This document shows, piece after piece, positions 1 through 64,000 of a stretch of 64,000 nt of DNA. The stretch is from Mesostigma viride. Lineage: Eukaryota > Streptophyta > Mesostigmatophyceae > Mesostigmatales > Mesostigmataceae. Where the stretch lies: contig RPFO01000072.1 of NCBI GenBank assembly GCA_009746045.1, forward strand, positions 5,729,238-5,793,237, given 5' to 3'. The position numbers and the translations under genes are program-made. Numbering within the stretch: position 1 is the stretch's first letter; every line of letters starts with the position of its first letter. The notes beneath the pieces are model-generated. The model saw nothing but the letters and a program-made list of their open reading frames with translations, did not search any database and was not told the DNA's origin.

Positions 1-1064
1 GTGCGCACTCAGCACGCATAACCCCGCCCTGCCCACTGCAGACCGGCGTCTGGCAGGGTTGCGTCCTGTCGCCGTACCTGTTTATTATTGTAGTGGATTA
101 TGTTATGCGCCAGGCACGTGCTCGCTTTGCTAGCATTGCAGGCCGTGCCCCTGGCCTAGCGATCACGAACGAGCTTGGGGAAGGGGGGCCGACTAACAAG
201 CAGAATTTACTAGCTGACCTCATTTATGCCGACGACATCACGCTCATCGAGAAGCCGGAGTCTGCCCAACTTTGGCTGGACTGCCTGGCGCTCGAGGCTC
301 GGGCGGTTGGTCTAGAAATCAGCCCCAAAACGGAGGCCCTGGCCCTCGGCATGGCAGGGCCCCCACCCACACTCCGCCTCTTAGACGATGCCGAGGTCAA
401 CTACCCTACTTCAGGCCGCTTCAAGCTGCTCGGCAGTTGGCTTCCTGACTGCGAGGACGACATGACGACACGGATCGGCATGGCGTGGGCGCACCTCCAT
501 GACCACCGCCGCTGGTGGAGCAACCCCGCCCTACCCCGGATCGTCAAGCGTGACCTCTTCAAGGTCGTCATTCTGACGATCCTGACCTACGGCGCCGAGA
601 CGTGGACACTGATGCAGGAGCTGGAGCAACGACTCGACGGCGCCGTCACCAAGATGCTGCGCAAGGCCCTTAACATCCCCTTTGGTTTGCACATTAGTAA
701 TGAGGATTTGTACGCTGATTTGCCCTATGTTTCCCACATTATTAGGCACAGGCGCCTGGGCCTAGCCGGGCACCTGGCCCGCACAGATCAGGTAGATACA
801 TCAGATAGACTAGCTGGCACCAAGCCCGCCCAGCCTGGGCGATATGTCCTCACCTGGCGTGCCCCCGGCCGCGCGCGGCAGGGCCGCCACCCGTGGACTT
901 TTCGTGATAGACTCGGCATGGACATGTGCTACACTAGACGTGACGGGCTCACCCCCGGGCAGCCTCCTGGTTTGTCTGTAATATGGAGGCAGATGGTGCG
1001 CAAGGATAGATGGCAAGTAGTGATGAAGGAGACCACCCCAAGCCTGTGGGGGCTCCGCGTGTGA
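1..1064 (+). pseudogene. LINE-1 ORF2, 3' part (reverse transcriptase C-terminal half), copy 1
   Basis: This is the end of a non-LTR retrotransposon polymerase, identical over almost all its length to 19900-20964. It starts just before RT motif B (QGCVLSP), then shows the catalytic YADD box (about 225-240), the primer-grip-like FKLLGSW segment, and the thumb and C-terminal region with LTYGAETWTL and RRLGLAGHLART. Relative to the second copy one G is missing near position 15 (GCACGCATA against GCACGGCATA), so the frame is broken there. The upstream half of the RT, the endonuclease and ORF1 lie outside the window. It ends at the TGA closing at 1064. The missing G could be a real mutation or an indel error. 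Confidence 0.9.
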
Positions 1065-1225
1065 CCAAGTATGGCATTCATAGCGATTCGGGCCGCGGTG
1101 CCCACACCCCTGTAACTAGGACCTAGATAGCTTATACCATCCATTCCATCCCATGTTCCCCTCCCACTGAGGACTTATGCTCACGTGACGCAGTCACGTG
1201 TCTATTAATTAATTAATTAATTAAT
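1065..1225 (+). other. LINE-1 3' UTR and ATTA-repeat tail, copy 1
   Basis: Follows the ORF2 stop. It contains TGTAA at 1111-1115, which is the polyadenylation signal used by chlorophytes, then a CACGTG-rich block (1176-1200), and ends in an (ATTA)n tract at 1204-1225. Short tandem-repeat tails instead of poly(A) are known from RTE-like and some other LINEs. The tail marks the likely 3' end of the element. Confidence 0.75.
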
Positions 1226-1263
1226 GCCCGAACTTCCTATACGCTATGCCCGAACTTCCTATA
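1224..1263. repeat. 18 bp direct repeat beside the LINE-1 tail
   Basis: The 18-mer atgcccgaacttcctata occurs at 1224-1241 and 1246-1263 with 4 bp between. It sits directly at the LINE-1 3' end and is repeated in the second unit (21124-21163). I did not find it at the LINE-1 5' side, so it is not shown to be a target-site duplication. Confidence 0.8.
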
Positions 1264-2100
1264 ACGCCCATCCTGCGGCAATAAGCCAGCAGGACATATG
1301 GCGTGCCCAAGATTCCGCGCAAAGGTCGCTATTGGTCTTCTGGATGTGCAGTAAGTGCGGTAAAAGTTGCGAAAAATCGCTTATAATTCCTGTAGACAGC
1401 TCTTTGCGACAGTGTTTTCCAAGCGAGTTCATCGATCTTTTGACGCCAGATACAAAAGGCATAGGGGGCCATCGTTTTTTATTAGTCGGCAATGCGGTTT
1501 CGAGATGTATGAGTCGGGCAGATGACCTCGCCACGACACGCTGGGCTCAAGCTTCGCATCTCCCGGCAACCATAAAGAAGCATGTCAGATTAAGCAAGGT
1601 GAGCAAGCTAGAGGGCCCAGAATTGTTGCTAACGCAAGGCAGCTTCTGAAGGGTAGAGAGCTGGATTAATGAGAATTTCTCAAGAGCATGGTGCAGTGGT
1701 CATTGCCACCTTGTCCAGAAATTTGCCCTTGTCTTTCTGATTTACATGTAAAGACTGTGTTGTAAAGACTGTTTTAAAGAGGGATAGGAGAACGTATCCA
1801 ACGGTGTTGCTCATTCATTACTGTGAAGAATTAGGCCCTTTTCAGTTGCTGACAACGAGATGGAAGCTGCCTCATGCAAACTACCCAGGCAATGCAAGTG
1901 TTGCAAGGTGAGGTCATGCACGGCTGATATTGCCTTCATGCGTAGTTGAGGAGGTGGCTGGCTGGGTGTGTGGCTGGCTAGGTGAGCAGGGCGTGTATGG
2001 GGGGTTGCGATGGTGCGGGCATGCGAGGGCAACTGGGCGGGCCCATGCCTGGCTGGTTTGGGTGTTGGATAGTTACCGTGTTGTTACGTACGGCACACCC

Positions 2101-2189
2101 CCGCCGTAAATACGCGTAAGATACTGTTCGAAAGGTCGCGCCGTAATTTCGTCAAAAATACGGCTACTTGTGCGTAATTTACGGCGCGG
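2101..2189. repeat. Imperfect inverted repeat
   Basis: CCGCCGTAAATACGC at 2101-2115 faces GCGTAATTTACGGCGCGG at 2172-2189, so the two arms can pair imperfectly around a ~56 bp loop. Possibly the remnant of a small foldback element. No target-site duplication was recognised. The same structure is present in copy 2 near 22001-22089. Confidence 0.5.
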
Positions 2190-3207
2190 GCTGGTCACTA
2201 CACTTTTCCCCTAGGCCGACGGCGCGGCACAGGCGCGACGCAGGGCTTTTGCCACGTACAAGCAGCACAGCTGCTGCCGATTTGACCAAGCATGCATGCA
2301 AGCATCCTGGCCTGCACATTAAAATAATGCATTCTTGGCGCCTAAACTCATGTCTAGCAGTGTTCGGTCAGTGTGATTTGTAGCCATGGCAGGCGGGGAA
2401 CGACCAGGACCGGAGCACACTCATCATGTGCTTAGGGTTGTAAGAAAATTCACCGACCTTAATTCGGTAGAGAGGGAGGAAGCAAATCTGGAATGCAAGT
2501 AATGTGGTTAGTACTTGGGCACTCCGCAGAAAACCGTTGGGGCTACGTACACGCATCCGGGCTCATCTGGGCGGAAAGGTTAATGAGGGCATTGAGGAAT
2601 GCAAACAGGTCCGCCAAATGTGAAAGAATGTTACTTGACGGATCGTTTTAGCGACAAAAAGGATGAGCAGACTGCCAGACTTAGAAGAGGAAGCTCGGCA
2701 AGACAGTAGGGCTAGCTGGTGCGCAATGTTGGCGGCGCTGCCATCATCATGGGCCAGGCCGGAGCAGCTTAATTATGTCGAACTGTTTCGATCCGTCCCC
2801 TCTCTTTGCGTGTTTAGCCTTCAGCGTAAGCATCATTGCTTGCAGAAGGCAGAGCATATTGCATAATGATATATAGTGCTGAGATTGCCGCAGCTTGATG
2901 TAGGGGTCTACCATATCCCAGCAGCTGGATACATTCCAGGTACGTACGAAATCGTTGCCGATTGGAGCAACCCTGCCGCTGGCAAGAACTTGATGGTAGA
3001 TGCTGTGAGCTATCTGTGCAACTTCCTGCAATTCGTCAGCTGATTTCCAATGGTAATAACAAATTCATTTGTTAGACATGAACCAACTCAGGCTATAAAG
3101 GCCTAGACGGTCCCGAGCTATGGCGTGATAGCAATGTGAACCATTAAATTAATAATTGAATTGGTTGCTTCTATGCTTGAGTAAATCTTAATAGTAAGTG
3201 ATTGGGG

Positions 3208-3280
3208 CACGTATGAATGACGTATGAATGAGGCCGGACGTATCATACACGTATGAATGGACAGACGTATGATACTCGTG
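3208..3280. repeat. Short repeats of ACGTATGAATG
   Basis: Three copies of ACGTATGAATG are mixed with the related words ACGTATCATACACG and ACGTATGATACTCG, giving both direct and inverted matches. This is a simple-sequence patch, also present in copy 2 near 23108-23180. Confidence 0.6.
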
Positions 3281-4026
3281 TGCCGTACGTAACAACACGG
3301 GGTAGTTAGGTGGTTCAGTGATTGGGTTGTTGAGTGCCGTTAGGTGGTTAGGTGGTTGTGTAGCTGGGTGATTGGTTGTTTGCAGCTCAGTACGGCATAT
3401 TTGCCAAACTGGATCCTGGGTCAATCTGGCTATGCTGTAAACCTGGGCCATAATGGGCCATAATTTGTGTAAGAAAGAGGCCATTTCAAGGTGTTGTGTG
3501 CCACGTACCGATGGCCGTCAGCTGTGGAAGCATGAAAAGCAAAGTGCTTAGTGCTCATACCAAGTCAGGAGCGCGTTGTGCTGCACACCTGTAGGCGCAC
3601 ACGCTTTAGGCATGGCTCCCTGCCCGTGGTTAGCCCTCCAAGACTTGTGGGAACGTCGGCAGCATGTTTTTATTGGTCACAGTATTCTCTCTGTGCTGAA
3701 CTGATTTTTCAAGGTGTAAAACCTACCAACGACCAGCAATATGGGAAATAAGAGCTGTGAGTCTGTGCCTGGAAACCCTTTGCTTTTCCTCGATGCCACC
3801 ACCGCCCATGAAAGCTAGTGCAGCTGCGCAGGTCGGCGTAGTCTAGGGGCACTATCGTCGTGCTCCTGGCTGGCCGTCTGTGGTCAGTCTGTTCTCTCCC
3901 TTGTATGTCGATCGCCTTGCCCCTGTGTGCCATGTGTCCTGCCCAGCATGCTTTTTGACGCTGTCGCCTTGTCATATCCCGACCTTTCCATACGTTCTGG
4001 CAACTTGTGTACGGTGCACATCACAG

Positions 4027-4187
4027 GGGCATGCAGCCGCACCCTTACCACAACGCGATCCACATCAGCGACGTCTCCGCCAGCCTGTTCCACCTGTTGA
4101 GCGAGAGCGGCGTGGGCGACCATCTGCAGAGCATCGACTGGCTGGCGGCTGTTTGTGCAGCTTTGGTCCACGACTACAAGCACCCTG
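4027..4187 (+). CDS. Orphan exon of a class I cyclic-nucleotide phosphodiesterase (copy 1)
   Basis: A 161 bp exon encoding part of a PDEase_I catalytic domain, the family that hydrolyses cAMP or cGMP. The translation carries PYHNAIHISDV, where the YHN histidine is the family's proton donor and the H four residues on is a metal ligand. It also carries ALVHDYKHPG, whose HD pair supplies two further metal ligands. An acceptor (tcacag) precedes it and a strong donor (gtaagc) follows HPG, with the glycine codon split (phase 1). No neighbouring exon was found in the ~6 kb spacer, so this is either one exon of a gene with very long, transposon-filled introns or a stranded fragment. Substrate preference cannot be told from this piece. 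Confidence 0.8.
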
Positions 4188-4403
4188 GTAAGCATGCACA
4201 CTGGACAATTTGGTGTGGCATAGGCATCACCTTTGTAGCAACCCACGACAGACTTTGGGCATGGCGTGGCATACCCATTACAGCATGTGCTATAATATAA
4301 ACCTGACCCCGCCAGGTGGGGGTGGACCGTTGCCGCAGTAACACACAACAGCTGTGATGGCCACGTTCCTGTCTTTGTTTCGCATGGGTTTGATTGGGTG
4401 GAG

Positions 4404-4482
4404 CCTGCATGCATGCCTGCATGCCAGCATACCAGTATGGCAGCATGCCAGCATGCCAGCATGCCAGCATGCCAGCATGGCA
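4404..4482. repeat. ATGCCAGC microsatellite-like run
   Basis: Near-perfect tandem 8-mers (gccagcat) with degenerate edges (gcatgcctgc, accagtatgg). It gives repetitive open frames on both strands (MLACWHAG-type peptides), which are artefacts of the repeat. A second copy is at 24304-24382. Confidence 0.85.
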
Positions 4483-5075
4483 TTGGTGGCATTGGCGGCA
4501 GGGTGGTCAACCTCTGCAAGGGTCCTTGGAAGAAATTTTAGAAATGCCGAGGGTGCACCCACTGACATAATGGTGCCCATGTGCCATAACCCATTGTCTG
4601 GGGTAATGCGGCGGTGGATGATGCTCACGGGTGTGTTCCGGCGGAGGTGGAGAAGATGCAATGGCGCGCTCGCCACAGCAGGGCGCACCCCACATCTACA
4701 AGAGGCCCGTGGTTCATCCCGTGGTTGAGTGTGCAATACGTGCAAGTGGGGAAATGGGGTGTGGTGTGTCTAGTCGTTTCCGTGTTTGGGAATAGTCCCT
4801 TCATTTGATGGGGCTTGAGGGACTCGTTTCGGAAGCAAAGTTCACTTTCAAGCAAAGTTCAATTCGGCGATCGGTTGGAGCCCAAGCACAGGGAGTGTCG
4901 CGTTTGCGTGCCATTATATCCTAGCCTATCACTTGGAAGGCATATCCATAGCAATAGAGTACTCTTGTGTGTGATCCACTATATAGCTCGAAAAAATGAA
5001 GAGCCAAAAAGGCAAAAAGAGGATCACAGAGGGAAAAAAAATTCCCACGACAGGACCACACACGCTTTTCAAATA

Positions 5076-5196
5076 GGCTAAGCAATAACCTCTTCAGTGC
5101 TTTTTCAAGGATAAGCATAATCCTCTTCATGGCTTTTTCAAGGATAAGCCTAATCCTCTTCATAGCTTTTTAAAGGATAAGCTTAATCCTCTTCCA
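5076..5196. repeat. 33 bp tandem repeat, nearly four units
   Basis: Units start at 5076, 5109, 5142 and 5175 and share the core GGATAAGC.TAATCCTCTTC followed by a T-rich stretch. The first unit is the most diverged and the last is incomplete. A second copy is at about 24976-25096. Confidence 0.85.
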
Positions 5197-6646
5197 AGTG
5201 CTTGATTCTGCAAGCAGCTTGGGTATATCTCCGGCTCAGGCTGTCCGAACTGAACCCGCCAAGGGTTGTTCGCTCGTTTGAATAAAGTGGAAATGATAGG
5301 TGTGGTCCTTGACGGCACCACCACCTTCATGACAGGCAGCGCAGCCAGCCGATATTTATATTATGAAGATTGCAATGATGCTTTATGATGAAAGCAATGC
5401 CCAAACCATTCATTCCATAACATTTGACAAATTACAATGAATGCCGAGTTGTGCTGCCGCAACTGTAAGAGTAACTACATATCCTTGAGACCCATCGAAA
5501 TCACCACAGACCGACCATGACGCCACTGTGGCGCAACAGTGTTTACTTACGTCATAATCTATATCAACTGTGTGACTCTGCGCTCATGTCCCAGTTACTG
5601 GCACACTGGCCAACGACGAACCGGCCCTTTCCCGGGACTGTTCCCGGGTCAGCAGAACGTTTCTCGTCCACAATGCCAACAACATCCCAACCGGATCAAA
5701 CCATTGTCAATCTTATCAACCATCGTCATGGCAACGACATGCAACCACTCACGGGGGCTGCTCCGGGCTGTTCGAGAAGTTTAACCCCATGAAGACAACA
5801 AACTAGTTGTGAGGGAGAGAAACGAGCGAACAACGACCACCATGGCCGCTGCGCTGCTCCTAAATACCTCCAAAAATCCCGGCATCCATGCGCTGTCGCA
5901 TTTGCCAGCAAGCCGCCTGACGTGCAGTTAGACTGCCAGCAAAATGCAGAGCAAGTCTGTTCGACAACCACGTGCGAGCCAGCACACCGCACACTACGAT
6001 CTGCGTATCTAGCTTTGTCAGATGGACTGAACATCATTCCGTCTGGACAATACAAAAGATTCATAACTGCCAAATGTCACGCACCGGAATATTGCGCAAG
6101 CCACCAAGGCTTTGCGCCCCAAAGTCTTGCGCCTGAACCTAAGTCAGGTCACCTAAGACTGTCACTCTAGAAATTCAGGCCTTTCCGGCGCGGCGCTCCA
6201 CACCGGCCCAAGGAACAAAGCCTGCGGCCTACTGAATCGGAACCAACCAAACGTCGGTAACGATTCCGATTACGGCAACCGCGTAACTTCTTGAGTGCAC
6301 GGACGTAAATGATCACGGACGTGACAGGAGCACCTGCCTGCGTCTCAAGCGGGCCGGGTGACCCCATGCCTGTTTGGAACCATCCCTGGTCTGCTTATCT
6401 CAGGCTAGGCCGATGCTGCGACCCAGTGCGTGGCTTGTCCAGGTATCGGTAGACCAGGTATGATGACTTTCAAAGCATTGGGAGGACCAGATGAGGAGGC
6501 ATAAGTGCAGTGTGGTTGGCTAGAGGCTGGTATGTCTTAATCAAAGTAAAATATTGTTACGTTTAGTAAATACTTAGTTTTTCTTTCAGCAAACATTTTG
6601 ACCAACTGGCCACTCACCGAAAAGGAAGTCCTTGGTGGATGAATAA

Positions 6647-7127
6647 AGTTGGTTGGAGACCCATCTAGGGTCCACATGGGTCCTCAGAGATAGAGGATCT
6701 TGTACAGATTACTACAATATACTTTATTGTAGTATTGGGCCAATGGCTGTACTTCACTGGTACTCGCCAATGGGATAACGCCACGTAGAATGTGTGGGCG
6801 TCTCCCAGGCCTCCACGTCACCGGCTGGTCAAGGGCCGGTGTAGTCCTGTCAAGAGGACTGAGCCGACTATCGGCCCATCATGTATGCGCATCTGCCTTG
6901 GTACCTCCTAGAGGATTCTAGAAGTATCTAACACGCGGCATGCACTGAACTACATGGAATGCATGTCCACGTAGGATATTCAGCAAGACTGATGAAGGTG
7001 CCAAGCGCAACAGGTTCTTATGCGCAACGAAGACGAATTATGCGACAACGATAATAACGTAAAGAAATAAAGAAGAGCCTTTGTTTTATGCATAACGCAT
7101 CAAGCAAGATACCTTTTTATTGCAACT
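6647..7127. mobile_element. Candidate solo LTR related to the Copia LTRs, copy 1
   Basis: The 481 bp segment starts AGTTGGTTGGAGAC, close to the Copia-1 LTR start AGTTGGATGGAGAC, and ends GCAACT, so the ends form AGTTG...CAACT as in the other LTRs here. Its length also fits (455 and 471-473 bp). The flanking 5-mers (aataa, tgtat) do not match, so no target duplication is visible. It contains a hairpin, ACTACAATA/TATTGTAGT, at about 6710-6733. The call rests on ends and length only. Confidence 0.35.
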
Positions 7128-7265
7128 TGTATTCATTGTCATTTCGACAACCGAGGGCAGTTTCCGTTAAAGCCTAGCCCGAGTGAGCATAGGCTTTGCC
7201 GAATTACTGTTGGCCCTGGCCCCGGTGAGCACAGGGACGACAGGACTAAATTTCGAGCCAGCGAC

Positions 7266-7720
7266 AGTTGGATGGAGACTAGGGACGACGAACAACTGCG
7301 AAAGCTGAGAGCGAATGATGATTGTATTACAATAATACAATGAGAGAGCGATGAAAGCTGAGGGCTCAGAATGGAACTGGGCAGACTCGGGTGCTGTGGC
7401 ACTCCCCAGTGCTACGCCTATATGCCTATGGCGGTGCTACCTGCAGCACACGACCAGTGGACAAGTGTACACTGCAATGCCATGCGACCACGTCACTAGC
7501 AACCAGCTAAGACTCGGCCCGTCAGGCCCGGCTACACCGGACCTGGCGGGTCGAGCTAGCACCTAGGAACAGTCTGGCACTAACCGCACATCGGTCCACA
7601 TGACACCTCAGTACCGTACACCCTGCCGTACTGTACTGAGGTGTCCCGCTCAGCCGCGGTAGGCAATACGCGGCGCGCAGGCCGGAAATCCGTGTGTCAG
7701 CCTAAGCATCTCATCTAACT
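7266..7720 (-). repeat. Copia-1a 3' LTR
   Basis: 455 bp, AGTTGGATG...CATCTAACT, with imperfect 9 bp inverted ends. Identical to 15305-15759 except at 7473. TSD GCGAC adjoins at 7261-7265. Confidence 0.95.
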
Positions 7721-8775
7721 CCCATTATGTTTTCCTTTCAGGTTGAAGGCTAGCGACTTCAAGCCTGACCCTGCCCAGCTAGGAGACTGACTCCAAGCTG
7801 ACTGAGGTGCTGAGCAACTGACACCCATACTGCAACATCTGGACTGAAAAAGATGGGCCCCAGAACTCGTGCAATACTTGTGATGGCATCACGTTTAGCT
7901 CAACATGCCCGGGGAGTTCCTCCTCCTCGCGAGCTCACAAGGGAGATAGCTATGCCTGTCTGCCTATCCAGGGAGTGCACCACCAGCCAAGAAGCCATTG
8001 TAAAAATGCCAAGGTAACCGTTTAAGAGGTTCCATGTTGTTCCATCATCATCGCCCACTCAGAGAAAAATACCCAGCCAGGCTGGGTCAACTGAGCTCAG
8101 GTTACCTGCAACCTGAGGAGTGACAGTGTTTATTGCACCCTGCACTGTCCATGTTGTACCTGCACAACATGTGAGGACCAGCCACCCCTGCCCTGCACAG
8201 AGGGGGCTGAAGTCCGAGTGACAGGTGACAGGACTATGACATCCTGGACCTGGCCACATTGCACCTGCACAACGTGGGAGACCAGCCACCCCTGCCCTGC
8301 ACATGGGTGACTGAAGTCCTGGTGACAGGTGACAGGAATATTTCATCCTGCACCTGTGCTGAGCACGTTGTACTAGACAACATGACAGCACCCATGCCTT
8401 ACTGCCACTGAACAGTAAGGCCAGGTGGCCCAGGATATCCACAGTGAACTGGGGTCCTGGGTAACCACCTGTCAAGGGAGCTTTGACCCTCCACTTGAAT
8501 GGGGGCACCTGAGCCACTGAGCTCAAGGCCATTCCACCAAGGCATACGCCCTAGGGAATAAAGGTGTGAGATACATCCCATGCCCACCTATGAAGGTGTG
8601 CATAACGAAATTCCATGGTGTTGAGAAAATCAAAACAGATTTTATTGGGCATAGGGCACGCAGATGTATGAAAAACAGACTCCAACCAACCCCCTTGCTG
8701 GAAGCCACAACCTACCCCTTGGACCTGCCCAAGGGGTACTGGGTGACCTAGGCGGCCCTGGTGAACAGGACCCTG
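7721..8775 (-). other. Copia-1a 3' noncoding region with ~104 bp tandem repeat
   Basis: Lies between the RNase H stop and the 3' LTR. It contains a roughly 104 bp tandem duplication (the ACCAGCCACCCCTGCCCTGC word recurs at about 8177 and 8281) and a weaker third part. The minus-strand bases just before the LTR (GAAAGGAAAACATAATGGG) are the only polypurine-tract candidate and are weak. Short open frames here are not supported. Several small indels distinguish this part from copy 1b. Confidence 0.6.
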
Positions 8776-10203
8776 CTAGGCGTCCCCCCTATGGGGCAGG
8801 GTTGCCTGCTTGCCATAGGGGTTCATCAAGTGGTACAACAGCTGATATTGTTCAGCTGCCTGCTGAGGCACTTTAGTGAGTGCATCAGCAGCGTTGTGTT
8901 TGTCCTCCACGTGACGGGTGGACTCCCAGTAGGTGGACTCCTGTTTCAGGACCACCCAGTCAAGATCAGTGTGGACAGCATAGGGGTTAGCAAGGAAACT
9001 GAGGACTGACTGACTGTCAGTGAGCAAGTGTGCCACCACCCCAGCATTGCTGCCTGCTTGCATCTGCAACCAAACCAGCACATGATTCAAGTACCTGGCA
9101 TGAAGCACTGCTGACACCACTGCCCTGCACTCAGCAGCATTGCTGCTGACAGCCTTGCGTCTATGCAACCGGCTGTACCATGAAATGAGAGACAAGGGTG
9201 CATCATCATTCTGCACAAAATACAAGCCTGACTCCCTTGCCTGCAACTTGGTAATCTGCCTGGACTCCATGGAACTATCCATCATAGCTTGGATGTGAAT
9301 GGTTTTGTGGAGATCCAAGGAGTGCAAGATAAGGGGAGGGCCCTCCTGGAGAGTTTTGGTGATGGCTTTGTGACCTACTTGCATCAAGACATCATCATCA
9401 ACTCTGCTAACCACAGCCAGGTGAGGTGCACACGTTGAGCACAACCACCCCAGCTTGCCTCTAATGGTAGGACAGGCTCCAGGTTTGATTTTTGTTTGCA
9501 AAACCTCCAAGCAGCTGTGCATGTAATCATTGGGAGAGTAGAGTGCACACACCCACTGGTTTTGATGCTGCTGGAGTTGTAACATTGTGCCACAAAATTT
9601 TATGGCAGTGGTGCCCAGCTCTACTTGCTTGCCAATCTCAAAATGCTGTGACACTTGTTGAATAAAATCATCCACAGCACGCCTTGGCCCAGCAATCAGC
9701 TGATCATCCCCATGCCACACAAAGGTGAGAATGCCATGAGGGTGTGGGACCACAAAGAAGCAAGGGTCTATGTCATCATATCTAGCCCCTAACTTTTCAA
9801 ACACAGCCTGAGCTGACATCCTGAAAATGCGAGGAGCTGATTGCAGCCCTTCAACACCTATGTTAGCTTTCAGGTACTGCTGAGGGATGTGTTTTGCCCA
9901 AACTCTGGGAGTGGAGACTACGTACACCTGACCATGCCACACTTGTTGTGCTATCTCAGGTGAGCCTTTCAGGAAAGCCCTTTTAATGTCTGTAGCCTTA
10001 CAGATATAGTCATCCCCATCATTGAGATGACCCACAAAGACAGACAGCAAGATTTTTAGGGATGTTTGCTGAATGCCTGGCGTGTACAACTCTGCCTCTG
10101 TCAGATCAGTGGTGCCCTTGAACTCTGTCACACAAGGTCTAGCATGAAAGATGACTGACCCATCTGCTGCTGGCTTATGTTTACACACAAACTTCAGGCG
10201 CAA
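8776..10203 (-). CDS. Copia-1a pol, RT and RNase H part
   Basis: Encodes a Copia-type reverse transcriptase followed by RNase H. The first catalytic aspartate is in TDIKRAFLKG, matching the Copia DVKTAFLNG block. The second catalytic box reads FVWHGDDQLI (9702-9720 on the minus strand), HGDD where Copia elements have YVDD. RNase H residues follow: MMDSSMES (D), SNAAECRAVVS (E), LLTDSQSV (D) and NAADALTK near the end. The frame is opened only by a one-base deletion in GGGG at 10244-10247. In copy 1b the run is GGGGG and the frame continues into the protease. The start given is therefore not a real translation start. Confidence 0.9.
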   Translation of the reverse strand: MRLKFVCKHKPAADGSVIFHARPCVTEFKGTTDLTEAELYTPGIQQTSLKILLSVFVGHLNDGDDYICKATDIKRAFLKGSPEIAQQVWHGQVYVVSTPRVWAKHIPQQYLKANIGVEGLQSAPRIFRMSAQAVFEKLGARYDDIDPCFFVVPHPHGILTFVWHGDDQLIAGPRRAVDDFIQQVSQHFEIGKQVELGTTAIKFCGTMLQLQQHQNQWVCALYSPNDYMHSCLEVLQTKIKPGACPTIRGKLGWLCSTCAPHLAVVSRVDDDVLMQVGHKAITKTLQEGPPLILHSLDLHKTIHIQAMMDSSMESRQITKLQARESGLYFVQNDDAPLSLISWYSRLHRRKAVSSNAAECRAVVSAVLHARYLNHVLVWLQMQAGSNAGVVAHLLTDSQSVLSFLANPYAVHTDLDWVVLKQESTYWESTRHVEDKHNAADALTKVPQQAAEQYQLLYHLMNPYGKQATLPHRGDA

Positions 10204-12536
10204 GTGCTTGCACCCTGCAGGCTTTTTGTCAATAGGTGTGACAGGGGAGTATGAGAAGGACTAAGAGGATCTGGCACTACCCATTCTTCCCTGGCCTTGT
10301 TAAAGGCCTCCACCCATTTTAGGAATCCTATGTGTGTGCGACAGTCTTGCTCTATCTGTTCATAAGAAAGAGGAGACATTTTAGCCACATCATGCTTGCC
10401 CAATCCAAATGAGTTGGGATGAAGTTTTTGGTTGTGAACCAGGTCTGCCACACAGGGTTCTTGCCCTGGGGCATACTTGGGTGTAGCAAATTTTACAGAA
10501 GCAATGTTGGTGTTAAGAAGTTTTTCAAGAGAAATTTTGAAATGATTCAGATCAACACCACCCATGTCCTGGATGGATAGTCTATCACTGGATATGAGGA
10601 CACCAGGGTAACAGAGAAAAGGATCCCCCAATAAAGCATTCCCTTTATAACCTTCCAAGACCTGAAAAGGAGTGGGGATACCGAGTATAGTCAACATGAC
10701 CTGACCTAATACCTTGAGGGATGACTGCCCTGAGAAATCAGCCACATGGTGCCAGGGTGAAGGTTCCAAAGGCAAATGGGGCACAGCCAGGGCACTGATA
10801 ATGCTGACCTGGGCTTGTGTGTCCACTGCAACCATAAATGGGCTATTGTCATTCTGCCCAACCTTCCCCACCTTAGCTGATCCTGCAGCAGTTTGAGCTT
10901 TGGCTCTATGAGCTGCTTGTAAAATGCGAACAGCGTCTGCTAGGCTGCGTTTGGAAGGTGCAGCTAGTGGCTGAGCTATGTTCACACTTGTAGAGGTGAT
11001 AGGTTGCTGATCACCTGTTTTGCCAATGTGACCCTCTGCTGCAGGGGGCCAATCCTGCAGTGACTGCCTGCAATCATCAAGGGTGACCTGGGTGTCACAG
11101 TGGGTGTGGCTCTCACACTCACCAGTGGGTGTTCCAAACAACCACTCACTGGGCAACGCTGGGATGCCAGGCAACTGTACAGGGCTGTCGGCCAACAGCT
11201 CTTCCTCCTCTGCCACGTCTGACACAGTTGGAAAATACAATTTCATCCTGTGAGGTGAACACCTGTGAATTTTTCCCGTGTCATTGTGTTTAACTAACAC
11301 TGTCCTGCCAGTGGTGTTAAACTTTAGGATGGTGGCTGGCCCATGCCAGGTACCCACCTTGCCTAGTCCCGACTCCTTGTAGAATAGGACCTGATCCCCT
11401 TCTCTGAAGGTGGGACGTGGATGCTTTGCATCCTTGACAGCTAACCTGCTAGCTGTCTGTGCTCGCTGTGCGTTGTAGAGGGCTAGTACCTCAGGTGGAT
11501 AAATGCCTGCATGCAATCCATCTGGTGTAATGACCACCCCTTGTGGGGTTTTCATGAGTGGCCTCCTGTTGAGGACTTGGCACAACCTGGTGGACCACAG
11601 AGCTCTGTCAGCATAGGACCCACTGTCAGCCAGCAGATTGCCATCTTCTTTGGCTACAAGGGTTTTAATGGACCTGATGGCCCTTTCAATAATGCCTTGC
11701 CTCTCATGATCTTCTAGCCCAGCCAGATCAATAGCCTCACACCCTGGTTCATTGGCAAGACATGTGAACTGCTGATCCAGTAACAATGCCTCCACAGGGT
11801 AGTACCTGGCCTGAGCAATCAAGAGAGCCCTGAGCAACTGTGTCTTGTCCATTCCAGGTAATGGTTCAATGGTTGTGTACCTTGACCATGCATCTTTAAG
11901 TGCCAAGTAAGATTGTCCTTTGATATGAAAGACATCTCCTACCACCCTGCCCTTGCTCTTAGGTGGGGTAGCTACATGCCACTTAGGGGGTTTGGGTGCA
12001 TTGAACTGACAATGCTGGCAGTGGGATCTGACCACCTGGCATGCACGTCTGAGTGCTGCCCCCCCTATTGCTGCTGCCACCACCTCTGCACTCACTTCAT
12101 GCCCATAAAGGAAATGCAACTGCAAAGCAAGCTCCTGAAAACTGATCTGAGCATCCTCTGCTGGGGACACTCTGCACACCTTGGGAACCATAGATGTGAA
12201 GGTTGGTTTAGAGACATAATCTTCTGAAACCAGCTGTAGCACCTTTCCAGAACTGCTCACTGCTCTGACAGTGGGGCATGCAGAAGAAGAAGGTGAAGCA
12301 GGCACACTCAAGCCAGCATGAGAGGGAGACTCACACTTCTTGCCGTAAGGAGGCCGCTTGCAGTCCTTGGGGTCACCGTGGGGCGGCCCGTGGCACTTGT
12401 GGCACAGGACGTCCAAATGCCCCAGCTCGTCCACGTTCTTGCGGCAGGTGGGCCGCAGGTGGTACTTCATGCCACAGCGGGTGCACCGCTGAGAAGACTT
12501 GTCCTCCTTGTCCTGCTTCTTGTTGTTGTTGTTGTT

Positions 12537-12587
<51 letters not shown>

Positions 12588-12923
12588 ACTGTTGTTGTTG
12601 TTGTTGCTGGAGCTGCCCCCCTTGGAGGGAGACTGCCCCTTACCCTTGCCCTTGCCCCAGCCCCTGCCCTTGCCCTTGCCCTTGCCCTTGCCCTTGCCCT
12701 TGCCCTTAAACATTTGTCCCAGCAGGGACTTGACTTCTGCCATAGTGACAGGTCTCTTGCTCCTGTCTTCCCTCTCCCTATCCTCCTCCTCCCTCTCTTC
12801 CCCCCTGACCCTCTTTACAGAGGTGCCCATGGCCCCCTGGCTAAGGGGAGCCAAGGCCAGCTTGATATAATCCAATGCCTCCTTCATGTCCTCCCAGTAC
12901 TTTGCCATTCCTGTGGCAAGCAT
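10194..12923 (-). CDS. Copia-1a gag C-terminus, zinc motif, integrase and protease
   Basis: The N-terminal MAKYWEDMKEALDYIKLALAPL matches the end of the Copia-3 gag helix domain. A (GK)n basic run, a poly-Asn run and a Cys/His zinc motif follow (CTRCGMKYHLRPTC, then CHKCHGPPHGDPKDC). The integrase comes next, with zinc ligands HFLYGH and CQHC, catalytic D in VGDVFH, D in LLLDQQF and E in GIIERAIRSIK. A C-terminal GDQVLFYKE...HRMKLYF module follows. Only then comes the protease, VAVDTQAQVSIIS (about 10805-10830) and ALLGDPFL. The order IN before PR is the reverse of canonical Copia. The frame ends early because of the G-run deletion. Confidence 0.9.
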
Positions 12924-15260
12924 AGCGTAGGTGTTTTTGTCAAGTTTGAGTTTCTCAAGGAAGAACGCAGCAAGAACTTGTGATCTAGCTGCTGGACATC
13001 AGGACGTGCTTTGATGGCTAGCTCATATTTCTTTGTCTCAGCCACATAGTCCACTGATGTGACCCTGTATTCCTCTACCCACCTGAATGCCCCATATATG
13101 TCCACAGATGAGGGGGTGGAGAGGAGGTCAGTTAGCTCCTTCATGAAAGCCTCCCAAACTGCCCTAGCCTGCGTGTCCTGCCACTTGGGATACCTACGCT
13201 GGAAGACAAGAATGAGATTCTGAATCTGAGAAGAGGACTGATGGTAGAAATCCCCCTGCATGAGAGATCCAAACCAATTCTTGACATTCAGTTCCTCCCT
13301 AGCCAGCTGCAGAGAGAGAAGTGCATGATTCCCCTGCTCCCTAGTATACCCCTCAGGCAGCCCCCTGACATTAATCCTATCCACAGGACGGTTTTCATTG
13401 TAAGTGGGCAACCTAGAGGGGGATGCAGGGGGAGAGGGAGAAGATGGTGTTGCTGCTGCAGCATTCACAGGAGAGACCTGCTGAGAGGGAAGTGCTACTT
13501 GAGTGAGCTGAGCAGGATGGGCAAACATGGGCTGTGTAGGAGGGTTAGACAACATAGGGGTGGGCTGGTGGGGGTGTGAGTGTGTGTCACTTCCCGCCTC
13601 CTGCTGCGGGCCTCCTCCCAATCATGGAAGGTGGGAGAGAGGGACACTTCATCGTCAGTAGGGTTAGTAAGATCATGATGCAACCAGGTAGGCAGAGTTA
13701 GCCACCTACCCGCCCCTCTCAGGATGGCGTTGTGCAGGAGCTCCAGCAAACGCACCAGACGCACCCTGCTGCCCTGCACCCTCCTCCCTGAGAGGAGAGC
13801 CTGCAGGGCAGGCAGCAGGTCGTCGCACACCCTGCGTGTGCCCTCTTGGAGGTTGGGCAGGCCCAGGATGTGCGTGATGATTGCACACACCAGGCTGCCC
13901 GCCTCCGCGACGTGCATCTGCTGGCTCCTGTCGGCCAGCCCACGGAAGGAGGCTGTGGCTGTCTGTATGGCACGCCACACGGCCTCATCACCAGGGTGAT
14001 GAAGTCGCGACCTTGCAGGTCGCCCTCCAGCAGTGCTGGTTGCTGCCCAGCTGCGGTGGGACCCTGGGCCCCTCCGGCCCTGCCAGGGACTTGTCCTTGT
14101 TGCGACTAGAGGGGGCCTGCCCCCCAGAGCCGCTGGAGGTGCCCGTGACACCCTCCATGGGGGCTGCATCCCCCGCCAGCGCCGGAGGCGCCGGCGTCGC
14201 TGCCGGGGTCCCTGCGACCCCGGGCGCTTGTGTCGCCGCCGGGGTCCCTGCGACCCCGGTGGCCTCCTCAGCCACCTGGCCCCCCACGCTGGGCGGGGGA
14301 GCCTGCGGCTGAGGTTGGACCCTCTGACCTGCCAGAGGGTCCTGGGTGGCTTCACCACCCATGGGCGTGTTGGGGGCGTCTGCCGCCCCGCGCCCCGTCG
14401 CAGGCGGCATCGCAGCCGCCTCACGCCTATCCGGGCCCCAGCCAACTGGCGTGACTTGGGGCCACGCTGGCAACGGAGTCAGCGCGATCTCTGGTCTGGA
14501 GACCACGCGCAGCGCCTCTCTCTGGCGCTGCCTGGACGCCCACTGATCAACAGTGCCGGGGTTGTGCCTCGGCCGATTGGCGAAACAGTACAGCCAAACC
14601 GCCACCTGAACCAGTGGGAGCTGCATCCTAAGACGCCCCTCGATCAGCGAGTGCACCCGATGAACCTCTATCGCGTGTATCTCCTCATCTGGAAGCAACT
14701 GAAAACGATCGAGCAAGATCCGGCCGTTCACCGCAATGAACGCCGGGATGTCGTCCTCCCCAAGGGGGAGAAAATGGGGTGGGCGCCCGAACATGACCGG
14801 GGGCGGAACATGTTCCCCATACCGGTCAATGTCCATGGTGGCCATCTGTCGGCCCACGGAAAGGTTGCCAGACGTCGCAGGTGTCTGCGACGAAAGCTCA
14901 AGCGAAGGCCGAGGCCTCGCAGGCGGCACCTCGCCATCCTCCTCGGAGGAATCACTCCGCTCACGACCCCCGTCACCTGCGACGGGGAACGTCGTGCCCG
15001 GGGGACCTGCCCCCCAGGTGCCATGGCGGACGAACCGCCAGTGGCAAACGGCCGCCCGCTCGCCATCCCCCGGGCGCCGGGCCCCACCTGCGGGCCCCGA
15101 CGCCTGGGTTGGTCAGCGACCACCGTGCGGAAGGGACGTTGGGCGTCACCCTCGCATCGGTGGTGGAGGGCGTGCCCTCCGGCGAAAGGCGGGGTGAGGT
15201 GCGCCTGGCAGGCGCCTTCCCCTTGTTGTTGTTGCCGTTGTTGCCGTTGTTGGAAGCCAT
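12924..15260 (-). pseudogene. Copia-1a leader and gag, frameshifted
   Basis: The first ATG after the LTR is at 15260, 45 bases inside (MASNNGNNGNNNKGK). Coding character then moves between frames: a Pro/Ala-rich leader (14929-13988, with FGRPPHFLPLGEDDIPAF), a helical block (VWRAIQTATASFRGLADRSQQ, about 13985-13600), and the gag core at 13621-12980. The core (INVRGLPEGYTREQ...FYHQSSSQIQNLI) aligns with the Copia-3 gag. A last break near 12965 moves into the frame of the next gene and is shared with copy 1b. It should form virus-like particles if intact. As it stands it could not make one polypeptide without recoding or correction. Confidence 0.7.
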
Positions 15261-15288
15261 ATCTTTTTTTTGCTTGTAAAAAAAATAT

Positions 15289-15304
15289 CGAACTTTTCAG
15301 TCCA
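15289..15304 (-). other. Copia-1a primer-binding site candidate
   Basis: Directly inside the 5' LTR the minus strand reads TGGACTGAAAAGTTCG. The leading TGG is the expected complement of a tRNA CCA end. The tRNA was not identified. The same 16 bases are at 35165-35180 in copy 1b. Confidence 0.5.
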
Positions 15305-15759
15305 AGTTGGATGGAGACTAGGGACGACGAACAACTGCGAAAGCTGAGAGCGAATGATGATTGTATTACAATAATACAATGAGAGAGCGATGAAAGCTGA
15401 GGGCTCAGAATGGAACTGGGCAGACTCGGGTGCTGTGGCACTCCCCAGTGCTACGCCTATATGCCTATGGCGGTGCTACCTGCAGCACACGACCAGTGGA
15501 CAAGTGTACACCGCAATGCCATGCGACCACGTCACTAGCAACCAGCTAAGACTCGGCCCGTCAGGCCCGGCTACACCGGACCTGGCGGGTCGAGCTAGCA
15601 CCTAGGAACAGTCTGGCACTAACCGCACATCGGTCCACATGACACCTCAGTACCGTACACCCTGCCGTACTGTACTGAGGTGTCCCGCTCAGCCGCGGTA
15701 GGCAATACGCGGCGCGCAGGCCGGAAATCCGTGTGTCAGCCTAAGCATCTCATCTAACT
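15305..15759 (-). repeat. Copia-1a 5' LTR
   Basis: 455 bp, the same ends as the 3' LTR, followed by TSD GCGAC at 15760-15764. It should carry the promoter of the minus-strand element. No clean TATA box was seen. Confidence 0.95.
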
Positions 15760-16092
15760 GCGACCATGCGTACGTTATGGCTAGACGGAATTTAGAAGGC
15801 TCGGAATCTGACTCGGACAGCCTGCATCTAATTCGGTTTCGATTCTTCATCAAGCTGATGTGCTGTAACCAGAACATCACCGGTTCCGGCGTAGGGTGTA
15901 AAAATCGCTGGTTGATAGCACATGGCGGAAGAGATTTTCCCTTCTGAGCGGAAGCTTTTTCAGCCCTGCATCCAAGCTCGGAATGAACGCAAGCCATCGA
16001 ATCGTCATTGGAATTGCCCTTGCATTGCTTTGCCGGACGCCCTGTCAGCCTTTTGCCGCTCCACTCCACCGTCAGCCGAACAGGACCTTGCC

Positions 16093-17399
16093 ATGGATAC
16101 CCGCGAGGAGGCCTTTTCTGCCGAGGAAGCTGCCGCATTTTTACCTGGCAAATGGCCAGGCCTTAACGCCATCATGCGCCTGTCCCGAGCTGCCGCCCTC
16201 ACCATCCTGCACCTGGCTGCCGAGAAAAAGTGCGAGATCCGGGACTGCAACCAACAGGTTACCCACCTGTCGGACTTTCTCCACGACGACCCCGACGACA
16301 CTGACCTCTGCCTCGCAGTCTGGTGGACGTGCTCCCGTCTTTCCGACAGCGCCCTTGAGCGCTTTGTCATGGCCTCTCTGGACCTGGGAGCCGACCCCAC
16401 TGTTGCGGCCGCCATCAACATCACCGCCAAGCAAGTCGCCAATACGTGCTTCGATCGCCTCCCTCCCCTCCTCAACGCTGCCCTCAACCCTGTCCACAAC
16501 CACCTCGCCACCCACCACGCCCATTCCTCACACGCCGACACCTCCATCCACTCCGCCATCACCCACATTGCAGCAGGCTGCAGCAGCAGCAGCAGCTCCT
16601 CCACCAGCTCCAGCAACAACTTGCCGCCTCCATAACTCCTGCCAAGACCACCTATGCCGCCACGCTTCAGAACCCTACGGAGCTCATCAACGAAATCAAA
16701 ACAGCCGTCAAGGCCAGCACAAGGGATGCTATGCACGAACCCATTCGCTCATGCAGTATTGTGGTACGTGGCGTCCCCTCGAACGTCAACGATGCACGCC
16801 TGGGCACCTACCTCCGGGGCGACCCCTTCCTGGGGAAGCTCGGCGTGGCCCAAAGCGTCGTCATCAAAACGGCACGACGGCTCGGCGGCCCCACCGCCCC
16901 TGTCTTGGTGGAATTCCACCGCAAGGAGGACAAACTGCAGGTGCAGAAGGCCCGCCGGAACCTCCACGATACCCAACTGAGCATCGACGATTACTATACC
17001 CCGGAGCAGCTTGAGGCCCGGGCTGCCGCTTTGAACCGGCCGGAGGTCCACGAGGCTCGGGCAGCCAAGCAGGCCAACCCGCAACTACGGTGCAGCATCT
17101 ATGCCCGCCTCTTTAATGGCGTCTTCATCGTCCGCATTAACGGCCAGGACCTTCCTCCAATGACGGCGACCCCCATGGATACCGCCGTGCCAGCGCCCCA
17201 GCCCGGCCCTGCTCGGCCCCCGCCGTCACCGCCATCGCCACCGGCATCGACGGTCACCTGCTCCCCAGCACGTGTGGGGATCCGCCGGGGCAACTTCAGC
17301 TCAGGTATGGCTGCCAGGCTTGGCCGTCCCCCTAATAAATTCGTTCGCTTTGCACCTGAGCCGGAGCCCGCGCTGCGAACCCTTCTCTCCTATCAATGA
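16093..17399 (+). CDS. LINE-1 ORF1, RNA-binding protein (one frameshift)
   Basis: The N-terminal half is read from ATG 16093 (ccATGG context, MDTREEAFSAEEAAAFL), although the same frame is open from an ATG at 15922. It is helical up to a CAG/AGC repeat near 16575-16600. There the coding character passes to the neighbouring frame (LQQQQQLLHQLQQQL), and the C-terminal half runs to the stop at 17399. That half contains an RRM-like block, SIVVRGVPSNVNDARLG through PVLVEFHRKEDKL, as in many LINE ORF1 proteins, then a Pro-rich tail. ORF1 proteins bind the element RNA to form the RNP. The frame change lies in a trinucleotide repeat, so a slippage mutation or indel error is likely. Confidence 0.75.
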
Positions 17400-19228
17400 C
17401 GACGCTCGCGGCCCCGCGGCTCCGCGGCTCTAGCAGTGGGATCTGCCTAACTCCCCTTCCCGCCCCTTTGCCTTCGCAGCCCTCGGGCTGTCGGAGAGAG
17501 AGCAACGGGTCGGCAGTGAGCCAGGTTAGCCCCGCCTCGCGCGGCCGCCTCCGAAACCTCCTCAGACTGCACGCATTTCTTATGCGTGCAGACGCAAACT
17601 CATTCTACCTGGCCACCCGAGCCAACCGTCGGCGTCGCCTCGACGCGTTGGCAGGAAGAATCGAAATGGTGATTGAAAGCATAAGTCCCCAACCCGCCCC
17701 CCCTACCCCACCACCTCCACCCCCACCCCCATCACCACCCTGCTCCATCTCCGCCCCCACCCCCGCCTGCACCCCCCTTTTCGGTCAACGCGCGCCCTTG
17801 GTCATCGCCACCTTCAACGCCCGCACGCTCCAGCCCGACGCTGACCGCTGTCACTGCCTGCGCAGTGACGACTGTCAGTGCCATCGAGTCTCCAATCTTA
17901 TTGGTTTCTGCATCGACAATAATATCGCCATCCTGGGAATCCAAGAACACAGGCGCACTGCATCGGCCCGCGGATCAACTGCCCTTGTTGCTGACGACAT
18001 CGACGGCTGGCGGTTCTACTACGGAGGCGGCGACGGCACCGGGAACGGGGGCGTCGGTCTCCTCTGCTCCCCGCTCGCCGTACGCCACATGGGCGAACCC
18101 CAGCTGGTCAACGCTCGGCTCCTCGTGGCCACTTTTCATTCGATGGAGGGCCACTCGACCTACGCCCTGACGGTGGGCGTTGGTTACGCACCCCACTCCG
18201 GCCACCCAGAACAAGACCGCAAGGACTTCTTTGCAGCGCTGGAGAACCTGGCGAACGGCATCCCTGGTCGCAACTACCTCGCTCTGCTGCTGGACGCCAA
18301 CGCCACGCTACCACCGGGTACTGGCGGATGTCAGCACGCCCCCAACGGTACGGTCTCCAATGCCAACACCGAACTTTTTGCTGATTTGCTTACGACATGC
18401 GATTTGGTCACTGCCAACACCCGCTTTCCACATAGTCCAGATGCTTTGGTCACACACACCTCGCCAACTGGCACTGAACGCTGCATTGACTATGTTGTAA
18501 TGCGCAAGCGTCATCAAGGATCTGTACTAGCTGCTCGCTCGCATGTGATCCCCCTGGTGCGCTCCGATCATCGCATCGTCACCGCCCGCATCCGCCTGCG
18601 ATTCCCCTCGCCCTTTCGTAAGCACGTGGCACCACCTGATTTGCGCACACTTCAGTTGCTCGAGAAATCTGACGACGCTCTGGAGGACTTCCCTGAAAAA
18701 CGCGCCCACAAGCGCGCCGCAGAGGCGTTCGTCGACGCGCTGGACATCCCGGCCAGCCACGCCCAGCTGTTCGCTGCCGGCCCGGCATCGGCCCTTCGGC
18801 ACCTCGCTGACAAGCTGCCCGCGGCCGGGGCCCTACTGCCCCCCCGCCGCCCGCCCCGCTTCACCAGCCTGCACCGGCTCCCCGCCGTCATCCAGGCCCG
18901 GCAAGCCCTGCGCGACAACCGCGACCCCGCCCGCTACGCCCGCCTCAAAGCCGATTACCACTCGGCCATCCGGCAGGCGACCAAGGAGCAGGAGGACCTT
19001 CATGTCCGCGAGTACTTCGCCCACCTCAAGGACCAGCACGGCAAGTACGCCTGGACCCGCCTGCGTCACGCCCAACGGCCCGCCGGCGGCGCGCAGCCGG
19101 CGCCGCGGACGCTCTCTGGCTCACCGCAGCAGCAGCTCAACCAGTGGTATTCCTCCCAGTCCCGGCTGCTCGGCGCCCCCCGCCGCCTCCGCCGCTTGGC
19201 CCTCTGGCGGCCGCACGCCTGGCAGTAG
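17396..19228 (+). CDS. LINE-1 ORF2, AP-like endonuclease part
   Basis: The start codon overlaps the ORF1 stop (ATGA), an arrangement that in other LINEs allows termination-reinitiation. After a Pro-rich linker comes a complete exonuclease/endonuclease/phosphatase fold: IATFNARTL, GIQEHRR (metal-binding E), GGVGLLCS, VGYAPHSGH, LLLDANA, ERCIDYVVM and VRSDHRIV (catalytic SDH). This domain nicks target DNA for target-primed reverse transcription. The frame leaves the polymerase at a run of six C near 19177 (GGCGCCCCCCGCC). The RT continues in another frame from there, so the stop at 19228 is probably not the natural end. Confidence 0.88.
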   Translation: MTTLAAPRLRGSSSGICLTPLPAPLPSQPSGCRRESNGSAVSQVSPASRGRLRNLLRLHAFLMRADANSFYLATRANRRRRLDALAGRIEMVIESISPQPAPPTPPPPPPPPSPPCSISAPTPACTPLFGQRAPLVIATFNARTLQPDADRCHCLRSDDCQCHRVSNLIGFCIDNNIAILGIQEHRRTASARGSTALVADDIDGWRFYYGGGDGTGNGGVGLLCSPLAVRHMGEPQLVNARLLVATFHSMEGHSTYALTVGVGYAPHSGHPEQDRKDFFAALENLANGIPGRNYLALLLDANATLPPGTGGCQHAPNGTVSNANTELFADLLTTCDLVTANTRFPHSPDALVTHTSPTGTERCIDYVVMRKRHQGSVLAARSHVIPLVRSDHRIVTARIRLRFPSPFRKHVAPPDLRTLQLLEKSDDALEDFPEKRAHKRAAEAFVDALDIPASHAQLFAAGPASALRHLADKLPAAGALLPPRRPPRFTSLHRLPAVIQARQALRDNRDPARYARLKADYHSAIRQATKEQEDLHVREYFAHLKDQHGKYAWTRLRHAQRPAGGAQPAPRTLSGSPQQQLNQWYSSQSRLLGAPRRLRRLALWRPHAWQ

Positions 19229-20964
19229 CACCGGCGGACGTCCCTGCGCCGCCCACGCCGCCCGCCGCTGAGCAGGACTACACGTACCCAGCCCTGACGG
19301 AACCCCTGGCCCACCCCAACGAGCTCCCGCCGTTCACCGAGCTCGAGCTGAGCACCGCCGCCAAGCAACTCCGCTTCTATGCTGCCGTTGGACCTGACCA
19401 GCTCCCAGCCCCGGTGATTAAGCTGACGGCGCTCACGGGGTTCCTGCTTGACGTCTGCAACCGGATCCTGCTTGCCGACGCGCCGCCGATTCCTGAGTGG
19501 CAGCACAGCTACCGTATTATGCTGTACAAAAACAAAGGTTCCCCTGACGACCCCGCCAACTACAGAGGAGTCTGCATCCAGAGCGCCGCACTTAAGTTGT
19601 TCATGCGCATGATCCTCAACCGCCTTCGTTCTGCTCTCGACTGTCACCTTGGGGAAAGTCAAATGGGCTTCCGTCCTGGGCGCAACACCGTCATGGCCAT
19701 CTTCGTCGCGCGTCGCCTCTTCGAGGAAATCGCTCTCCTGCAACCTGGTGAGTTTCCCGCCATCCTGATCTTCGTCGACTTCATCAAGGCTTTTGATTCT
19801 GTCCTCTGGGACGCTCTATGGGCTGTACTTGCTCGCGCTCGCGTCCCCACTCCCCTGATTACCGTCATCCGCACGCTGTATGAGGGGTCCACCACTTCGG
19901 TGCGCACTCAGCACGGCATAACCCCGCCCTGCCCACTGCAGACCGGCGTCTGGCAGGGTTGCGTCCTGTCGCCGTACCTGTTTATTATTGTAGTGGATTA
20001 TGTTATGCGCCAGGCACGTGCTCGCTTTGCTAGCATTGCAGGCCGTGCCCCTGGCCTAGCGATCACGAACGAGCTTGGGGAAGGGGGGCCGACTAACAAG
20101 CAGAATTTACTAGCTGACCTCATTTATGCCGACGACATCACGCTCATCGAGAAGCCGGAGTCTGCCCAACTTTGGCTGGACTGCCTGGCGCTCGAGGCTC
20201 GGGCGGTTGGTCTAGAAATCAGCCCCAAAACGGAGGCCCTGGCCCTCGGCATGGCAGGGCCCCCACCCACACTCCGCCTCTTAGACGATGCCGAGGTCAA
20301 CTACCCTACTTCAGGCCGCTTCAAGCTGCTCGGCAGTTGGCTTCCTGACTGCGAGGACGACATGACGACACGGATCGGCATGGCGTGGGCGCACCTCCAT
20401 GACCACCGCCGCTGGTGGAGCAACCCCGCCCTACCCCGGATCGTCAAGCGTGACCTCTTCAAGGTCGTCATTCTGACGATCCTGACCTACGGCGCCGAGA
20501 CGTGGACACTGATGCAGGAGCTGGAGCAACGACTCGACGGCGCCGTCACCAAGATGCTGCGCAAGGCCCTTAACATCCCCTTTGGTTTGCACATTAGTAA
20601 TGAGGATTTGTACGCTGATTTGCCCTATGTTTCCCACATTATTAGGCACAGGCGCCTGGGCCTAGCCGGGCACCTGGCCCGCACAGATCAGGTAGATACA
20701 TCAGATAGACTAGCTGGCACCAAGCCCGCCCAGCCTGGGCGATATGTCCTCACCTGGCGTGCCCCCGGCCGCGCGCGGCAGGGCCGCCACCCGTGGACTT
20801 TTCGTGATAGACTCGGCATGGACATGTGCTACACTAGACGTGACGGGCTCACCCCCGGGCAGCCTCCTGGTTTGTCTGTAATATGGAGGCAGATGGTGCG
20901 CAAGGATAGATGGCAAGTAGTGATGAAGGAGACCACCCCCAACCTGTGGGGGCTCCGCGTGTGA
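19144..20964 (+). CDS. LINE-1 ORF2, reverse transcriptase part
   Basis: Continuation of the endonuclease frame after the C-run shift. The 5' coordinate is only the edge of the open frame. It shows the full non-LTR RT motif series: LYKNKGSPDDPANYRGVCI, MGFRPGRNTVMAIF, motif A FVDFIKAFDSV, motif B QGCVLSPYLF, motif C LIYADDITLI, and FKLLGSWLP. The C-terminal module has ETWTLMQELEQRLDGAVTKML and HPWTFRDRLGMD. No RNase H domain or CCHC knuckle is evident. From 19900 on it is repeated at 1-1064. Confidence 0.92.
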   Translation: MVFLPVPAARRPPPPPPLGPLAAARLAVAPADVPAPPTPPAAEQDYTYPALTEPLAHPNELPPFTELELSTAAKQLRFYAAVGPDQLPAPVIKLTALTGFLLDVCNRILLADAPPIPEWQHSYRIMLYKNKGSPDDPANYRGVCIQSAALKLFMRMILNRLRSALDCHLGESQMGFRPGRNTVMAIFVARRLFEEIALLQPGEFPAILIFVDFIKAFDSVLWDALWAVLARARVPTPLITVIRTLYEGSTTSVRTQHGITPPCPLQTGVWQGCVLSPYLFIIVVDYVMRQARARFASIAGRAPGLAITNELGEGGPTNKQNLLADLIYADDITLIEKPESAQLWLDCLALEARAVGLEISPKTEALALGMAGPPPTLRLLDDAEVNYPTSGRFKLLGSWLPDCEDDMTTRIGMAWAHLHDHRRWWSNPALPRIVKRDLFKVVILTILTYGAETWTLMQELEQRLDGAVTKMLRKALNIPFGLHISNEDLYADLPYVSHIIRHRRLGLAGHLARTDQVDTSDRLAGTKPAQPGRYVLTWRAPGRARQGRHPWTFRDRLGMDMCYTRRDGLTPGQPPGLSVIWRQMVRKDRWQVVMKETTPNLWGLRV

Positions 20965-21125
20965 CCAAGTATGGCATTCATAGCGATTCGGGCCGCGGTG
21001 CCCACACCCCTGTAACTAGGACCTAGATAGCTTATACCATCCATTCCATCCCATGTTCCCCTCCCACTGAGGACTTATGCTCACGTGACGCAGTCACGTG
21101 TCTATTAATTAATTAATTAATTAAT
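20965..21125 (+). other. LINE-1 3' UTR and ATTA-repeat tail, copy 2
   Basis: Same as 1065-1225: TGTAA shortly after the stop, the 19 bp word tatgctcacgtgacgcagt at 21076-21094, and an (ATTA)n tail at 21104-21125. Confidence 0.75.
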
Positions 21126-24100
21126 GCCCGAACTTCCTATACGCTATGCCCGAACTTCCTATAACGCCCATCCTGCGGCAATAAGCCAGCAGGACATATG
21201 GCGTGCCCAAGATTCCGCGCAAAGGTCGCTATTGGTCTTCTGGATGTGCAGTAAGTGCGGTAAAAGTTGCGAAAAATCGCTTATAATTCCTGTAGACAGC
21301 TCTTTGCGACAGTGTTTTCCAAGCGAGTTCATCGATCTTTTGACGCCAGATACAAAAGGCATAGGGGGCCATCGTTTTTTATTAGTCGGCAATGCGGTTT
21401 CGAGATGTATGAGTCGGGCAGATGACCTCGCCACGACACGCTGGGCTCAAGCTTCGCATCTCCCGGCAACCATAAAGAAGCATGTCAGATTAAGCAAGGT
21501 GAGCAAGCTAGAGGGCCCAGAATTGTTGCTAACGCAAGGCAGCTTCTGAAGGGTAGAGAGCTGGATTAATGAGACTTTCTCAAGAGCATGGTGCAGTGGT
21601 CATTGCCACCTTGTCCAGAAATTTGCCCTTGTCTTTCTGATTTACATGTAAAGACTGTGTTGTAAAGACTGTTTTAAAGAGGGATAGGAGAACGTATCCA
21701 ACGGTGTTGCTCATTCATTACTGTGAAGAATTAGGCCCTTTTCAGTTGCTGACAACGAGATGGAAGCTGCCTCATGCAAACTACCCAGGCAATGCAAGTG
21801 TTGCAAGGTGAGGTCATGCACGGCTGATATTGCCTTCATGCGTAGTTGAGGAGGTGGCTGGCTGGGTGTGTGGCTGGCTAGGTGAGCAGGGCGTGTATGG
21901 GGGGTTGCGATGGTGCGGGCATGCGAGGGCAACTGGGCGGGCCCATGCCTGGCTGGTTTGGGTGTTGGATAGTTACCGTGTTGTTACGTACGGCACACCC
22001 CCGCCGTAAATACGCGTAAGATACTGTTCGAAAGGTCGCGCCGTAATTTCGTCAAAAATACGGCTACTTGTGCGTAATTTACGGCGCGGGCTGGTCACTA
22101 CACTTTTCCCCTAGGCCGACGGCGCGGCACAGGCGCGACGCAGGGCTTTTGCCACGTACAAGCAGCACAGCTGCTGCCGATTTGACCAAGCATGCATGCA
22201 AGCATCCTGGCCTGCACATTAAAATAATGCATTCTTGGCGCCTAAACTCATGTCTAGCAGTGTTCGGTCAGTGTGATTTGTAGCCATGGCAGGCGGGGAA
22301 CGACCAGGACCGGAGCACACTCATCATGTGCTTAGGGTTGTAAGAAAATTCACCGACCTTAATTCGGTAGAGAGGGAGGAAGCAAATCTGGAATGCAAGT
22401 AATGTGGTTAGTACTTGGGCACTCCGCAGAAAACCGTTGGGGCTACGTACACGCATCCGGGCTCATCTGGGCGGAAAGGTTAATGAGGGCATTGAGGAAT
22501 GCAAACAGGTCCGCCAAATGTGAAAGAATGTTACTTGACGGATCGTTTTAGCGACAAAAAGGATGAGCAGACTGCCAGACTTAGAAGAGGAAGCTCGGCA
22601 AGACAGTAGGGCTAGCTGGTGCGCAATGTTGGCGGCGCTGCCATCATCATGGGCCAGGCCGGAGCAGCTTAATTATGTCGAACTGTTTCGATCCGTCCCC
22701 TCTCTTTGCGTGTTTAGCCTTCAGCGTAAGCATCATTGCTTGCAGAAGGCAGAGCATATTGCATAATGATATATAGTGCTGAGATTGCCGCAGCTTGATG
22801 TAGGGGTCTACCATATCCCAGCAGCTGGATACATTCCAGGTACGTACGAAATCGTTGCCGATTGGAGCAACCCTGCCGCTGGCAAGAACTTGATGGTAGA
22901 TGCTGTGAGCTATCTGTGCAACTTCCTGCAATTCGTCAGCTGATTTCCAATGGTAATAACAAATTCATTTGTTAGACATGAACCAACTCAGGCTATAAAG
23001 GCCTAGACGGTCCCGAGCTATGGCGTGATAGCAATGTGAACCATTAAATTAATAATTGAATTGGTTGCTTCTATGCTTGAGTAAATCTTAATAGTAAGTG
23101 ATTGGGGCACGTATGAATGACGTATGAATGAGGCCGGACGTATCATACACGTATGAATGGACAGACGTATGATACTCGTGTGCCGTACGTAACAACACGG
23201 GGTAGTTAGGTGGTTCAGTGATTGGGTTGTTGAGTGCCGTTAGGTGGTTAGGTGGTTGTGTAGCTGGGTGATTGGTTGTTTGCAGCTCAGTACGGCATAT
23301 TTGCCAAACTGGATCCTGGGTCAATCTGGCTATGCTGTAAACCTGGGCCATAATGGGCCATAATTTGTGTAAGAAAGAGGCCATTTCAAGGTGTTGTGTG
23401 CCACGTACCGATGGCCGTCAGCTGTGGAAGCATGAAAAGCAAAGTGCTTAGTGCTCATACCAAGTCAGGAGCGCGTTGTGCTGCACACCTGTAGGCGCAC
23501 ACGCTTTAGGCATGGCTCCCTGCCCGTGGTTAGCCCTCCAAGACTTGTGGGAACGTCGGCAGCATGTTTTTATTGGTCACAGTATTCTCTCTGTGCTGAA
23601 CTGATTTTTCAAGGTGTAAAACCTACCAACGACCAGCAATATGGGAAATAAGAGCTGTGAGTCTGTGCCTGGAAACCCTTTGCTTTTCCTCGATGCCACC
23701 ACCGCCCATGAAAGCTAGTGCAGCTGCGCAGGTCGGCGTAGTCTAGGGGCACTATCGTCGTGCTCCTGGCTGGCCGTCTGTGGTCAGTCTGTTCTCTCCC
23801 TTGTATGTCGATCGCCTTGCCCCTGTGTGCCATGTGTCCTGCCCAGCATGCTTTTTGACGCTGTCGCCTTGTCATATCCCGACCTTTCCATACGTTCTGG
23901 CAACTTGTGTACGGTGCACATCACAGGGGCATGCAGCCGCACCCTTACCACAACGCGATCCACATCAGCGACGTCTCCGCCAGCCTGTTCCACCTGTTGA
24001 GCGAGAGCGGCGTGGGCGACCATCTGCAGAGCATCGACTGGCTGGCGGCTGTTTGTGCAGCTTTGGTCCACGACTACAAGCACCCTGGTAAGCATGCACA

Positions 24101-26546
24101 CTGGACAATTTGGTGTGGCATAGGCATCACCTTTGTAGCAACCCACGACAGACTTTGGGCATGGCGTGGCATACCCATTACAGCATGTGCTATAATATAA
24201 ACCTGACCCCGCCAGGTGGGGGTGGACCGTTGCCGCAGTAACACACAACAGCTGTGATGGCCACGTTCCTGTCTTTGTTTCGCATGGGTTTGATTGGGTG
24301 GAGCCTGCATGCATGCCTGCATGCCAGCATACCAGTATGGCAGCATGCCAGCATGCCAGCATGCCAGCATGCCAGCATGGCATTGGTGGCATTGGCGGCA
24401 GGGTGGTCAACCTCTGCAAGGGTCCTTGGAAGAAATTTTAGAAATGCCGAGGGTGCACCCACTGACATAATGGTGCCCATGTGCCATAACCCATTGTCTG
24501 GGGTAATGCGGCGGTGGATGATGCTCACGGGTGTGTTCCGGCGGAGGTGGAGAAGATGCAATGGCGCGCTCGCCACAGCAGGGCGCACCCCACATCTACA
24601 AGAGGCCCGTGGTTCATCCCGTGGTTGAGTGTGCAATACGTGCAAGTGGGGAAATGGGGTGTGGTGTGTCTAGTCGTTTCCGTGTTTGGGAATAGTCCCT
24701 TCATTTGATGGGGCTTGAGGGACTCGTTTCGGAAGCAAAGTTCACTTTCAAGCAAAGTTCAATTCGGCGATCGGTTGGAGCCCAAGCACAGGGAGTGTCG
24801 CGTTTGCGTGCCATTATATCCTAGCCTATCACTTGGAAGGCATATCCATAGCAATAGAGTACTCTTGTGTGTGATCCACTATATAGCTCGAAAAAATGAA
24901 GAGCCAAAAAGGCAAAAAGAGGATCACAGAGGGAAAAAAAATTCCCACGACAGGACCACACACGCTTTTCAAATAGGCTAAGCAATAACCTCTTCAGTGC
25001 TTTTTCAAGGATAAGCATAATCCTCTTCATGGCTTTTTCAAGGATAAGCCTAATCCTCTTCATAGCTTTTTAAAGGATAAGCTTAATCCTCTTCCAAGTG
25101 CTTGATTCTGCAAGCAGCTTGGGTATATCTCCGGCTCAGGCTGTCCGAACTGAACCCGCCAAGGGTTGTTCGCTCGTTTGAATAAAGTGGAAATGATAGG
25201 TGTGGTCCTTGACGGCACCACCACCTTCATGACAGGCAGCGCAGCCAGCCGATATTTATATTATGAAGATTGCAATGATGCTTTATGATGAAAGCAATGC
25301 CCAAACCATTCATTCCATAACATTTGACAAATTACAATGAATGCCGAGTTGTGCTGCCGCAACTGTAAGAGTAACTACATATCCTTGAGACCCATCGAAA
25401 TCACCACAGACCGACCATGACGCCACTGTGGCGCAACAGTGTTTACTTACGTCATAATCTATATCAACTGTGTGACTCTGCGCTCATGTCCCAGTTACTG
25501 GCACACTGGCCAACGACGAACCGGCCCTTTCCCGGGACTGTTCCCGGGTCAGCAGAACGTTTCTCGTCCACAATGCCAACAACATCCCAACCGGATCAAA
25601 CCATTGTCAATCTTATCAACCATCGTCATGGCAACGACATGCAACCACTCACGGGGGCTGCTCCGGGCTGTTCGAGAAGTTTAACCCCATGAAGACAACA
25701 AACTAGTTGTGAGGGAGAGAAACGAGCGAACAACGACCACCATGGCCGCTGCGCTGCTCCTAAATACCTCCAAAAATCCCGGCATCCATGCGCTGTCGCA
25801 TTTGCCAGCAAGCCGCCTGACGTGCAGTTAGACTGCCAGCAAAATGCAGAGCAAGTCTGTTCGACAACCACGTGCGAGCCAGCACACCGCACACTACGAT
25901 CTGCGTATCTAGCTTTGTCAGATGGACTGAACATCATTCCGTCTGGACAATACAAAAGATTCATAACTGCCAAATGTCACGCACCGGAATATTGCGCAAG
26001 CCACCAAGGCTTTGCGCCCCAAAGTCTTGCGCCTGAACCTAAGTCAGGTCACCTAAGACTGTCACTCTAGAAATTCAGGCCTTTCCGGCGCGGCGCTCCA
26101 CACCGGCCCAAGGAACAAAGCCTGCGGCCTACTGAATCGGAACCAACCAAACGTCGGTAACGATTCCGATTACGGCAACCGCGTAACTTCTTGAGTGCAC
26201 GGACGTAAATGATCACGGACGTGACAGGAGCACCTGCCTGCGTCTCAAGCGGGCCGGGTGACCCCATGCCTGTTTGGAACCATCCCTGGTCTGCTTATCT
26301 CAGGCTAGGCCGATGCTGCGACCCAGTGCGTGGCTTGTCCAGGTATCGGTAGACCAGGTATGATGACTTTCAAAGCATTGGGAGGACCAGATGAGGAGGC
26401 ATAAGTGCAGTGTGGTTGGCTAGAGGCTGGTATGTCTTAATCAAAGTAAAATATTGTTACGTTTAGTAAATACTTAGTTTTTCTTTCAGCAAACATTTTG
26501 ACCAACTGGCCACTCACCGAAAAGGAAGTCCTTGGTGGATGAATAA
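21126..26546. other. Spacer, copy 2
   Basis: Same content as 1226-6646: the inverted repeat, the ACGTATGAATG patch, the ATGCCAGC run at 24304-24382 and the 33 bp repeat at about 24976-25096. No gene was recognised apart from the phosphodiesterase exon. The only substitution I noticed is C at 21575 for A at 1675. Confidence 0.6.
23927..24087 (+). CDS. Orphan exon of a class I cyclic-nucleotide phosphodiesterase (copy 2)
   Basis: Identical as far as I can see to 4027-4187, with the same acceptor and donor sites. It has PYHNAIHISDV and VHDYKHPG with the catalytic and metal-binding His and Asp. Two copies of one catalytic-core exon in the same orientation, 19.9 kb apart, cannot both serve one normal phosphodiesterase. 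This points to duplication of a gene fragment or to mis-assembly. Confidence 0.8.
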
Positions 26547-27027
26547 AGTTGGTTGGAGACCCATCTAGGGTCCACATGGGTCCTCAGAGATAGAGGATCT
26601 TGTACAGATTACTACAATATACTTTATTGTAGTATTGGGCCAATGGCTGTACTTCACTGGTACTCGCCAATGGGATAACGCCACGTAGAATGTGTGGGCG
26701 TCTCCCAGGCCTCCACGTCACCGGCTGGTCAAGGGCCGGTGTAGTCCTGTCAAGAGGACTGAGCCGACTATCGGCCCATCATGTATGCGCATCTGCCTTG
26801 GTACCTCCTAGAGGATTCTAGAAGTATCTAACACGCGGCATGCACTGAACTACATGGAATGCATGTCCACGTAGGATATTCAGCAAGACTGATGAAGGTG
26901 CCAAGCGCAACAGGTTCTTATGCGCAACGAAGACGAATTATGCGACAACGATAATAACGTAAAGAAATAAAGAAGAGCCTTTGTTTTATGCATAACGCAT
27001 CAAGCAAGATACCTTTTTATTGCAACT
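26547..27027. mobile_element. Candidate solo LTR, copy 2
   Basis: Same as 6647-7127: AGTTGGTTGG start, GCAACT end, no matching target duplication. Confidence 0.35.
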
Positions 27028-27165
27028 TGTATTCATTGTCATTTCGACAACCGAGGGCAGTTTCCGTTAAAGCCTAGCCCGAGTGAGCATAGGCTTTGCC
27101 GAATTACTGTTGGCCCTGGCCCCGGTGAGCACAGGGACGACAGGACTAAATTTCGAGCCAGCGAC

Positions 27166-27620
27166 AGTTGGATGGAGACTAGGGACGACGAACAACTGCG
27201 AAAGCTGAGAGCGAATGATGATTGTATTACAATAATACAATGAGAGAGCGATGAAAGCTGAGGGCTCAGAATGGAACTGGGCAGACTCGGGTGCTGTGGC
27301 ACTCCCCAGTGCTACGCCTATATGCCTATGGCGGTGCTACCTGCAGCACACGACCAGTGGACAAGTGTACACCGCAATGCCATGCGACCACGTCACTAGC
27401 AACCAGCTAAGACTCGGCCCGTCAGGCCCGGCTACACCGGACCTGGCGGGTCGAGCTAGCACCTAGGAACAGTCTGGCACTAACCGCACATCGGTCCACA
27501 TGACACCTCAGTACCGTACACCCTGCCGTACTGTACTGAGGTGTCCCGCTCAGCCGCGGTAGGCAATACGCGGCGCGCAGGCCGGAAATCCGTGTGTCAG
27601 CCTAAGCATCTCATCTAACT
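27166..27620 (-). repeat. Copia-1b 3' LTR
   Basis: 455 bp, AGTTGGATG...CATCTAACT, preceded by GCGAC. The 3' noncoding region with the ~104 bp tandem repeat follows at 27621-28675. Confidence 0.94.
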
Positions 27621-28675
27621 CCCATTATGTTTTCCTTTCAGGTTGAAGGCTAGCGACTTCAAGCCTGACCCTGCCCAGCTAGGAGACTGACTCCAAGCTG
27701 ACTGAGGTGCTGAGCAACTGACACCCATACTGCAACATCTGGACTGAAAAAGATGGGCCCCAGAACTCGTGCAATACTTGTGATGGCATCACGTTTAGCT
27801 CAACATGCCCGGGGAGTTCCTCCTCCTCGCGAGCTCACAAGGGAGATAGCTATGCCTGTCTGCCTATCCAGGGAGTGCACCACCAGCCAAGAAAGCCAAT
27901 GTAAAAATGCCAAGGTAACCGTTTAAGAGGTTCCATGTTGTTCCATCATCATCGCCCACTCAGAGAAAGAATACCCAGCCAGGCTGGGTCAACTGAGCTC
28001 AGGTTACCTGCAACCTGAGGAGTGACAGGTTTATTGCACCCTGCACTGTCCATGTTGTACCTGCACAACATGTGAGGACCAGCCACCCCTGCCCTGCACA
28101 GAGGGGGCTGAAGTCCGAGTGACAGGTGACAGGACTATGACATCCTGGACCTGGCCACATTGCACCTGCACAACGTGGGAGACCAGCCACCCCTGCCCTG
28201 CACATGGGGACTGAAGTCCTGGTGACAGGTGACAGGAATATTTCATCCTGCACCTGTGCTGAGCACGTTGTACTAGACAACATGACAGCACCCATGCCTT
28301 ACTGCCACTGAACAGTAAGGCCAGGTGGCCCAGGATATCCACAGTGAACTGGGGTCCTGGGTAACCACCTGTCAAGGGAGCTTTGACCCTCCACTTGAAT
28401 GGGGGCACCTGAGCCACTGAGCTCAAGGCCATTCCACCAAGGCATACGCCCTAGGGAATAAAGGTGTGAGATACATCCCATGCCCACCTATGAAGGTGTG
28501 CATAACGAAATTCCATGGTGTTGAGAAAATCAAAACAGATTTTATTGGGCATAGGGCACGCAGATGTATGAAAAACAGACTCCAACCAACCCCCTGGCTG
28601 GAAGCCACAACCTACCCCTTGGACCTGCCCAAGGGGTACTGGGTGACCTAGGCGGCCCTGGTGAACAGGACCCTG

Positions 28676-31600
28676 CTAGGCGTCCCCCCTATGGGGCAGG
28701 GTTGCCTGCTTGCCATAGGGGTTCATCAAGTGGTACAACAGCTGATATTGTTCAGCTGCCTGCTGAGGCACTTTAGTGAGTGCATCAGCAGCGTTGTGTT
28801 TGTCCTCCACGTGACGGGTGGACTCCCAGTAGGTGGACTCCTGTTTCAGGACCACCCAGTCAAGATCAGTGTGGACAGCATAGGGGTTAGCAAGGAAACT
28901 GAGGACTGACTGACTGTCAGTGAGCAAGTGTGCCACCACCCCAGCATTGCTGCCTGCTTGCATCTGCAACCAAACCAGCACATGATTCAAGTACCTGGCA
29001 TGAAGCACTGCTGACACCACTGCCCTGCACTCAGCAGCATTGCTGCTGACAGCCTTGCGTCTATGCAACCGGCTGTACCATGAAATGAGAGACAAGGGTG
29101 CATCATCATTCTGCACAAAATACAAGCCTGACTCCCTTGCCTGCAACTTGGTAATCTGCCTGGACTCCATGGAACTATCCATCATAGCTTGGATGTGAAT
29201 GGTTTTGTGGAGATCCAAGGAGTGCAAGATAAGGGGAGGGCCCTCCTGGAGAGTTTTGGTGATGGCTTTGTGACCTACTTGCATCAAGACATCATCATCA
29301 ACTCTGCTAACCACAGCCAGGTGAGGTGCACACGTTGAGCACAACCACCCCAGCTTGCCTCTAATGGTAGGACAGGCTCCAGGTTTGATTTTTGTTTGCA
29401 AAACCTCCAAGCAGCTGTGCATGTAATCATTGGGAGAGTAGAGTGCACACACCCACTGGTTTTGATGCTGCTGGAGTTGTAACATTGTGCCACAAAATTT
29501 TATGGCAGTGGTGCCCAGCTCTACTTGCTTGCCAATCTCAAAATGCTGTGACACTTGTTGAATAAAATCATCCACAGCACGCCTTGGCCCAGCAATCAGC
29601 TGATCATCCCCATGCCACACAAAGGTGAGAATGCCATGAGGGTGTGGGACCACAAAGAAGCAAGGGTCTATGTCATCATATCTAGCCCCTAACTTTTCAA
29701 ACACAGCCTGAGCTGACATCCTGAAAATGCGAGGAGCTGATTGCAGCCCTTCAACACCTATGTTAGCTTTCAGGTACTGCTGAGGGATGTGTTTTGCCCA
29801 AACTCTGGGAGTGGAGACTACGTACACCTGACCATGCCACACTTGTTGTGCTATCTCAGGTGAGCCTTTCAGGAAAGCCCTTTTAATGTCTGTAGCCTTA
29901 CAGATATAGTCATCCCCATCATTGAGATGACCCACAAAGACAGACAGCAAGATTTTTAGGGATGTTTGCTGAATGCCTGGCGTGTACAACTCTGCCTCTG
30001 TCAGATCAGTGGTGCCCTTGAACTCTGTCACACAAGGTCTAGCATGAAAGATGACTGACCCATCTGCTGCTGGCTTATGTTTACACACAAACTTCAGGCG
30101 CAAGTGCTTGCACCCTGCAGGCTTTTTGTCAATAGGTGTGACAGGGGGAGTATGAGAAGGACTAAGAGGATCTGGCACTACCCATTCTTCCCTGGCCTTG
30201 TTAAAGGCCTCCACCCATTTTAGGAATCCTATGTGTGTGCGACAGTCTTGCTCTATCTGTTCATAAGAAAGAGGAGACATTTTAGCCACATCATGCTTGC
30301 CCAATCCAAATGAGTTGGGATGAAGTTTTTGGTTGTGAACCAGGTCTGCCACACAGGGTTCTTGCCCTGGGGCATACTTGGGTGTAGCAAATTTTACAGA
30401 AGCAATGTTGGTGTTAAGAAGTTTTTCAAGAGAAATTTTGAAATGATTCAGATCAACACCACCCATGTCCTGGATGGATAGTCTATCACTGGATATGAGG
30501 ACACCAGGGTAACAGAGAAAAGGATCCCCCAATAAAGCATTCCCTTTATAACCTTCCAAGACCTGAAAAGGAGTGGGGATACCAAGTATAGTCAACATGA
30601 CCTGACCTAATACCTTGAGGGATGACTGCCCTGAGAAATCAGCCACATGGTGCCAGGGTGAAGGTTCCAAAGGCAAATGGGGCACAGCCAGGGCACTGAT
30701 AATGCTGACCTGGGCTTGTGTGTCCACTGCAACCATAAATGGGCTATTGTCATTCTGCCCAACCTTCCCCACCTTAGCTGATCCTGCAGCAGTTTGAGCT
30801 TTGGCTCTATGAGCTGCTTGTAAAATGCGAACAGCGTCTGCTAGGCTGCGTTTGGAAGGTGCAGCTAGTGGCTGAGCTATGTTCACACTTGTAGAGGTGA
30901 TAGGTTGCTGATCACCTGTTTTGCCAATGTGACCCTCTGCTGCAGGGGGCCAATCCTGCAGTGACTGCCTGCAATCATCAAGGGTGACCTGGGTGTCACA
31001 GTGGGTGTGGCTCTCACACTCACCAGTGGGTGTTCCAAACAACCACTCACTGGGCAACGCTGGGATGCCAGGCAACTGTACAGGGCTGTCGGCCAACAGC
31101 TCTTCCTCCTCTGCCACGTCTGACACAGTTGGAAAATACAATTTCATCCTGTGAGGTGAACACCTGTGAATTTTTCCCGTGTCATTGTGTTTAACTAACA
31201 CTGTCCTGCCAGTGGTGTTAAACTTTAGGATGGTGGCTGGCCCATGCCAGGTACCCACCTTGCCTAGTCCCGACTCCTTGTAGAATAGGACCTGATCCCC
31301 TTCTCTGAAGGTGGGACGTGGATGCTTTGCATCCTTGACAGCTAACCTGCTAGCTGTCTGTGCTCGCTGTGCGTTGTAGAGGGCTAGTACCTCAGGTGGA
31401 TAAATGCCTGCATGCAATCCATCTGGTGTAATGACCACCCCTTGTGGGGTTTTCATGAGTGGCCTCCTGTTGAGGACTTGGCACAACCTGGTGGACCACA
31501 GAGCTCTGTCAGCATAGGACCCACTGTCAGCCAGCAGATTGCCATCTTCTTTGGCTACAAGGGTTTTAATGGACCTGATGGCCCTTTCAATAATGCCTTG

Positions 31601-32161
31601 CCTCTCATGATCTTCTAGCCCAGCCAGATCAATAGCCTCACACCCTGGTTCATTGGCAAGACATGTGAACTGCTGATCCAGTAACAATGCCTCCACAGGG
31701 TAGTACCTGGCCTGAGCAATCAAGAGAGCCCTGAGCAACTGTGTCTTGTCCATTCCAGGTAATGGTTCAATGGTTGTGTACCTTGACCATGCATCTTTAA
31801 GTGCCAAGTAAGATTGTCCTTTGATATGAAAGACATCTCCTACCACCCTGCCCTTGCTCTTAGGTGGGGTAGCTACATGCCACTTAGGGGGTTTGGGTGC
31901 ATTGAACTGACAATGCTGGCAGTGGGATCTGACCACCTGGCATGCACGTCTGAGTGCTGCCCCCCCTATTGCTGCTGCCACCACCTCTGCACTCACTTCA
32001 TGCCCATAAAGGAAATGCAACTGCAAAGCAAGCTCCTGAAAACTGATCTGAGCATCCTCTGCTGGGGACACTCTGCACACCTTGGGAACCATAGATGTGA
32101 AGGTTGGTTTAGAGACATAATCTTCTGAAACCAGCTGTAGCACCTTTCCAGAACTGCTCAC
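28676..32161 (-). CDS. Copia-1b pol: integrase, protease, RT, RNase H in one frame
   Basis: 1161 codons, uninterrupted. Integrase zinc ligands are H49, H54, C81 and C84. The catalytic residues are D108, D161 and E191, with 29 residues between the last two. An SH3-like C-terminal module (GDQVLFYKE...) follows. The retropepsin-like domain has VAVDTQAQVSIIS and ALLGDPFL, with Q in place of the triad glycine. RT has TDIKRAFLKG and HGDD, and RNase H has DSS, AECRAVVS, TDSQ and ADALTK. No second protease lies upstream of integrase. The 5' edge is a GTG made by a one-base deletion near 32189 and is not a real start. In copy 1a the frame continues upstream into gag. Confidence 0.92.
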   Translation of the reverse strand: MSSSGKVLQLVSEDYVSKPTFTSMVPKVCRVSPAEDAQISFQELALQLHFLYGHEVSAEVVAAAIGGAALRRACQVVRSHCQHCQFNAPKPPKWHVATPPKSKGRVVGDVFHIKGQSYLALKDAWSRYTTIEPLPGMDKTQLLRALLIAQARYYPVEALLLDQQFTCLANEPGCEAIDLAGLEDHERQGIIERAIRSIKTLVAKEDGNLLADSGSYADRALWSTRLCQVLNRRPLMKTPQGVVITPDGLHAGIYPPEVLALYNAQRAQTASRLAVKDAKHPRPTFREGDQVLFYKESGLGKVGTWHGPATILKFNTTGRTVLVKHNDTGKIHRCSPHRMKLYFPTVSDVAEEEELLADSPVQLPGIPALPSEWLFGTPTGECESHTHCDTQVTLDDCRQSLQDWPPAAEGHIGKTGDQQPITSTSVNIAQPLAAPSKRSLADAVRILQAAHRAKAQTAAGSAKVGKVGQNDNSPFMVAVDTQAQVSIISALAVPHLPLEPSPWHHVADFSGQSSLKVLGQVMLTILGIPTPFQVLEGYKGNALLGDPFLCYPGVLISSDRLSIQDMGGVDLNHFKISLEKLLNTNIASVKFATPKYAPGQEPCVADLVHNQKLHPNSFGLGKHDVAKMSPLSYEQIEQDCRTHIGFLKWVEAFNKAREEWVVPDPLSPSHTPPVTPIDKKPAGCKHLRLKFVCKHKPAADGSVIFHARPCVTEFKGTTDLTEAELYTPGIQQTSLKILLSVFVGHLNDGDDYICKATDIKRAFLKGSPEIAQQVWHGQVYVVSTPRVWAKHIPQQYLKANIGVEGLQSAPRIFRMSAQAVFEKLGARYDDIDPCFFVVPHPHGILTFVWHGDDQLIAGPRRAVDDFIQQVSQHFEIGKQVELGTTAIKFCGTMLQLQQHQNQWVCALYSPNDYMHSCLEVLQTKIKPGACPTIRGKLGWLCSTCAPHLAVVSRVDDDVLMQVGHKAITKTLQEGPPLILHSLDLHKTIHIQAMMDSSMESRQITKLQARESGLYFVQNDDAPLSLISWYSRLHRRKAVSSNAAECRAVVSAVLHARYLNHVLVWLQMQAGSNAGVVAHLLTDSQSVLSFLANPYAVHTDLDWVVLKQESTYWESTRHVEDKHNAADALTKVPQQAAEQYQLLYHLMNPYGKQATLPHRGDA

Positions 32162-32419
32162 TGCTCTGACAGTGGGGCATGCAGAAGAAGAGGTGAAGCA
32201 GGCACACTCAAGCCAGCATGAGAGGGAGACTCACACTTCTTGCCGTAAGGAGGCCGCTTGCAGTCCTTGGGGTCACCGTGGGGCGGCCCGTGGCACTTGT
32301 GGCACAGGACGTCCAAATGCCCCAGCTCGTCCACGTTCTTGCGGCAGGTGGGCCGCAGGTGGTACTTCATGCCACAGCGGGTGCACCGCTGAGAAGACTT
32401 GTCCTCCTTGTCCTGCTTC

Positions 32420-32481
<62 letters not shown>

Positions 32482-32796
32482 ACTGTTGTTGTTGTTGTTG
32501 CTGGAGCTGCCCCCCTTGGAGGGAGACTGCCCCTTACCCTTGCCCTTGCCCCAGCCCCTGCCCTTGCCCTTGCCCTTGCCCTTGCCCTTGCCCTTAAACA
32601 TTTGTCCCAGCAGGGACTTGACTTCTGCCATAGTGACAGGTCTCTTGCTCCTGTCTTCCCTCTCCCTATCCTCCTCCTCCCTCTCTTCCCCCCTGACCCT
32701 CTTTACAGAGGTGCCCATGGCCCCCTGGCTAAGGGGAGCCAAGGCCAGCTTGATATAATCCAATGCCTCCTTCATGTCCTCCCAGTACTTTGCCAT
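32158..32796 (-). CDS. Copia-1b gag C-terminus with basic run, poly-Asn and zinc motif
   Basis: Begins MAKYWEDMKEALDYIK, equivalent to residues inside the 10194-12923 frame. It then has an acidic/basic Arg-Glu stretch, (GK)n, a poly-Asn tract and the Cys/His zinc motif. The frame ends early because one base is missing in the AAG repeat (GCAGAAGAAGAGGTG here against GCAGAAGAAGAAGGTG in 1a). Expected role: nucleocapsid-like RNA binding. Confidence 0.82.
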
Positions 32797-35135
32797 CCTG
32801 TGGCAAGCATAGCGTAGGTGTTTTTGTCAAGTTTGAGTTTCTCAAGGAAGAACGCAGCAAGAACTTGTGATCTAGCTGCTGGACATCAGGACGTGCTTTG
32901 ATGGCTAGCTCATATTTCTTTGTCTCAGCCACATAGTCCACTGATGTGACCCTGTATTCCTCTACCCACCTGAATGCCCCATATATGTCCACAGATGAGG
33001 GGGTGGAGAGGAGGTCAGTTAGCTCCTTCATGAAAGCCTCCCAAACTGCCCTAGCCTGCGTGTCCTGCCACTTGGGATACCTACGCTGGAAGACAAGAAT
33101 GAGATTCTGAATCTGAGAAGAGGACTGATGGTAGAAATCCCCCTGCATGAGAGATCCAAACCAATTCTTGACATTCAGTTCCTCCCTAGCCAGCTGCAGA
33201 GAGAGAAGTGCATGATTCCCCTGCTCCCTAGTATACCCCTCAGGCAGCCCCCTGACATTAATCCTATCCACAGGACGGTTTTCATTGTAAGTGGGCAACC
33301 TAGAGGGGGATGCAGGGGGAGAGGGAGAAGATGGTGTTGCTGCTGCAGCATTCACAGGAGAGACCTGCTGAGAGGGAAGTGCTACTTGAGTGAGCTGAGC
33401 AGGATGGGCAAACATGGGCTGTGTAGGAGGGTTAGACAACATAGGGGTGGGTGGGGGTGTGAGTGTGTGTCACTTCCCGCCTCCTGCTGCGGGCCTCCTC
33501 CCAATCATGGAAGGTGGGAGAGAGGGACACTTCATCGTCAGTAGGGTTAGTAAGATCATGATGCAACCAGGTAGGCAGAGTTAGCCACCTACCCGCCCCT
33601 CTCAGGATGGCGTTGTGCAGGAGCTCCAGCAAACGCACCAGACGCACCCTGCTGCCCTGCACCCTCCTCCCTGAGAGGAGAGCCTGCAGGGCAGGCAGCA
33701 GGTCGTCGCACACCCTACGTGTGCCCGCTTGGAGGTTGGGCAGGCCCAGGATGTGCGTGATGATTGCACACACCAGGCTGCCCGCCTCCGCGACGTGCAT
33801 CTGCTGGCTCCTGTCGGCCAGCCCACGGAAGGAGGCTGTGGCTGTCTGTATGGCACGCCACACGGCCTCATCACCAGGGTGATGAAGTCGCGACCTTGCA
33901 GGTCGCCCTCCAGCAGTGCTGGTTGCTGCCCAGCTGCGGTGGGACCCTGGGGCCCCTCCGGCCCTGCCAGGGACTTGTCCTTGTTGCGACTAGAGGGGGC
34001 CTGCCCCCCAGAGCCGCTGGAGGTGCCCGTGACACCCTCCATGGGGGCTGCATCCCCCGCCAGCGCCGGAGGCGCCGGCGTCGCTGCCGGGGTCCCTGCG
34101 ACCCCGGGCGCTTGTGTCGCCGCCGGGGTCCCTGCGACCCCGGTGGCCTCCTCAGCCACCTGGCCCCCCACGCTGGGCGGGGGAGCCTGCGGCTGAGGTT
34201 GGACCCTCTGACCTGCCAGAGGGTCCTGGGTGGCTTCACCACCCATGGGCGTGTTGGGGGCGTCTGCCGCCCCGCGCCCCGTCGCAGGCGGCATCGCAGC
34301 CGCCTCACGCCTATCCGGGCCCCAGCCAACTGGCGTGACTTGGGGCCACGCTGGCAACGGAGTCAGCGCGATCTCTGGTCTGGAGACCACGCGCAGCGCC
34401 TCTCTCTGGCGCTGCCTGGACGCCCACTGATCAACAGTGCCGGGGTTGTGCCTCGGCCGATTGGCGAAACAGTACAGCCAAACCGCCACCTGAACCAGTG
34501 GGAGCTGCATCCTAAGACGCCCCTCGATCAGCGAGTGCACCCGATGAACCTCTATCGCGTGTATCTCCTCATCTGGAAGCAACTGAAAACGATCGAGCAA
34601 GATCCGGCCGTTCACCGCAATGAACGCCGGGATGTCGTCCTCCCCAAGGGGGAGAAAATGGGGTGGGCGCCCGAACATGACCGGGGGCGGAACATGTTCC
34701 CCATACCGGTCAATGTCCATGGTGGCCATCTGTCGGCCCACGGAAAGGTTGCCAGACGTCGCAGGTGTCTGCGACGAAAGCTCAAGCGAAGGCCGAGGCC
34801 TCGCAGGCGGCACCTCGCCATCCTCCTCGGAGGAATCACTCCGCTCACGACCCCCGTCACCTGCGACGGGGAACGTCGTGCCCGGGGGACCTGCCCCCCA
34901 GGTGCCATGGCGGACAAACCGCCAGTGGCAAACGGCCGCCCGCTCGCCATCCCCCGGGCGCCGGGCCCCACCTGCGGGCCCCGACGCCTGGGTTGGTCAG
35001 CGACCACCGTGCGGAAGGGACGTTGGGCGTCACCCTCGCATCGGTGGTGGAGGGCGTGCCCTCCGGCGAAAGGCGGGGTGAGGTGCGCCTGGCAGGCGCC
35101 TTCCCCTTGTTGTTGTTGCCGTTGTTGGAAGCCAT
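32797..35135 (-). pseudogene. Copia-1b leader and gag, frameshifted
   Basis: The counterpart of 12924-15260. The first ATG is at 35135. The leader with FGRPPHFLPLGEDDIPAF spans 34813-33602, the helical block (WRAIQTATASFRG) 33863-33440, and the gag core 33442-32800. Sequence differs from 1a by several substitutions and small indels, for example a 9 bp difference in the GTTGTTGCC run just after the start and a 4 bp difference near 33447. The mid-gag frame break is shared with 1a. Confidence 0.7.
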
Positions 35136-35164
35136 ATCTTTTTTTTTGCTTGTAAAAAAAATAT

Positions 35165-35180
35165 CGAACTTTTCAGTCCA
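35165..35180 (-). other. Copia-1b primer-binding site candidate
   Basis: The minus strand reads TGGACTGAAAAGTTCG directly inside the 5' LTR, as in copy 1a. Confidence 0.5.
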
Positions 35181-35635
35181 AGTTGGATGGAGACTAGGGA
35201 CGACGAACAACTGCGAAAGCTGAGAGCGAATGATGATTGTATTACAATAATACAATGAGAGAGCGATGAAAGCTGAGGGCTCAGAATGGAACTGGGCAGA
35301 CTCGGGTGCTGTGGCACTCCCCAGTGCTACGCCTATATGCCTATGGCGGTGCTACCTGCAGCACACGACCAGTGGACAAGTGTACACCGCAATGCCATGC
35401 GACCACGTCACTAGCAACCAGCTAAGACTCGGCCCGTCAGGCCCGGCTACACCGGACCTGGCGGGTCGAGCTAGCACCTAGGAACAGTCTGGCACTAACC
35501 GCACATCGGTCCACATGACACCTCAGTACCGTACACCCTGCCGTACTGTACTGAGGTGTCCCGCTCAGCCGCGGTAGGCAATACGCGGCGCGCAGGCCGG
35601 AAATCCGTGTGTCAGCCTAAGCATCTCATCTAACT
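35181..35635 (-). repeat. Copia-1b 5' LTR at the Copia-2 junction
   Basis: 455 bp with the same AGTT...AACT ends. The next bases are AAGGC (35636-35640), not GCGAC. The break in similarity to copy 1 falls exactly here. Confidence 0.94.
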
Positions 35636-36081
35636 AAGGCGAAACCCCACAGATCACCCACAACAGCTCATCAGAAAACATTGCTGACCCCCAGACGGGA
35701 GTCGGCGCCGGTCAGCTGCCCCTTATCGAACCAGATACAACATCTACGCGAAGCATATGCAAAAACACAAGCTCCTATACTCATTCCAACCGTGGAAAAT
35801 CAGGGGACCTGTCGCCACCTCACCAGCATGGTGGATGGGTCAGCCAGTCCGTGAAACTCCGCCTTAAGACGGCACCAGGGAATCGAACCCCGCCCACAAA
35901 CCACAGATCTGGGGAAACCTCAGACTGAGATGAAAACCCCAGATAGACATCTCTCCATCAGAGACAATGTCAGACATTCCCACACCAGAGACATGTCTCA
36001 CCCCTCAAGGTGTGCTCAGGATTATGTACAATCAAGCTCCCAGCCTGATATCCAGAGACTTAAGCACCCAGCTCTCAGCTT
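35636..36081 (-). other. Copia-2 3' noncoding region
   Basis: 446 bp after the RNase H stop without coding potential. The minus strand carries GGGGTTCGATTCCC (about 35890-35904), an exact Pol III B-box/T-arm match with a pairable stem. No complete tRNA can be folded around it because no matching 5' acceptor strand is present. Confidence 0.55.
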
Positions 36082-36603
36082 TTAGACAGATAGACCGACT
36101 TGACAGTCAGCATTCATGAGCTTCCTCAGTACATTGTACTGGGCTGGGGCCTTGTGTGGCAGCTTGGTCAAAGCATCAGCAGGGTTCTCCTCGCCAGGGA
36201 TATGCTTCAAGTCAACCAAACTGGCCAACTCCTTCAGCAACAAATAATCCAGGTCCCGGCTTCTGGCCAGTTGCTTGTGAACAAACTGGACCATACCCAT
36301 GCTGTCTGTTAGCAACAACGTCTCCATCTGCAAGGTCCAAGGGGTAACTGAAGCCAGCTCCAGCATTAACTCCTTTATGTACAATCTGGACTGGATCCCC
36401 TCGCATATGGCCCTGCATTCTGCCACATCTGAACTGATACAGACCCTCTTCTGCAGTCTGCTGTACCAGCTGAACAAACTTGCCCTGCTCTGATAAAAAG
36501 CAAACAGAGCATGCAGCAGATCTCCCCCTGACCTTGGTAACCTGGCGAGCATCCATGGAACTGTCAACAAAGATCTCCAAGGTGATAGGCTGGGCAAAGT
36601 CAA
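36082..36603 (-). pseudogene. Copia-2 RNase H part
   Basis: Contains FSWYSRLQKRVCISSDVAECR (the RNase H glutamate), LLTDSMGM (D) and HIPGEENPADALTK, then the C-terminal tail. The preceding RNase H block with FVDSSMDARQ lies in the other frame, and the break is near 36484. Useful coding starts there, while the rest of the listed 5' extension is out-of-frame sequence. Confidence 0.8.
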
Positions 36604-38449
36604 TCCCAGACAAAATCAGATCAGGGGTACTCTCCACCAATCGGGCTATGACTCGAGGCTTCTCATCCTCAAGCACATCATCAGGCATTCTGCTATGGAC
36701 CATCAAAGACGGACCACAGATGCTGGCAAACCAGGCCCACATGCCTCTCAACTCAGGTCCTGCAGCCTGGGTGATCTTCTCTGGCAAGGCCTTTACAATG
36801 GTCTGTTTATAATCTCCTCCAGCCTGAAGCCTGATACTCCACTCCCCATCCCTCCTGAACAGGGTAGCCTGCATTCCACAGAACACTACAGGCTTGTTGG
36901 GCTCCTGCCACAGCTCCTTGCCCAGTGAAAACTTGCCACTGATGACAGGAATAAACTTCTTCAGCCAGGTCGTGGGGGCTAGCAAATGCAGATCATCTCC
37001 ATGCAAACTAGCATACACTGGCAGACCCTCCCATTGGGCCAGCAACAAACAGGGATCAACTGAAGACACTCTCAAGCCACACTCACTGATCAGAGCTTCC
37101 TGCAGCGTGAGTCTCCAGATGATTGGGCTCGACCTGAGTCCTTCCAGGCCCTTCAGAATAACCAGGAAATGTTGATGCAGCTCCAGCTTCCAGATAGCAG
37201 GCACCTCAACACAGTAAGGCTCATCCTGCTTCCACACCCTCCTGGCCACTTCTGGATCAGATTTTAAAAATGCCCTCTTGAAGTCCAGCAGCACTGATGA
37301 CATAGCTGCTCCCCTGTTCAGCAACCCCACGTAGAGACATAGCAAAATTCTCCATGTGTCGTGTAACATTCCTGGCGTGTACAGCTCCTCTCCTAGCAGA
37401 CTCCCCGTGCCGTGATACTCATTCAGGACAGGCCTGACATGGGGCACTGATACCTCATCCACAACCTTCCTCTTCAGCACAAATCTCAAAGCAAGCTTCC
37501 TTGATGCTGGGGGACGCCTGTCTGTTGGTGCAGCACACTCAAACTGCAACCACTCCTCCAATGCCTTGGAGAAGGCGAGCTTCCAAGCCTCAAACAAAGT
37601 AGGCGAGCTCATCTCTTGGACTAGCTGGTCATATGTCAAAGGAGAGTGTGCAGCAAGGCTCCTGTGAGTTATGCCAATACTGCTGGGGTGCAACACAGCT
37701 GGAATCACCAAACTGGCTGCTGGGGGCACCTCCCCTTCATCCCATTTTACACCCTTGACCGGCTTGGCCCTGCACCTGATTGGAAATGTTGTCCTGAAAT
37801 TTTCTAGGGGAATCATCCCCCAGCCATCTCTTCTCAGAGCTGTAGCTCTGATAGAAATCCCAGGATTGCCCAGAAAATTCTGACCCAAAATCACAGGGCC
37901 ATCATAGTCCTCTAGGACAAGGAAGGTCACATCCACACCCATGACAGGGGCAGTAACCTCTCCCAACACCCTTAGATGCGTCCTACCACTGAAATCAGAC
38001 ACCCAGGGGCAACTTGGTTCACCGACCAGCAGTTCTCCTGTATGCTGAGGTCCCATGACAGAAACCTGTGCATTGGTATCTATTTCCATGGCAGCTACCT
38101 CAGGTTCATCCAACTGGACAAGCTTGGACACCTTAGGCTCCTTCTTGGCTCTTTGCAAAGCCTGTACAATATCTGATAGACGCACACCCCTAGGCCTGGT
38201 GTCGGGCCGCTCCGGAGGTGCAGCCTGTCCGCCTGTTTGCCCAACCACCGTATGTGAAGGTACCCCAGGGGCCGGGCCAGGGTCACCCTGAGGGCTCGAT
38301 ACAGCTGTAGCACCCTGATCAGGAAGTTCCACGTCACCCCCGCCTTGTACACCAACGGGCACCTGGAAGAGGTCTCCTTGATTACCTCCCCGGGGACGGA
38401 TCTTTGACCAGGACAGACGGTGCACTGCTTGGGAGCCATCAATGGCCAC
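36212..38449 (-). CDS. Copia-2 protease and reverse transcriptase
   Basis: After a variable linker comes a retropepsin-like domain, MEIDTNAQVSVMG (about 38052-38090) with the closing VILGQNFLG, so the triad is DTN. RT follows with LDFKRAFLKSDPEVARRVW (motif A) and YASLHGDDLHLL (about 36991-37010, HGDD box), and then the first RNase H block FVDSSMDARQVTK. The frame leaves RNase H near 36484. The last ~90 codons are out of frame. No start codon at 38449 is meaningful; the protein would be cut from a polyprotein. Confidence 0.87.
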   Translation of the reverse strand: MAIDGSQAVHRLSWSKIRPRGGNQGDLFQVPVGVQGGGDVELPDQGATAVSSPQGDPGPAPGVPSHTVVGQTGGQAAPPERPDTRPRGVRLSDIVQALQRAKKEPKVSKLVQLDEPEVAAMEIDTNAQVSVMGPQHTGELLVGEPSCPWVSDFSGRTHLRVLGEVTAPVMGVDVTFLVLEDYDGPVILGQNFLGNPGISIRATALRRDGWGMIPLENFRTTFPIRCRAKPVKGVKWDEGEVPPAASLVIPAVLHPSSIGITHRSLAAHSPLTYDQLVQEMSSPTLFEAWKLAFSKALEEWLQFECAAPTDRRPPASRKLALRFVLKRKVVDEVSVPHVRPVLNEYHGTGSLLGEELYTPGMLHDTWRILLCLYVGLLNRGAAMSSVLLDFKRAFLKSDPEVARRVWKQDEPYCVEVPAIWKLELHQHFLVILKGLEGLRSSPIIWRLTLQEALISECGLRVSSVDPCLLLAQWEGLPVYASLHGDDLHLLAPTTWLKKFIPVISGKFSLGKELWQEPNKPVVFCGMQATLFRRDGEWSIRLQAGGDYKQTIVKALPEKITQAAGPELRGMWAWFASICGPSLMVHSRMPDDVLEDEKPRVIARLVESTPDLILSGIDFAQPITLEIFVDSSMDARQVTKVRGRSAACSVCFLSEQGKFVQLVQQTAEEGLYQFRCGRMQGHMRGDPVQIVHKGVNAGAGFSYPLDLADGDVVANRQHGYGPVCSQATGQKPGPGLFVAEGVGQFG

Positions 38450-39327
38450 CCAGCACTTATGGCCAGCGGCTCATCTACTCGGGTCACCACCCCATCATGC
38501 CAGCTGCCACGTTTCCCTGGAAAGCTTGGCTCCTTCCACACAACAACCTGTTGTCCAACGTTAGGTTCTAGGACACTCCAGCCCTTGTCTTTCTGCCTCA
38601 GCTTGAGGAACTTGGCCTCTAGCTTCTCCTTCCATGCCTGCTCAGCATCAGCTGGCTGCATCCTGGTGCATGTGCAGCATAAGAGGATTGATGGCAATGT
38701 CACCAAAGAACATGGGAGTCCTGAGGTTCAGTCTATCCTCCACAGAACGTAGCCATGCAGATGTCACAATGGCAGATGACGTCCTTGGAATCCTCTCCAC
38801 CAGCAGCACAGTCTTGATCTCTTGGATGGCTCTCTCCACAACCCCTTGCTGGCCGTGGCTCTCCCTGGGTGTAATCAGCAACTCTGGAAATTCTGGCAGG
38901 TTCTCACAGCACTCAAACTGAATGTCACACTGCAGCAACTCCAACCCAGGGTACCTGCTCCTTGTCAACTTCAGAGCAGCAATCAACGTAGGCTTCTCCA
39001 TGTCAGGCAGGATCTCTAGGGTCTTGTACTTGGTGGATATCTGTCCACTGCCACCAGCAGTTTCAAACCCCTGATTCTCTGAATATCTACCTGCACATGG
39101 CCTGGCTGCAAAATAGGAGACCTGGCATGAGACTGCTTGGGCTTTCTAGCAACTAGCCTGCACCTGCAAGCTTGAGCAACCTGTTGGCAATTAAATGGAG
39201 TACAACTCACTTCCTCCCAGCCGTCTAGTAGCAACTTGCAAAGACTGAGCTGCATGGCCAAACATGGTATGCAACCTTGAGGCAATGTCATACAAGAGAG
39301 AAAATCTTTTATTGTCATTATTAGCAC
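38095..39327 (-). pseudogene. Copia-2 integrase, broken into three frames
   Basis: Fragments at 39327-39016, 39001-38648 and 38706-38095. The zinc-binding region is visible as LHTMFGHAAQSLQVATRRLGGSEL in one frame and CQQVAQACRC in the next. The core has HVQVDI (first D), LLQCDIQFECC (second D) and GVVERAIQEIK (E), with 29 residues between the last two, and the C-terminal part has VGQQVVVWKE. At least two frameshifts are needed to read through, so this copy is inactive. Confidence 0.78.
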
Positions 39328-39699
39328 TCAAGGTATGTACAGATCCCTTATGTACAGGAGGCACCAGGGTCGTGCCTGTCAGACTGTCTTCAGCCCTACA
39401 GCTGTATCCTCATCCTGACCATCCTGTGCCAGTCCTGCACGGTCAGAATGCTTCTGAGATCCACCTGGGTCCACAGCACCAGGTCCTACCTCAGGCTCAG
39501 CACCGCCATGGCGGGCACGTTGGCGAGTAACAACTGCAGATACAGCTGGCATACTCTCTGTGGTAACCAAGCTTGCCCCATCGTGTCCAATAGGCTCTGT
39601 CACTAGAGCATGGGGCTGCCCCTCACTGCCGTCACTAGCAGCTACATTACACACCCCTGGGGGCACCCTCCAGGGTTCAGGGATGCGTGCAGGCTCAAG

Positions 39700-40215
39700 T
39701 CAATGATCAACAGCCTTGCCCTTGCCCTTATCCTGGGATGGACCAGCCTTCTCCTTGCTGCCACCCTGAGCTGGCTTGCTCTGACCTTCCTGCCTCAGGT
39801 ACGAGGGACACTCATTCCTGAAGTGACCCTTCCTTTGGCAGAAATAACATTCCACCTGACTGATGTCCCGTGAGGTCCCACTGCTGGGTCCAGCCTTGGG
39901 AGGGCCACCCACCCTCTTGAAGTCAAACTGGGACTGTGGAGGTCCCGACTTCGGGGGTGTCCCCCGTCCAGCCATTCTGCCACGCCCCCTCCTGGACCTT
40001 CCTCGACCCCTAGAAGAGGTCTCAGGCCCCCTCGAGGACGCTGGGCCCCCGTGGCCCGATCCCCTCATGGACTTAACTGCAGGCTCAGCTGCCTCCTCGT
40101 CCCCTTGACGTGGGCGCTTACCGCCTACATACTTGCCGCTGAAACACTCATACAGCTGGTCCGCCATGGCAGCCCAGCCATGGACTTGGCGCATGTGGAT
40201 GGTCACGTTGTCCAA
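39700..40215 (-). CDS. Copia-2 gag C-terminus with RG-rich region and CCHC knuckle
   Basis: Begins in the frame following a shift near 40205. It carries HMRQVHGWAAMADQLYECF (end of the gag helices), an Arg/Gly-rich run (SRGRGRSRRGRGRMAGRG) and a canonical CX2CX4HX4C knuckle, CYFCQRKGHFRNEC, then a Lys-rich tail. Role: nucleic-acid binding in the particle. Confidence 0.82.
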   Translation of the reverse strand: MDNVTIHMRQVHGWAAMADQLYECFSGKYVGGKRPRQGDEEAAEPAVKSMRGSGHGGPASSRGPETSSRGRGRSRRGRGRMAGRGTPPKSGPPQSQFDFKRVGGPPKAGPSSGTSRDISQVECYFCQRKGHFRNECPSYLRQEGQSKPAQGGSKEKAGPSQDKGKGKAVDH

Positions 40216-40871
40216 TTCGTGATAGGATCCAGCTGCAGCGACTTGAGAAAGTCGCCCATGGCCATCCGGTCGGCAACGAAGAACCCTTTGGCCATGGCGT
40301 CCTCCCTCAGCTTGACGAAGTCTTCAAAGGCGTGGACCACTAGCTGCCCCTTGATGGGCTTGTAGTCCAGGTACTCCTGTTTCAGGTGAGAACCATCTAT
40401 GGTCCTCTTATCACTTAGGAACACCCTGAGGCGCGTCATAAACGCAGCCCAGGTATCCCCGGCTGTATGTCGCTCCCGGACGAACTTGAACAGCCGCCTT
40501 GCCGACTGCCTTATGTAGGCACTAGACGCCAGGATGCGAAGCTTGTCACCGGTGTAGATGTCCGTGTACAAGTTCATGTCCTCCAGCATCCTCTCAGCGT
40601 CCCGGGGCTGCCAATTGTCCTTGATGGACTGAAACTGGCTTAGTACCGCGTACCCCTCGGCTACGGTCGGCCGCCTAGGCGCTGCTTGGTCTGCTGCTGG
40701 CGCGTTCTGATCGCCTTGAGATCCTTGGCTCTGATCATCCGCTAGCCCAGCCTGGTCCCCTAGCGCCGGGACTCCACCGCGTCCATCGCGTCCATCGCGT
40801 CCATCCATATCAGCGCCGCGCCGCTCAAAGCCGCCACCGCGCCCTCGTTGGTCAAATGCTCCCTCACTCAT
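40203..40871 (-). CDS. Copia-2 gag capsid part
   Basis: ATG start at 40871 (catcATGAGTGAG). An RG/DG-rich N-terminus is followed by a helical capsid-like region, with TWAAFMTRLRVFLSDKR and VVHAFEDFVKLREDAM matching the helix pattern of the other gags. The frame stops at 40203 and continues, shifted by one, as 40215-39700. No sequence identity to Copia-1 gag is obvious at this level. The assignment rests on position and on the following knuckle. Confidence 0.72.
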   Translation of the reverse strand: MSEGAFDQRGRGGGFERRGADMDGRDGRDGRGGVPALGDQAGLADDQSQGSQGDQNAPAADQAAPRRPTVAEGYAVLSQFQSIKDNWQPRDAERMLEDMNLYTDIYTGDKLRILASSAYIRQSARRLFKFVRERHTAGDTWAAFMTRLRVFLSDKRTIDGSHLKQEYLDYKPIKGQLVVHAFEDFVKLREDAMAKGFFVADRMAMGDFLKSLQLDPITNWTT

Positions 40872-40973
40872 GATGGCCCTTGTTCAGGTCTGCTACAAGC
40901 CAGCCAAGTGGCCAAACAGCAATTAAAGCAATATACGCTGCTGAACAAGAAGGAAAATGACAAGTGTTACCAC

Positions 40974-41900
40974 TCAGTCAAGACCACCACGGTCACCCGC
41001 GGGCGCCTCCTGGTTTTCCTTGTCGCTGTCACTGTCGCTGTCGCTCACAATGATGAGCTCTGGCACCCTGCTGCCAGCAGCACCGTCGTCAGCCCGCTGT
41101 CGGCCCGCGATGACAGCGTCGTCACCATTAGTGTAGTAGACAGGTGACAATCCGTCGTTACCACCCCGCGGGTTGTATCTTGGCACCTCGCGGTCGCCAA
41201 GCTCCTCGTCGCCTAGATCAGCGACCCCCACAGCGCCCACCTCAAGGTCACTGTCGTAACCCAGAGGGGCGAACTCCTCCCACCGCGTCACTCGAACGCG
41301 AAGAGGTTGGGGCAGTTCCTGAAGAGGAACTCTCCTTCGCTCCGGATTCCTGTCGACTCGTGTCGCACGCTGACCTCCGGTGATGGCTTCCTCAGCCGCC
41401 TCGACCTCTGCTAGCCGCCTGTAGCGCTCCGCCCCTCGTCGCTCACGTCGAACTGGTCCCGCTGCAAATCCCTCGTCGCCAATTACGCCTGTGAACGCAC
41501 GTTGTACGCCCGCACCCGCCGCTGCCTGCACGAACTCGCGTCGCACCGCACCAGCTGGCTCCGCAGCTTCTCCTCGCCTGGCCACCAACTCCGCACACAC
41601 CCGGTCAACTAAGGCTGTAATCACAGTCTGGATTCCAACCAGACCGTGCAGCTCTTGCTCGATGTCGTCGACGCTCCGGTGTGCCGGAACGACGATGGTC
41701 CGGACGTGCTGCAGAATGCGCTCCCAATCCTCGACCTGGTCGTCGACGAATTGCACAAAGTTGCGATCAACAGGTGGACGATCTGCAAGCAATAAAGATA
41801 AATCTCGAACCACACGACGCAATTCAGGCGAAATGGAACCACCAGCAGACTGCCGAGGAATTAACCAGAAATTCTGCTGCCGTTGTTCTTCCTGCACCAT
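40974..41900 (-). CDS. Copia-2 leader ORF upstream of gag
   Basis: Open for about 309 codons from ATG 41900 (MVQEEQRQQNFWLIPRQ), just inside the presumed 5' LTR. It is charged and helical, with a Ser-Asp tail (SDSDSDSDKENQE), and matches no domain I recognise. It is separated from gag by ~100 bp that ends in a pyrimidine-rich TTCCTTCTTGTTCAG, which could act as a splice acceptor. Copia-1 and Copia-3 also have long sequences before the gag core, in Copia-3 as part of the polyprotein. Function unknown. Confidence 0.6.
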   Translation of the reverse strand: MVQEEQRQQNFWLIPRQSAGGSISPELRRVVRDLSLLLADRPPVDRNFVQFVDDQVEDWERILQHVRTIVVPAHRSVDDIEQELHGLVGIQTVITALVDRVCAELVARRGEAAEPAGAVRREFVQAAAGAGVQRAFTGVIGDEGFAAGPVRRERRGAERYRRLAEVEAAEEAITGGQRATRVDRNPERRRVPLQELPQPLRVRVTRWEEFAPLGYDSDLEVGAVGVADLGDEELGDREVPRYNPRGGNDGLSPVYYTNGDDAVIAGRQRADDGAAGSRVPELIIVSDSDSDSDKENQEAPAGDRGGLD

Positions 41901-41992
41901 TCGACACCCGACGAGCTTCACCGTCGTCAACGCTGCACGCAGCAAACAGCAACGACCCTTCTGGCCGTTCCGTCGAGACTGCTTGTAATTTG

Positions 41993-42678
41993 AGTTAACG
42001 TTTTTTAAAAACGCAATGTATAAGGATATGGTTGCAATGCAGAAATGTGTGAATGTGGTTGGAACGGAGCTTTGTTAAAATTGGATAATGTTACAGCGCT
42101 CACACACTTGAGGCTTGTACACGAGTTTGCCAAGTCAAGGCAACACACGTGAGGCGGGCACGCAAGAGATGCCCAATTGGCACTGGCCTATTCTTTATAT
42201 ACTTATGCACTGTGCTTTGCTAGTCCTGAGCAGCCTAGGAGGCCTGCTCAGTAATAACACTCCCGGTACAGTATTCACAACCTGTACAGCGTCCAGTTCC
42301 TATACAGTAGGTCTGCCATACAGGCACAGTGACCACAGAGTACAGTCCACAGTGACTATTGCATCTGCACCTAGAAGTCCAGGACTAAGCCTGCGGTACC
42401 AACAGACCACAGGTTAAGGTTCATATTTCCTGCGTACGACGTATTAATCCAATACCGTCGTAGGCTCAGCACCTAATTCCTGTCAGCCCAGGAATTACTG
42501 TCGACCCCATATGTCGTCGGCAAATATTCACGCCCGACTTAGAAGAACAGCCGGCTCGCGCTCGCGCGCGACCGGGAAGTCGGAACACCATAACTTTCTT
42601 GATACTTGTCGGAATGAACTCGTTCTGGTGCCGCTGATATGCCGAATCAGGAACACGCCAATGCGCTTGGCGTTAACT
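41993..42678 (-). repeat. Copia-2 5' LTR, candidate
   Basis: Placed by the inverted ends AGTTAAC (41993-41999) and GTTAACT (42672-42678), which resemble the AGTT...AACT ends of the other families. It is longer (686 bp) and there is no second LTR to compare, so the right edge is uncertain. Confidence 0.35.
42193..42201 (-). promoter_or_regulatory. TATA box candidate for Copia-2
   Basis: The minus strand reads TATATAAAG about 300 bp upstream of the first in-frame ATG, inside the presumed 5' LTR. Confidence 0.4.
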
Positions 42679-42880
42679 CTAGTAGCAGAGAGTAACTCTC
42701 TGCTGAGATGCCATGCATGCCCAGCTCTGGCCTAGCCATACACTATCTTCCACCCCATATGTCATGCAGGCCTTCTAGGCCATCTCCCCATGTCGCCCCG
42801 TGCGAGCATGATCGGGATGCATGATCCATCATGGTCGGTGGTGCAGGTGCACATTGTGCACCCCGAGCAGGTAATTAATA

Positions 42881-43032
42881 TGCACATTAAGGCTACACTG
42901 ATTCCCATCTCCATTCATATTCATCATCCTGAACGACTCGAAAACGCGTATAAAAGATAACGGCAGGCTCACTCAAGCTACTAATGGTCCGGATTCTCCC
43001 GATTTCTGGCATGCGCTGGTTGTCTCCTTGAT
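42881..43032. repeat. Dispersed ~195 bp repeat, copy A (truncated)
   Basis: Shares with copies B and C the blocks tcatcatcctgaacgact, gataacggcaggctc, ccggattctcccgatttctg and gctggttgtctccttgata. It lacks the first ~50 bp. Confidence 0.85.
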
Positions 43033-43950
43033 ATAGTCGATCACTAGAGGGGGGTATAATAATGCTCATCTGAGCTGTGCTCTACTGTAATGGCAGACGA
43101 GGCGGTAGTTTAGCGGCTATCCTCAGGGGCAATAACGTCCACCTGAGGACATCTACCCTCATGCATTCTACCAATTGATGGGCCGCGGGGCCCGTGGGGA
43201 GCAAACAGGAGCATGCGCCACAGGATTCCAGTTGCTTATCGCAGACGGCAGCCCATTTCTCCTTGTCTATCATGTGCGGGGCGCAGAGTACAACAGATAA
43301 TCCCAGAAGCCCTGCATCCTCAAGCAATTCAGTGTCCCATAGGTCCGGGTCGCGCCGCGTCGGTCGGTACGTGCGGGGCGCGCGCAAGTTTAATTGCCAG
43401 TGGGTTGCGACGGGACAACGGGACCCTGCCAAAGACTATGACCGAGACATTATGATCCGTCAAGTCCGGTGTTTTTTGCAACGTCGCCCACATCTGCCTC
43501 GGTGCTGCCCCTTGGCACAAGCTCTACAAACAGGTCGTGGACCGGCTGGATCGCGTAGTATCTCCGCACATCTCAACCCTGTGATGCCAGATCTCCTTTG
43601 CGGCCGTTCGGAGCTTGGCACTGGGTTCGTTAATTGTCCACATCGTCGCGTCGCTGCAGCAACACAATGTTTTCTGGCATACGTGGGCTTTTGGTTCCCG
43701 CCACACATTTGAAAGTGCTGTCCTCCGGATTTTTGCCTTTGCACCGTGTGCAGTTCTTGGACGTTTGGAATCATGGCATGGCTAACGTAATGACTGACTA
43801 GCTAGACCTTTTCAGTGGTTTCCCATTAATTGCGGGTATTTCCTCGTAAATGGTGGGAGAGCGATCGCAGCAATGGTGCTTACCCCTAGACACTCCCGGC
43901 CAGTTAGGCTCGAAACACACCACGCCCTGATCAAGCAAGCTGTTTCCGGC

Positions 43951-44153
43951 ACCACCGTCTAGGTCATCTAGTCGCTCTACACGTAAGCCAGCCAATATTT
44001 CAATGCACAAGGCTACACATTTCCATCACCATTCATATTCATCATCCTGAACAACGCGAACACGCGGACAAGATAACGGCATCCTCGAGCTACTGTACCA
44101 TGGTCTGGATTCTCCCGATTTCTGGCCTGCATGCGCTGGTTGTCTCCTTGATA
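43951..44153. repeat. Dispersed ~195 bp repeat, copy B
   Basis: From caccgtctagg to ctccttgata. It includes gtcgctctacacgtaagcca and aatgcacaaggc as in copy C. Ends against the LINE-2 remnant. Confidence 0.88.
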
Positions 44154-45187
44154 GGAGGATCGAGGTGTCTACCTGGTTGGCCAGTCAGTCCTAAGACTTC
44201 CGCCCGCAGGGCCCACATCCGTATTTACCTGGTCTGTGCGGGCAAGATGGCCGGCAAAGAGGAACTAGGGGCGGTGTCGGATGGTATGGGTGACAAGAGG
44301 GAGCGCGCAGAATAGAGCTCGGCCCGGGTGCGGCGCTCTTGGTAGTAGCGGACGCCGAGGATGTGACGTAGCATTCGAGTGACTGTGCCATCAAGCTGCT
44401 TGCTCAGGGGCCAGGGCCTGGTCCAGGGTCCACGCCTCGCAGCCGTAAAGGAGGATGCTGAGGACAAGTCTCTTGAACCAAATGCGCTTGCGCCGCTCAC
44501 TCAGGTCTACAGCGACATGTCCAGAGGCGGCGGAGGGCCGCCCAGGCATGGCCAATGCGGGTGTTGATGTCGTCAGCCGTGGAGCGGTGGAGGGGAGCCA
44601 GCTGCCATGCAAGGAGCTTGAAGCGAGTCGCCGGGGGGACGGGGCTGCCGTCCAGCAGGAGGAGGGTCAGTGGGTGGGGTGGTTCCAGCAGGGAAGCCGA
44701 TGGCCATGGGCCTCCGTTTTCTTGCTGATCATAAGCCCCACTTAATTCCTGCGCTTCCATGCAGTGTCAGACCGCAAGCTATCTAGCCAGAGTTGGGCGG
44801 ACTCCGGGGTCTCCACGAGCGTCATGTCAATACAGCATAGATCAGATCGCTCATTCGGTAGGGCGCGGGTCAATTGCAACCCCGCCGTAGCTGGCGTACT
44901 CCGTGATCTCGATCCCAGCGGCGGGCGCCCCTCCGGCCACCAGCGGGCGAAGCGGGCGTGTGCGCGCCTCATAATAATATGGGGAGAGCACACAGCCCTA
45001 GGTGCCACGTACACCCCGGTGTGCATGGGGAATTCCACTCCGGCATTAATGCCGGAGTGACGCCATCAGCGGTACGGACCTGGGCTTGGGACCCTCAATA
45101 GAACTGGCGGATGATCTCGACAATGTACGATGGGACACGAAACACTGAGGTGGAGGACCATGCACCCATAGAGCGTCCCATATATAT

Positions 45188-46030
45188 TTTAAAAATATAA
45201 TTACTTACAGCAGAGTGAAATCACTCAAACCGGCCAAAGCAAACGCCCAGCTATAAACCTATATACAGAGCCATGTCAAAGCTCTATACTACGATAAGAC
45301 CAATGGAAACGCCTAACGGGAGGAACCTAATAGCCCTGCTGCACCGCAAAATCAGCCCGCGTACGGCGGAGCATGATGTCAGCCATGGCCCGAGTCAGCG
45401 CCACCGACAAGCGCTGACGCCAATATGACGTCCAGGTCCGCGCCGACCATGGGGCCCGCTGGCCCTCCAGGTCCAGCCGGTCCTCCCGGAGCCGGCAACA
45501 CTCCTTGAAGAAGGCGGAGGTCAGGGGCCCCATGGCCCCAAACTCCTCCAGGACAAAGGGCACCACACGATGGTGCCCGACGTCGCCGTAGGCCAGGAGC
45601 TTGGCCCGCTCCGCCCGGTCCGCCGTGTAACCTGCCGTGAGGGAGGCCCCAGCCACGTGGCTAAGAGCCAAGGGCCGCGCCACCGAAACGTCAATAAGCA
45701 GATGCCGGCCACCCCGGCCCCTTAAAGTCCAGCACCACGATGTCAGGCCGGTGGTTGGGGGAATAGAAGGCAGCGCCATCCGCATCCTCGGACCGGATGT
45801 TCGCGTGGGGGAAAACCGACCGAATCATGGCGAGCACCACCGTCAGGAGGACAGTGTGCAAATACAAATACCAATTCTGATTCTGTTGGCCCCCCATGCA
45901 GGCAAGGTAGTGAGTCCCCGTGGGATCCAGCGGCTGCCCACAGCTACCACAAGGCCGCCCGGCCGGAACAAGAGGCTGCGGGGCAAATAGCTGGTGCCGG
46001 AGCGCCACCGAGTAGTGGCTGGGAGCCAAG
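45188..46030 (-). mobile_element. Nested 5'-truncated LINE fragment with restriction-like endonuclease
   Basis: An 843 bp insertion in LINE-2 with 15 bp target duplications. It encodes only the C-terminal part of a retroelement protein plus a short AT-rich 3' tail on the minus strand (gtaagtaattatattttt). Long variable target duplications and 5' truncation are hallmarks of target-primed integration. Confidence 0.85.
45327..46030 (-). pseudogene. Zinc motif and PD-(D/E)XK-like endonuclease domain of a LINE
   Basis: A CX2CX9HX3C motif (CGSCGQPLDPTGTHYLAC) is followed by NHRPDIVVLDFKG (about 45720-45760). After a one-base shift in a G/C run comes GRHLLIDVSVARPL, then AERAKLLAYGD and VVPFVLEEFGAMGP. 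The RPD...D arrangement with an upstream Cys/His knuckle is typical of the restriction-like endonuclease at the C-terminus of R2/CRE/NeSL-type LINEs; Dualen/RandI elements of green algae also carry one. The frame ends at 45327 with a tail unlike known families. It is truncated and frameshifted, so not functional. Confidence 0.72.
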
Positions 46031-46854
46031 GCGTCCCATATATATAACCGCATTGAATGCCGGCCTCGGTGTAATCCACGAAGATCAATAGCATGCAATG
46101 GTAAGTAAGAGGCCGGGGGCCCGGCGGCCCACTTCCTCGATCAGGCGGCGAGCAGTCATCAGTGCGCATGGTGACCATTACACAATTGCGGCCAACACGG
46201 AAGCCCATCTGGGACTCACCTCAAATGGGAATCGAGGCTGGCACGCATGCGGTTGAACAGCAGGAGACGCATGAAGACTTTTAGCACGCAGCTTTGGAGG
46301 CATAAGCTGCGGTAGTTGCCGGTATCCGCGGCGGACCCCTTGCCCTTGTAGAGCATGACCCACACAGCGGTCTTCCAATACATCGGTGGGGGATCGATGC
46401 CATATATCGTAGAATCCGGTTGCAAACACCCCGGAGGAAAGGCTCAATTAAGCTCAGGCATCTTAACCATCTCCGGTGAAATATTGTCCACTCCCATATA
46501 GCAGCATCGTTGCGGAGGGTGGAGATGGCAGCAGCCCATACATAATTTCCCGCGGGGTCCACTCATCGTGGGGGCCGTCCACAAGGGGGCCGGAGAGCGG
46601 TGGGACCAGGTAGTCCGTTTCGCCCATGGGCTCCCGCAATGCGGCCGGGGGCTCAATCAATACCAGCTGTAGGTCCGCCGCGGCTAGCCGCAGGGCATGC
46701 AGCGGCAGCGGGGTCGAGCGGCCGGGGGCCGGGGCCGGTGGTCCAGGAGCCCCCGATAGTTTGGCCTGCATGCATGGGAGCTGAACCAAAGCTCAAGGCG
46801 TTCACTGGGGGTGCCCGGGATGTCAGCCCTTTGCGTTCCCGGCGTCCAGTGAGA

Positions 46855-47163
46855 TGGTCGAGAGACCGCCATGCTGCCTTGTGCTGGCCGCTCAACACGG
46901 TGGAGGCCCAGGTCTCCAATGTGGAAACCAAGGTCGTCCACAAGCTCCAGCCCCAGTTCACGACGCTGCACACCGCGGCGCAAGCTTCGGAAACGCATGC
47001 TGCACTTGTCTCTCGCCTTAACCAGGTGGAGGGCAAGTGCGGCGTGCTCATGAAGAAGCTTAATTGAGGCCATCACCGCCCACACCGAGGCCCTGGCCAC
47101 ACAGGTCCCCAAGATAGCGGAGCAGACGGCCACCATTGCATCCCAGCCACCTCGGCAGGATGC
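46855..47163 (+). pseudogene. Coiled-coil ORF, 5' part, interrupted by Copia-3
   Basis: Plus-strand frame rich in heptads: LNTVEAQVSNVETKVVHKLQ..., a one-base shift near 47061-47066, then EAITAHTEALATQVPKIAEQ. It is cut at GATGC (47159-47163), the Copia-3 target site, and resumes in the correct frame at 54894. A long coiled coil before an RRM-like segment is the plan of many LINE ORF1 proteins, so this may be a LINE ORF1 rather than a host gene. The true start is not visible because LINE-2 abuts at about 46790-46850. Confidence 0.6.
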
Positions 47164-47636
47164 AGTTAGTCTCCATGCTTTGCTGTAGACTAAGTCTCAA
47201 AGGCATTGTGAATACAACGTATGAATAAGCCTTGTAAACCCACGTTGGTATGCGAATATAAATACCACGTGGGCTATGCAGATAGGGATGCTAGTCGAGT
47301 CGCATACGTTTCCCTAGATAGGTACTTTGGGTACTGAGGTACGTGACAGATGTCAGTACCCAGTATACGTAGTGTCCTGTCATTGGACGGTACTAGAGTA
47401 TCCTAGATAGGGACCGTACTGCAGCGTGCATTGATCTGTGATCGCACGATGCAGTGACTAGGCAGCTACCTGTCATCGTGCGGCCTCGGGCCAACGGTCT
47501 GCACCCAACGGTCACTGGCGGCGCAGCCGGTGAGAGGAACGTTGATAAAGGGTAAACCTATTTTCTAATGAACCAAGCAATTCATTGCTCACAGCTTTCA
47601 GTGTTCTCAAGCAATATATCCCACCGCATTCTAACT
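47164..47636 (+). repeat. Copia-3 5' LTR
   Basis: 473 bp, AGTTAG...CTAACT, preceded by GATGC. It contains the inverted-repeat-rich block GGTACTTTGGGTACTGAGGTAC and a TATA box. Confidence 0.95.
47257..47264 (+). promoter_or_regulatory. TATA box candidate of Copia-3
   Basis: TATAAATA about 100 bp into the 5' LTR (also at 54515-54522 in the 3' LTR). The transcription start would be expected ~25-30 bp downstream. Confidence 0.5.
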
Positions 47637-47654
47637 TGAATTTTATTTGCTACC

Positions 47655-50108
47655 ATGGCTATCACGAACAAGAATGTCGCTAAGAAGCTTACCTACAACG
47701 AGGATGATGATGGGCAGGATCGGCGGATGCCCAGAGACAACAACAAGAAGCCGGCTGGCGATGCGGCCATTTCCAAGAAAAAGAAAAAGAACAAAAAGAC
47801 TCACAATGGTTGCCAGGACGAGGGGACGGCGGCTGCAAAGCCGACCGACCTACCCCCCTCCCCTGCGAGGCCGGAGGCCGAGACGGCTCCCCCCGGGGAG
47901 ACCGGCTTACCCTCGACTCCGGCGGCCGCCCCAGCCGCAACCACGGCTGGCGCGGCCATGGCTGCGGAGACCTCGGTGGTAAACCCCACTGAGGCTCCAC
48001 AGTCCGGCCCCACGTTGCCATCTCTTCGGGAGCGTATGCCCCGTCAGACGGCCTCGGTGGCACCGGACGGGACGATTACCTTTCGTCCCGCCACATCAAA
48101 CCTTAATGTCCCTTTCGCCCAGGGACATAACCACATTGAGCTAACGTTTGGGCGACCCTCTGCGTCCCTTCTTCGCAAGAAGAAGGACATGGAGAGTATT
48201 AAACTCGCACGGGTGGTGCGAAAACCTGTGGAACCCATCGCCGGACAACCAATGTCCGACGATGAGGTATCCGACACTGCCAGTCTCCCCGATGGGGAGA
48301 CTGAGATCAATCTTACCCCAGCGCTCCTGGCGGTCGAGCAGGCCGCGCTGGTGGCAAATGAAGAACGCCGAGCGCGGCAGCGGGACCGAGAGGTCCGCCG
48401 AGAGGCGGCTTTTCGGCTCGCCGCTAAGCGGCAAGAATATGAAGAGGAAGCCGCCCGTCGCCTGGCCACCCACCAGGCGATGGCGGACGCGTACCGCGAG
48501 GCCACCCAGCGGTTACGTGACCTCTTAAAAAATGCTGACTATCCCATGGACTATGCGGACAGTCAAGACCTGGCCGAGCTTGCTCGGTCAGCACACTTTA
48601 AAACCATGTCCTCCATCACCCAAGCCAGGGTCACGGAGGCCATCTTGGCCAAACATGGGGTGGTAGCTGAAGAAGCCCCCCCGCTGGAAACCACCAGCAA
48701 GAAACCCTCTCCCCCCCAACCCCTGCAGTACAAGAAGGGACTGCTGGCCCTGGGTGCGAGGAAGGGCAAAGAGGCGGACTGTCCAGTCCAGCCTGCTATG
48801 ATCATGGGAGACGCACTCCCTGACATACCCGAGGATGAAGCTGCCTTTCAGGCAGCCCTCCGGGAGCATGAGGTACGCAAGGAGATGAAGCGTCTCATGC
48901 GGGAGGAGGCCAGGAGGAGAGCAGAGGCAGACACCCCTGCCCACCCCTCCACCGATGGGGCTGGACCCAGTGGGGTTACCCGGACACCCCCGGGCTCCCC
49001 CAGGGCCACCATGACCCCCCCTCCCCCTCCCCCACCACCCCAGGTTCGCCCTGTGGGTTGGGGCCCCCTCCCAAGCCAGGGGGGGTGGCCAGGTCCCCAG
49101 GAGGCCCTGGGGGGAGGTGCAGAGGTGCCACAGGCACCCAACAGGCCTGCTGAAGCCCCCCCAAGGAGCGGGGATGTCCTGGAACAGCTCGCCATTCTCC
49201 AGGCCCAGCTGGCCTCGTTGCAAGATCAGCAGTTAACAGCTAACCAGCTGCAAACTGTCGAGGGCCTGCGCGCCCTGATGTCGCGGTATGAGCGGGGGAC
49301 CATCAACCTGGACCCCACCCGCCTGCAACAAGCAACCGACGGCTTCTTGAGGGCCAACCCCCCTCTCACAGGTGTGTTTAACCCTCATAAAAAGGAATCC
49401 AAAATCAATATTGCTGGCTTGCCTGAGGGTCACACTGTTGAACAAGCTAAGCAATTTGTTTTTGCTTTGGAGTATGGGATGGAAGGTCTTAACCTTAGAC
49501 ATCAGTTTAAGGCTCTCAGGGCCTCCTCCACATTCCATCAATCATCTCCTGCAATCAGAGCATTGATTCAAACCTATCAGGAACGTACCCTGACACCTGA
49601 AGCAGCCATTGAACAGTGGCCTACCTTTATCACTGATCTGAAACAGCTAGTGCTTACCAATAACCACATGGAAGCAGTAGAACGTTTCAACTGGCTTGCT
49701 GCATATAAGGTGAACAAGAATAACCTCTCTGGGGATGCAAAAACATACAGGGTAATGATTGAGAAAGACCTTGAGCTTCTCAAGCTCCAACCAAGGTATC
49801 TCATCCACACCTGGCTAACAAAAGCTAATTTGCAACCTTCTGTCCTGGCCACCCTGCTTACAGGCCTCAAGTCCCTCTGGGACAACTTCAGAGCTGCCAT
49901 GCTCTATATCGAGGAGGCAGTGGACCCCCTGGGTACTGGCAACAACCAGGCCCAGGACCCCAAGGTCCAGGGTGTCCAAGGCCACAAACGCAAGGGGCAG
50001 GCCAGCCAGGGGGGGGCACCCAAGACCCACAAGTCCTCCCACCAAGGGGGCAGTGGCTCTCAGGGGCGTGGCAACACGTGGCACCGTGTGCCCCTGCATG
50101 GCAACCCC

Positions 50109-50154
<46 letters not shown>

Positions 50155-53100
50155 GGTCCCAGCAGGGCAACAATAACAACAGGTCCCAACAGGGCCAAAA
50201 CAACAACAACAACAACAGGTCCCAGCAGGGCAACAATAACAACAGGTCCCAACAGGGCCAAAACAACAACAACAACAGGTCCCAGCAGGGCCAGAACCGG
50301 TCCCAGCAGGGAAACAACAACAACAACAACAACAACCAGCCTGGCAACCCTGGGGGGTCCATAAGGTGCCTGAGGTGCTTCCAACGAGGGCACGCACGGC
50401 ACAACTGCCCCAACAACGACTCCCTGGCCAACGGGGTGGATCTCTGCCCGGGCTGCTGGCACGCACGTCATCCCCTGGGGCCTCCAGGCAGCCGTTGCAA
50501 CAGGCCTCGCTACCCAAATCAATGTGAGTTCACTCACCTTATGTACTCTGAGGATGATGATCTCATTACCATTGGGGATGGCAACCAGGGCATAATTGAT
50601 TTTGAGGCAGCAACCTTACTGTCCTCCCAACACCCTGTTCTGGAACCTTACATAAAAGCACTAACCCCTACTGTTGACAACTCCATAGATATCAAGGAGC
50701 TTGCTCATCAGCTGCACCTAGCCATGGGTCATGAAACAGTGGCTGAGGAACTGGCCAGACGGCTGGGGGGTAGTAGCATGGGAAAACAACTCAGGAATGC
50801 AGTAAAACTGGCTAGACAACACTGTCAAGAATGTCAGTTCAATAGCCCCAAACCTCAAAAATGGCATACTGCAACTCCTTCCACCAATAGGGGCATGATA
50901 GTGGGGGATGTGATGCACATCAACAAAGATGTCCAACCCTACCTGATCCTAAAAGACTCATGGTCCAGGTTCACAGTAATGGAACCCCTACCTGGCATGT
51001 CTGCAGGGCAGCTACGTGTTGCACTCATGATTGCTTTACCCAGATTCTACCCAGTTGACAGAATTTTGCTTGATCAACAATTTTCTTGTCTGACTGACCT
51101 GGAAGGGTGTGAAGCAATAGAGATTGCTGGGCTGGAAGATCATGAGGGTCAGGGGGTCATTGAAAGAACCATCAGATCTGTCAAAACCCTACTAGCCAAA
51201 AATCCTTCCAAGGATGCTACTTCAGGGGTCTATTGTGACAGGGCACTCTGGTGTCATGAAATGTGCACAACCCTAAACATGAGACCTGTCTTGCATGCCA
51301 CGTGGGGTGAAGTAATCCCAGCAGGCCTGCAGGCAGGTGTATATCCCCCAGAGGTGATAGCACTGTACAACACTGCACGTGCACAAACCTCAGCAAAACT
51401 GGCAGAAAAAGATAAAACCCATTCCAGGCCAGTATTCCAAAAAGGTGATCAAGTTCTCTATTACAAGGAAAACAGCTTTGGTAAGGTTGGAACTTGGCTA
51501 GGTCCAGTTACCATCCGTGGATTTACCAAAAACAGCAAGACCGTGGAGGTCAAGCACAATATCAATGGGAAGCGTCACAGGGTGAGCTGTCATAGAATTA
51601 AGAAGTATTATTCTCCCATGGCAGACGTGCCTGGGGAAGAGTCTTTAAGCATGGACTCACTACTTCTATCTGGCAACTCCAGCATGCCCAGCAGTAGCTC
51701 TGAGCCACCAATTACTGCTGTTGACAGCACCACAGCACCCTCTGTGAACCCTTCCACCCTCAGTGAAGCCAGGCCCACTTCACAACCTGGGGATTGCTTA
51801 ACCAGGCACGAGGTAGCTGGGTTGGAAGCATTAGCTCAGCCCCAAGGCACCAAATTGTCTGCCAACCCTCCCGCTCTGAGGTCAAGATTGGCAGTCGCCT
51901 TGCAAGCATTACACAGGTCACATAAGCAACAAGCTGCTGTGGCCGCAGGGTTGGCAAAAGTCTCAGCTGTGTGCACTAGTCAGGACCCCTGGACCCTGGC
52001 AATAGACACTCAGGCACAGGTCAGTGTGATCAGTGCACAAGCCATCCCTGGTCTTGAGATTGCACCTTCATTTTGGGCACGGGTGCAGGATTTCTCAGGC
52101 CAAAGCTCACTGGATGTAGTGGGACAAGTGATGCTCCCTATACTTGGTATTCAGACACCCTTCCAGGTGGTGGAGGGGTACTCTGGTAACACCTTGTTGG
52201 GGGAACCTTTTGTATCCTATCCTGGGGTGCTTATCTCAGCTAATGAGCTCAGTGTCACAGGGGTGGGTGCAGTTCCTCTGGACCACTTTAAAATCCCTCT
52301 CTCCAGTATTGTCCCTGGTATGGATGCTGTCATCAAGGCAGTCAACACTCAGTATGCACCAGGGGAGATCCCTGATCTGGACAAGTTAGTGCACAGCCAG
52401 TTCCTCCATCCCTCAGCCTTTGGGCTGGGTAAGTGGGACATAGCCATGCACTCACCCCACCAAATCTCCCACGTCATACAAGAATGCAAAACACAAAAAG
52501 GGTTTACCAAGTGGCTGATGGCCATTGTCCACCAAGCCAGGCAGGAATGGGTCCTGCCCAACCCCAAAAACCCTCAATACAAACCGCCTGTCACCCCTTC
52601 ATGGGACGTGCCAGAGGGAGCCAAAAAGCTCAGATTAAAATTTGTTCTCAAACAAAAACCACAAAAAGTGGGCTCCCCAATCTTCCATGCCAGACCATGT
52701 GTCACAGAATTAAAGGGGACATCCACACTGCCAAAAGGGGAAACATACACACCTGGGCTGCAACAAACCTCACTCAGGATCATGCTCTCCCTCTTCCTCC
52801 ACAACCTCAATGCAGGCCAAGACTATGTCTGCAAAGCCACTGATATTAAAAGGGCCTTCCTCAGGGGGGACCCAGAAAAGGCTGAATCTGTGTGGAAAGG
52901 GAAGGTGTACGTGGTAGACACCCCAGCTGTGTGGAAACCTTATATTGATGAGCCCCACCTTATCATCAACATTGGGGTGGAAGGGCTTGTCAGTGCCCCA
53001 AAAATTTTCAGAGACTCAGCAGAGGAAGTATTCAAAAAGCTCAAGGCCACGTATGATGACCTGGACCCATGCTTTTTTGTTGTACCCACCCCCTCTGGAC

Positions 53101-53831
53101 TGCTGTTCTTTGTGTGGCATGGAGATGACCAACTCATTTGTGGGCCTAGAGCTGAGGTGGAAACCTTTATTCAGCAGGTCCAGGAATCATATGAGATTGG
53201 CAAACAGGTGGAATTGAGCACAACCCCCATCCAGTTCTGTGGCATCATGTTGCAGCTGCATAGGCAGCCAGATCAGTGGGTCTGCTCTCTCTCCCCTCCT
53301 GCAGAATATATCCAAGATTGTCTAGATCTGCTGCAGGACAACTACCTCCCCTTACATATGTGTGCCACTGTTCAGGGCAAACTGGGGTGGTGGTCAGCCA
53401 TCTGTGGGGCTCCCTTAGCTGTCATCAGCAGGGTCACCCATGATGTTCTAGTCAAGATAAAATGCAGTCACATCAGGAAGTTGGTCAATGACTGTCCCCC
53501 CCTCATCCTCCATGGCCTGAATCTGATGGAAGACATCCACATCCAATGTGTCATGGACAGCTCCATGGAGAGCAGAACAATCAATCAGATGGGGGCACGG
53601 GAATCAGGGCTGTTTTTTCTCACCAACAGGTCAGATTACATGTCCCTCACTTCCTGGTACAGCAGGCTACACCGCAGAAAACCTGGCAGCAGCAACTCAG
53701 CTGAATGTCGTGCTGTGGTGTCTGCTGCATTGCATGCTCGTTCCCTGCAGCACATGCTCACCTGGCTACAAACCCAGGCAGGCAGCACATGCAATGTCAT
53801 CTCACATCTCTATACTGACAGCTTTCTGTGA
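47655..53831 (+). CDS. Copia-3 Gag-IN-PR-RT-RNase H polyprotein
   Basis: ATG 47655 is only 18 bp after the LTR, in a strong context (gctaccATGG). Residues 1-560 form a Lys-rich, Pro-rich and helical N-terminal extension. The gag core is at about 580-765 (INIAGLPEGHTVEQ...), poly-Asn and RSQQG repeats at about 819-900, and the CCHC knuckle at C905, C908, H913, C918. Integrase zinc ligands are H1021, H1026, C1057, C1060, the catalytic residues D1085, D1140, E1170, and the C-terminal module about 1262-1320. The protease has D1451 in AIDTQAQVSVIS and LLGEPF near 1514. RT spans about 1655-1900 with TDIKRAFLRG and HGDD at 1822-1825. RNase H starts at VMDSSMES near 1966. The frame stops in YTDS, where a one-base loss near 53824 cuts RNase H. 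Confidence 0.95.
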
Positions 53832-54048
53832 TCAGTTTTCTAACCAAGAAATCTGTTTCTGCTGCTGTCCACACTGACCTGGATTGGGTGATCCTCAAAC
53901 AGGAGGCCACCTATTTTCCAGCTGGACTCATGTGGATGATGAGGACAACCCAGCAGACGCTCTAACGAAGCTGCGGGATGCTGCTGGCCAACAGTACCAG
54001 CTCCTCTTTCAGAACATGAACCCCTATGATATCAGAGTCAGTGTTTGA
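53832..54048 (+). pseudogene. Copia-3 RNase H C-terminal remainder, out of frame
   Basis: Two more segments continue the domain in other frames. One holds VHTDLDWVILKQEATY. The second, after another indel near 53925-53930, holds HVDDEDNPADALTKL and ends at TGA 54046-54048. Both parallel Copia-1 closely. The polyprotein as written lacks the last RNase H aspartate. Confidence 0.8.
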
Positions 54049-54422
54049 ATAAATGACTGGCCATAGCACAGTACACAACCACCACACCCCCTTACCACAG
54101 CGATAGCTGCTGGGCGCCATAAAATTCAACACATTCGTTGTGGGGTGTGAGTGCTGGCTAGGTCAGATTTGTATCCATTTGCAGCTTGAGGACACAAGCT
54201 TTGTATCCATTTACTTAATGTGTGCTTCAGTACCTGGCCAAACCAGCCAGCTGTGTACACCTTATTTAATGTGCAATATAACACCTGGCCAGAACAGCCA
54301 GCTGTAACCAACCTGGCTCAACCAGCCATGTCTCTTTTGTACCCCTAATCAACTTAAAAACAATAACAATAATGTTGGGGGTGCAGACCTGCATTAAGAA
54401 ATAAATAATAAAACAATACTGG
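54049..54422 (+). other. Copia-3 3' noncoding region
   Basis: 374 bp with short internal repeats (CCTGGCCA.AACAGCCAGCTGT twice, TTTGTATCCATTT twice) and an AT-rich end before the 3' LTR. No convincing polypurine tract. Confidence 0.6.
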
Positions 54423-54893
54423 AGTTAGTCTCCATGCTTTGCTGTAGACTAAGTCTCAAAGGCATTGTGAATACAACGTATGAATAAGCCTTGTAAACCA
54501 CGTTGGTATGTGAATATAAATACCACGTGGGCTATGCAGATAGGATGCTAGTCGAGTCGCATACGTTTCCCTAGATAGGTACTTTGGGTACTGAGGTACG
54601 TGACAGATGTCAGTACCCAGTATACGTAGTGTCCTGTCATTGGACGGTACTAGAGTATCCTAGATAGGGACCGTACTGCAGCGTGCATTGATCTGTGATC
54701 GCACGATGCAGTGACTAGGCAGCTACCTGTCATCGTGCGGCCTCGGGCCAACGGTCTGCACCCAACGGTCACTGGCGGCGCAGCCGGTGAGAGGAACGTT
54801 GATAAAGGGTAAACCTATTTTCTAATGAACCAAGCAATTCATTGCTCACAGCTTTCAGTGTTCTCAAGCAATATATCCCACCGCATTCTAACT
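54423..54893 (+). repeat. Copia-3 3' LTR
   Basis: 471 bp, the same ends as the 5' LTR, shorter by one C in GTAAACC and one G in GATAGG. Followed by TSD GATGC. Confidence 0.95.
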
Positions 54894-55160
54894 GATGCTG
54901 GTGACCTCCCGCCGCTCTCCTACGCGGACCTGCTGCGGTCAGCGACCGCCTCCACCACCGACGCCATCGCCACGAAGCTCCAGGAGCTGGAGGACCACCG
55001 CCAGGCCCAGCAACGGGAGGTCACCAACCGCGCTCGCCGCGAGTACCGAGTGGTGCTACGTCGCTTCCCCCAGAAGCCAGGTGAGACGTCAACCTCCCTT
55101 GCTGACGAGCTCAAGAACCAGCTTCTTACCCTCATGGGCATGGTACAGTACCTATCTAGC
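54894..55160 (+). pseudogene. Coiled-coil ORF, 3' part, after the Copia-3 insertion
   Basis: Resumes with DAGDLPPLSYADLLR in the frame that ended at 47163, counting the duplicated GATGC once. It continues with ATKLQELEDHRQAQQREVTNR (coiled coil) and YRVVLRRFPQKPGE...LADELKNQLLTLMGM, which looks like the start of the RNA-binding segment of a LINE ORF1 protein. Beyond about 55160 the frame stays open to 55556 but loses coding character. Confidence 0.65.
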
Positions 55161-55930
55161 TTGCAGGCGACCCGCCCATTACCTGGCAAGATGGTGTCGT
55201 CTTCATACTCCTGGACGCGGAAGGGTTGGTTCAATGGCGTCTGTTGTTGCAGGGGATCGTCGTCACGCTCTCTACCTAAAGTTCCTCCGAGTCCATTGTT
55301 ACGACTCAGTCCTCTACCTCCGCCTCTACCTCTAACTGGTCTATTAACGCTACCTAAACTAGTGAGGCCGCCTCTGGGTGGTTTGTTTGGGTTAGGACAG
55401 ATTTGTCCATTTAGGACAGTCCTGCAGCCAAAGCGTGAAAACATTAGCTTATTGGTGCCTTACGCATGCTTGCTTCTGCATGATAATTTTTTGAATGGGA
55501 TTCAACTGTTTTTATGTGTATATTGCTGCCGTCTTGTTTCACGTGTATGTATGTGAATACACAAATGTTCTCAGCATTGAGTTATGCACAATGCACATCA
55601 ATTAATTTATTAAAAGTAATTAGTAATCATGTAGACTGCGTCACGTGAGCATAGATTAAGTGAGACAACTATTCCTTGACGCAAGGCGGTCCAACGTCGT
55701 GTAAGTACAAGCCGTTACTAGTTGTCTGAGAAATAAATCGTTGTCCTGATTAGCCAAGATGTTGCACTACCACAATACCCATGATGTTGCTCTTAATAAT
55801 AATGCCATGTCCTATAATGCATGAATGGGCGGTGATCTAAGCATGTCATAAAACATCCTAGTTATTAATTTCGCAATGTAGTAGTCATCCCCGAGCATTC
55901 AGGGCATTGCGGAGTACCCCGCCAATCCAA
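55161..55930. other. Unassigned stretch after the coiled-coil ORF
   Basis: AT-rich, no gene recognised. It contains the LINE-1-like 3' terminal word on the minus strand at 55635-55653. Confidence 0.5.
55635..55653 (-). repeat. 19 bp word shared with the LINE-1 3' UTR
   Basis: actgcgtcacgtgagcata is the exact reverse complement of 1176-1194 and 21076-21094. An AT-rich run with ATTAATTT lies beside it, as in the LINE-1 tail, so it may mark the 3' end of a related LINE in minus orientation. Confidence 0.6.
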
Positions 55931-56640
55931 AAGAACCGGAATCACTGACCACCAATCCGCGCGAAGCGCCCAGCGAGCGCAGCGAGCTGTTCGCTGCGCG
56001 CGGCGAGCGAAGCGAGCACCGTACTGCGCACCAATCCGCGAGCGAAGCGAGCACCGTACTATTCCAGCGAGCAGCGGGCAGCGGGCAGCGGGCAGCGCGC
56101 AGCGGGCAGCGGGCAGCGCGCAGCGGGCAGCGGGCAGCGGGCAGCGGGCAGCGGGCAGCGGGCAGCGGGCAGGGGGCAGCGGGCAGCGGGCAGCGGGCAG
56201 CGGGCAGCGGGCTGCGGGCAGCGGGCAGCGGGCAGCGGGCAGCGGGCAGCGGGCAGCGGGCAGCGGGCTGCGGGCAGCAGGCAGCGGGCAGCGGGCAGCG
56301 GGCTGCGGGCAGCGGGCAGCGGGCAGCGGGCAGCGGGCAGCGGGCAGCGGGCAGCGGGCAGCGGGCAGCGGGCAGCGGGCAGCGGGCAGCGGGCAGCGGG
56401 CAGCGGGCAGCGGGCAGCGGGCAGCGGGCAGCGGGCAGCGGGCTGCGGGCAGCGGGCAGCGGGCAGCGGGCAGCGGGCAGCGGGCTAGCTGCGGGCAGCG
56501 GGCAGCGGGCAGCGGGCAGCGGGCAGCGGGCAGCGGGCTAGCTGCGGGCAGCGGGCAGCGGGCAGCGGGCTAGCTGCGGGCAGCGGGCAGCGGGCAGCGG
56601 GCAGCGGGCAGCGGGGCAAAGTACTGCCAAAAAAAGGGAC
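55931..56640. repeat. GGGCAGC 7 bp tandem array
   Basis: From about 56066 to 56615 nearly uninterrupted gcgggca units with occasional gctgcgg or gctagctgcggg variants. It is preceded by GCGAGCGAAGCGAGCACC repeats at 55980-56060. No coding capacity. Confidence 0.95.
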
Positions 56641-56729
56641 CCTGCTTTGGGCTGGGCGGAGCCAGCGGGTTACTCTAGTAACAATTAGTCACAAGGTCCT
56701 GTTGGGACGCTAACGCGGTGGCGCAAACT

Positions 56730-56815
56730 CGTATGGCACATACATGCGTGGCGCCTCGCGTGGCGCAGATTCACATGGCACATACATGCGCGGCGCCTCG
56801 CGTGGCGCAGATTCC
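56730..56815. repeat. ~47 bp direct repeat pair
   Basis: TGGCACATACATGCG.GGCGCCTCGCGTGGCGCAGATTC occurs twice in tandem, at about 56734 and 56776. Confidence 0.75.
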
Positions 56816-56959
56816 CCAAACACCCGTAGGTTTGGTAAATTTGCATTTACCAAAACCAAATTTTTTGAGATATGCGTTTTTTGGTCTTCAATGACGCATA
56901 TGGTTGGGAAAAACACCAAAACAATGTTCTGACCAAAAATTTTTCATGGCTTGTGTCAG

Positions 56960-59900
56960 AAAATTGACGTGAAGGTGCTTTTCAGGGCATTTTGTGCCAA
57001 ATATGACATGTCAATTTTTCCTGACTGCAGTTTTGCTCTAAATATGACTCATATGTGGTGGTTAAGGTCTATCTAGTGCCCCAAGAGGGATTGCAAAGTT
57101 GCACATTTTTTGGATACCTGCAGGGGTCCCAACGGTGACGTCAAGTAGCATAAAAACCGCGGTTTTGCTCGGTTTTAGCCTGTTTAGGCACCCTAGACCA
57201 TGCAAATGAGCTCAGATTGGAGCCAAACTTGGCAGCTGCCCTTGCCATGCTGATAAAAGAACATGTGCAAAGTTGCACATCTTTTGGATGCCTGCAGGGC
57301 ACCCTGGGTGACGTCAAATAGCATAAAAAACGCAGTTTTGCTCGGTTTCAGCCCATTTAGGCACCCTAGACCATGCAAATGAGCTCAGATTGCAACCAAA
57401 CTTGGCAGCTGCCCTTGCCATGCTGATAAAAGAACATGTGCAAAGTTGCACATGTTTTGGATGCCTGCAGGGCACCCTGGGTGACGCCAAGTAGCATAAA
57501 AATAATTGACGTGAAGGCGCAAATACGACATGTCAATTTTTTCTGGCTGCAGTTTTGCTCTAAACATGGCCCATATGTGGTGGTTACGGTCTATCTAGTA
57601 CCCCAAGAGGGATTGCAAAGTTGCACATTTTTTGGATGCCTGCAGGGGTCCCAACGGTGACGTCAAGTAGCATAAAAACCGCATTTTTGCTCGGTTTTAG
57701 CCTGTTTAGGCACCCTAGACCATGCAAATGAGCTCAGATTGGAGCCAAACTCGGCAGCTGCCCTTGGTATGCTGCAAAAAGCACATTTGCAACGTTGCAC
57801 ATTTTTGGATGCCTGCAGGGCACCCTGGGTGACGTCAAATAGCATAAAAAACGCGTTTTTGCTCGGTTTTAGCCTGTTTAGGCACCCTAGACCATGCAAA
57901 TGAGCTCAGATTGGAGCCACACTTGGCAGCTGCCCTTGCCATGCTGATAAAAGAACATGTGCAAAGTTGCACATTTTTTGGATGCCTGCAGGGCACCCTG
58001 GGTGACGTCAAATAGCATAAAAATGCAGTTTTGCTCGGTTTCAGCCCATTTAGGCACCCTAGACCATGCAAATGAGCTCAGATTGCAGCCAAACTTGGCA
58101 GCTGCTCTTGCCATGCTGATAAAAGAACATGTGCAAAGTTGCACATGTTTTGGATACCTGCAGGGCACCCTGGGTGACGCCAAGTAGCATAAAAATAATT
58201 GACGTGAAGGCGCAAATACGACATGTCAATTTTTTCTGGCTGCAGTTTTGCTCTAAATATGACTCATATGTGGTGGTTAAGGTCTATCTAGTACCCCAAG
58301 AGGGATTGCAAAGTTGCACATTTTTTGGATACCTGCAGGGGTCCCAACGGTGACGTCAAGTAGCATAAAACCGCATTTTTGCTCGGTTTTAGCCTGTTTA
58401 GGCACCCTAGACCATGCAAATGAGCTCAGATTGGAGCCACACTTGGCAGCTGCCCTTGCCATGCTGATAAAAGAACATGTGCAAAGTTGCACATTTTTTG
58501 GATGCCTGCAGGGCACCCTGGGTGACGTCAAATAGCATAAAAATGCAGTTTTGCTCGGTTTCAGCCCATTTAGGCACCCTAGACCATGCAAATGAGCTCA
58601 GATTGCAACCAAACTTGGCAGCTGCTCTTGCCATGCTGATAAAAGAACATGTGCAAAGTTGCACATGTTTTGGATACCTGCAGGGCACCCTGGGTGACGC
58701 CAAGTAGCATAAAAATAATTGACGTGAAGGCGCAAATACGACATGTCAATTTTTTCTGGCTGCAGTTTTGCTCTAAACATGGCCCATATGTGGTGGTTAA
58801 GGTCTATCTAGTGCCCCAAGAGGGATTGCAAAGTTGCACATTTTTTGGATACCTGCAGGGGTCCCAACGGTGACGTCAAGTAGCATAAAACCGTGGTTTT
58901 GCTCGGTTTTAGCCTGTTTAGGCACCCTAGACCATGCACATGAGCTCAGATTGCAGCCAAACTTGGCAGCTGCCCTTGCCATGCTGATAAAAGAACATGT
59001 GCAAAGTTGCACATTTTTTGGATGCCTGCAGGGCACCCTGGGTGACGTCAAATAGCATAAAAAACGCAGTTTTGCTCGGTTTCAGCCCATTTAGGCACCC
59101 TAGACCATGCAAATGAGCTCAGATTGCAACCAAACTTGGCAGCTGCTCTTGCCATGCTGATAAAAGAACATGTGCAAAGTTGTACATGTTTTGGATACCT
59201 GCAGGGCACCCTGGGTGACGCCAAGTAGCATAAAAATAATTGACGTGAAGGCGCAAATACGACATGTCAATTTTTTCTGGCTGCAGTTTTGCTCTAAACA
59301 TGGCCCATATGTGGTGGTTACGGTCTATCTAGTACCCCAAGAGGGATTGCAAAGTTGCACATTTTTTGGATACCTGCAGGGGTCCCAACGGTGACGTCAA
59401 GTAGCATAAAAACCGCGATGTGGCACGATTTTAGCCTGTTTAGGCACCCTAGACCATGCACATGAGCTCAGATTGCAGCCAAACTTGGCAGCTGCCCTTG
59501 CCATGCTAAAGAAAGAACATGTGCAAAGTTGCACATTTTTTGGATGCCTGCAGGGCACCCTGGGTGACGTCAAATAGCATAAAAACCGCATTTTTGCTCG
59601 GTTTTAGCCCGTTTAGGCACCCTAGACCGTGCAAATGAGCTCAGATTGCAGCCAAACTTGGCAGCTGCCCTTGCCATGCTGCAAAAAGCACATGTGCAAA
59701 GTTGCACATGTTTTGGATACCTGCAGGGCACCCTGGGTGACATCAAGCAGCATAAAAATAATTGACGTGAAAGGTGCAAATACGACATGTCAATTTTTCC
59801 TAGCTGCAGTTTTGCTCATACATAGGCCCATATGTGGTGGTTAAGGTCTCTCTAGTACCCCAAGAGGGATTGCAAAGTTGCACATTTTTTGGATACCTGC

Positions 59901-60140
59901 AGGGGTCCCAACGGTGACGTTTAGTAGCATAAAAACCACGATGTCGCACGATTTCAGCCCGCTTAGGCACCGTAGACCATGCAAATGAGCTCCTGAAGAT
60001 TGCAGCCAAACTCGGCAGCTGCCCTTGGTATGCTGCAAAAAGCACATTTGCAACGTTGCACATTTTTGGATACCTGCAGGGCACCCTGGCTGATGCCAAG
60101 TAGCATAAGATTATTTGACGTGAAGGCGCGAATACGACAT
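56960..60140. repeat. ~173 bp satellite with ~520 bp higher-order period
   Basis: About 18 monomers of 172-178 bp, each with the palindrome-like TGTGCAAAGTTGCACA, then TTTTGGAT.CCTGCAGGG, GTGACG.CAA.TAGCATAAAA and GGCACCCTAGACCATGCA. Three monomer types alternate. The block from 57957 recurs at 58477, 58129 at 58649, and 58314 at 58834, all 520 bp apart. Many short open frames on both strands are by-products of the repeat. Confidence 0.93.
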
Positions 60141-60145
60141 TTCAA

Positions 60146-60816
60146 ATGGGTGGGTGGGTGGGTGGTACGTGGGTGGCCCGTGGGTAGGTGCAGGTGGGTA
60201 GGTGCAGGTGGGTGGGTGCGTGGGTGGGCGGGTGGGTGGGTGGGTGGGCGGGTGGGTGGGTGGGTGGGTGGGTGGGTGGGTGGGTGGGTGGGTGGGTGGG
60301 TGGGTGGGTGGGTGGGTGGGTGGGTGGGTGGGTGGGTGGGTGGGTGGGTGGGTGGGTGGGTGGGTGGGTGGGTGGGTGGGTGGGTGGGTGGGTGGGTGGG
60401 TGGGGTGGGTGGGTGGGTGGGGTGGGTGGGTGGGTGGGTGGGTGGGTGGGTGGGTGGGTGGGTGGGTGGGTGGGTGGGTGGGTGGGTGGGTGGGTGGGTG
60501 GGTGGGTGGGTGGGTGGGTGGGTGGGTGGGTGGGTGGGTGGGTGGGTGGGTGGGTGGGTGGCCGGTGGGTGGGTGGGTGGGTGGGTGGGTGGGTGGGTGG
60601 GTGGGTGGGTGGGTGGGTGGGTGGGTGGGTGGGTGGGTGGGTGGGTGGGTGGTGGGCGGGCGGGCGGGCGGCGGGCGGGCGGGCGGGCGGGCGGGCGGGC
60701 GGGTGGGCGGGCGGGCGGGTGGGCGGGTGGGCGGGCGGGCGGGCGGGCGGCGGGGGGCGGGTGGTGGTGGGTGGGTGGGTGGGTGGGTGGGTGGGTGGGT
60801 GGGTGGGTGGGTGGGT
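60146..60816. repeat. GGGT/GGGC tetranucleotide array
   Basis: Roughly 670 bp of (GGTG)n with a GGGC-rich block at 60650-60760 and a few irregular units. It is open in all three forward frames (GGWV peptides) and on the reverse (PTHP), none of which is a real gene. It abuts the satellite on its left. Confidence 0.95.
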
Positions 60817-62205
60817 GCCGTCGGGAGGCCTGCCTCTGTTAGTACTTAGTCTACGCATTACCCAATCGAGCATATGTGCTCGCATGAGTGAGTCTCACAC
60901 AGCTGGATGGCCGCTACAGTTGTGGATAGGGATTGGTGTGCCTCACACAACGATAAATCTATAGATAGGCCCTAGTAAGATGTTGCAATGTACTATCACC
61001 TAAAAATGCTTCCCCACATCAATTAACATGTTCATCATTGCAAATAAAGCGAATTTCTTCCTGCCACTGTGGTAAGCAACGGACTGTGGTAACGGCCACT
61101 CGGCCAGCCAAATGCTTAACCAAAAGTACGCCAAGAAAGTGCAGGGCTAAGTTTGATTTCCTCCTCAGGGTCCACGCCTGGTCATGCTGCATGCGCACTT
61201 AAGCCCATATTTTTTAACAGCTTCAGCCTCAAAACACCCGCCCTTCTTACCTTTTGATTGCCTCGATCGCGTGTCACAATAGGACAACTGGTCATCACCG
61301 CCATCGGGGTCAAGGTTCGACCACTTCCGGTCCAGTCTGCAATCCCATTGCCCGAAACTTCATTTCACCAGGAATAGGTTCCGCGACTGCACGTTTCCAA
61401 TGGATGGTGCCGAGAATGCCAACATAGCCGTTCTCGTGAGCATCACCAGCAGCTTGCAGTATTCAGCTGCTCAAGTTCGATTCATCAAGGGCCTGCACGA
61501 GTTGCAAAATTGATCAGCAGCCAGTCCTCGTGCTCGCACGGGAAAAAAAGAATTTCCCCTTGAGAAAATGCCAAAACATTCATTATTATTATAACAGCAG
61601 ATCTGTAAATATACTCGAACTCTCGGTTGGTCAGCGCGCTACCTTTCACCGTACTTCCGCGGTGTGGTATTAGCCAAGCCAGCAACCGGACTTTCTCCCG
61701 TCATGCAGTGTCTCTAGATGTTTAATAGCAACATTCCAGGACGCAAGAGAACCCATTACCCCAGGACCTCCGAAGTATGTCATTCTGCCAGCTGCCTATA
61801 AATAAAACCTCTTCGAAACGACTGAGCAACGAAAACTAAACCGTTGACCAACGACCAATTCGGCATTACTCATTGATGGCAAATAAAATAGACATGGTTT
61901 GAGCCGGAATGGGTAGTCCTCTGCCGAATTCGCATGTTGCCGTCTATACGACTATACAGATTCATAGCATTGCGACGAACAATCCTTCGACGTTGCTTGG
62001 CAGTTGGCTGCTTGTGAAATGGCGGCTTTTGGGCAGGGGCCACTGCGACCACGTGCATGTCCTGTCCAGTTTACTGTGTCCTCGTGTCGCATCACGAGTC
62101 TGTCAATTATTTGTTTGTACAGTCTGTCATTATTAGGTATCGTACAATGCTGGCTATATTTTGTCTCGACTCACCAGGCCGAGGCCTGGCCTCGTCCTCG
62201 TCCGA
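60817..62205. other. Unassigned stretch
   Basis: No gene, LTR or clear repeat seen in about 1.4 kb. Short open frames around 61485-62136 lack domain character. There is a CCAGGCCGAGGCCTGG palindrome at about 62174-62189. Confidence 0.5.
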
Positions 62206-62465
62206 CCTGTCAATTATGTCAATTATGTCAATTATGTCAATTATGTCAATTATGTCAATTATTTGTTTGCGTAAACTTTTGCTAGACTTTCAATGTTAAA
62301 GTTTTATTTTCCAAGGAAAATCACTAAAATCTGCACTTTCTAAGGGCTTTGATACCAAGACCTAGTAATTTTGACTATGTAGTTTTGACCATGTAACTAC
62401 GTAAGATTCTAATACTTTACAAATGCTCCCAAACAAATAATTGACATAATTGACATAATTGACAG
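62206..62465. repeat. Foldback (MITE-like) element with TGTCAATTAT repeats
   Basis: The left arm (62206-62269) is CCTGTCAATTAT followed by further tandem TGTCAATTAT units and TTGTTTG. The right arm (62430-62465) is the inverse, CAAACAAATAATTGACATA... to GACAGG, with fewer units. About 160 bp of AT-rich DNA separates them. No transposase and no clear target duplication. Confidence 0.7.
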
Positions 62466-62481
62466 GCTGGCCAACCAGGCG

Positions 62482-62812
62482 GTGCGTGCCAGCGTGCACG
62501 GGCACTGCGTATGCAGAAGGTGCCGGGGCTGGTGTGAATTATGCAGCCTGCAATACCATCCCAGCACTCGGGCAGCAATTTTCTCGCATAGCCGTCGTAA
62601 GTTAAAGGTGCTCTATAAGCGACACGCGAGGCTGAGCGAGAATGCTAGACATTCGATTAATATTGATGGCGGTTGCCTTGCTGACAGAAGGCGTACGATG
62701 CGCGCGATCGGTCGAATTCTCCGAATGGCCGCAGTCACCGAAACCTTGGGTGATAGCGGTCTTGCCGGCCGCTGTCGTCGCAGTATTTCTGTTGTGATCA
62801 TAATACTTAATT
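62482..62812 (+). other. Open frame of uncertain status
   Basis: Open on the plus strand to the insertion point of repeat copy C, with Cys- and Arg-rich sequence (CVCRRCRGWCELC). No family recognised. Codon character is weak. It could be the upstream part of the locus that continues at 63043. Confidence 0.2.
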
Positions 62813-63007
62813 AGGCCCCACCGTCTAGGTAATCTAGTCGCTCTACACGTAAGCCAGCCTTTATTTCAATGCACAAGGCAACACATTTCCATCACCATTC
62901 ATCTTCATCATCCTGAACGACTCGAACACGCGGACAAGATAACGGCAGGCTCGAGCTACCATGGTCCGGATTCTCCCGATTTCTGGCCTGCGCTGGTTGT
63001 CTCCTTG
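62813..63007. repeat. Dispersed ~195 bp repeat, copy C, with target-site duplication
   Basis: Full-length copy from TAGGCCCCACCGTCTAGG to CTCCTTG, flanked by ATAATACTTAAT on both sides (about 62801-62812 and 63008-63019). On the minus strand GTGTTCGAGTCG resembles a Pol III B box and GGTAGCTCGAGCC resembles an A box, so it may be a tRNA-derived SINE. No 3' tail repeat is obvious. Confidence 0.8.
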
Positions 63008-63042
63008 ATAATACTTAATATTGCTTTTGGTGGGATTTTGCG

Positions 63043-63444
63043 ATGCACGTGTTTTGGATGGGCCACATGTTGGCGCAGGTTATTGACTTGGATGGGCCAA
63101 CCCCAGATTCCATCGTGGTTGCGCCATATCACGCCAGCTCGTGGACCGGGCAGTTCAATAAGGTGCACCTGGGGGCAGGGTCGGCCAGTGGGCAAAGCAA
63201 CCAGGGGTTAGTTGTTCCATATAACGACATTGTTTTGCAACACTGGACCGTTGGAAATGGGGCGGTAGTCCATACGCCAAAGCTGACGGGGGCAAGGAAG
63301 CTCAACCAAGGGACGCTAGATGCCTTGAAGCTTCATCCTGACATTGACTTTGAGGGGTACAAGACAGTGCAAGCCTCAGAACGTACGACCCAGGTGGCAT
63401 GTGAATCTTACTTCCGTGAGAGAGGGAGTGCTGCATTGCTATAG
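63043..63444 (+). CDS. Hypothetical protein, N-terminal frame
   Basis: 134 codons from ATG 63043 (MHVFWMGHMLAQVIDLDGPTP). Composition is protein-like and includes APYHASSWTGQFNKVHLG and VVHTPKLTGARKLNQG. I do not recognise the family. A stop closes the same frame a few codons upstream of the ATG, just after the copy C insertion. It ends at 63444, and the next frame starts 3 bp later with a shift, so the two may be one interrupted protein or exons. Confidence 0.5.
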   Translation: MHVFWMGHMLAQVIDLDGPTPDSIVVAPYHASSWTGQFNKVHLGAGSASGQSNQGLVVPYNDIVLQHWTVGNGAVVHTPKLTGARKLNQGTLDALKLHPDIDFEGYKTVQASERTTQVACESYFRERGSAALL

Positions 63445-63446
63445 GC

Positions 63447-63836
63447 ATGCGGAAATGCGCACTCTTTTTAGCGGGCAAGCCAAGAAGGCAAAAGAGGTTC
63501 CATGGGTGGGTTACAAAGGTGGGCCATGCTTTCAAACTTGTATGGAGTGATGGGCAGTATGAGGAGTATAGCAAGCTAGAGGACGTGCTGAAATTTGTGT
63601 GTGGGTGCCCTTACGGTGTAAATGCTTTTGGCCGTGAGCAAGTCTTGCAGCAGTACCAAGTTGACAATGGTGCTGGCAGTTCTACGGGAGCTCCTGCTGT
63701 GCCTCCGGTGTGTAATGCCACCACAGTCGACATCCACCACGATGTCCACTCAAGTGACGATGAATCGGATATGGAAAACATTGATGACATTAGTGTAGAC
63801 AGTGATGATGAGGCGGATGAGGCGGAGCGCGATTGA
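63447..63836 (+). CDS. Hypothetical protein, C-terminal frame with acidic tail
   Basis: 130 codons. The first ~55 contain HGWVTKVGHAFKLVWSDGQYEEY and LEDVLKFV, which read like a small beta-barrel module (W..G.F.L.WSDG), followed by a Gln/Gly linker and a strongly acidic C-terminus (SDDESDMENIDDISVDSDDE). Family unknown. It may be the tail of the preceding frame after an indel near 63425-63450, and either a host chromatin-type protein or a DNA-transposon product. Confidence 0.5.
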   Translation: MRKCALFLAGKPRRQKRFHGWVTKVGHAFKLVWSDGQYEEYSKLEDVLKFVCGCPYGVNAFGREQVLQQYQVDNGAGSSTGAPAVPPVCNATTVDIHHDVHSSDDESDMENIDDISVDSDDEADEAERD

Positions 63837-64000
63837 TCATAATAGGCTGGTGGCGCAGCATGCGCACGCCTTGGTAATGGTGTCGTCATGATTCCCTGCC
63901 TATCCATGTTTTTTAATGTGCCTATACCTCATGCACACACGTTTTTGATTTATTGATTTCATGTCATGTCATGTCATGTCAATATATCAATTAATGGTTG
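63837..64000. other. 3' flank with ATGTC repeats
   Basis: No gene. Four to five ATGTC units at about 63958-63980, then AT-rich DNA to the window end. Confidence 0.6.

Follow-up and report, generated by a model that had tools for sequence, protein, structure and literature searches.

The order of the pol domains separates the superfamilies of LTR retroelements, being gag, protease (PR), integrase (IN), reverse transcriptase (RT) and RNase H (RH) in Ty1/Copia and gag-PR-RT-RH-IN in Ty3/Gypsy. A PR directly before RT, a protease of the PF13975 type and a W-x-GP motif in the C-terminal region of IN are Gypsy traits, and 5 bp is the usual length of the Copia target duplication. Gmr1-like elements have a Gypsy-type RT and a PR ahead of IN. 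In a study of these Gypsy elements the pol domains are reported to be rearranged so that IN precedes RT (PMC3587641), and the Copia order PR-IN-RT is stated in a section of a large plant survey, from which polyproteins with unexpected order were removed as likely wrong predictions (PMC6317226). No description of an IN-before-PR order was found in the literature searched, and the initial annotation knew of none.

The window analysed here is a 64,000-nt stretch of Mesostigma viride (GCA_009746045.1, contig RPFO01000072.1, 5,729,238-5,793,237, forward strand), in which the order gag, IN, retropepsin-like domain, RT and RNase H was observed in Copia-3, Copia-1 and the decayed Copia-2. Mesostigma is among the earliest-branching streptophyte algae. 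The enzyme order suggests a separate branch of LTR elements, and the elements very probably represent an LTR lineage joining a Copia-type RT-RNase H to an IN and a retropepsin-like PR of non-Copia type, in a fixed gag-IN-PR-RT-RH order. Protein comparison matched the window to Mesostigma viride proteins, and ARAGORN gave no hits in it.

Copia-3 (+ strand) is flanked by the target site duplication (TSD) GATGC (nt 47159-47163 and nt 54894-54898) and bounded by a 5' LTR starting with AGTTAG and ending with CTAACT (nt 47164-47636; self-alignment and termini) and by a 3' LTR (nt 54423-54893) 99.4% identical to it. A single ORF of 2058 aa (nt 47655-53831, from the ORF list and frame reading), with the RNase H end out of frame, contains a zinc knuckle (residues 905-918, nt 50367-50408; zf-CCHC_3 weak) and the integrase HHCC finger (residues 1021-1060, nt 50715-50834), both found by motif scan. 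The integrase core (D1085, D1140 and E1170; nt 50877-51209), with 29 residues from the second D to the E as counted by eye, was placed by alignment to Copia-1b, and its C-terminal W-x-GP module (nt 51432-51605), which we take to be GPY/F-like, also by alignment. The retropepsin-like domain follows (residues 1441-1537, nt 51975-52265), assigned by a PF13975 match of the cut-out and by hhalign to DDI retropepsins, with DTQ at residues 1451-1453 opening the motif DTQAQV and LLG at 1514. RT (nt 52518-53354, HGDD at 1822-1825) matched RVT_2 at 2.4e-4, under the curated cut-off, and the RNase H region (nt 53355-53822) was delimited by collinearity with Copia-1b.

Copia-1b (minus strand) has identical LTRs (5', nt 35181-35635; 3', nt 27166-27620; 100% in the self-alignment), a gag frame with a poly-Asn tract and a zinc knuckle (nt 32158-32796; ORF list, motif scan) and, in a separate frame, a pol ORF of 1161 aa coding for IN-PR-RT-RH (nt 28676-32161; RVT_2 2.6e-9, rve 0.0039 with the IN piece). 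Its motifs succeed one another as HHCC at residue 49, the integrase core at residues 93-208 (nt 31538-31885, partial rve match), the retropepsin-like domain at residues 470-566 (nt 30464-30754, PF13975 E 0.11), with DTQAQV at 480 and LLG at 543, and RT (nt 29372-30211, RVT_2) with HGDD at 850-853. In the related copy Copia-1a (minus strand; LTRs by self-alignment at nt 7266-7720, 3', and nt 15305-15759, 5', adjoined by TSD GTCGC at nt 7261-7265 and nt 15760-15764), a single open frame (nt 10194-12998; frame reading, Pfam) holds knuckle, IN and PR. The order gag-IN-PR-RT-RH initially annotated for Copia-1b thus stands, with the qualification that gag and pol occupy separate frames in that copy and that knuckle, IN and PR are joined in Copia-1a. 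Copia-2 (minus strand), read by eye across three frames, retains HHCC remnants, integrase pieces (core piece at nt 38702-38998, by alignment), a retropepsin-like domain with DTNAQV (nt 37802-38119; PF13975 E 0.11, beside DUF6898 at 0.10) and then RT (nt 36470-37603), collinear with Copia-1b and Copia-3 and with no Pfam match of its own. Frames and motif scan agreed with the coordinates and domain order first given for Copia-1b, Copia-3 and Copia-2. Across the collinear stretch Copia-1b and Copia-3 are 54% identical, and each is 32-34% identical to Copia-2. Between the former two, identity is 62.1% in the integrase core, 27.4% in the IN-PR linker, 62.9% in PR and 61.8% in RT; the conservation of the PR-like domain is therefore that of an enzyme rather than of a spacer.

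The knuckle and the integrase finger of Copia-3 are separated by 102 residues. No D[ST]G is present in the Copia-3 ORF, and the two found in Copia-1b pol both lie within the integrase. Pfam detected no protease family upstream of IN in the pieces of Copia-3, Copia-1, Copia-2 and L004 scanned, nor was a protease found between knuckle and IN in the Copia-1a frame; the earlier claim that no DTG/DSG domain lies between knuckle and IN in Copia-3 is thus upheld. The Pfam matches that did occur upstream of IN were weak, to unrelated families and many on low-complexity stretches; those to Presenilin (E 2 and 7.5) and to a vacuolar membrane protease family (E 2.5 and 4.3) fell on the poly-Asn tract at chance level and were discarded. 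The DDI profile misses ordinary Copia PR too (0.2%), so that its silence upstream of IN leaves room for a Copia-type PR, whose apparent absence there is argued from Pfam and the short gap.

Like Ty1/Copia, the new elements have an RVT_2-type RT, an IN upstream of RT and a 5-bp target duplication, but they carry PR after IN and lack matches to Pol_BBD, gag_pre-integrs and SH3_retrovirus, and the spacing from the second D to the E is 29 to 31 residues as against 35 in the canonical Copia element L088 (counted by eye). Termini were read for Copia-1a and the Copia-3 family: all 16 elements of the latter examined end in AGTTAG…CTAACT, 15 of them with an exact 5-bp TSD, and Copia-1a ends in AGTTAG...CCAACT with TSD GTCGC. 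Both insert with 5-bp target duplications, and their AG...CT ends differ from the TG...CA of Ty1/Copia. With Ty3/Gypsy the elements share a PR directly before RT, a PF13975-type protease and the W-x-GP of IN, but IN lies upstream of PR instead of after RNase H, and RT is of the RVT_2 and not of the RVT_1 type. Gmr1-like elements are a known example of a rearranged pol in which, as here, IN precedes RT; in the new elements, however, PR follows IN and no protease was detected before it.

Concerning the active site, the annotation was right in placing a retropepsin-like domain behind IN; the triad of this domain is not DTG/DSG but DTQ in Copia-3 and Copia-1b and DTN in Copia-2. Of 30 Copia-1-family loci 29 have DTQ, as does L047, and of 15 P0002-family loci 14 have DTN, as does L046; wherever the triad pattern was found its third residue was Q or N, never the G of DTG. 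This replacement of the glycine of DTG/DSG proteases would be expected of a retropepsin-derived pseudoprotease that no longer cuts and is kept for folding, dimerisation or packaging, the polyprotein being processed by another enzyme or needing no processing. Such a loss of activity is rather unlikely: the alignment of seven sequences shows no change at D or T, the domain is conserved as much as RT, the families spread recently, and the DSA of two ordinary Copia elements in this genome likewise lacks glycine. Moreover, among the DTR, DTE, DTD and DTA variants compiled in a survey of ERV-K, some are classed as potentially active and others as predicted inactive (PMC6058741). In the favoured reading, one Gag-IN-PR-RT-RH polyprotein would be made, and PR would dimerise and, working with a D-T-Q/N active site, cut the poorly conserved IN-PR spacer and the spacer before RT, releasing Gag together with IN from its upstream flank and RT-RNase H from its downstream one; the integrase would join AG...CT ends, not TG...CA. 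The lineage may serve as a test of aspartic protease function with an amide replacing the triad glycine, and would offer an integrase using other ends than TG...CA and an example of single-polyprotein processing in which IN adjoins Gag; the order makes PR and IN worth testing.

The affinity to Copia is clearest in RT. RVT_2 scores were 37.5 bits in Copia-1b (cut-off 31.6), 47.6 in L046 and 21.2, under the cut-off, in Copia-3; the RTs of Copia-2, P0003 and L047 gave no Pfam match, and among the RTs scanned RVT_2 matched several and RVT_1 none. By hhalign, the new and canonical RTs align with a probability of 96.7% over 353 columns, the corresponding values being 1.2% for PR and 0.9% for IN. In the RT tree, which has nine rows and one long branch, the six families were separated with 100/100 support from a set made up of two ordinary Copia RTs and one metagenome RVT_2 protein, a split at which the program flags a meeting of long branches; the grouping sought by the RT phylogeny proposed at the outset was recovered under that warning. 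In a plain shuffle, Copia's own PR would have moved from before to after IN, all modules being diverged Copia ones. The Copia-type RT, the 5-bp target duplications common to other LTR elements and the weak, in-register alignment of the new IN to canonical IN, its best canonical partner (score 20.9, 92 columns), are compatible with such a move, and a remote common origin of the two integrases is possible. A shuffle is nonetheless improbable. The canonical Copia elements L088 and L089 of the same genome, run through the same pipeline, showed Pol_BBD, gag_pre-integrs (under its cut-off in both), rve, SH3_retrovirus and RVT_2 in order, with gag and knuckle in front in L088. On the contrary, Pol_BBD, which we take to be the Copia protease family, matched 0/7 new PR sequences versus 2/2 ordinary Copia elements, and gag_pre-integrs and SH3_retrovirus were absent from the IN regions of Copia-1b, Copia-3, L046 and L047. 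The PR profile is also nearer to DDI (22.7 over 91 columns) than to the local Copia PR (16.4 over 16 columns). Because RT is of Copia type but PR and IN match no Copia families, a mosaic or a deep sister lineage probably fits better than a rearranged Copia, and PR and IN would be of other origin than Copia's. Of the proposed stable rearranged Copia lineage, the stability (six families, one order) and the Copia RT are retained, and the Copia nature of PR and IN is not.

That the domain after IN is retropepsin-like is supported by profile comparisons, structure models being too poor to use. In the suggested HMM search the cut-out domain behind IN matched PF13975 in Copia-3, Copia-1b and Copia-2, weakly and under the cut-off. 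PF13975 matched 7/7 cut-out PR sequences, one of them (P0011) labelled Prorocentrum, versus 0/10 decoys, with weak E-values from 0.0044 to 0.22, all under the curated cut-off; the match depends on excising the domain entirely or almost so (whole ORFs 0/3, 221-aa pieces 1/3) and none was obtained in P0003 and P0009. The PR profile aligned to four DDI retropepsins with a score of 21.5 over 90 columns (best of 150 column shuffles, 16.8), and of 60 windows taken from pol, the 8 with the highest scores each overlapped PR; with an earlier version of the profile, the score of 21.6 was exceeded by 1 of 200 shuffles. DDI1/DDI2, the sole solved protease family compared by profile, give a weak collinear match; they are cellular, have DSG or DTG and are about 20% identical to the new PR over 90 columns. 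Windows cut from the Copia-3 sequence by itself failed to set PR apart (gag window 13.95, PR window 13.74); these hhalign windows and the DDI hmmsearch of six frames had no power. Searches of PDB with the PR profile found no retropepsin, those with IN and RT profiles no match, and an NCBIfam scan of six proteins was likewise negative. AlphaFold models of the PR stretch from three sequences reached a mean pLDDT of 42.8 and those of the whole pol, also from three, 31.1, with nearly the entire chain, RT included, below confidence; Foldseek/VIA matches of the former model (CarD, Mfd, Tudor and the like; no retropepsins) were dropped as meaningless. The individually weak profile scores, the lack of PDB matches and the failed models would suit a domain unrelated to proteases, in elements without one, a reading made very improbable by the nearly full-length PF13975 matches of the individual scans, found in every cut-out and in no decoy, and by an alignment retaining the D-T and late hydrophobic-LG motifs.

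IN before PR before RT was found in six families of this one genome, gag upstream of IN being shown for Copia-1, Copia-2 and Copia-3. Three further families have IN-PR-RT in unbroken frames on other contigs. Unbroken frames with this order outside the window are L046 (1320 aa), L047 (1224 aa), L037, showing IN core-PR-RT, and L004, akin to Copia-1, which carries in 1609 aa the knuckle at 374, HHCC at 497, PR at 927 and the RT HGDD near 1298. The 15.7-kb duplicated segment and the decayed Copia-2 in the window might suggest that nesting, recombination or misassembly produced the order artificially; this has a negligible chance and was dropped, since single intact frames show the same order in several families and on separate contigs. 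A stable lineage with IN upstream of a retropepsin-like domain is supported by this order in all six families and by the split of their RTs.

No relatives were found in the viral contigs or prokaryote genome contigs searched, and Copia-1b pol had no match in a protein search. Relatives labelled Prorocentrum lima or Lingulodinium were discarded as a sign of spread between species, since contamination is likely for at least P0013, which shares 99% identity with Copia-1b and 99.5% with a genomic copy. We tentatively advance, as a reading with somewhat less than an even chance, that the elements form a deep unnamed branch of LTR retroelements having only RT and RNase H in common with Copia, with its own IN joining AG...CT ends and its own D-T-Q/N retropepsin between IN and RT, a major mobile group in Mesostigma that may be overlooked as surveys discard unexpected orders. 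A recently spreading IN-before-PR lineage would indeed mean that order filters can hide real biology. The spread of the families is recent, with near-identical LTRs and many near-identical copies, matches per query ranging from at least 41 to at least 101.

To describe the arrangement of pol, the reading frames and motifs of the LTR retrotransposons in the window were compared. Copia-3, which is nearly complete, is encoded in a single 2058-aa frame that carries a zinc knuckle at residue 905, the HHCC finger of the integrase (IN) at residue 1021, the IN acidic residues at D1085, D1140 and E1170 and a conserved IN C-terminal module, followed by a domain carrying DTQAQV at 1451 and LLG at 1514 (hereafter PR), an RT with HGDD and, finally, an RNase H reaching the frame break near the end. 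From the integrase onward the order is identical in Copia-1b, and in Copia-1a knuckle, integrase and DTQ domain all fall within one frame of 934 aa; Copia-2 is decayed and its frames are broken, yet it is collinear with both Copia-1b and Copia-3. Frames and motifs thus agree with the initial annotation, which had placed the integrase before a retropepsin-like domain, and this before RT, in Copia-1b, Copia-3 and Copia-2.

The same order was found in further families of the Mesostigma viride genome (G000, 440 Mb, with the window on contig C113; the species is classed in Streptophyta in the taxonomy record). Since own-genome searches scored the best candidates only, family counts are lower bounds: Copia-1 pol had at least 41 matches, with 40 of 9863 candidates scored, and the families named after the database proteins P0002, P0004 and P0003 had at least 101, 80 and 70, respectively. 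HHCC finger, integrase, PR and RT follow each other in open frames of L046 (P0004 family, 1320 aa), L047 (P0003 family, 1224 aa) and L004 (Copia-1 family, 1609 aa), and integrase core, PR and RT in L037, a P0002-family locus truncated by the locus edge. In a pattern scan of loci L001–L047 the PR triad was DTQ in L047 and in 29 of the 30 loci of the Copia-1 family, and DTN in L046 and in 14 of the 15 loci of the P0002 family, with no DTG in any locus and no triad pattern matched in L011 and L033. L011 (G000:C2045:271619-275092) is odd in that an open frame of 18754 aa was reported around its Copia-1 copy. In the integrase of L047 (G000:C1668:811400-815800) a D replaces the catalytic E (GMIDR vs. 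G-x-x-ER elsewhere), and the P0003 family with this replacement still has at least 70 near-identical PR-RT matches.

Among database proteins, P0009 (Mesvir1, an M. viride record) is 97% identical to part of the Copia-1b pol and P0001, an entry without stated source, 100% identical to part of Copia-3. P0005, P0006, P0011, P0012 and P0013, labelled as Prorocentrum lima or Lingulodinium polyedra, are also members of the integrase-before-PR lineage; in P0011 (200 aa, labelled P. lima) the integrase end is joined to PR. P0013 is likely a contamination, as its identity with a copy in the Mesostigma genome is 99.5%. The best identity among the compared loci was 72 to 87% for P0005, P0006 and P0012 and 42% for P0011, none of them close.

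As a control, two sites (L088 and L089) were taken from the RVT_2 matches in the same genome. Of 1981 candidates 150 were scored, giving at least 150 matches above the cut-off, none of them below 148 bits. Both sites displayed the ordinary Copia order, i.e., Pol_BBD, which we take to be the Copia protease, gag_pre-integrs, rve, SH3_retrovirus and RVT_2. In L088, Retrotran_gag_2 and a knuckle lie ahead of Pol_BBD, whose match begins at the motif WVLDSAASSHM, whereas the L089 frame begins downstream of both. Read as PR-IN-RT, these loci indicate that the same pipeline reports the usual order where it is present. In both, the triad reads DSA and the RT motif HVDD, where DSG and YVDD are usual in Copia.

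In profile comparisons the RTs of the new lineage matched those of L088 and L089 with a probability of 96.7% over 353 columns. The new PR and the Copia PR showed no clear resemblance (probability 1.2%); the integrases gave a probability of 0.9%, with a weak match in register across 92 columns, so that a remote relation between the two may still exist. In the RT tree six new families, including those of the window, split from L088, L089 and the metagenome protein P0010, the only reference from outside the Mesostigma genome, with 100/100 support, in accordance with the grouping initially proposed and under a program warning about the meeting of two long branches, P0010 and the new group. An earlier tree with P0010 as the only outgroup returned the same groups with lower support.

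A protease upstream of the integrase was then considered. A motif scan found no D[ST]G anywhere in the Copia-3 ORF, thus extending to the entire ORF the absence of DTG/DSG initially noted between knuckle and integrase. No Pfam match to retropepsin or Pol_BBD was obtained in the whole Copia-3 ORF, its pre-knuckle part or its knuckle-finger gap, in the Copia-1 gag frames or the Copia-1a frame, in the gag frames of Copia-2 and the longest uninterrupted stretch of its gap (a separate Copia-2 scan covered only the knuckle part of the second gag frame), or in L004 residues 1–496. By eye, only 102 residues separate the knuckle end from the first His of the Copia-3 finger, part of which is occupied by a second Cys/His-rich stretch common to Copia-1. 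Windows of Copia-3 residues 520–1100 scored at most 13.4 with a profile of DDI1/DDI2 retropepsins; since the ordinary Copia protease likewise escapes this profile, the argument for absence upstream is carried by the Pfam scans together with the shortness of the gap.

As to the domain following the integrase, the Pfam family PF13975 (gag-polyprotein putative aspartyl protease) matched all seven cut-out PR sequences of our alignment, each weakly (best E 0.0044). In scans of single sequences the match spanned almost the full profile, and the 10 decoys, made by reversal or shuffling, gave no match. PF13975 was seen mainly with PR cut out: it occurred in one of three 221-aa pieces, in none of three whole ORFs and in neither P0003 nor P0009. 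As regards the retropepsin, the HMM check suggested in the initial annotation hence held, weakly, for the isolated domains but not for the whole polyproteins. DUF6898 and SPT16 each matched one member of the alignment. Against four DDI retropepsins the PR profile scored 21.5 over 90 columns (maximum of 150 column shuffles, 16.8) and, among 60 windows along pol, the top 8 all overlapped PR, the next window scoring 14.0. With an earlier three-row profile the best window reached 27.6 (300 shuffles; highest 25.4, second 16.6), and another earlier version scored 21.6, with 1 of 200 shuffles higher. PDB profile searches found no retropepsin. Two AlphaFold models had mean pLDDT of 42.8 and 31.1, both too low for use; the second was also without a confident RT and so gives no argument against a protease.

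Copia-1b and Copia-3 share 62.1% identity in the IN core, 27.4% in the spacer, 62.9% in PR and 61.8% in RT, a profile that suggests purifying selection on the PR domain. The PR aspartate and threonine are invariant in all seven aligned rows, where Copia-1, Copia-3 and P0011 are mutually close (63 and 76% to Copia-3) and the remaining rows stand at 36 to 47%. Together with the DSA of the ordinary Copia loci and with an ERV-K survey describing some D-T-R/E/D/A variants as potentially active and others as inactive (PMC6058741), this invariance makes activity of a D-T-Q/N protease plausible at the sequence level.

The one frame of Copia-3 and of Copia-1-family copies suggests that a single polyprotein would be made, with the integrase placed between Gag and protease and the retropepsin immediately before RT; cleavage within the spacers flanking the protease would free the enzymes. 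In this position the putative retropepsin would resemble that of Gypsy elements and retroviruses, which likewise adjoins RT. A phrase search of the open-licence literature, where a looser search does turn up wording for the usual order, found no description of the IN-PR-RT order, nor was any found in open-licence titles and abstract beginnings for Mesostigma with Copia, for Copia with algae or domain order, or for changed order. Gmr1-like elements are a known case of changed order (PMC3587641), and polyproteins with unexpected domain order were removed from one survey (PMC6317226). In the M. viride genome paper LTR elements are the largest repeat portion (27.9%), and the word Copia is absent from its main text (PMC6947507).

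The Copia-3 LTR has at least 40 matches in its own genome, 32 of which form 16 same-strand pairs spaced 7 to 9.4 kb; the remaining 8, one being the window's own, were excluded from the reading of ends, performed on 40-base stretches across both outer ends of the pairs. All 16 pairs start with AGTTAG and end with CTAACT, and 15 are flanked by an exact 5-bp duplication. In the exception (L068/L069, G000:C2022) the right LTR continues into internal sequence in place of the flank, as in a tandem LTR-internal-LTR-internal array. The AG...CT ends are unusual, as most LTR retrotransposons end in TG and CA according to the TARE1 abstract (PMC3701649). In the window, GATGC flanks Copia-3 and GTCGC flanks Copia-1a. 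LTR pairs are near-identical in Copia-3 (99.4%), Copia-1b (100%) and Copia-1a (99.8%), so insertion looks recent, barring a later evening-out of the LTR copies.

Both Copia-1 copies, on the minus strand, lie within a duplicated segment of at least 15.7 kb (1–15759 and 19900–35635, 99.7% identical by self-alignment), whose right edge coincides exactly with the outer boundary of the 5' LTR of Copia-1. At the 5' end of Copia-1b, where the segment stops exactly at the LTR, no matching target duplication is present. With this edge on an LTR end and target duplications matching in Copia-1a only, the second copy of the segment looks like a recombination product at an LTR. Long poly-asparagine (AAC) tracts precede the zinc knuckle in gag of Copia-1 (32381–32600) and Copia-3 (50109–50320), and consecutive tandem arrays occupy 55981–60850, namely 7-base GC-rich repeats (about 55981–56600), a 173-base repeat array (56980–60063) and a long GGTG array (about 60150–60830).
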